From Corbicula japonica (Eukaryota > Mollusca > Bivalvia > Venerida > Cyrenidae): DNA of 64,000 bases. This document shows positions 1 to 64,000 of this stretch, in pieces (the stretch's first letter is position 1; every line of letters begins with the position of its first letter). The position numbers and the translations under genes were made by a program. The notes below the pieces were generated by a model. That model made no database searches and had not been told where the DNA came from. It was given only the letters and a program-made list of their open reading frames with translations. The stretch covers positions 1,426,001 to 1,490,000 of the forward strand of contig JAZAYU010000114.1 in NCBI GenBank assembly GCA_038501625.1, in the 5' to 3' direction.

Positions 1-481
1 TAATTATACCGTGTTCACCTCAAATTAAAAACTGTTACTGCGTATATTTGAAGATTAGCATAATTTCTGAGATTTGGACATATTTACCAACGTTTAACAA
101 ATAAATAAAGAACTAACACAGCAAAAAAACTGTGTAAAGAAAACAAAAAATGGATGCCAGCTCAGAAGAGTGCCTATTAAATGACTAAAAAGTTGAAACC
201 AACTGGGAGTCGGTGTCCGGGACATGTAGAGAGTGGATATTTGGACTTATTTTTACTCATACATCAATGTATATATATATATATATATGCTTTATTTAAA
301 ATTGATTTTATTTGCTAACATCTTGGAATTAGATAAATTTATTTTCAGCTTACATATATTCTTATTATTGTTTGTATATTTTTTCTGATTTGTCGTCGTG
401 TTGCTGTTGTTGCTCTTCTTCTTGTTATATTATTATTCCAACTTGTCTATTTTTGACAATTATATATGACTGTATTTATAT

Positions 482-586
482 TGTAAATAAATGATAACGT
501 TTATTGTAAAAAAATAATTACTTTTATTGTAAATAAATTATTTCTTTTATTGTAAATAAATAATTACTGTAAATAAAATAATTATC
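482..586. repeat. Short AT-rich tandem repeat
   Basis: Several imperfect copies of TTATTGTAAATAAATAATTA follow each other. The period is roughly 20-30 bases. No function can be inferred. Confidence 0.6.
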
Positions 587-1329
587 GGACAGATGATGAT
601 ATTTTTCGCTTTTGCGCGAAATTTCGTCCCCCGTCTGTTCAGGACCCATGAAAGTCTAGTGAGAGATGTTTGGTCATCAAAGGCAATCACGTAATTCAAA
701 TGAGGTCACCCAACTCCACCAAACCCAACAACAACAACATCAATAACTGAACAACAAAAAAATTGCCCCAACCCCCTCCAAAAAACGTAAACCAAAACAA
801 TAAAAACCAAACAAACTAACAAACAACAACAAATGTTTAATATTTATTGATAAACTGCAGCAAATGATCTCTTAACGTCCCTCCTTTACGAAGGATTTAG
901 TGGCATTGAGAGAAAGAAAAGCTTTAATTTTCTAAACCTTAAGTTATTACAGCTGTAAAGTATGATTGTCGGCCAACTCTAATTTTCAGTTATTTTTGAG
1001 AATGAATTCTTCCTACCCAGATATATAATTAAAAAAAAACAACATAAAGTAAAACACTATTTCTTTAGCTGATAAACGTTCCTTGTCAATACTTTTCTAG
1101 CGGATAGTAAACTTTAACTCTGCCAGTAAAATTTGGTAATTATTTGAGGTTATCTCCCTTTGATCAAACTATAGCCAATGCTGTAAAGTTTTCATTAATA
1201 TTAATATTGTTCTGTTCTATTCCATTCCTTTCTGTTGGAGTAAACAATATTTGAAAAATAAGTCTCATTATTTGCTTCCGGCCTGGCCATTAATAGCGGT
1301 GATCTGAAATGGAAAAAAATCTGAACGTT

Positions 1330-1500
1330 CCCATGTTCGGATGCAAGACTTCCAGGAATTGGCTTCGTTTCGGACAGTCTTAAGGTTGCTACATGATAAT
1401 TTCAAACTTTCTGGCCAACATACCTATAAAAAGTTAAAATTGCTGCCCCAAAAGCCGGGTTAGAGGAACCCAACTGAACCCTCCTCAGGAACCGCCCCTG
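1330..1500 (+). repeat. Dispersed repeat family D1, copy 1
   Basis: The copy carries the family landmarks in order: a 'TTTCCAGAAAAAGGGTT'-like segment, 'TACATGATAATTTCAAACTT', 'TCTGGCCAA', 'ATTGCTGCCCAAAAG' and 'GAACCCCTC.GGA.CCGCCCCT'. Similar copies occur near 9418, 21840, 22085, 57380, 58120, 59280, 60570 and 63870. It looks like a non-coding interspersed element. Class unknown. Confidence 0.7.
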
Positions 1501-2504
1501 GAGGGAATTTAAGTAAAAAAGTGGTCATGCACAACTCCTGTAAGCCCGACTTGTGGCTCCGCTCAGATTATTGCCATCTATTTAATGAATCATCAGTTAA
1601 GGATGAAGTCGGTAGTGCTTGTGCAAGCGGTCCTGGTTGTAAGCATAAGGATTAAGTTGACGTCTGCTCGGACGACAACACCATTTTACAAGAAACTGTG
1701 AAGTACGTTCATTGTTTTTGGTAAAACAGCATTTTGTGGTAACTTTAATTTGTCGCTGTCAGTTGTAAAAAAATCACGTGTAGGTATTCTGTATCTCAAT
1801 TACCTTTTTAAACTTCGTAGATGAACTTGCCAAAGATATCAACGAAATTTTGAACCCCGTGAACAGCAATGAATTCACAGTACTCAAAGCAACCAACTCA
1901 GGACACCTCACCTACAGGAAATTTAAAAGGTCGTCGATTGAGTTTTAGTATCTGTAAGAGCAGATGAACAAAAACTTGTAAAAAAGCTCTTTTTCATATC
2001 CTTGTGAATGATTGATAAAAATATGGACACTCGACAAAAATTCGTTACTGATACTTAGAAATTTCCGAATGCTAAGTACATTACTTAGAGCTTTTGACAT
2101 ACTTCGTATTAAATGTAACTAGTGTTTAAAGTTATAAAAAATAGCTTCAAAGATTTCGCCTCAGTGTCAAGACGTACATAGACATTTTTTTAAACACAAT
2201 GACACCTTTCTTGTGAGGAAAGGCATGTTTGTTCTTCCAAGGGGAGGTAACCTCACCGATTGGAATTAAAAGCTTCTTGCGATGTAACAGATAACCGAAC
2301 GATTAAAAACGAATGGTATGTTTAACGAATATGCAGAAACTGACCCAATTACTGTCGAAAATGCGTTCGCTAAAGTAAAAAAAAAAACAATATAAAAAAT
2401 ATAACTTTCACAAAAGTTTCGTTAACTTTTCTGAACAAAATAAAATCGGGTTCCTGCAACATATGAGAGAATTTCTATAAAAATAAAATCTAAGAACTTT
2501 GGAA

Positions 2505-5500
2505 ATGTCTGTAAACATGACGGAATGTGCCAAAAGCGATTTCGCAGAAGTTCGATGTGGATACGGAAATTGCCGACCAAAGGCACTGCAGAAAGTGAAC
2601 AACTCAAAGACACTGCTTTTCGTAATGAGCTTTTATGTTTTTGTTCAAGGTACGGCTATTTATTTGTTTATTTACATTTATGTTCATGCATATCTATGTT
2701 TAAAATAGCATCGACTCTTAAAATCTCCCTAAACGGCTAACCGTTACTTGTTTTAATTATGGACCAATGTTTGAAACCTGGCTTTCTACTAAAGAAAAAC
2801 CATTCATTATGACCACCCCGAAATTAAGACCATTCCACTAATAAGACCAATATTTGACAGAACCATTTAAACAAGTGAGAACTAAAGACAAGGTCCCAAG
2901 GTTATAAAACTGAGAATGGAAACCAGTCTCAAATCTCAAGCATTTTATCAATCTCCATACAGAGTTGTCGTTCCTTGCAGTCTCTTAAAGCGAGTTAAGG
3001 AGCGACAACTCTGGATAGAGATTGGCATCTGATTGGCTGAAATGGCGACTGGTCACCATTTCAGCCAATCAGATGCTTGAGATTTGAGACTGGTTTCAAA
3101 TATCAGTTTTATAACTTTCAGCCATAGCTGACTTTATTTTGATTATTTGTAGTGTTCGATGGCTTTCTTATTCCCTTTTCATCTGTTTATAGGATTTATT
3201 GTAAATGGGGTGTTCAACGTTATTGTGTCGACACTAGAAAGGCGTTTCCAGCTCCGAAGCACTCAAATAGGTAAAATAATAGTATGCTTCAAATAACAGT
3301 TTCGTTTCCACACCAAAGTTGTTGTTACAGCAAATTCACATGATGGTGGCTATACCACGTGACCTTTTGGATGTCAAGCACACTCATGTTTTCTCAAACA
3401 TTCAAATACAAATTTACACTATCAAATTTTGATAAAACGACAGCCGGTTGATGTTGGAAGTTAAATGTCGGTGAAAATGCTTTTTAGCAGGAGTACGTCG
3501 CTCTTTATCTGATCGAAATCGGTCCAGTAATTACTGAGAAATAAGCAAAAACTTACATGAAGCGAGTGATTTTATATGTGCACGACATCCAAAACGTCTA
3601 GTGGTGCTATCTGTTAATCTCTGGATAAAAGAAATTGAAGTCTTATTTTCCCTTTAACATGTATCGTTTCAATAAAAAATCATAGCTTTATGTTAAGCAT
3701 TACACAGTGTTACCAGTCGCTAAAATATTGTCGTCCTTAAATACTTCTTGACCCATGGATGACAATATTCTTCAGAGGTTGACAGTCCAATTCAATATAC
3801 AGCCATCTGATATTTATCTGTTTCTATTTAAAAGGGCTTGCGGCTTCAGCCTACGATTTCTCCGCTGCCTTCTTCGGGATAATCGTCAGGTACAGTAACG
3901 GTTTTTGTAGGTACAGTAACGGTTTTGTAGGGAGAGTAACGCTTTTTTTTGATAACGTTTTGTTGTTGGTACAGTAACAATTTTTGTAAGTACAGTAACG
4001 TCGCTTTTCATAAGTACAGTAACGTTTTTGTAGGTACATGTAGGTACAGTAACGCTTTTCGTGAGTACAGTAACGTTTTTGTAGGTACAGTAACGTTTTG
4101 TAGGTACAGTAACGCTTTTCTTAAGTACAGTAACGTTTTTGTAGGTACTGTAACGTTTGTGTAGGTACAGTAACGTTTTTTGTAGGTACTGTAACGTTTG
4201 TTTAGGTACAGTAACGCTTTTTGTAGCCAGATTTTGTACAAAATAGCGACTAGATTAGTACCGCAATATATACAGGTATTCCACCACCTAGAAATTGGAA
4301 ATCGTCCCAGAATTTCAGAAAGTACTTTTTATAAACAATTGCAGAGGTCATAGACTAGCCAAGCATTTTCCCAAGGTAGGTCGGGCGCCAGATTTCACTG
4401 TGATAAAGATGTGCAGCCGGAGCAGTACTCGAACCCAGGACTCCTCGTTTACAGGGCGACTGAGCTATCCTGGCCGCACTAAATATCTTCTCCCTTAATA
4501 GTGTCTAGATTTGTACTGCGACATAATGCCTTAGAAGTTAATGATAAACAAATACATGTAGTTCATTTTTAAAGTTTGGAGTATCCACATAAATGTCTTG
4601 TCCCCTGAATATTTCGTTTCAAAATGTTTTATTTATGCAGTTTCCTCGGTTCGGGGCGCTACAAGGCAAGATGGCTGACGATATCCGCCATTTTTATGAT
4701 ATTGGGTTCCGTTGTCATGGCAATACCTCATTTTACGACCGACCTGTATGAATGGGGCGAACATGTAAAATCATCGTGTGATACATCAGGTAAAAGCATA
4801 GATCATCAGTCTTCCCGCCGTGTCGGACGTTAACGTTACACGTGTATTAGTATCAAATAAAAAAGGATGGTCAATAACTCCAAACTACTATATATCGTTG
4901 AGATAATACTTTAATGAAATGCTGACGTGAAGATATTTGTATCATTTTTCTAGAGCTTTCAAATAGCAATTCCAAAGTTCTGTATGTGCCTGTGTTTCGT
5001 TAACGATGCATTCTTGATAGGTAAAAAAAGCATAAATACATTAAATATCTTCACCTTTGTTGTGCAGGCAATGAGTATTATTGTTGGCTTTTGAAAAAAA
5101 ACACTGCAGCTTTGGTTATATGACACTCAGGCTGGCAGAATATCCTAACAAACCCTGTCAAACGTGTGACATTTTTTTCATTTTTAGGAAACAACTCTAC
5201 CTCAAAGACAAGATGCTTGTCTTCCGGTCTTCAAAACTACGTGGCAGTGTTTGCCCTTAGTAATATACTGTTTGGTATAGGGGGAGCCACTTTGTACACC
5301 GTCGGCACCGCCTATATCGATGACAGTGTGACGTCACTTGTTTCGCCGTTGTATATGGGTATGTGTTGCAGATAGATTGGCAAAATTGATTGTTTATAGT
5401 CACTGGCCAAAACATTTAATAAGTGTTATATGTATCCCACCATAAATTTAATTCTATGTGTAAATTCGTGCGCTTGGGCATGCATGAGGGCGGTCGTGCG

Positions 5501-8500
5501 GGCGGTAGGATGTTTGTTTGCGTTTGTGTTTCACAACGTTATGATTTTTACGTGCACACCGGTTGCATGACACAGTTGCATTTGGCAAACTCGGTTGTGA
5601 ACTCGATAATGACATATGTTGATTCAAAGGTATTTTTTAACAAGGAAAGTCTCTCCCGTGCAAAATTATTTCGAAGTATTTACATGTCGTTGAGATTAAG
5701 CACTTGCACAATGCAAACGGTGCACACGTTATTTTCATGACGTTGTGGAAGTAGAAACTACCGCGATTGTCTTTAATTGCAGAGTTTCACTGTATTTTCA
5801 ATTTTTCAGGTATATATTTTGGCTTCTCTGCTTTGGGACCTGGAGTTGGCTATTTGACCGGAGGAGCTTTTTTGAGTTTCTATGTCGACTTTAATAAATT
5901 AGGCTCAAAACAGTTAAGTTATTTTGATTAACGTTATCATGAAAGATAATTAAAATGAAAATGATATATGGTGCACATGGCGGGTTAAAGTGGTCTTATG
6001 TGACATTATTTTAATGTGTATGCGTTTGGATGTAAATAGACATTTAAGGATTTAAACTTTTTAGGAAAAGATATTTCTCTTGACTGTTCTAACTTTTTTT
6101 GAATGTACGTAAATAAGGTACATTATAAACCTTCTTGTGAACATTTTATTAAACTGCATTTTGCTGTAAGACATATTTTGATAATTTTTGCTGTGAAAGT
6201 TTTTAAATAATTTCGGGATAGAAAAAAAATACAATGTATATCCTTATTTCACATCTTATTCGTTTTTTTGCATCCACCAGTCTAGTCTGCTTTTCGTGAT
6301 ACGTGAGTCGTTTCAGAGCAAATTTAAAGACCACAGACAACCGTTGGGTCGGTGCCTGGTGGATTGGACCCTTGCTGTCAGCCATTTTGTTTATGTTTCC
6401 GGCTGTTGCATTGTCGTGTTTTGGCGCTGAGCTACCAAGTAAGTGTTGTTTTTTGTTTGGAAAATCTGATAGTTATGTTCAAACATGCTTGATCAGGGTT
6501 GTTAAATTATTCACTTTAGTCTTAATCAGTAATAATATAAAGATTTTCATTCCGACTGCGTTATTTAAGTTACTCTTAACTCCAAATACATGAGTGGACG
6601 ACCTGTGTAGATCTAGATCAGCCGGCACATCCATACTTTCTGATCAAAATCTATACTTGTTGATTATGTGTAAGAAAGAACCGGTTGAATCTCAAAGCAA
6701 ACAGTGTAGATCCAGATCAACCTTCATATTCCTTCCGTCTGATCAGGACACTTGCCAGTTCTTGGTCAGAAATAACACAAAGGATATCAAGGCGAAATGT
6801 TGATCCTGATCAGACGGCTCAGTTACATTACTTTTCTTATCCTGAGTTCCATTTGTCATTATAAGATACAAAAATCGAGATGTATTCTTTGTAAACGCCT
6901 GAAAACCAGACCACTTGTACAAAATGACCGCTAGAAGTACATCGGTCAGTTTTCTATCATTTTAGCTTCTAAATTAATCAGAGAGTCCCGAGAATCACAG
7001 CTTCACAAAGGAACGCTCAAAAAAGCTCAAAACGTCGATCCAGCACGACCTGCTTTGAAAACTGTGCATCAAGTCTATATAACCCTTCTTCGGAACCCAC
7101 CATTTTTGTTTACGACATTGGCCGGAATTATGGAGGCCATGTACATTTCCGGTCTGAGTATATTTAGCGCCAAATACGTCCAGAATGCATTTCGACTGTC
7201 ATCCGGAAGAGCTGGCGTTCTTACGGGTAGGTTGGTGTTAAGACTGCAGTGATCCAAAAGGCAGTAACCCCTTCCGTCGGGGTCTTGCGATGTTCATACA
7301 TTCGGAGAAAAAAGATTAATTTATTATCAAATACTATTTTGACACAACCACTTTACACACCACCTATCTTAACAGTGGTTGCAGTATTAAAATTGGGTTT
7401 ACCATCATTTTTAATGGCAGACAGGATTGTTTATATTGAAAAGAATGCGTTAATTTTACTTTATTTGAGAATTTCTCGTTTAATGTAAAAATTAAAAAAA
7501 CTGACAAGAATTGTCATGTTGTTATGAAAATAAAAAATAATGATTATTCTTCTCAAAAATACTTTGAATTCTTTTTTTTCTTATTGTATTTTCTTCAGTA
7601 GAATAATTGAGAATTTGAAACATTATTTTCAGCCCCAAACTGAACTGAACACTGCAAATATTTATAACGTGAAAAAATTGTGTTATTTTCTTTGTATTTT
7701 TTTCAGGAATTTTTCGGCAGTATTTGGTACACCTATTTTGAATACCAAACTAATTTAAAATGCAACCACTTGGCTTTCAACAATCATTTTGTTGCTTTTT
7801 AATTTTTAACAAACGCCTCCTGCGCCACTTATCTTAGAATTAAAACAGAATGTTCAAGTTTACATATGAACAACAGAAATTTTTCAGGTTCTGCTATCAT
7901 TTTGGGTCTGGCCGGTGGGATAGCATTTGGAGGAGTTGCCTGTCGCTGTTTTCGTTTGAAGGTCAAGGGCATGTTAAAGTTTTCATTCGGTGTGTGCCTT
8001 ATTAGTACCCTGTGTATTCCCAAAGTATGGATGTCATGCGGCCAGACGACTCTAGCGGGAGTTCATCTACCATATAAAGGGAGGTAAGTGTTATAATGTC
8101 TTGTGGCTAGAAGATTCTAGCGGGAGTTCGTCTACCATATAAAGGGAGGTAAGTGTTATAATGTCTTGTGGCTAGAAGATTCTAGCGTGAGTTCTTCTAC
8201 CATATAAAGGGAGGTAAGTGTTATAATGCCTTGTGGCTAGAAGACTCTAGCGGGAGTTCGTCTACCATATAAAGGGAAGTAAGTGTTATAATGTCTTGTG
8301 GCTAGAAGATTCTAGCGGGGTTCTTCTACCATATAAAGGGAGGTAAGTTTTATAATGCCTTGTGGCTAGAAGATTCTAGAGGGTGGTTCGTCTACCATAT
8401 AAAGGGAGGTAAGTGTTATAATGTCTTGTGGCTAGAAGATTCTAGCGGGGTTCTTCTACCATATAAAGGGAGGTAAGTGTTATAACGCCTTGTGGCTAGA

Positions 8501-11500
8501 AGATTCTAGCGGGAGTTCGTCTACCATATAAAGGGAAGTAAGTGTTATAATGTCTTGAGGCTAGAAGGTTTTAGCGGGGTTCTTCTACCATATAAAGGGA
8601 GGTAAGTGTTATAACGCCTTGTGGCTAGAAGATTCTAGCGGGAGTTCGTCTACCATATAAAGGGAAGTAAGTGTTATAATGTCTTGAGGCTAGAAGGTTT
8701 TAGCGGCGTTCTTCTACCATATAAAGGGAGGTAAGTGTTATAATGCCTTGTGGCTAGAAGATTCTAGCGGGAGTTCGTCTACCATATAAAGGGAAGTAAG
8801 TGTTATAATGTCTTGTGGCTAGAAGATTCTAGCGGGGTTCTTCTACCATATAAAGCGGGTTAAGTGTTGTAATGCCTTGTGGCTAGAAAATTCTAGCGGG
8901 AGTTCGTTAACCATATAAAGGGAGGTAAGTGTTATAATGCCTTGTGGCTAGAAGACTCTAGCGGGGGTTCGTCTGCCATATAAAGTGGGGTAAGTGCTAT
9001 AATGTCTTGTGGCCAGAAGACTCTAGCTGGGGCTCATCTTCCATATAAAGGGAGGTAGGTGTTATTATGTCTTGCGGCCAGACGAATCTAGCGGGTGGTT
9101 TATCTACCAAAAAAAAAGGTAACATCTACCATATAAAGGGAGGTAAGTGTTAAATGTATTTAGCCAGACAACTCTAGCGGGAGGGGGGGGGGGGGTTCAT
9201 CTACAATATAAAGGGAGCTAAGTGTTGTAATGCCCTGTGGCCAGACGACTCTAGGGGAGGGGGTGGGGGGGGGGGTTATATACCTTATAGAGGGAGGTAA
9301 GTGTTATAATGCCTTGAGGGAGTTCATCTACCATATAAAGGGAGGTAAGTATTGTAACTCTTGAGATGCGAAGTCTTTTTTAATTGATACGAAAGTCTTC
9401 GATTTTTCACAAGAAACATATTCCGGATGAAAGATTTCCAGAAAAGAGTTTTGTTTGTGGTAGTCTTGGTATAGTTACATGAATTTCAAACTTCCAGGTC
9501 GAAATCTACATAAACAATAAAATATTGCTGTCCAAAACGCCTGTCCGAGCAACCCCACTGAACCCCTTCTGGATCTTTCCCAGCTATTTTAAACCAACGC
9601 AATTCTACTTAAGACATTTCTTCCGTCCGAGTTTTCTCCACTTAATAATGAAAGAGACGTATATTGAATTAAGACGAACATTTACATTATTTAAACCCTT
9701 CAAAATTAACATAGAAAAAGTATTAAAAAAAATGAATAGAGTCAAATCGGTCTTCAGACCCCTCTGGGAAAAACCAAAAGTGGTCTTTGAAGGCATGTGG
9801 TCTTTGCTCTTTACAAACATCAGTATAGAGAACACTTAAGTCCAGTCACGAAGGTATATTCTTTGCCGGATGCCACTTGCAACCTTAACATTTTCTTTGT
9901 TTTAGCACGGAGATTTCACTGTTAGACGAATGTAATTCAAAATGCGGATGTACAACGGAGAGATTCGAACTTTCATGTGACAGTACCGGTGTTCAGTACT
10001 TTTCCCCATGTTTTGCCGGATGCACAAATATTGTGAATACCTCTTCAGTAAGCAGATTTGTAAGTAGTTAATCCTTTCTATGACTAGGATTACCTTCTCC
10101 TACAGTACGTCAAGAACCAGACTTGGTTATAATCGACAGCCTTTCCGTGCAGTTTCGACAACCGGTAAACAAAAACGGTGCTTACCAGTTAACATGTGTG
10201 CCTAAGATCATAAAACTAAATCTGGAGACCAGTCTCAAACCTCAAGCATCTGATTGGATGAATTGGTGGTGGTCTCCAATCTAAGTTTTATGATCTTGGG
10301 TCCTGTTCTACACAGGTAACTCCGTTTTTGTCAAGGGATTTGAAATCCGAAGGATTCCTTGCTTAGCTTTGCGACAGACAGGTGCAAATAAATTTCCTTC
10401 TGCTACATGCATCCCTTTTTAAGACACTACTAGGCCCAAGATCATAAGAATAAGATTGAAGACCAGTCTCAAATCTCAAGCATCTGATTGGCTGAAATTG
10501 CGACCAGACGCTTTTTCAGCCAATCAGATACTTGAGATTTGAGACTGGTCTCCTGATTTACTATGAGCTTGGGCCTTAATGACCGGTTCTATTACCAGTA
10601 ACTATGACGTCTTTAGTGTTTATTTTTTTTTTGACGCAACTACACTCTCCGGCTTTTAGGTACAATTTTTCTTATATAAATTTTATTGCATTCAATGAGG
10701 TTAAGACAATATCTGGCTTGGTTGAAGTTTGTCAGCTTTAGTGTTAAGACACGTGCATTCAATAATGTAATGATTATACTAATGAAATGATTGTCGTTTT
10801 GCAGATTGAGAAAAAAGACACTTTGTATTTCAGACAAAATACTCGAACTGTTCATGTGTACACACGAGCGCCAACATGACAACAGCCACAGTGACACGTG
10901 GAAGCTGTGAGTCGAGCTGTCGCCTTGTGTACGGGTTTCTCGTGCTGATGTTTGTTTACGCTTTTACAACAATTGCGGCGGACGTGCCCGCAGAACAGGC
11001 TGTTCTGAGGTATGCCACGGCACCTTAAATTACTCTGCTACCATAAACGGAGAACTTATAAATAAACAAGCAAATTCAATGAGTGAGCATTCTTGGCGAC
11101 GAATTGAATGGATAGGCGAGAGCAATTCGGCTAATTATGTTTGTTTTATGTTTGCCAGTGAATTGCAGTTTCCTCAGTAAAAAATTGGTATTTTCACTGT
11201 TTTGAAACTATAGAATACCATTTTTATTTTCACTGTTCTTGCGGAACTACTTTTAAATTTATTACCGCCCTCTCCATTTTTTTCAGATTCGTTTGAAAAA
11301 AAGGCGTAAAATAAAAAGAAAATGTTAGTTTCATTGATAGCGATTGTATTTGACTGGTGATAAAAAATATCAGTTTCTGGTGTTCATTCGTGAAATAAAG
11401 TTGATATTTCACTTTGATAAAAAATCAAAGCGCTGAAAGCGTTGAAAGACTGGCGCGCTGGCTGAATCGAACTTGCCCTGCACAGATATCATTACTTTAA

Positions 11501-14500
11501 ACATATGAAACTATGTGCGATTTTTTCGTTAAACTTTGTGGCAGTTAATATCATCAACATTAGCAAATAATTCAGTATATTCAGGGATTTCAATAGATGC
11601 AGGTACTTGTATTTTGATGCAAGGAAATAAGGTTTTCCACTTTTTCACCTTAATCTTAGGTTGGGGGTCTTTGATGCAGGAGTGTATGATTAGTGGTTAA
11701 ATTTTGCTAGAATAACGATGATCAGGCTCCGCCACAACTGAGTAGTGTCAACAATGAAATGCACAAGGCTCACATACCTTAAGAGACTGAAACAGTTACA
11801 ATCTTAATTTTAACGTCGATCACAACAATGCATTAACAAAAATATTCGCCAAATTACTTACGATCTCCCCGGGATTTTTGGAAGGGTTGTCGCTGAACGT
11901 TTCGTGGATTTTAGCTCGCAAAACTTTATTTTTTAACTATCATTTTATACAGTTTCATATTTGTACCAAAGTTTACTGCAACAACTGTATATAGTACATA
12001 GATGGTTTTTTTTTTATCTCTTTAGAGCCAAGAAAGGTACAAAGTTAAAAAAACATAAATAATGTGAAACAATGTGTAAACAGTATGTCAACATGTGTTT
12101 TAATTACATAAACTGATCTGATCTCATCAAGTTGCAATGTCAACTATATGCTCTGTATAGTTAGTTTTTCGCCTTCATTGTCCAAGATATCTCACACATA
12201 TCAAACTCAGTGTTTCATTACAACTGACAGGATTAGGATTAAACTTTCAGACGCCTCTTTTTTTCTTGTGCCCAAGTGCTGACTGCCTTATTATAATCAA
12301 ACTTCAGTACATCAGGACCTTCCATGGATATCATTAACAATGAATTTAATGTTGAATTGTTAAGCCTGCTTCTAAGCTTTGTCTTCACTCTTGATAAGGT
12401 GGAAAACCCCACTCACAATCTGAAATTAAATTAATTTACAATACCAGTAAACATATAGACAGCTTCATATATATATTTATATAAATAATATCATAATAGG
12501 TATTTAGTTAACACAAACAGGTATAATAAATTATATAATGCACCCTAGAACCGGATTTAAACCCCCAGTAGCAAATTATTTTGCCACTGACTGTTCCAAG
12601 GCACTAACCCATACGGTTCTCTTTTTTGTTAAACAATCAACAAACAAATCATTTATTTTCCTCTCTTCTTTTTGCTGCAGGGGGAGGCTGTGTTTTTTGA
12701 GTGTGGCGATACCTGATATGCATATTTCCCTTTTTATTATAGTAGCTGAGTTATTTTATTTATTTAATGCAAGTCACAAGGCTAAGTTAATATATATAAA
12801 AAACCATTGCCAACTTCTTGCAACCAGAAGTAGACTTTCTTCCACTTTGGATCGACACCTGACTGGATCGAACTGGCTGTTCGAGGTAGCCGGCGTTGAT
12901 TCAGTGTCTCGGCATGTTGGGGTACCGCGTCCGGCGTCGGAGTAATTTTCCGACGTGAAGGGGTACTTTGCGTCGTCATAGTCGCTCTTGAAGGGCTATC
13001 CGGAATGATCTCGATCTCATTTCTTGAATTTTGAAGTTCAGAATGCCCGATGGAGTTGGCATCAGCCTCACAAGGCCGGTTTCTCTTGAAATAAGATAGA
13101 ATCGACGAGTCGTCGTTCTTTCGCACAACCATAATTGAATATGTGTCCGACGAAAATGAACTGATCGTTACGATGATAGCGCAGTAAAATGCCACAGAAT
13201 GCATTTCTTTTGCAATATAAGTTCTGACTGCAACTTGCCAATAGATTTGTTTAAACAAATCAATTATCGCGCAATTATTTTCATACATGTATACAGTACA
13301 ATTTTCGAAGTGTTTGTCTTCTAATCACAGAACAAAGAATAACCAAATTATTACTCCGATCGCATCTCTTTAAAATCATTGAACATTATGTCAAACACAC
13401 CCGCTATTAATTGAGAATATCAACTGTCGGCAGAGCCAACATACGATCAAACGACACCGTCAGACTTGCAGGCGGAGTTATCCAGCTGATAGTAAAGAAA
13501 TCGATTGTGATTGGTCAAATCGCCCATTGCTTAACCTTGAATGAGGTGTGTATTGAAAAGCGACCTGTGTTTACAATGCAAGAAACAGAAAATTATGTCA
13601 TGTCGATTTTGAATAAACGGATGTCGGCGAATTTAACACTTGTTGGAAATAGTTCAAAGCTTGTTAACGTTTACGGTTGTCGGGCACAACTACTCCAACT
13701 TAACCAAAATGGCAACCCACGCTATCTCCCGCTTGTCACGTGACTGATTTGTTTTTAGTCGTTTATTTAATATCCTTTCATAGTTGTCCGAACAACAACA
13801 TTAAATAGTTTTCTTGTTTTCTGGACGAATGATGGGTCATAATATATTATTACTATGTAACTATTACTTGATTATCTTTACTATAGTACAATTAGGCCGG
13901 CGCAAGGGATATGTTGCCCGGCTTTAAATAGAGGTGTTTAGCGAATGCTGAGAACCATGTGGCCTGGCTTTATATATAGATCGTTGAGTAATGAACGGGA
14001 ACCATGTTGTATGTACGTTAAGATCAAGGTCAGGCTATTTATAATTGAGTATATAAATATAGATACTGAATTGAATTATCTCCCCTTAACTATACATATA
14101 AATATAAACATGTATATATATAGATAATATAAATAGATCGATGAGTCGGTGTTTTCTTTTAATTATGCGAATTGAAAGTTTATTGTTGTAAGCAGTTATA
14201 GAAAGAGTGTACATGTAGTAAGAGACATTGTTCAGATAGTTATTCTTGGATGATATTGAAGTTTGTGTTCTGTTTACGAATATTGGCAATCCTATGACTT
14301 GATTTTTGACGCGTGAATGTGACATTTATTATGATGGTTCTTTGTTTACAAACGTTTCTGATGTTGAAATTGACGGTTCTAGTGGGTTTCTGTTTTACAA
14401 GAAGGCGATTTCGTGTCTATAAAGTAAATAATGATTGTATTTACCATTTTTGTAGGTTTTTTTCTGTTGTTCAGAATAATTGTGACTCATCCCCATCCCC

Positions 14501-17430
14501 TCCCATTCCCCCCCCCCTTGTTTACATGATCAAGATGCTGAATATAGAAAGTTAGTATAGATTTTTCATCCGGAAAGTACCAAAGGAATTGCCATGTACG
14601 TGGTAGGACAATTTTGAAAGATACTGTTGAATTTAAATAGAGCAAATTCATTTAATGTGGTTAGTGCTATGATAATACCTGCATGAACTCTTACACTCAA
14701 CATCTAACATCTTTTAAATGTCGTCCACATATAACACATCTGTGTTATACTTCTCTTGTTATTTGTAGCATTATCTTTCAAAGTTCGCATTCCTTCTCGA
14801 AATAATTGTATTTTCTTAAGGTGGTATCATTTGTCACAATATACTTTTAAAGTTGGGGGAGTGTGGTTTCCTGTTTTCATTAAATTTCATGTTATTTAAT
14901 AATTAAAATATTCTTATTACTTCAGATATCAATTATAGCGCATATAAATGTTACAGGTCAATCAGGAATTATAAAAAATAAAAATATGAAACAATTTCTC
15001 TCACTGAGTGTAGCCTTATTGCCGGGAGTCCAAACTTCCAAATTATCCACTATAGTATTAAACTACAGTCACAGGAAGGTTGTCTATATCAAGGTTAACA
15101 ATGTCTTAGAATTTAGTTCAATAAACTTTACTAGAACAATAGCAAAACATGTTTCTCCACGTGACTACTAAAGGAAAATTTGACATTCATGTTTGCATTG
15201 TTTATAACTATTGTTCTAGTAAAGTTTATTGAACTAATTTCTAAGACATTGTTAACCTTGATATAGACAACCTTCCTGTGACTGTAGTTTAATACTATGG
15301 TGGATAATTTGGAAGTTTGGACTCCCGGCAATAAGGCTACACTCAGTGAGAGAAATTGTTTCATATTTCTAATTTTTTATAATTCCTGATTGACCTGTAA
15401 CATTTATATGCCCTATAAATGATATCTGAAGTAATAAGAATATTTTTAATTATTAAATAACATGAAATTTTATGAAAACAGGAAACCACACTCCCCCCCA
15501 ACTTTAAAAGTATATTGTGACAAATGATACCACCTTAAAATGCACTACTTTTTATGCCACACAACTACTAAATCTTTCAGGCGTAACTAAACTACTCATG
15601 CTTCCAGTTGCTTGTTCACTGTCGTAGCTGGTCGTTATTTCACTCTACATTTGTTAGCTGGAGTTTTTGGCATGGATGCTCCAAAATTACACGGAAACTT
15701 ACTATCAATCGCTCAGCATTCGTGGAATGGTGTGCTGCATTGTGCTTCACACCTGTGCAGAACATTTCGGCCTGCTCTCGCGGTGACCCCAAAACCCCAC
15801 TTACTTGATACGCTCTCGTGGTCGCAATGATACACCCGAAGTTAAAGACTGCGCGTCGCAGAGTTCACGGCATCGTTACTTAAGACTGTCGCGCATGCGC
15901 GCTCCAGTCTAAAAACGTTGGTTCTTCTAATCTGATACTCTAGTGTCCAAGGTTATAAAGCTGAGCATGGAAACCAGTCTCAAATCTCAAGCATCTGATT
16001 GGCTGAAATGGCGACCAGTCGCCATTTCAGCCAATCAGATGCTTGAGATTTGAGACTGGTTTCCATGCTCAATTTTATAACCTTGGGTAGAGATCTATGC
16101 CAATGTTCCATTTTGAGTTTTATTTTTGTGCATACCGAAAATGATTTCAACCTTGTCATTTACAGAAAAGCAGATAACTGATTGGCTTACTAGTGTCACG
16201 TGACTGCGTTATCCGGGCTCTTTTTATAATACCGACATAATATTTTTCGGTAATATTCTTTTGATCTCTTAATTTTACGTTTTCGTTTGGTGTTTTATAT
16301 CACTTTTGTTGCTGTTTTCAGATCTATTCACGACAACCATAAAACAATCATGTGTGGAGCCAATCGAGTGTTCATTCGCCTCCTGGGTAAGTGTCAGTAA
16401 TCTGTTTACTGGTGATGGAGTAAAGGATTTTGGAAGTTAAGGAATCTTTTATGATACCAAAAACTTTTATGAAAATTCAACAGAATTTACATCGATTTTC
16501 TCTCCACTAAGCTAGGATTGAAACAAAATTGTTCAAATGGTTTAAGTGCAGGCTTTCGATAAATGCAGTTTTACTTACTTTTGTTCAATGAATAACATTG
16601 TTTTAACTTAAAAAATCTATTGGTATACCTATTAGTTTTACAATAATCAAATATGTTACCTTATGAATAATTTTAAGTAAACAATCATGCTGTGTTTAAA
16701 CAGCATGAAATGCAGTTTATAATTTAAATTGTTATGACAAAATCTTTTGAGTGTTCTTGAAACCAGCAAATACTCATAAAGGTAACATATTTTAACATGC
16801 GTTATGGAAATAGCTCAATTTATAACACATCGCAAAAAATCCCAACATAAAGTTGTATAGCTTTGCAGAAAAGCATATCTTTAAGATTGATAAATTAGGG
16901 AGGAACAGGGACTCATTTCTGTTAAATGGCAATGTTAATAGCAGGGAAAACGACTACTCAGAGGTTATTATAAACAGTTATTCAACCATTGGTATCGTGG
17001 TCCATTAACTATATGTTCTATTTGAGTGGTATTCTAGATTCCTGCACCAGCAGTCAGTGCAACGTGGGCCATATAATGTAACATACACTGACACGTTTCT
17101 CAGTTTACTGACAGATTGATGAGAAGATATTTTTCTATATTTCTAGGTACGTTCCCGGGAGCCGTGATAATGGGTTTGGCCACAGATGCTGGCTGTCTGC
17201 TTTGGCAGACGGAATGTGGCGAAAACACATCATGCTGGCTTTACGACATTCAGACCGTCAGCCGGAACTATTTCATTTTCGGCATGATCACTAAAATTTT
17301 GTCGTTAACTTTCTTCTTTTGTGCCCATCGGCTCTATGAACCGCCTCAGTGTGTAGAATACGAGTTACATGTACAGAAATACACACCCTTGTGCAAAGAA
17401 AACGATAAAGTCGAAGGCGACGAATTGTGA
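2505..17430 (+). CDS. Solute carrier organic anion transporter (SLCO/OATP family), complete, 13 exons
   Basis: Membrane transporter for amphipathic organic anions. Coding exons: 2505-2649, 3193-3270, 3835-3889, 4641-4789, 5188-5358, 5810-5912, 6317-6438, 6966-7226, 7888-8083, 9906-10059, 10834-11009, 16322-16386, 17147-17430. Lengths sum to 1959 nt (652 residues plus stop), within the usual OATP range, and every junction keeps codon phase. The N-terminus has a CGYGNCRPK segment, followed by NGVFN..VSTLERRFQLRS, typical of the first OATP helices. The superfamily signature is at about residues 241-253 (D-N-R-W-V-G-A-W-W-I-G-P-L). Residues 427-515 form the cysteine-rich Kazal-like extracellular loop (ECNSKCGC through NCSC). 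The C-terminal exon has the last helix and a charged cytosolic tail. The start is the first ATG in frame; an in-frame ATG also occurs four codons later. Exon 6 uses donor GTTAAG. Exon 10 could instead end at 10047 (TCA|GTAAGC), four codons earlier. Exons 3 and 9 are followed by tandem copies of their own donors. The specific subfamily cannot be assigned. Confidence 0.93.
2897..3120. repeat. Foldback (MITE-like) element, palindromic family P1, diverged copy
   Basis: The left arm (GTTATAAAACTGAGAATGGA..., then ACCAGTCTCAAATCTCAAGC) is mirrored by the right arm (GCTTGAGATTTGAGACTGGT ... AGTTTTATAAC). A second small inverted repeat around AGTTGTCGTTCCTTG / GGAGCGACAACTCTGG lies inside. Intron 1 of the SLCO gene. 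The best-preserved copy is at 15949-16088. Confidence 0.75.
3882..4226 (+). repeat. Splice-donor-anchored tandem array 1 (about 20-bp unit) at the end of SLCO exon 3
   Basis: The array begins at the exon 3 boundary (ATCGTCAG|GTACAGTAACG). About 15 copies of a GTACAGTAACG..TTTTTGTAG unit follow, with a period of 19-21 bases. Many unit junctions read TTTTTGTAG|GTACAGT, which pairs a short pyrimidine tract and AG acceptor directly with a GT donor. Copies carry GTACAG, GTACTG or GTACAT. A run-on reading frame from the exon stays open for about 26 codons before a TAA. Confidence 0.85.
4385..4487 (-). repeat. tRNA-derived SINE fragment
   Basis: On the minus strand there is an A-box-like GATAGCTCAGTCG and a B-box-like GGGTTCGAGTACT at tRNA-like spacing. 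The stems do not form a good cloverleaf, so this is a SINE head or tRNA relic, not a tRNA gene. Intron 3 of SLCO. Confidence 0.55.
5540..5780. repeat. Foldback element family M1, copy 1
   Basis: The left part reads CACAACGTTATGATTTTTACGTGCACACCGG. The right part reads the complement (CAAACGGTGCACACGTTATTTTCATGACGTTGTGGAAG...ACTACCGCGATTGTCTTTAA). The same pair of termini bounds copies at about 32790-33065 and 59475-59735. Non-coding. Intron 5 of SLCO. Confidence 0.7.
6597..6830. repeat. Dispersed repeat family D2, copy 1
   Basis: Repeated short modules resembling GTAGATCCAGATCAGCC..CACATCC..TCTGATCAGGATCTACAC, in both orientations. Related stretches lie at about 23340-23515 and 44775-44985. 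A short inverted-repeat element is likely. Confidence 0.6.
8025..9360 (+). repeat. Splice-donor-anchored tandem array 2 (about 65-bp unit) at the end of SLCO exon 9
   Basis: The last ~55 coding bases of exon 9 plus the donor (CATATAAAGGGAG|GTAAGTGTTATA) are repeated about 20 times through the intron. Donor copies read GAGGTAAGTG, GAAGTAAGTG or close variants, at roughly 8084, 8149, 8215, 8278, 8342 and onward to 9343. The final copies (after about 9000) keep the exon-like CCAGACGACTCTAG, whereas proximal copies share TAGAAGATTCTAGC, so the near end looks more recently homogenised. Two poly-G tracts interrupt the distal part. Reading past the first donor gives AGG TAA, an immediate stop. Confidence 0.92.
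9418..9580 (+). repeat. Dispersed repeat family D1, copy 2
   Basis: Contains the family landmarks GATTTCCAGAAAAGAGTTT, TAGTTACATGAATTTCAAAC, ATTGCTGTCCAAAACG and CCACTGAACCCCTTCTGGATC. Lies between donor array 2 and exon 10 of SLCO. Confidence 0.7.
10202..10312. repeat. Palindromic family P1 (partial copy)
   Basis: Ends CCTAAGATCATAAAACTAA and TAGTTTTATGATCTTGGG are inverted; the inner ACCAGTCTCAAACCTCAAGC matches the family arm, but part of the right arm is deleted. Confidence 0.75.
10433..10577. repeat. Palindromic family P1 copy
   Basis: Left arm CCCAAGATCATAAGAATAAG...ACCAGTCTCAAATCTCAAGC is mirrored by GATACTTGAGATTTGAGACT...TATGAGCTTGGGCC around a short centre (GCGACCAGACGC). Intron 10 of SLCO. 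Confidence 0.85.
12239..12420 (-). pseudogene. Fragment of hAT-type transposase C-terminal dimerisation region, frameshifted
   Basis: On the minus strand the translation includes GFSTLSRVKTKLRSRLNNST and further on MISMEGPDVLKFDYNKA, ending in a stop at 12239-12241. This resembles the conserved C-terminal block of hAT transposases and ZNF862-like domesticated relatives (C-E-R-G-F-S-x-x-x-R-I-K-T...). Just upstream the C-E-W-G segment lies in a different frame from F-S-T, so one base has been lost. It sits in SLCO intron 11, antisense to the host gene. Inactive transposon relic. Confidence 0.65.
12782..13132 (-). pseudogene. Possible N-terminal exon of the same hAT-derived relic or of an unidentified nested gene
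   Basis: An open frame runs on the minus strand from an ATG at 13130-13132. It starts MVVRKNDDSSILSYFKR, continues through a Ser/Pro/Arg-rich stretch with a possible SUMO-interaction-like EIEIIPDSP, and reaches DPKWKKVYFWLQEVGNG. The last segment resembles regions before the first zinc finger in vertebrate and invertebrate hAT-derived proteins (KIAA1586/ZNF862 type). No transposase core was found between it and the C-terminal fragment at 12239-12420. I do not recognise it with certainty. Confidence 0.4.
13133..14815. other. Intronic stretch without recognised gene (SLCO intron 11)
   Basis: Open frames here show no family features. The stretch is AT-rich, with (TATA)-like runs near 14090-14125. 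Nothing can be called. Confidence 0.5.
14816..15538. repeat. Large near-perfect inverted repeat (arms about 330 bp, 65-bp spacer)
   Basis: Arms 14816-15142 and 15208-15538 are reverse complements with few differences. The outer ends read TTAAGGTGGTATCATTTG and its complement, and the inner ends read CTAGAACAATAG and CTATTGTTCTAG. Because it lies within SLCO intron 11 the pre-mRNA would carry a ~330-bp hairpin. The matching open frames on the two strands are only a by-product of the palindrome. Confidence 0.93.
15949..16088. repeat. Palindromic family P1, near-perfect 140-bp copy
   Basis: CCAAGGTTATAAAGCTGAGC through GGCTGAAATGGCGACC is followed directly by its reverse complement, ending TTTTATAACCTTGG. 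The centre is GCGACCAGTCGC. The complete palindrome with very little loop and multiple copies in the window fits a MITE. Confidence 0.93.
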
Positions 17431-18675
17431 ACACGGTTCAGCTTCCATGTTTAGATCATTGTTTTAGACTTGCGATGTGATTTCTTTTGAGGTGCAGATA
17501 AATCATTGACACAAAGATCTGAAATAACGTCATGATCGACGACATTTTAATTCGTCGACGAAAAATACAGAGTTGCTGTTCCTGAATATATGAGTAGATG
17601 TAAGATGTCGTCGGATTAACATATTTGAATTATAACCTACTTATTTCTTTACTAGTTTTAACCTTTGATGTTTCGATGTATAGATGCAATTTCTCATGTT
17701 ACAATAGAAAAAACACAGTTTAGTTTCAAAGTAGTTTCTTTGTCTATCATATTCGCAAAACATTTATTTACACAGGAACACACATCTGGGATTATCTTCC
17801 AGAATATGTAAAATGTTCTATCACAATTCAACGATTCAAAGCGGAATACATAAGCTGGAAGGAAGCCTTCGCCTTATCGTAAAATGTAGTTCCATTGCAA
17901 CTAGTTTTGTAGCTTTGTAGTTTTGTAACTTGTAACAGTAGCGTTGTTTGTGCCGTGTGGCGGCTGTAAAAAGTCTCCCCGTACATTCAATCAGTGCTGT
18001 TATCAGTTACGTCCTTTGAAGGTCGTTGAGCACGATACTTATGTACTATGTTTATAGTACTTCTAAAATTCCTTTTGTTTTAATATTTCGGCCAGTTTAT
18101 AGATAGGTGGTTTCAATATCCCGGCCAATGTCGATTTGGATATTGTCCAATCACCCCCAAGGATATACTTCCTGCTTTTTAAATTTTGCCTTTGGCGTAG
18201 TCTGTGATATGCAGGATTTATATTCTAAGATCCCCTGTCAAAATTCTATTCTGTTTAGTTCCGCCCATTGTTTTCTCGTTTAGGGCAAACCCATTCTTTT
18301 ATCTGGGGACCATACGCCGCTGAATATGGAATGGTATTAATCTGAAAATACCTCATTGAAGGTTCCATGTTCACCGCCATATGCATACCATCGTTTGGGA
18401 TGGATCGAAATTGTACTATTTAATGGTGTAATTACTGAGTTGCGCTCAACCCGGGGCTAGGCGGCGTGGGCAGTAATAAACATTCCCATTACTGCCCATG
18501 AACAGGCTCAATCAAACCGAGCCTGCAGTATTTTCATATTTGTCGTGTTCGGTGGCTTTCAAAGTTCCCTTTTCATCTATTTGTGTAATTTTTATTTGTT
18601 ACCATATTATATACTGTTTATCTTTGTCATACTTTGACATTGTCAAATAAGCCACCCTCGTATTAAAATAAAGTC

Positions 18676-18703
18676 GTTATTATTATTATTATTATTATTA
18701 TTA
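18676..18703. repeat. (TTA)n microsatellite
   Basis: About nine perfect ATT/TTA units in a row. Confidence 0.9.
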
Positions 18704-19146
18704 TATGTTTGCAATCTTGTTAGTTTTATTGTTTCCTGGTCGCGTAAACATGTGACAATCGAATATATCTTTATATTTAAAGTGTTAAAGGGCACACGAT
18801 ATTGTTGTAAATTAGATAATACCAATGCAGGCCCATAAAATAATGTTCTGTGTTGTTAAGTTGTCAAACGCAAAACGAAGCAACACAAAACAATAATTCA
18901 AAATTGTATGCCCTCACGAGTAAAATGATATTGTGGTTTACAAATAGAATTTTCGGGATTTTTTAGTTCTTACTATTTTTCTTGACCTTTCTAAAATTTC
19001 TGAACGCATGTAAAGTAAACAATAATTAATAACATTTATTTGTGCAAAGTTTTAATGAACTGCATTTTGATGTCTAAGAAATTTTGATATATTTCTTTTT
19101 TATTAATGACAGTGCAATTACAAGTGCCATAACAGCACCTTAAGGG

Positions 19147-19318
19147 CTTACCACACTCCTCCCCAGCACGTTCATCGATAAAAAGAAAATTATCAAAATC
19201 TCAATAACGGCAAAATGCTGTTCAATGTGCAGTTTCATTGAACGGTATTTTACCGTTATTGAGATTTTGATGATTTTCTTTGTATCGATGAACGTGCTGG
19301 GGAGGAGTGTGGTAAGTT
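19147..19318. repeat. Foldback element (172 bp)
   Basis: Left arm CTTACCACACTCCTCCCCAG...CGTTCATCGATAAAAAGAAA...ATCTCAATAACGG is mirrored by CCGTTATTGAGAT...TATCGATGAACGTGCTGGGG...GAGTGTGGTAAG. A related arm (TTATTGTGACAGT..ATCGATAA) recurs in the AT-rich neighbourhood. Non-coding MITE-like element. Confidence 0.85.
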
Positions 19319-19374
19319 TTGTGTTTGAATGTAAATAAAGTTTTAGGGATTTTTAGGTCTACGATGCTTACATT

Positions 19375-19434
19375 TCTTAACGCATACAAAAGAACGCATA
19401 AAATGCATGCGTTCTTTTTTTGCGTTAAGAAATG
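19375..19434. repeat. Short inverted repeat
   Basis: TTTCTTAACGCATACAAAAGAACGCAT is mirrored by ATGCATGCGTTCTTTTTTTG..CGTTAAGAAA around a short centre. Confidence 0.75.
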
Positions 19435-21215
19435 TTAGAAAACTAGTTAAAACATTTATTTGTGCAAAGTTTTATATCTGTATTTTGCCATTGAATGATT
19501 TTGATAATTTTGTTTTTTTCATCGATTAATGTGCATTGAACACTGATCGATCCTTGAAGTGATCGCAAGAAAAGCTCCCCAAATTCAAGTTCTAGTTAAC
19601 GGGGGATATCTTAGCCATAGGGACCCGGTTTCAGCAAAAAAACCTCTAGATAGTGAAGTTGAAATGTTGAAATATAGAAGTAGATCAAAATATTACACAT
19701 CACGATCTAGAGGTATTTTTGCTGAAACCTGAAATCTTAGTAACTCCTCGAGGGATTTCAATCCTAACCCTAATCGAGAAAGATTGCTTAAGAGGTATAA
19801 TGATTGTCAACAGTCGATCTAAGTTTCCCTCAAATGCTTGAGCAGCAAAAACCCCTTGTCGTTGCTGTATCTGTAAAATTCTTGTAACGGGTTAGAGGGT
19901 GGGGTACGATTACAATTATCGTGTTTATTTAAACACATTGGGGGATAAGTCGTATGTGTGGTATCTGGATCTTTTTTGATAGAAAATGCAGAGTCCTGTG
20001 TTAAATAAAGAGTTTCCCCTCAAAAGAATTAAAAATAAGAATCAGATACTATATTCAACAAAGTTTTTATGAGCTTAATTTCCCTCTAACAAAAGGCAAG
20101 AACAAGATAACAACATAACGGAGATGAAAACAACCATAACAGATGATTATAAAGAAAATTAACACATATTTAACTGACATCATCAAACATAAAGAGCGCA
20201 ACAAGTACTAAACAATTAACGATTATACTAATTAATTAATTTAACTTTTATGCCAAGAACTTTCAGGGGTGACAGCATATGGTCGACAAGGTTGTTATGA
20301 ACTAAGTTTTGACGGGTACATTTCAATGATTTTATGTTTAAATGCCGTCTACAGTCATCATTGCACGTTCATCGATTAAATGGATATTATCTCTCTAAGG
20401 CAATGAAACTTTGTACAAATAAGTGTTATTAATGTATCTTTATCTTGCCTATGATATTACACATAAGAACAGTAAAGAAAAATACAAATGTAACTAAATC
20501 TAAAATTTCCATTAATTCTATTGAGATATTAACGTAAATTCATATTTAGATATAATTTTAGGGAATTTTCAGGTCTAGCTATTTCTCTTCACTGTTATAA
20601 CATTTCTTAATGCATGCAAAATAAAGATAAAATTATAACGGTTAGTTTTGCCATTTTTTTTAAACTGCATTTAGCCGTTACAGAGATTTTGATATTTTTT
20701 CTTTGTTACCGATGACAGTGCAATAATATTATAACTGAAGACAACCCTTTTTGTAAATCAGAAATGTAAAATTGAATTTTATATAAGGGACATGTGAAAA
20801 TCCGTTAATTGGGTCATGGAACCTGTTTTTAATGATTAGGTTGTCATTGGGAACAGTTTATTGCAGATTAAGAGCTCACTTTAAATTGTCTTTGGATAAA
20901 ACTTCAATTCAATACAAATGCATACACTTTGTTGATATTGTATTTGAACCAACAGATCAAATAATTATGTCTTTTGCAACATGACATCTTTTTGCAACAT
21001 GCCTTTCACTCAGTAATAGGGATACGCATTAAAATTTTGAGTTCACACAGAAAAAATAAATCAAGCAGTCAATCAGAGTTCCTACAATTATCCAATGTAA
21101 TGTAGAATTATTAAACCGAAAAATCTAAGTCAAAAGCTTGTACGATATTAAGAACGGGACGTAATTAAATTAAATAATGCATCTAGGAAACGGACGTAAC
21201 TCTTCCACTAAGGTA

Positions 21216-41146
<19,931 letters not shown>

Positions 41147-41198
41147 TCCGGTTTTGCACACCATCAACTGACTTGAGCAATTACCATCATGTAAACAC

Positions 41199-41216
41199 CC
41201 CGCTTTAAATATAGAC
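41199..41216 (-). promoter_or_regulatory. Candidate TATA box of ZP-A
   Basis: On the minus strand CTATATTTAAAGCGG lies about 60 bases before the ZP-A ATG (41146). This would give a ~30-nt leader. AT-rich DNA makes chance matches common, so this is only suggestive. Confidence 0.35.
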
Positions 41217-41698
41217 ATGCACGAGATTCACGCTCTGCACGAAGTCGTAGTGAATTCTGGGTATTAAAGCAAGTTGTGTAAGAAAATTTAGGATTGGCCA
41301 GTTGTGCATAAAAATCCCGTGCGCGTTCAGCGACAGTTTATTTGAACAAAGCGGAATACAACTGATAGCTTCATCCAGGTATTATACACTTAATTTTAAC
41401 TGATTTGATATTTTGTATAAAACTGAAAACAATTCATATTGTCACACCATATATCAAGATATCTGTCTATGATTACTGCCACCTCCTCTTTAGAGTGTTT
41501 ACATGTATGATAAAAAAACACATAGCCGTATAAATACTAGCGTCATTTCCCCTAAATTGACATGCTTCAACCCATTTATTAATAGCTTCAACCCATTTAG
41601 TAATAGTTTCAACTCCAGTGTCCACAGTGGCGTTGGCAGCGACAAGCTCAACTCTTTGAACCGAGTGAATCATTGTTGAAGTATTCCTACAATTATCA

Positions 41699-42055
41699 GG
41701 TCTAGGAAACGGCTGTTTTTATGGACTGTCTGTAAATTTACAGAATGTCAGTTTATTTATAGATAAATGTGTGTGTCTGTAAATTTATGGACAAGGGTTG
41801 ATACAAAAGTTAACACATTTTAGATATTCACAAATCTAAAGCATTTTTGTTAATTCTGATAGAAAAGAGCGTAGCATAGGACATAAATATAAATGGTTGA
41901 AGTTTGTTCACACTGCTATTTCCTCTCTAACAAAGTCATCGATGACCTAACAACATTTCACATAATCATTTGAACATAATAATGATCTCTTTAAAAAAGT
42001 TATGTTCATTTACAATAAAAATGCTAATTTATTTGTAGATTTTCATTCATTTTTA
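41699..42055. mobile_element. Element F1, uninterrupted copy
   Basis: Starts TCTAGGAAACGGCTGTTTTT and ends GTAGATTTTCATTCATTTTT. It matches the body of the interrupted copy in inverted orientation and contains the intact target ATCTATAAATAAACTGAC in reverse complement. It sits in the region between the two divergent ZP genes. Confidence 0.8.
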
Positions 42056-42995
42056 TGCCCCCACAAAGTGGGAGGCATATAGAGTTGCACTCGTCCGTCC
42101 GTCCGTACGTCCATACGTCCCCAAATCTTGTGGCATCAACTCCTCCTAAACTATAAGGCGGATTTCTTTCAAACTCGCACAGATGATCAAGCAGGATGTG
42201 TAGATGATCGTAAAGAAAGGATTTTTTCCTGCGACCATTTTTACCAGAGTTATGGCCCTTTGTTAATTTCAGTTATAAAATCTTGTGGCGTCAACTCCTC
42301 CTAAACTACAATGCAGATTTCTTGCAAACTTGCACAGATGATGAAGCAGGATGTGTAGATGATCGTGAAGAAAGGATTTCTTCCTGCGACCATTTTTACC
42401 AGAGTTATGGCCCTTTGTTAATTTCAGCAATTAAATCTTGTGGCATCAACTCCTCCTAAACTACAGGGCAGATTCCTTGCAAACATGCACAGATGATGAA
42501 GCAGGATGTGTAGATGATCGTGAAGAAAGGATTTTTTCCTGCGACTATTTTTACCAGAGTTATGGCCCTTTGTTTTTTTCAGTAATAATATCTTGTGGCA
42601 TCAACTTCTCATTTACTTTTGGACAGATTTCTTTCTAACTTGCACACATGATCAAGATGGCTGGGTAGATGATCATAAAAAAAAAGATTTTTTCTGCTGC
42701 CATTTTTACCACAGTTATGGCCCTTTGTTTATTTCACTTACAAAATTTTGTGGCATCAACTTCACATTTTCTATTTGGCTGATTTCTTTCAAACTTGCAC
42801 AGATGATTAGACATGATGTGAAGATTGTTGTAAAGGACATTGTCTTGCAACAATTTTCACCACAGTTATGGCCTTTTGTTTATGTTAGTTATTAAATTTT
42901 GTGGCACTTACTCCTCATTTACTAATCATGATCACCACATGTTGTTAATACCTGGTACAAAATTTTGTAACAAATGTTATTGCAGCAGTGGGGGC
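42054..42995 (+). repeat. Dispersed repeat family D3, locally tandem copy (about five internal units)
   Basis: Starts ATGCCCCCACAAAGTGGGAG..GCATATAGAGTTGCACTCG. Then a ~145-150 bp internal block (ATCTTGTGGCATCAACTCCT ... TACCAGAGTTATGGCCCTTT) repeats about five times with growing divergence. It ends GCAGTGGGGGCATCAGTGTC..CTGTGGACACAGTCTAG. The frames across it are repeat translations. Confidence 0.88.
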
Positions 42996-43967
42996 ATCAG
43001 TGTCCTGTGGACACAGTCTAGTTATCATCGGCGTCAGTATTGCTGTCCCGTTTTGATTAAAGTTTGCGTGAAACCTATTATTATCTATTACAACTGAAGC
43101 TTTCAAACTTGGCACACTTGTTCACCATACATTCAAGTGGCTCAGGGGCTGGGCATGTGGGGTGGTCGGGGGAGGGATCAGAGGTGTATGGGTGTGGTAG
43201 TCACATCATTTTTTATATTTAATTTATTCCTAAACTCAAACCAACAAAATATTTTGTTGTTGTGGTTGAGACTCTAGACCTATTCACCACCCTCCCCTTG
43301 TCAAAAACTTATTAAATGGTGGGATTGGGTAGGACATTGGGCTCACCGAGCTTTTAAATTAAAAAAAATGTTTGGGTTGATGGGGAAAGGAAAGGGGTCA
43401 GAGGTTCTAGGTGTTGTAACCCCGTCAAAAACATTTTTTTCTTTCTTAACTCAAACCAAAAGACTTTCCATTATTTGAAGTAGTGATTAAGGTATTTATC
43501 CATTTATGGAAGTCTGACTTTATGATCTTTAGTTAAACCTGGCATGACTTATCAAACATCTGCATTAAACGGCCACCTGCCCTAAACAGCGTTCTTCAAA
43601 ATGCCCTAAATTTCATTTTCGTTTTTATTTTTACTTGTGCAAACAGTCACCTGTGTTAGGCAGCCACATTATGCCAGTCCCTTGGGTGGTTGCTTAAAAC
43701 AGGTTTGACTACTATATACATGTATACAGCCAGAATGCTAATTATTATCAAATTATAATTTATATTTTCCTAGCACGGAGGTCTGACAAAAATCACATAA
43801 ATACTTTAAAGCTTAATATGACTATGTAAAAATCAAATCTGCCTTTTGTTTTTTCCAGGCAACTCTCTGGCGTCGTGTTACCATAAATGTATGCTAAGAA
43901 TCGCATTTGTAACCTTCTGTTACCAGAGACCGTATTCAAGTGTTTGTATTTTATCTGTATTTCAGGC

Positions 43968-46900
43968 ATGGCGAGGTTCAGTGAGGTGTGCGTTCTGGTG
44001 TGCGTACTTTTTACACCGTGCTGCCTGGCAGAGGTGATAAACGTTACAATAGGTACCTTTATTACTCTAGCTCCCCATAAAGTTTAGCTGTTAGGAAAGG
44101 GCATTGTATGTGTGTTTGTCGGTTTCTTGATATTTACAGTCCGGCCATGTGCTTAAGACCACATGTGAACAAAAATCACATTGTATTTGTCCCTTTAAAC
44201 AACAAATTTACGTGTGCACAAAGACCACCTGCCTTAAAATACCTCACAAGAATTGGATTTTCCCTTGTGTGGTTTTTGAAAAAAAAAAAAAAAAAGCAAC
44301 ATATGCATATCGGGAATCGCCACACTCAAAAAACACAGCCTCCCCACGCAGCGAAAAAGAAGAGAGGCTTTGAAGGCAGGTTTGACTGTACTTGTTTACA
44401 GAAACCAGCAATTACCTGATCTAAATACACCTGGCCAGTAATAGCAGGCGTGCTGGATAGTTCCGCTCATATCTTCTCCCACCTATTGCAAACATTTTTT
44501 TCAATTGATTGGAAACCTATATCGTAAATTATTTCAGAAATATACATACAAAAATAATGAGTTTGAGACCTGTACAGAACGACTTATTTGTGATAAAGTA
44601 AACACCTCGTAATGACCGACCCCAAAATCAAGTCTACCCCGCCACTACTTCAAACTTTTTTTTAAAGATTTATAATATTTTTCCACCCCAAAATTAAGAC
44701 CACTCAGTATAAACGTGCATTTTAGTTCAGTCCTAGAGGTGGTCATAAGAGCGGTGTTGAACCCTTTACTCCTTTTACACATTTCAACGCATGTGCGACC
44801 AGTGTAGATCCAGACCAGCCGCCACAGCAGCGCCGTTCGATTTAAATCTGCACTTTTTGGTCAGAAACAACATGATGAATATAAAATCGAACAGTGTAGA
44901 TCCTGATCAGACGGCAAAAAATATGCCTACTGATCTGGATCTACACTGTTCGCTCACGCAATACAGTCCTATATATAGAGAAAGGGTAAAATGTATTTGA
45001 ACATGGCTTTATCATCAAACGTGGCTTTCTACAGTAGCTCATTTAATTACACATTTATATATTTACTCATAATTTAGTGGAAAAATGACACATGCTAAAT
45101 ATGATACTGTGATATCATTTAATTTCGCGGTTATCAAATTTTGCGCAAAAAAATAAATGACATTTTTGCGTGGACGATTTGTGCGGTTGTATTATTTTAA
45201 TAAAATTATATACTAGTAATAAATGCTTGGATTTTGCGTTATGATTTCGCGCACTTCTTGTACCGCAAAATACTTAAAAATAAATCCCTGCGAAATAAAA
45301 TACACGTAAACCACAATAGTTTTTCTTTATTGTAGGCTGCTATCCAAACAACACGATTACTGTGACGAATCCGTCCCCAAGCACATTGTTCTACGGCGTC
45401 GGGATAGGGCCCAACAAAATCAACTGCGACGCAACATTTTCTGCGGACAACAGTCTAATCACACTCGAGGGATGTCCTAAGGTAACGCAACATTTTCTGT
45501 AGACAACACTCGGATCACACTCGAGGGATGTCCTAAGGTAACGCAACATTTTCTGTAGACAACACGCTAATCACACTCGAGAAATGTCCTAAGGTAACGC
45601 AACATTTTCTGTAGACAACACTCGGATCACACTCGAGGGATGTTCTAAGGTAACGCAACATTTTCTGTAGACAACACTCTAATCACACTCGAGAAATGTC
45701 CTAAGGTAACGCAACATTTTCTGTAGACAACACTCGGATCACAATCGAGAGATGTCCTAAGGTAACGCAACCTTTTCTGCGGACAACACTCTAATCACAC
45801 TCGAGAAATGTCCTAAGGTAACGCAACATTTTCTGTAGACAACACTCAAATCACACTCGAGGGATGTCCTAAGGTAACGCAACATTTTTTGTAGACAACA
45901 CTCTAATCACACTCGAGAGATGTCCTAAGGTAACGCAACATTTTCTGCGGACAACACTCGGATCACACTCGAGAGATGTCCTAAGGTATCTTTTGGACGG
46001 TCCAGATTCTAATTAGTATGTCTGTGTTTTTTTTCGACCGGCATTTCGTTGTTAGACAGTTTCTTTTTTTTCTGTGTTGTTCGGTTCCATCGGCGCTTTA
46101 TTTCACCCTTTCCCGTGAATTACAGAATTTTCTCGATGAAATAAGTGCTTACTCATTGTTATTCTTTTCACGTTGGTATCCATGCGCACATAATATCCCG
46201 AGTGAGATCTTTTTGAAAAAAAAGGTTAATGCAGTTTTTCTGTAGAAATCATGGTAATTATTCATTAAAATACATAAAATTAGAATACACAGAAAAGATG
46301 TCTTTTACCAGCGTGACTAATTTTATGATGAAACTATTGTATTATAAGGCATTTTGTTAAGGCTGTTAAATGTCAATATAATCTCCGGCAATATTCTCAT
46401 ATAAAAATTTCGCGCTGGCATGAATTCGCGCATTTAAATTAATCGTATAAGAATTGATATTAGATGGTTTGATTTGACTGGGATTCGTGTCATTATTTTG
46501 TTTCGTAACGATTATCATGCTAACTAGTGACTATCATGTTTCGCAGTGAGAAATGTGTTTCGTAAAAATTCCTGTTTCATTTCATGTAGATTATCATGTT
46601 CCGTAGAGATCATTGTTTCGTAGATTAACACAATTCAAAGTGATTATCATGTTCCATAGAGATTATCATGTTCCATAGAGATTATCATGTTCCGTAGTGA
46701 TTATCATGTTCCATAGAGATATCGTGTTCCGTAGTGATTATCGTGTTCCGTAGTGATTATCATGTGCCGTAGAGATTATCATGTTCCGAATAGATATCGT
46801 GTTCCGTAGTGATTATCATGTTCCGTAGAGATTATCATGTTCCGTAGTGAATATCATGTTCCGTAGAGATTATCGTGTTCCGTAGTGCTTATCATGTTCC

Positions 46901-49900
46901 GTAGTGATTATCATGTTCCGTAGAGATTATCATGTTCCGTAGTGATTATCATGTTCCGTAGTGTTTATCATGTTCCGTAGTGATTATCATGTTCCGTAGA
47001 GATTATCATGTTCCGTAGTGATTATCATGTTCCGTAGTGATTATCATGTTCAGTAGAGATTATCATGTTCCGTAGAGATTATCGTGTTCCGTAGAGATTA
47101 TCATGTTCCGTAGAGATTATCATGTTCCATAGAGATTATCATGTTCCGTAGTGATTATCATGTTCCGTAGAGATTATCATGTTCCGTAGTGATTATCATG
47201 TTCCGAAGAGATTATCCTGTTCCGTAGTGATTATCATGTTCCGTAGAGATTATCATGTTCCGAAGTGATTATCATGTTCCGAAGAGATTATCCTGTTCCG
47301 TAGTGATTATCATGTTCCGTAGAGATTATCGTGTTCCGTAGAGATTATCATGTTCGTAGAGATAATCATGTTCCGTAGATTAACGCAGTTCGAAGTGATT
47401 ATCATGTTTCATAGTGATTATCATGTTCCGTAGAGATCATCATGTTCCATAGAGATTATCATGTTCCGTAGAGATTATCATGTTCCGTTGTGATTATCAT
47501 GTTCCGTAGAGATTATCATGTTCGGTAGTGAATATCATGTTCCGTAGATTTACACAATTGGAAGTGGTTATCACGTTTCGTAGTGATAATCATGTTCCGA
47601 AGAGATTATCATGTTCCGTAGTGATTATCATGTTCCATAGTGATTATCATATTCCGTAGAGATTATCATGTTCCATAGAGATGATCATGTTCCGTAGTGA
47701 TTATCATGTTCCGTAGAGATTATCATGTTCCCTAGTGATTATCATGTTCCGTAGAGATTATCATATTCCATAGAGATAATCATGTTCCGTGGTGATTATC
47801 ATGTTCCGTAGAGATTATCATGTTCCGTAGTGATTATCATGTTCCGTAGAGATTATCATGTTCCGTAGATTAACACAATTCGAAGTGATTATCATGTTTC
47901 GTAGTGATTATCATGTTTCTTTGTGATTTCATTGTAAAAATCATGATTTCTAGCGCTAATCATGTATTGTAGACATTTATCAAGTTTCATAAAGAAAATC
48001 ATCTTTTATAGTGATTACCATGTTTCGTAGAGATTATCGTGTTTCGAAATGATTATCATGTTTCGTAGAGATTATCATGTTCCGTAGAGATTATCATGTT
48101 TCGTAGATATTGTCATGTTCCGTAGAGAGTATCATGTTTCGTAGAGATTATCATGTTCCGTAAAGATTATCATGTTCCGTAGAGATTATCATGTTCCGTA
48201 GAGATTATCATGTTTCGTAGAGATTATCATGTTCCGTAGAGATTATCATGTTCCGTAGAGATTATCATGTTTCTTAGTGATCATCATGTTTCGTAGTGAT
48301 TATCATGTTTCGAAATGATTATCATGTTTCGCAGTGATTATCATGTTTTCTAGTGATAACCGTTTTTCGTAGTGATTCTCGTGTTTTGAAGTTATCATGT
48401 TTTTGTAGTGATGATCATATATCGTAGTGATTATCATGTTTCGCATTGATTATCATGTTTCTTAGTGTTTATCGTGTTTCATAGTGATTAGGTTTCGTAG
48501 TGATTATCATGTTTTGTAGTCATTATCATGTTTTGTAGTGATTTTCATGTTTGGTTGTATTTTTATGTTACGTTTTGATTATCATGTTTCTTAGTGATTA
48601 TTGTGTTTCGTAGTTATGATCATGTTTAGTAGAGATTATCGTGTTTCGTAGCGATTATCATGTTTCGTAGTGATTATCGTGTTTCGTAGTGATTATCGTG
48701 CTACGTAGAGTACAATGGGTATTAGATCTTTCATCCGTCTTTAATCTGACACTAGTTCAGACACTTTTTAATCATTTCCCATAGAATACCGTTCCAGGGT
48801 CAGGTTTGGCCGTTGCAATTTATAACAATGCAAATTTATAAAGAGCAATCGAAGACATTCTGTTTATTCTGTGACAGCAGTTAAACAATATCTTCATCAA
48901 TTTTTCTTTGCTAGCAGCCAGGGAATCCAGTCACTCCTAAATAACAGGTAAACCGGAATGAAACTGACTTTTGGTCAAGTCTCTCCAAATTCAAAACAAA
49001 TTTTGTCAATTTCACTTATTTCTAAATTTTAAGAAAAGATATGACCGAAATATCTACCGATAGAAAAAAATGTGTATATAAATTGTATTCCATAAACAAA
49101 TTTGCCAATCGCAGACCTTAAATCAGCATTGAATTAGCCAATTGCATATATGCTATCAACAATGAATAAGCCAATCGCATACCTGCTATTAATGAGCCAG
49201 TCAAAGTCCTGCTATTAACATTTAGTTAGCCAATCAGAACTGTTTTTATTCCTTCAGGATGTAGACATTCTTCTTCAACTGACCGAAGACATTCAAGATC
49301 AATTCATAGTGGGCGGGACAGGCAAGGTCCAGTTCCACATTAAATGCACCGAGATTGTGAATGGAATGACAGTCAATGTCACGCATTCTCTTCAAACAAT
49401 GTAAGTAAAGGGAACTAAGACTGTGATGACAGTCTATGTCACGCATTTTTTTCAAACAATGTAAGTAAAGGGAGCTGACAAGTATAATGTCAATGTCACG
49501 CATTGTCTGCAAACCATGTAAGTAAAGGGATCTCATTGGTATAATGCCCATGTCATAAATTCTCTTCAAACAATGTAAGTAAAGGGAGCTAACTAGTATA
49601 ATGTCAATGTCACGCATTGTCTGCAAACAGTGAAAGTAAAGGGAGCTAACTAGTATAATGTCAATGTCACGCATTGTCTGCAAACAGTGTAAGTAAAGGG
49701 AGCTAACTAGTATAATGTCAATGTCACGCATTGTCTGCAAACAATGTAAGTAAAGGGAGCTAACAAGTATAATGTCAATGTCACGCATTGTCTGCAAACA
49801 GTGTAAGTAAATGGAGCTTAGTAGTATGATGAGGTCAATGTCACGCATTGTCTGCAAAAAATGTATGTAAAGGAACTAACTAGTATGACAGTCAATGTCA

Positions 49901-52900
49901 CGCATTCTCTTCAAACAATGTATGTAAAGGTAGCTAACTATTATAAAGACAGTCAGTGACGCGCATTCTCTTCAATGTAAGTAAAGGGAGCTAACTAGTA
50001 TAATGACAGTCAATGTCTGAATTCTCTTCAAACAATGAAAGTAAAGGGATGTACTAGTATGTCAATGTCACGCATTGTCTGCAAACAATGTAAGTAAATG
50101 CAGCTAACTAGTATAATGTCAATATCACACACTCTCTTCAAACAATGTAAGTAAAGAGGGAGCTTAATTGTATAATGAGGTAAATGTCGCACATTCTCTT
50201 TAACCATGAAAGTAAAGGGAGCTAACTTGTATAATGACAGACAGTGTCATGCATTCTCTTCAAACAATGTAAGTAAAAGAAGCTAAGTAGTATAAGGAGG
50301 TCCAACAATGTTAGTAAAGGGAGCTTAATTTTGTAATGACACCCAATGTCACATATTTTCTTCAACAATGTGATTAAAGGAGCTTACTAGTTTACTATTA
50401 GCCAATATCACACATTCTCTTCAAACAATTAAAGTCAAGGGAGCTAAAGGGTGATAAGTAGAAGACATTGTCGCCATTACTTATTTTCTTCTTACACTTT
50501 TTTGTACAGGAAGATAGTAAAGAAGAATGATAATTTTCACCAGACAATATCACACTTAAGGTAACTTACTAGTGGACTGAAAGTACCCTTGCACAATCCA
50601 TTCAAACTGTGTAACAGAAGGGAGATAACTCAAAGGGGGGGGGGGGTGACAGTCACATTGCATTCGTTTCAAGAAATGTTTACCAGTGTATGTGGATGCC
50701 TTGTGGAATGACAAATACCTTGGCGCATTCTCTTCAACAGTGTAAGTATATAGAGCTTACTAGTGAAACAACAGCAACCTTTACGCATTTCTTCAAACAA
50801 TGCAAGTAATGGGAGAGAACCATTGAACTCGGAACATTCTAGTTGAATGACATTTATCATCTCGGATTCTCTCCAAACAATATATCGGTGGCAATTAATA
50901 GTTGAACGAGAGTCAGCTAAAGGGAGGTAAGTAGTGCTTACACATTCTCAGTCAGTCTTATGAAAAAGATGTCCATTCCAATTTCTTCAGTATACATAGT
51001 ATAATTGAACATGTATTATCGACGCATCTCTATTACCTTCGTTAATTAGGTATGTAGTTACGCGGTTCTATATTTGATAGCTTTGATCTAGATATCCCGA
51101 ACTCTGTCATTTCTTGGTAAATATTAAGTTGATTAATAAGTTATTTTAACAAACCCCCAGAAATAATTAACCCATATTGAACTGCATAAGAATCATTGAT
51201 AATTTTAACAAGTGTGTCAATAATACAGCGATCCAGGCTAAGTACTAACAAAGGCTTAGTTATTACTTTTACAAAATAAACAAATAATCTTAAATATTTT
51301 AGACGAATGTTTTCCGATGATGCCACCCTATTTAATTCCTTTTTCAATGAATGGATCAAGAAGTAAATTTCTGATGTCTTTCAGCCTGGTAGTTGACGAG
51401 ACATTGGAACAAGACGTATGGTTTTATCCAAACTTTTACGTCAGAAGAAATGTTTTGACGGAACCAGTAACGATTGCTGAGATAACGGATCCTCTTTACT
51501 TGACCTATGATCTCAACAGTGAGTAAATCATCTTAATATGGTGTTCGTAAGGGCCATCGTTGTTTCATTAGTATGAAATTATTTGTAATTTTATGGGTAT
51601 CATAAATACTGCAAATATTCAAATGAAATTAATACCTGCTCGAGTTGTTACATGACCGTCTGTGATATAGTTGCCAACAGTTATGTCTCTTTACCAATTA
51701 CATATATAGTGTATAATTAGGTCGGCTATTTTAAGAATATGGGAGCTACCCTACTCAACCCGGTGTCGGTGTCCGCGTCTGTTAAACAAAATATGAACTT
51801 GATCACATAACTTTAGAACTACATTTGATATAAACTTGAAACTTAGAATGTTTACTTGTATTCACCACCAAAATCTACATCATTTAAAACAGGAACCTTG
51901 GCTCTGCTACAATTATGCCCCTTTTTTCTTAAATTTTGCGTTAAACAAAATATGCTTCACGTTCAAACTACTTGAGATGTCAACTTGAAACTTAATTTTC
52001 ATGATAATTTGGTCAAAAAGTTGAAAATTATCCCCTCTTCTGGAAATCTTGCATTTAAAAGTACAAGAACTAGTCTACTGATTTAAGCGTTTCCAAAAAT
52101 TTGTAAAAACACCCTTATTCTGTTTGCAGATAATTATTCAATGACGTTTGACAGTTGTACTGCATATTCCGGCCAGACGCCTTCACCCACGAGCATATAC
52201 CTTCAGCTGATCTCCTCGGAGTACGTAGTTTCTGTGTTGTCCTTTCAGAGAGATATGGATCGCTTTGTCCGTCCGTCGGTCCGTCACGAAAACATGACAT
52301 AGGTCAAAACTTCGCCATTTCTTAATATTACTTCATCAAACCTTCAAATATTTTTCTTATGACAAAACGGTCGTGATGATTTCAAATTCTTTAGGTCAAA
52401 GTCACGTTTGACGGAGTCATGCCCGTTTATGCCCCCACAAAGTGGAAGGCATATAGAGTTGCACTCGTCCATACGTACGTAAATTTTTTTTGCATCAACT
52501 CCTCCTAAACTATCAGGCGGTTTTCTTTCAAACATATACAGATGATCAAAGCAGGGTGTGTAGATGATCGTAAAGAAAGGATTTTTCCTGCGACCATTTT
52601 TACCAGAGTTAGTGCCCTTTGTTGTTACAAATGTTGTTGTAGCAGTGGGGACATCAGAGTCCGAGGACACATTCTAGTTTTAATTGGACTTTTATTTTGA
52701 CAACGTACCAGAGGGCGACACAAGTGTTCAACTGAACACCCATCTACTTTACGGTAATGCGGTATAGACCCACTACATATAAAAACGTTTGCACGGCATA
52801 TTTTATTTTAATATAATAACTACGATTAATATTGCTATGCTACGGGTTCAGAAAGGAATGGCGTTCCATACTTCACAAAATAACAATGACGTAATAATTT

Positions 52901-55860
52901 TACTAAAACAAACGTCTAGTTAAACCTTGCAAAGAAATTAAATTTCTTACATTATCATTGAATTCGAGTACATTCTTCGAGTTTTATAAAGTATATAAAA
53001 CAGTATTTACCCGTTTGTGATAATCTATATGAAGTTTTGTTGTTAAATTTTCGTCAGGTCACTCTGAAAATTACCTAGTTTTCTTAGGGTTTTAGATTCG
53101 TAACTCGATCTACCCGCGAAAATGTACGAAAATCGGTTTTCCAAACATTTTAATACATTGTGGGTATAATAAATTTTTTCCATTTAGAAGATTTTCAGTC
53201 CCTATATAAACGCAGCATCTACAGTCAAAATAGACAATATATACTCGGCATCAATCTACTCTTTTCAGCTGCTCACTGGATACTGTGTTGATCGACAGCT
53301 TTGAGGCAGGCAAGACAGCCAATGTGGGGGACGAGGTTCGATACTTCACGCAGATGAGAATGTTCCGGTTCTGGGACGACTTCTATGTCACGATCGTCTG
53401 CCAGGTGACCATCTGCCGGAAGAACCTCGCTTCCTGTGTCATGGTCAGTACTGCTCATGAAAATTTCTTCTCTTTCCCAGATATCAGCCATTTGTTTATG
53501 TTTATAGTTCATCTAAACCTAGTTTTGTTTGAATATTTTGGCCAGTTTTTAGACGGGTGGTTTCAATATCACAGCCAGAAAAGATTTGGACATTGTTCAA
53601 TCGACACTAGGATATACTTCTTGGTTTTTAATTTCTTGCTTCAAACCTTGACCCTATCTCAAATTTAAAGGTCAAATAAGTGTTTAAAATTAGCATAAAT
53701 TTGCTAATTATAAAGGTAACTCGGCCAATTTTCACCTGACTGTTAACCTAAATGAAAGGTCACGCTTCCGGTTGCTTGGTCAAAACCTATCGTAGAACAT
53801 CGTTTCCGGAGCTGAACTTTGTAACTTTCTTTTACTTTTATTTCGGGCAATCTTCAGGAAAGGTTTACTTGAATGATAAGTAGTGTTACGGGTCAACACA
53901 ATGCATCCGTTTAAATGCCCATATGTGTTATATGTTACTGACAACAGTTTGTGATGTCATTTGAGATGTCTAGAACAAATGTATACAATACGAGATATTT
54001 GTAAAAGTTGTTTGACCTTGTTATTTTCTGGTCGCGCAATTATATGACAAAAACTAAAAATGCTGATTTCTCTCTTAATAATTGAATATTCTTTAAAAGG
54101 ACCGCGTATATTGTTGGCATTTAAATTTTTGTTCTGTGTATTTAGTTTGTGTTTTGGATGTAAATAGAACTATAAGGAAATTTTAGGCTTAGATACTTTT
54201 CTTTACTGTTCTAAGTTTTCTAAGCGTATTTAAAAAGATACATTAATTACAATTATTTGGGCAAAGAGTTTTGGAATTGCATTTTACCGTTAGAGAGATT
54301 TTTATTTTTTTTATTTTTTTTGTCGATGACAGTGCAATGACGAAATGTGCAAAACCTTTAAACAAAAAAATCTCAAAAATGGTTAAAATTTTTGTTCGAT
54401 AACACAGTTGAAAAGTTTTTTTTATTTTGTTTTGTAAAGAACACATGTACACAAGGCGGTAGGAAGCGAAGATCGTTTGAAGAAGGCGATGAAGTACAAC
54501 ACAGTACAGTATGGAACACTCTCAGAATCGTCGATAAAGCTGGCGTGGACTTCCTCCCGAATTCAGCTCGTGAACATGCTGCTTTAAGTAAGTTTGAGTT
54601 TAATTGACATTAGGCTTTTTAATGCATCCACGAAGTTGAACTCGTCAGTCTGTCCGTCCGTTGGTACGTCCCCAAAACCTTGTGGCATCAATTCCTCATT
54701 AACTATCAGCGGATTTCTTTCAAACTTGCACAGATGATCATGCAGGATGTGTAGATGATCGTAAAGAAAGGAGTTTTTCATGCGACCATTTTTTTCCAGA
54801 GTTATGGCCCTTCGTTACAAATGTTGTTGTAGCAGTGGGGACATCAGTGTTCGAGGACACATTTTAGTTTATTAAATATTCCTTTGGCTACTCTTTGTTA
54901 GGTTGTGTCAAAACTTTTCGAACAACCCTCGTTAGTTGAGCTAATTTTGTTGAATGCAAAAAGAAACTAAAGCTAAAACTTTGACTATATTGCTATCCAC
55001 TAGTTAAGCATTTTAACGTTGCTTATATTTCTCTGCCCGTATATTCGTATAATGTCGAGCTGTTCTGCTACCTTTTTCGTCAGCGTCAGCGTCGGTGCTT
55101 TGATGAAAGTTTTGACAGCAACCTCATTATATCTTACAAAGTACTACTGTTGTATCATTTGATTTTGCGGGACCAATTTTGTATAAATACAGGGCCGTAA
55201 CTCTGAAATGGGTTAAGGTAATTCATTCTTGCACACAATACAGTTTTACTAATGGTGAGATGTGAAAATACAATTATCGGTTTTTTTAAACAATTTAAAA
55301 AATACTGTTCTTTTATTGTTATATAAATAGATGAATATGATTATAACAGGAGACAATCGTTGAAAAAAAGAATTTTGTTAGAAAAGTAATAAAATGTGGT
55401 ACCTGCACTGCTCAACACCAGTAAAACTGAATTGGGTGTAAGAATGAATAACCTTAAGCAATTTGGCTGGTTATCAAAACTGGTCGAGATATAATGCCCA
55501 TAAACATTTATATGAAGATCGAATCGGAACTGTTTGAGTTAGAAAGCGGACATGCCTTTTTTTATAAATAAAGGGCCATAACTCTGATGTGCTTGAAGCG
55601 ATTTGGCTGGTTATCGAAGTTTCCCGAGATATAATGCTCATCCATACACATTTCCCCAAGTTTCATGATTATCAGATTAGAACTGTTTTAAAAAAAACAA
55701 ACATCGCTGCGGACGCCGAACGCCCGTTTAAAAAGTTGTAGATGAAAATGTTTAGGACGATGTGATGACGCATGTTTTTATTTTGTTTGCAGGTGTAGTG
55801 TGCGAAGCCATCTTAGTGTTGATTGTCGGCTTTGTGTTAGATCGCTTCTTTGTCCATTAG
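43968..55860 (+). CDS. Zona pellucida (ZP) domain protein B, complete coding region, 8 exons
   Basis: Paralogue of ZP-A. Coding exons: 43968-44052, 45336-45481, 49258-49400, 51385-51518, 52130-52220, 53269-53443, 54440-54587, 55793-55860. They total 990 nt (329 residues plus stop), with consistent phases. The first coding exon has an acceptor (TTTCAG) two bases before the ATG, so an untranslated exon lies upstream. The signal peptide is MARFSEVCVLVCVLFTPCCL. ZP-N begins GCYPNNTITV; ZP-C includes MTFDSCTAYSG, CSLDTVLIDSF and FRFWDDFYVTIVCQVTIC. A furin site RKRR is at 266-269, followed by a short propeptide and a C-terminal hydrophobic helix (AILVLIVGFVL) with a six-residue tail. N-glycosylation sequons include NVT, NNT and NYS. 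Such proteins are cleaved at the furin site and polymerise outside the cell through their ZP modules (family knowledge). Exons 2 and 3 are followed by tandem copies of their own ends and donors. Exact biological role unknown. Confidence 0.91.
44775..44985. repeat. Dispersed repeat family D2, copy 3
   Basis: GCATGTGCGACCAGTGTAGA..TCCAGACCAGCCGCC and facing ACTGATCTGGATCTACACTG..TTCGCTC modules. First coding intron of ZP-B. Confidence 0.65.
45426..45990 (+). repeat. Splice-donor-anchored tandem array 3 (56-bp unit) at the end of ZP-B exon 2
   Basis: The last ~55 bases of exon 2 plus donor (GATGTCCTAAG|GTAACGCAAC) recur at an exact 56-base period. GTAACG or GTATC donors lie at 45482, 45538, 45594, 45650, 45706, 45762, 45818, 45874, 45930 and 45986. 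The exonic unit reads CTGCGGACAAC; most intronic units read CTGTAGACAAC, and a few keep the exonic form. Units alternate between CGGATCACACTCGAGGGATG and CTAATCACACTCGAGAAATG, indicating a 112-base higher-order repeat. Read-through from the exon meets TAG after six codons. Confidence 0.95.
46540..48720 (+). repeat. 19-bp minisatellite, roughly 100 copies
   Basis: Unit ATGTTCCGTAGAGATTATC, with TAGTGATTATC and TAGAGATTATC forms often alternating (38-base higher-order). Copies after about 47900 shift to the ATGTTTCGTAG variant. TTAACACAATTCGAAGTGAT insertions mark sub-array boundaries near 46625, 47375, 47550 and 47870. Intron 2 of ZP-B, 550 bases past array 3. Confidence 0.95.
49366..50470 (+). 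repeat. Splice-donor-anchored tandem array 4 (about 57-bp unit) at the end of ZP-B exon 3
   Basis: The exon end GTCAATGTCACGCATTCTCT..TCAAACAAT and donor GTAAGTAAAGGGAG are repeated about 18 times. About ten copies keep ATGTAAGTAAAG; others read GTATGT, GAAAGT or GTTAGT. The proximal half is well conserved (TAACTAGTATAATGTCAATG) and copies decay with distance. Continuing the exon frame gives ATG TAA at once. A 203-codon frame on the minus strand is a by-product of the repeat. Confidence 0.93.
52433..52680 (+). repeat. Dispersed repeat family D3, copy 5
   Basis: TATGCCCCCACAAAGTGGAA...CTCCTCCTAAACTATCAGGC...AGATGATCGTAAAGAAAGGA...GCAGTGGGGACATCAGAGTC. Intron 5 of ZP-B. Confidence 0.85.
54617..54868 (+). 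repeat. Dispersed repeat family D3, copy 6
   Basis: TTTAATGCATCCACGAAGTT...CATCAATTCCTCATTAACTA...GTAGATGATCGTAAAGAAAG...AGTGGGGACATCAGTGTTCG. It starts about 30 bases after ZP-B exon 7. Confidence 0.85.
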
Positions 55861-56739
55861 ATTCAAGATGAGTCACGGGCATGAGTGTTTGTTACTTCCG
55901 GTGTTATATCGTGTTAGGTACACATTGACTGGATGTTCAATTTGTTGACTTAAAATGTTATCTCGCATCCGAGTATACTGTTCTGTTGTTTCTGTGATCC
56001 TGATTCCGCTGGACCCGATACACAATTAGTGATCGCATTGTCCGTCCATCATTTTGAGCGCAGTGATCAAATTATATGTCCGTTGTTCGATTACGACTTA
56101 AAAATATATATCACAGCGATCGCATCTTCCGTCAGTTATCATAGTTATTGCCTTGTCCGTCTGTCCGTTCAGTCCCACAGGAATATAACTTACCATAGTT
56201 ATCCCCTTCTTCGTCCATTCGTTCGATCCAATATGAACATAACTTATTTAAATGAACGCCTTGTCCTTCTATCATTAAATCTCACAGGAACAGAACATAT
56301 CAAAGTGATCGCCTTATCACATTCAGTGATAGGAGTATCTGTCTGTCCGTCCGTACGTTTCTGCAGGAACAGTACTTATCATGGTGGTCGCATTGACGTA
56401 TTGTTGGATCCCTCAGAAACAATACTTATTTCTTGACACAGTAAACGCCTTATTAGTCCGTTCGTTACAAATATGGAGCTGAGTTTACTTAACATCCTAA
56501 TTTAAAGATTTTTAACCTAAAAACAAAGCTACTGATCTTATTCAAAAGAGGATGTCGCAACCGAAATCCAGTGCCCATTATAAAAGTAGAGGGCAGCCTG
56601 TATGATTTATGGGTAAATCTTTTGAAAATCCAATGTCCATTGTAAATGGATTACAAAAAGTTAATATCGTTATATCAGACGGTGACATTATATTACACAA
56701 TTGCTCTAATCATAACTTCGGAATGTCTTCCTTTTTTTG

Positions 56740-56985
56740 CCGCCACAAAGTGGGAGGCTTGTAGAGTTGCACTAGTCCGTACGTCCGTCCGTACGTACGT
56801 TCGTCCCCAAAATCATCTGACAACTCGTCAACTATCAGATTGATTTCTTTCAAACATACACAGATGATCTAGCAGGATGTAGATGATCTTAAAGAAAGGA
56901 TTTTTCCTGGGACCATTTTTACCAGAGTTATGGCCCTTTGTTACAAATGTTGTAGCACTGGAGGCATCGGTGTCCGAGGACAAAC
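56740..56985 (+). repeat. Dispersed repeat family D3, copy 7
   Basis: TGCCGCCACAAAGTGGGAGG..CTTGTAGAGTTGCACTAGTC...ACACAGATGATCTAGCAGGA...TACCAGAGTTATGGCCCTTT...GGAGGCATCGGTGTCCGAGG. Confidence 0.85.
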
Positions 56986-57379
56986 TGATAAACATTATTT
57001 CTAATTCGCTCATTGTTTAATCATGTAAAACAGGTGTATAACTAAGAATAACCAAATAGTATTTTTTTAATATTTACATTTATTAACATTATCTAAAATA
57101 ATAAATACAACAATTTTCCTGGATCCAAAAGTCGAGTCACATGATTTTAATTATGATACAAATACCATGTGCTTTGTGCATTATATAAGTTTATCTTATA
57201 TATATTTCCTTGTTTGGAGGGTTTTTGAGTTTGTCTTTATATAGTTTGGTGTGTGAAATGTAAGCAACTCTCATGGTTATTGTAAATTTATATATTGCAG
57301 CGATTTACTTAAACTATAGGAATTGGTTTTGTCAAAGTTTCTACCATTTTTAAGTGACTTATTTTGAAATGAATGCAAA

Positions 57380-57545
57380 CTTGTAGAAAGGGGGTTCGTT
57401 TGTGGTATTCTTAGTATAGTTACAGTATCATTTCTTACTTTCTGACCAATTGCAAAGTCCCCATGAAAATTAAATATTGCAGCCAAAGCGGGGGTTCGAG
57501 ATACGCCGCTGGCTGAACCCTCTGCTTCCATCCCGGATTTGATGG
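57380..57545 (+). repeat. Dispersed repeat family D1 copy
   Basis: AAAGGGGGTTCGTTTGTGGT, TTAGTATAGTTACAGTATCA, CCATGAAAATTAAATATTGC and GGTTCGAGATACGCC occur in family order. Confidence 0.7.
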
Positions 57546-58119
57546 ATCTTGGTTTACAAGATCCTTGAAATCACTAAATAATCATATCAAATAAGTTTAT
57601 CATAGGAGTCTTTTTACTTTCATTTTTATTTATCTTGTAGGAAGAGAACATTCTAATGATAGTCGATCGGTTAATTTTAATTAATATTCTACTGGTTGAC
57701 ACCCCAAAAGAACACTTAACGAATAGCATGTACATATTTTAAATAACCTAACATTTGAAACGAGGACTTCAAATGGGTCTTCATGTAAATGCTGTGTGCC
57801 CTTTATTATATCTTGCTATTATAATTTTGCGAGCATTATAGTGCAACTGTAGCATTAAGCGCCATCTACAGGCAACGGATTATTTGTAAGCCGATTGGCA
57901 CCACCTACAGTTGATGGATTATTTTGTTGGCAATCCGGCTAGTCGCGTTTTGTCACATTTCCGACCAGTGCAAACCCCGTTCATCCTGTGCATCCGCATG
58001 ATGTGCTCTGATCAGGGTCTACATAGTTCGATATCCATCTAAATGACAAACGAATGTATCGGTCCGAAAGTTCAAAGATTGGGAGACCGCTCCGCAAATT
58101 CAACAAGTCAGGGTCGACT

Positions 58120-58270
58120 TAAAGATTTCCAGATAGGGTCGTCCTAGACAGTCTATGGTAATTTCATAATAATTCCCAACTTTCTGGCCAAATTCACATG
58201 AAAATTAAATATTGCTGCCCAAAAGTGGTTCGAGAAACCCCTCTTAAACCCCTCTGGATCCGCCCCTTAT
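58120..58270 (+). repeat. Dispersed repeat family D1 copy
   Basis: AAGATTTCCAGATAGGGTCG, TTCCCAACTTTCTGGCCAAA, AAATATTGCTGCCCAAAAGT and AAACCCCTCTGGATCCGCCC. Confidence 0.75.
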
Positions 58271-58991
58271 CATCATTACCTTCTTGGGCAGTATAAATTC
58301 AAATGACCAGGTGCTTATATAGCACGAAATATGATGATGTCTCCGCACTGTCATTGATCATAGGGTTATACACTACTAATTCAATTTCCATAGACTTCCA
58401 TTATAACCTTTCATCAATTTCTGAATTTACTATTGGGTCAAGCCCTTAAAATCATACAATTCTCAAGAGAACCGACCTAGACACACCATAAAATACCAAT
58501 TCCCCCATAGCATGACCAATAAACTTTTTCGGCATTTTAGCCAGAAGTGTATCACCCCAGTCTCTGCGGAACTTTTGTTTACATTCTGTCAAAAATGATA
58601 GCTATTTTTAAAGTTGAATTTCACTTTTTTTTTCATTATCAATTTCATATTATTTGTATTCAAATTACTACAAAATCATTATATTTTCTTAAAATAATTT
58701 TCTTTTTAAAATATTTATTTTCATTTTCTACCAATCAGGCTTGACTTCCTGTAACTAGTCCGCAAATTCCCTGCACAAAATTATTTAGAGGCCTGATCAC
58801 CAATATTTAGTGGTGTATAACCATAGGCATTAAGCAGCCTCGTTTAAAGCGTATAGTTACAGTAATCTCCCCTTTCATGACTCAGACGGTGATCTTTATT
58901 TGCACTCGGATCACGCTTCGGTGATTTCTACATAATATAGGAAGCTTTCCGGAGATCGCCGAGTATGTACGATTTCTTTAATTGCTCAATT

Positions 58992-61900
58992 CTATATGTC
59001 CGAAACGACCAATTTGCATTTGAAGTCCGGTGCCCTGGTCACTACCCCCGGCTGAAACTGTCTTGGATCACAAGGTGGCGCTGGTTGGTCTGAAACTGTT
59101 TCCAGCTTGAACCTGCTCAGTATGTTTACCGCTGTCAAGAACATTATTCGTTCAGAAAACTTCGACCCCACACAGTGTCTTGGTCCGACTCCTGTGGCGA
59201 CCAAACTGAAATAAAAGATTTTATAAACATTATTTTAATTATTGATTCAATTGAATGGTAGTTTCGAATGACCTCTACTACATCGAAACCCTTTTTGGGC
59301 AGCAATACATGTATTTTCATGGGATTTTGGCCAGAAATTGGAAATTATCTTGCAAGTAGCCTAGACTGTCCCAAAATGAATTCTCTAACTGGAAATCTTG
59401 TATCCGACCTTGCAAACAAAGATCACGTAGTCACCAAACTACCGAGTTTCGATTCCCACCAGACGACGCTTCTTTAAAGACGACTGCGGTAGTTTCCGAT
59501 TTCACAACGTTATGAATTTTACGTGCGCACCGTTTCCATGTATTTTTAAAATTGTTTTAAAAATGCAAACGTTGGCATCTTTATCCACGGGCAAGACTTA
59601 ATTTTTAAAATTAAACATTTGAATCAACACACCTCGGTCTCAGACCGAGTTTGCAAATTTCGACCGTGTCATGCAAACGGTGTGCACGTAAATTCATAAC
59701 GTTGTGAAATCCTAAACAACTGCAATCGTCTTTAACTTAGTACTTAATCGGGTCAAAATAACCTTTTGAAAATGAAATAAAAATAAGTTAAATCTATATT
59801 ACAGATTTTGTGGATACAAATAAGACTGTTAGATCTTTGATTACGATGACATTGAACAATAATGAATGTTTTGCTTGCTAGATTTTGAATAGCCGCCAAA
59901 TAACATGTTTTGTTTGTTTGTATAAAACCCCAAAATATTTGAAATCGGATATCATCGCTTTACAAATAAATAAATTTACCCCGAGGTGATAGGTCAAGAT
60001 TAATAAAATGTAAAAAATGGATACACGGGGGATTACGTCGGTCAAATATGACCAAAAGCGACATGCTTACGAGTGTCGCACAACATAAATCTTCCCGGAT
60101 GATACACAGTCGAGATCAAACGGATATAACTAATTATGGATAAGTAGACAGTCATGTGATGCTCTGTTTACATAATAATAATAAGCTTACAGCAGATAGC
60201 GACGAATTTAACATTTTCCATTAAAGTATACTACTAAAAAAACATGGTGCTATCAAATTTGAAAAAAAAACAACTTCTTGCTCATAAACGATATTCAAAT
60301 GTATAATAGGTAGTCAAAAACTAGACATTCACGCGACAGACAAGTACATTTGAATAATTTTATAAAAAAATATAGATATCTTACTTTTTCAACATTGGGT
60401 GGTCATGTGACACAAGACTGCCATCCTCTGTGAGAAATCTCTCTGGTGTAAATGACCAGGGATCGGACCAGAATCTCTCGTCGTGGTGAATCCCAAATAA
60501 GTTGGAAAATATCTGGAAGTGAAAACATAGTATCCTGAGATAATACGCGGTACAGGGTCAGATGCAAGGTTTCCAAAAAAGGGTTAGACTGGGATAGTCT
60601 TTAGATAGTTACATGATAATTTCCAACTTTCTGGCCGGAATTCCCATGAAAATTTAATATTGCTGCCCAACAAAGGGGTTCGGGAATTCGAGCAACCGTA
60701 AAGAAGCCCCTCTGGATCCGCCTCTATGCTGTTAGCTCGCAAGAAATAAAAATCTTTGTTTTTAGAGGATTACATATTTGTCATAGCCGGTCTACCATAC
60801 TGTCATATTCAGATCAAGGTACAGTAAACGTTAAAATAAAAAAAAAACTAGTGATTTTTTTTATTATTGTTGTCAAAGCTATGAATTATAGAATAATTTG
60901 TTGGATAAACGTTTTTTTATACATACTATAAATAAATAACCAGTTTAAACTTAGATTCTATTTATTTTATAACGATTTTGAATCAATTTTTTTCCAAATA
61001 TTAATCACGTTCGACGACTGCTTCCTTGGTTAAAACCAGTACTCGCGCCGATTGTGGATTGATGAAACTACATAAGAATTTCATCCCTGGTGGGATTCGA
61101 ACCCGCATTCTCCGGATCTTGACTTCGACGTTATACAATTAATATCACTGTTCTTCCGCAAATAAAATGTAATCCCATAAAATAAACAGGATAACAAATC
61201 ATTCGAACATGCCACATTTAAATACCTCGGTATTTTTAGGGATGGTGTAAGACTCGAACTTGGCAATCCCAGATCGGTTACTGTGCCGTGCAGAAATCGG
61301 CAGGGGTGTGTGAAAACGTTTCAGCTCCAACATGCATGCAGCGCTGTATGGCATTTTGTCAAAGTCTTTTACACTGACTGACGTATGTTGTGACGTAATC
61401 CCCTTCTTGATTTCGTTTCGAATCTTTTCTTGGACACTTGGATGATGAACAAGGACCAGAAAAAAGACGGAGAACGTGTTCTGTAGAGGAACGATTCCTA
61501 GAAATATAAAGATGATCTTGTATTTATATCTCCCTTTTAAATAATCCTAAGGAAATTAAAACGTATAAGGTTTCGCGACGTCTTCATGCTCTTAAGCACA
61601 CGTCAGGACGCAATCAGGCTTACGTAATAAGGAAATATTTATGGTGACGTCATAAGAAAATATCTATGGTGGTAAAAAGTTCGTCGCAACGTGTCATAGG
61701 AATACAAATAGTTCGTCACATGAGTAAGTGTCATATGAGTAAAAAAAGTTGGCCACAACGTGCCATAGGAGTACAAATAGTTGGCCACAACGTGTTAAGG
61801 AGTACGAATAGTTCGTCACAACGTGTCATAGGAGTACAAATAGTTCGCCATAACATGTCATAGGAGTGCAAATAGTTCATCACAATATGTCATAGTAGTA

Positions 61901-63676
61901 CAAATAGCTCGCTATAACGTGTCATAGGAGTGCAAATAACTCATCAAAATATGTCATAGGAGTAATAATTGTTTGTCACAGCGTGTCATAGGAGTACCTT
62001 CGTTGGTGATTGTTTTTTTAGATTAACATTATGTATTGGTGATTGTTTTTTTTTAGATCAACATTATTTAATTTACATGTTACGACACGACTTTATCGCT
62101 TTTATCTTTTTTGTGTGATAACTTGTTAATTTACACTACGAACTTTTATGAATTTCTCTGTTTCCTAACTTGTGTTTGAGCCACTAACCTGCAGCCGTTA
62201 AGTCCATGATAACACCCATAATGAAGTCCTCGTCCAGCCAAGCTTCCTGCCCCTCCGTAACCAGTCTAGAAGACAATTGTTTCAAATGTGCAACCAGACC
62301 GTTTTCGTTCTGAAATGAAGATCGCATTTGTGCTTTACATTTTATACTAAAAATGTATACTATTTATTTTCGCGAGGTTATTTTTAAGGCTTTTCGCGCT
62401 GATATAAATTCGAGCAGTTGTATTATTCTCATCGGATTAGAAATACCCCCCCCCCTCACACAGGCAAAAACACCATTATGTGGTTAATAATCGCTCGGGT
62501 GTGATTTAATGCGACAGACGCGAAAATTGAACCTTCTCTAAATATAATGACACATCAGCTTTGTATCTTTTTTTAACGCCGGCCGACAAACAGTCCGATA
62601 GGGGATATATCTTTTATGTTATATAACAACAAATAGTGTTATTTTTATGAAAAGGGAGGAAATTTGAAATTAAGCAGTAACAACTTTAGCTTTTGCGAAA
62701 AGTAAGAGGAAGTTTGATTATTGTTTTTGAGTTTTCCTAAGGACCTAATTATTAGAGGAAATTTTTAGATTAACAATCTTAGTGAAGAATTTCCAGCAAA
62801 AAGAAATAAAGTTTCTGTGAAAGGGAGATTATCGAGTTACCGCTTAAACATTCGTCCTTAATCTTATTTGTGTTCAAGATTGAATCTAGTCACCTGATGT
62901 AAATAGAAGATACTCACCATTGTTTGTTTGTTTTTTATTTCAAATATCTTTAAAATTTTAGTTCAACGTTCTATCTAAACTTTTTTCAGTAGGTTAGCAA
63001 ACGATGGTCCACGAACGTACAAACCATGCTTAAAAGCATATTGTTTGGATTTATGTAAAAGACAGTAAAACATCAAGATCGTATACAGACTTCAAAAGAT
63101 AAGAACTTGAACAACAAACAATCCAACGCAGACGCTTCACATCAATTAACACATAAATTACTCAGACAGCAAAGAACAAAGTTATTCATTTGCATATAAG
63201 ATGTCACGAAGTGTAACATCGTGTTTTTCCATGCATGTTGTATTTGTCATTTTCATATTTCCAAAAGTCTGAAATATTAGGAGGCAGTGTTTTGACTCTG
63301 AAAGTGAAAATATTACGAAAAGTAACAATCGACGCGAAATGTTACGACATTGATGCGTAATCAGGTGACAGTGACGCTAAAAGTAGCAAATGAACGCCTC
63401 GGGTTGGGTGAAAAAGTCACCAGTTCCGTTTATCCGTTAATATTCTTTAATATTTATACTTACATTATTATCTGTAATGAAATACTTTTTCAGTTTCTCC
63501 TTATCTACAGAAAGTAGGTCATATAATTCCTTTAGGTGTCCTGGAATCTTCCGAACTCCGGGAAGTTTGGTGAGAACGGTCTGATTTTTTACCGTACCTA
63601 ATTTACTTCCGGTAACCATAAAGCCTGATAAACACGCATACTCCGGATCTTCCGGACTTATTCGTTTACCAGAAAG
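58992..63676 (-). CDS. Cytochrome P450, CYP2-clan-like, 3' five exons (5' part beyond window)
   Basis: Haem-thiolate protein, expected on the endoplasmic reticulum. Exons in transcript order: 63676-63464, 62309-62189, 61497-61226, 60512-60385, 59205-58992. They total 948 nt (315 residues plus stop), and phases match. About 180 N-terminal residues lie to the right. Visible order: F/G region (LLSVDKEKLKKYF), I helix (MDLTAAGIVPLQNT), J/K region with ExxR as ELKR, the SARHSNRSG and YTIPKNTE strand, the IHHDERFW and FTPERF motifs, and the haem loop TGVGPRHCVG with the axial cysteine. Two key positions are odd. The acid-threonine pair of the usual A-G-x-D/E-T is V-P here, and the usual Phe at the start of the haem loop is Thr. 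All exons are open with good splice sites, so this looks like a real gene, perhaps with atypical chemistry. Family-level naming is not possible. Confidence 0.9.
59280..59435 (-). repeat. Dispersed repeat family D1 copy (diverged)
   Basis: TTTTTGGGCAGCAATACATG, TTCATGGGATTTTGGCCAGA, and CTGGAAATCTTGTATCCGAC are the family landmarks on the minus strand. Last P450 intron. Confidence 0.6.
59475..59735. repeat. Foldback element family M1, copy 3
   Basis: TTAAAGACGACTGCGGTAGT..TTCCGATTTCACAACGTTAT is mirrored by ATAACGTTGTGAAATCCTAA..ACAACTGCAATCGTCTTTAA. The interior is ~150 bp. Last intron of the P450 gene. Confidence 0.85.
60570..60730 (+). repeat. Dispersed repeat family D1 copy
   Basis: AAGGTTTCCAAAAAAGGGTT, AGTTACATGATAATTTCCAA, TTTAATATTGCTGCCCAACA, CCCCTCTGGATCCGCCTC. 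Confidence 0.75.
61660..62000 (+). repeat. Tandem repeat, about 32-bp unit
   Basis: Unit AGTTCGTCACAACGTGTCAT..AGGAGTACAAAT, about ten copies with variation (GGCCACAACGTG, TCATCACAATATG). P450 intron between the I-helix exon pair. Confidence 0.88.
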
Positions 63677-63869
63677 CTGAAAACAAAAAGGGTTTATATT
63701 ACGAGAGTAGAGCTATATCAACTTAAGATATCGGCTTCAAATATATTCCACCTTACGTTGACTGTTAATATTACACTAAGTTAAATTTTAACTGGTCTTA
63801 TACAGTTCAATTTCTAAATTTTTGAAAACACTTCATATTTTCGTTCTGACACATGACCAGATATCTTTA

Positions 63870-64000
63870 ACAAGGTCGGGTGCAAGATTTCCAGAAAAAA
63901 AAGGGTTCGTTTGGTTCAGTATTAAGTTGATAATCTCAAACTTTCTGGCCGAAAGCCCAATTTCGTGATGTGTGTGAAGTTAGCTGCCAGTTGCCAGTTG
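63870..64000 (+). repeat. Dispersed repeat family D1 copy, cut by window edge
   Basis: GGTCGGGTGCAAGATTTCCA, AAAAGGGTTCGTTTGGTTCA and CTCAAACTTTCTGGCCGAAA match the family start. Confidence 0.65.

Follow-up and report, generated by a model that had tools for sequence, protein, structure and literature searches.

Tandem arrays that include splice donors in two Corbicula japonica genes are probably minisatellites tolerated by splicing

Introduction

Tandem repeats that take in a 5' splice site have been described before, and the closest case lies in a human gene. The VNTR in intron 18 of ABCA7 is intronic, adjoins an exon and includes that exon's authentic donor (PMC5954066). According to the available portion of that paper, the donor of the second unit is used in about 2 ± 1% of cases, irrespective of array size; this figure is a lower bound, because the one-unit isoform undergoes decay. 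Further, skipping of exon 19 rises with longer arrays, and donor-including arrays such as that of ABCA7 are, on this evidence, not always neutral. A catalogue of variable internal tandem repeats situated at exon-intron boundaries also exists for human genes that lie in segmental duplications (PMC2812944). Exon sequence duplicated in tandem together with splice signals is on record from potato (PMC4974935), fission yeast (PMC3629103) and Drosophila (PMC2891723). In human UBC, tandem dual-specific splice sites, which are donor and acceptor at once, occur in coding repeats (PMC10809524). In a mollusc, a 27-bp minisatellite varies the length of intron 3 of a TSSK1-like gene of abalone (PMC6905558). 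All of these reports are cited for the portions of their texts that were available; on the same footing, the systems of PMC3045353, PMC7244538, PMC6692358 and PMC2576457 were considered and do not match the arrays treated here.

We analysed a 64,000-nt stretch of the Corbicula japonica assembly GCA_038501625.1 (contig JAZAYU010000114.1, 1,426,001-1,490,000, forward strand), hereafter the window; all positions are window coordinates. An initial annotation had described four arrays, each anchored at an exon/donor junction, and had known of no named element class with such a structure. The ABCA7 VNTR and the catalogue of human boundary repeats, as far as the available parts of those papers go, supply precedents. 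The layout is already known from a human gene, and the Corbicula arrays are further cases of it.

Results

Three genes were rebuilt in the window (Table 1), yielding a set of 23 donors and 24 acceptors. The supported number of introns is 23, in place of the roughly 31 initially counted. The SLCO model is 92% identical to its relative P0001 and equal to it in length. The ZP-like model shares 40% identity over 92% with the relative P0116, itself annotated PF00100; the Pfam CUT_C match of the ZP-like protein, at 24.2 bits, falls under the cut-off of 30. Both models, built on first donors, align to these relatives without insertion. The P450 gene served as a control, and none of its 4 donors bears an array. 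A Pfam search of six anonymous ORFs elsewhere in the window gave no matches.

Table 1. Genes, arrays and shared stretches in the window (a slash marks the splice junction)
Feature	Position	Strand	Description
SLCO (OATP) gene	2505..17430	+	13 coding exons, 652 aa; Pfam PF03137, E 3e-135
ZP/cuticlin-like gene	43968..55860	+	8 coding exons, 329 aa
Cytochrome P450 gene (control)	58992..63676	-	5 exons seen, phases consistent; one exon matches Pfam PF00067 (E 2e-15)
Array 1	3888..4226	+	20-bp unit, ~17 copies according to TRF; the first begins at AG/GT, donor of SLCO exon 3 (3835-3889)
Array 2	8031..9360	+	65-bp unit, 20 copies; composed of the final 53 bp of SLCO exon 9 (7888-8083) and 12 bp of intron; donor GAG/GTAAGT
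Array 3	45429..45988	+	56-bp unit, 10 copies; composed of the final 53 bp of ZP-like exon 2 (45336-45481) and GTA; donor AAG/GTAACG
Array 4	49366..50950	+	57-bp unit; composed of the final 29 bp of ZP-like exon 3 (49258-49400) and 28 intronic bp; donor AAT/GTAAGT
26-bp stretch TAAAGGGAGGTAAGTGTTATAATGTC	8075..8100	+	Array 2, first instance; spans the donor
Counterpart 26-bp stretch TAAAGGGAGCTAACTAGTATAATGTC	49580..49605	+	Array 4, 22/26 identical; lies a short way 3' of a donor copy

TRF finds a tandem array at each of the four places given in the initial annotation. All four arrays include the authentic donor of the upstream exon, and a phase-consistent 5' splice site lies within the first unit of each (3889/3890, 8083/8084, 45481/45482 and 49400/49401). 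The unit had been described as the 3' end of an exon plus its own donor. This is correct for arrays 2 to 4, but array 1 and its exon have only 'AG' in common; its units read TTTTTGTAG/GTACAG, with a T-rich run preceding AG/GT. As read from the sequence, a T-rich tract directly before the donor is absent from arrays 2 to 4. Array 4 is present where it had been placed but is longer: the reach of TRF ends at 50295, and decayed copies continue to about 50930-50950, beyond the earlier limit of 50470. The observation of four donor-anchored arrays, taken whole, is partly confirmed. Two further arrays were found by TRF in intron 2 of the ZP-like gene. Sites with at least seven of nine donor-position matches number 20, 10 and 20 in arrays 2, 3 and 4, the first donor counted.

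The history of array 2 can be read from six diagnostic bases of the exon. These are absent from the 13 exon-adjacent copies, save for one base in one copy, and three or four of them occur in four of the last six copies; the closest relative of the exon copy (numbered 0) is copy 16. The exon is the source of array 2, and the recent growth of the array was internal. In arrays 2 and 4 the distal copies are decayed, and a positional gradient is seen. Higher-order periods of 41 bp and 129 bp are reported by TRF in arrays 1 and 2, and in arrays 2 and 3 the nearest copy frequently lies two units away.

In the junction scan, scores downstream of the four array donors are 49, 95, 98 and 71, against maxima of at most 27 at the other 19 donors and at most 32 at the 24 acceptors. 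The probe for the donor at 45481 extends into the second copy, which gives this donor an upstream score of 34 as well. Strong local junction copies are found downstream of 4/23 donors and at 0/24 acceptors, a difference that on its own is marginal (Fisher one-sided P = 0.05). With the arrays subtracted, the host introns measure 414, 545, 1060 and 434 bp, within the range of other introns, and they retain unrepeated acceptors that lie outside all arrays. Thus, pre-existing introns were lengthened. The same scan speaks against intron gain by tandem duplication of AGGT: the intron is not bounded by two copies, and the acceptor is not inside the repeat.

Four such arrays in one window had been judged far more than chance would produce, a judgement that holds under one null model and not by repeat coverage. 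The 23 introns hold nine arrays (those elsewhere left out) once overlapping TRF rows are merged, with 9123-9313 put in array 2 and 48476-48506 in a 19-bp array. If founding were uniform over intron and junction sequence, 0.34 of the nine arrays would be expected to span a donor, and four do (P = 2e-4 for at least four). By coverage, however, donors lie in local repeats (4/23, 17%) no more often than intron interiors do (211/1006, 21%; P = 0.74). Acceptors are never covered (0/24; P = 0.0035 if positions are independent), and exon interiors rarely (6/244). The comparison that had been proposed with acceptor and mid-intron rates, made within the window, places donors above acceptors and not above intron interiors. 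Donors thus resemble other intronic positions, and the depletion is confined to acceptors and exons, a pattern for which a simple tolerance filter is sufficient. The shared starting point of the arrays is real, but a special recurrent process at donors is not established, given that their coverage is that of other intronic positions. The earlier interpretation, taken whole, is partly supported.

A 26-bp stretch of array 2 has a counterpart in array 4 (Table 1), so the description of the array sequences as unrelated fails for this pair. The similarity score is reached by 2/48000 shuffles of that pair, which is one of six array pairs (21 unit pairs compared). The best agreement between the shared stretch and the first copy of array 4 is 14 of 26 positions; therefore, the stretch is not evident at the founding site of that array. 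An introner-type mobile intron would be recognised by related copies scattered over many loci; elsewhere in the window the stretch was not found (best 18/26), and a degenerate form has no exact match in viral contigs, among which bivalve DNA would not be expected. Allowing up to two mismatches, the window contains 29 occurrences of the motif AAAGGGAGRTAACTC, where 0.2 would be expected; arrays 2 and 4 hold 18 of them. The AAAGGGAGATAA motif is common in mollusc DNA, and a literature search for it gave no mollusc paper by title. No hairpin common to all four arrays was found (z of -2.4, +1.0, +0.8 and -2.8 for arrays 2, 3, 4 and 1). Arrays 1 and 3 are weakly similar, at a level reached by 189/48000 shuffles (forward strand only); the donor consensus, aligned in register, is part of this likeness, and we do not rely on it.

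The consequences of splicing at a later donor copy would differ between arrays. In arrays 2 to 4, none of 264 downstream GT sites (116 + 25 + 123) gives a full-length protein, the strong ones included. Of 48 downstream donors with at least seven of nine matches, a count without the lower-scoring unit donors of array 1, none keeps the protein. Array 1 is, as judged from the reading frame, an exception: 4 of its 56 downstream GT sites would keep the protein, with 7 to 28 extra residues, and the remaining sites would not. Its second-unit donor, at 3910, would keep the frame and add seven residues. The copies of array 1 thus need not be silent. Rotations of the unit that are as conserved as the donor window, or more so, number 21/65, 7/56, 9/57 and 14/20 in arrays 2, 3, 4 and 1; the donor window ranks fairly high in arrays 3 and 4 and is extreme in none of the four. 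In array 3, mean identity is 0.990 in the donor columns and 0.940 in the other columns of the unit.

Discussion

We consider it probable that these arrays are donor-spanning minisatellites, the product of ordinary repeat growth, which splicing tolerates because the first donor wins. Each would have started as a short tandem duplication, a chemistry that we infer, of a segment straddling the junction (abutting it, in array 1) within an already existing intron. The upstream copy would have retained an intact exon end and donor, so that normal mRNA could still be made, with the exon-proximal, first-transcribed donor presumably prevailing in Corbicula and the arrays being close to neutral. Extra copies would fall in the intron, where unequal exchange or slippage could multiply and homogenise them, as in any minisatellite. 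Acceptor-side arrays would be missing because duplications across acceptors, or within exons, would damage the message and be removed, leaving arrays on the donor side only.

Tolerance alone does not predict the excess of donor-spanning arrays under uniform founding, nor does it explain the 26-bp stretch common to arrays 2 and 4. A mutational process tied to the donors may be at work, though it is not established. One form of it would make donor junctions mutational hotspots in this lineage, at which an R-loop, U1-bound nascent RNA or a replication-stalling motif (such as AAAGGGAG-TAA) would repeatedly trigger tandem duplication. The occurrence of four events in two of three genes, improbable under uniform founding, would suit such hotspots, as would the shared stretch and the abundance of AAAGGGAGRTAACTC. 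We nevertheless think them unlikely, for donors are no more repeat-covered than intron interiors, array 2 grew internally and not by repeated copying from the exon, the shared stretch is not evident where array 4 was founded, the four arrays have no hairpin in common, and the argument is post hoc and drawn from one window. It is somewhat more doubtful that minisatellites arise again and again at exon-donor junctions in this bivalve lineage, owing to a break linked to transcription or to a lineage-specific motif (the shared 26-bp stretch, around AAAGGGAG-TAA), with introns growing systematically from their 5' ends. That the extra copies are selected decoys, regulating their genes through U1 binding, poison splicing with decay, protection from early polyadenylation or, in array 1, added residues, we regard as improbable. 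The many donor-like sites of arrays 2 to 4, the in-frame second donor of array 1 and the donor columns of array 3 lend themselves to this idea, but the donor windows are not extreme among unit rotations in any array, the distal copies of arrays 2 and 4 decay, and P0001 has no insertion at the array 1 junction. The regulatory donor cluster offered in the initial annotation fares no better, as donor columns are not clearly better conserved and no later GT site of arrays 2 to 4 keeps the protein.

Two other origins can be weighed against the structure of the arrays. Tandem arrays are prone to assembly error, and copy numbers may be wrong, but an artefact, or a collapsed or expanded repeat, is very improbable: the copies differ, arrays 1 and 2 have higher-order periods, nearest copies in arrays 2 and 3 are often two units apart, and arrays 2 and 4 show a positional gradient. 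Slightly less probable even than this is the birth of the introns themselves, either from a tandemly duplicated AG-GT exon segment (the Rogers model) or as dual-specific splice-site arrays. The units do contain AG/GT or similar, and those of array 1 have their T-rich run, yet the acceptors lie outside all arrays, none of the 24 has strong local copies, and the introns are ordinary without their arrays.

Comparison with the described systems, within the available portions of the papers cited above, bears on donor-spanning minisatellites as a class. As would be expected of arrays of the ABCA7 type, the acceptor and the remaining intron are ordinary and outside the array in all four of our cases. 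The ABCA7 unit, of 25 bp, begins at GT, as does that of array 1, whereas arrays 2 to 4 add 29-53 bp of exon. In ABCA7 the donor of the next unit causes a frameshift; arrays 2 to 4 would likewise lose the protein and array 1 would not. Protein loss from a later donor is an incidental feature of ABCA7, set by unit length and sequence, and not a condition of the architecture. Population polymorphism and effects on RNA are documented for ABCA7, whereas the Corbicula arrays are known from one assembly. The repeats of PMC2812944 also cross exon-intron boundaries, but there they are described as exon changes or novel introns; here the introns appear to be pre-existing and the acceptors are untouched. 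Unlike the potato, fission yeast and Drosophila cases, our arrays give no sign of a new intron, and the intron is not flanked by a copy on either side. UBC is likewise a tandem array of splice-site-like motifs, but arrays 2 to 4 have no T-rich tract directly before their donors. The abalone minisatellite also resides in a mollusc intron; the available text of PMC6905558 gives no splice-donor position.

Donor-spanning minisatellites would offer a simple route to longer introns. They would also be natural tests of how the spliceosome chooses the first among up to about 20 near-identical donors. With four in a single window, bivalve genomes may be well suited to genome-wide measurement of donor competition and of tandem-duplication bias around splice sites.

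Results

Tandem Repeats Finder placed tandem arrays at all four locations named in the initial annotation. Two lie at donors (5' splice sites) of the SLCO gene, those of exon 3 (array 1) and exon 9 (array 2), and two at donors of the ZP-like gene, those of exon 2 (array 3) and exon 3 (array 4). Exons were placed by hand and checked by reading frame and splice signals; two SLCO boundaries were set with the help of P0001, a relative that, like the SLCO protein, has 652 aa and is 92% identical to it. The source of P0001 is a 2411-bp contig, and it is thus presumably from a transcript. Pfam identifies the SLCO protein as an OATP, and its nearest named relatives are from bivalves (Mercenaria, 68% identical; Mactra, 64%; Mya, 59%). 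The earlier label "ZP-B" goes beyond the evidence for the other host, because the best Pfam match, CUT_C, scores under the cut-off; the one relative found, P0116, has a ZP domain and is 40% identical.

We scanned junctions with a probe of 25 bp on each side, searched in 2 kb both sides. Strong downstream copies were present at four of 23 donors, the remaining 19 scoring 27 or less, and no acceptor (0/24) scored above 32. The arrays had been described as an exon's 3' end plus its donor. In substance this is true of only three, since array 1 starts at AG/GT and is otherwise intronic. The unit of array 2 comprises the 3'-terminal 53 bp of exon 9 and 12 intron bases; that of array 3, the 3'-terminal 53 bp of exon 2 and GTA; and that of array 4, the 3'-terminal 29 bp of exon 3 and 28 intron bases. 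Array 4 runs on as decayed copies up to about 50930-50950. Without their arrays, the four introns measure 414, 545, 1060 and 434 bp, inside the range of the other introns.

Features of the window and their coordinates
Feature	Position	Details
Donor, array 1	3889	Downstream copy score 49
Donor, array 2	8083	Downstream copy score 95
Donor, array 3	45481	Downstream copy score 98
Donor, array 4	49400	Downstream copy score 71
Common 26-bp stretch, array 2	8075-8100	
Common 26-bp stretch, array 4	49580-49605	
AAAGGGAGRTAACTC outside well-preserved arrays	1147-1161, 14073-14087, 50617-50631, 50919-50933	
Sister motif AAAGGGCCATAACTC	e.g. 21379, 31703, 42247, 55570	8 occurrences, both strands
SLCO gene	2505-17430	13 coding exons; frames, splice signals
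ZP-like gene	43968-55860	8 exons
P450 gene	63676-58992	Minus strand; five phase-consistent exons; P450 match on one exon
Inverted repeat, SLCO intron 11	14905-15446	Large; arms 170 nt (98% complementary), 80 nt (95%)
Satellite-like arrays	27548-29953, 36319-37284, 39131-40493, 42123-42906	Units 145-321 bp; between two + strand genes
19-bp AGATTATCATGTTCCGTAG array	46588-48710	About 113 copies; occupies the bulk of ZP-like intron 2; lies downstream of array 3, at no splice site
Three adjoining minisatellites, P450 intron	61622-62067	Units 25, 32, 35 bp; about 120 bp downstream of the intron's donor, without contact
Sequence around CACAAAGTGGRAGGC	About 42060, 52430, 56740	Recurrent; followed by GTCCGT-like runs

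The recurrent sequence around CACAAAGTGGRAGGC is probably a dispersed element.

Whether four such arrays exceed chance depends on the view taken. With nine arrays within 23 introns and founding units placed uniformly, 0.34 donor-spanning arrays are expected (four or more, P = 2e-4; three or more, P = 0.0036), for a pattern spotted post hoc in one window. By coverage, local repeats occur at 4/23 donors vs 211/1006 intron-interior positions (P = 0.74), these positions being non-independent and many falling inside arrays 1-4 themselves; the values for acceptors and exon interiors are 0/24 and 6/244. Further, 20% of 300 random window positions score at least 50, and the contrast of donors with acceptors is by itself marginal (Fisher P = 0.05). 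The earlier claim of an excess thus stands under uniform founding and falls by repeat coverage; the refuting comparison proposed with it, run in close form on the window, found donors no richer in repeats than intron interiors. In our reading, donors are as permissive as introns, and acceptors and exons are not.

Discussion

The simple reading of these arrays is that they are donor-spanning minisatellites, tolerated by splicing since the first donor wins. Past that donor lie 116, 25 and 123 GT dinucleotides in arrays 2, 3 and 4. Because use of any of these 264 as a donor would truncate the protein early, the sequence implies that the first donor must serve in arrays 2-4. Their other donor copies carry no clear mark of selection: in none of the four arrays are the donor's nine columns extreme in conservation against other nine-column windows of the same unit, and in arrays 3 and 4 they rank in the upper part. 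In array 1, 4 of 56 GT sites would preserve the protein and lengthen it by 7 to 28 residues. The first of these, the second unit's donor at 3910, would add 7 in-frame residues (3890-3910), a possible minor isoform; P0001 has no such insertion.

The histories of the copies look like ordinary minisatellite evolution. Six positions separate the exon copy of array 2 (copy 0) from the array consensus. Apart from one base in one copy, the 13 copies adjoining the exon lack its state; three or four of the six exon-state bases recur in 4 of the final 6 copies, and copy 16 is closer to the exon copy than any other. The exon is thus the source of an array with two old edges and an interior that homogenised later. 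This argues against continual fresh copying from this donor. Among the three arrays compared (2, 3 and 4), copies farther from the exon have lower identity to the consensus in arrays 2 and 4 (Spearman -0.87 and -0.83), a trend not seen in array 3 (-0.03).

One result speaks against the simple reading. Although they lie in different genes about 40 kb apart, arrays 2 and 4 have in common an ungapped stretch of 26 bp with 22 identities, a score attained in 2 of 48000 shuffles of the pair. Elsewhere in the window the best ungapped match is 18/26, the level of shuffled sequence. Donor consensus is ruled out as the cause, because the stretch lies across the donor in array 2 and just downstream of it in array 4. 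Nor is the stretch evident at the founding place of array 4, whose first copy reaches 14 of 26 matches at most. When as many as two mismatches are allowed, a shorter motif, AAAGGGAGRTAACTC, has 29 occurrences vs 0.2 expected, 18 of these inside arrays 2 and 4.

Neighbouring phenomena include intron gain by tandem duplication (PMC4974935, PMC3629103, PMC2891723) and, in human duplicated genes, tandem repeats located at exon-intron boundaries (PMC2812944). The intron-gain family fails here in the very trait that defines it, because no acceptor (0/24) lies in a strong local repeat. Array 1 has the architecture of the human ABCA7 VNTR (PMC5954066), which directly adjoins exon 18, contains its splice donor (the donor GT being the array's first two bases) and varies in size between about 12 and 427 units. 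There the second unit's donor is used at about 2 +/- 1%, not dependent on array size, and the resulting isoform undergoes decay; exon 19 skipping increases with longer arrays. ABCA7 supports the view that the first donor wins, and also cautions against terming such arrays neutral. What may be new here is the density of arrays in a bivalve lineage, together with the stretch common to arrays 2 and 4.
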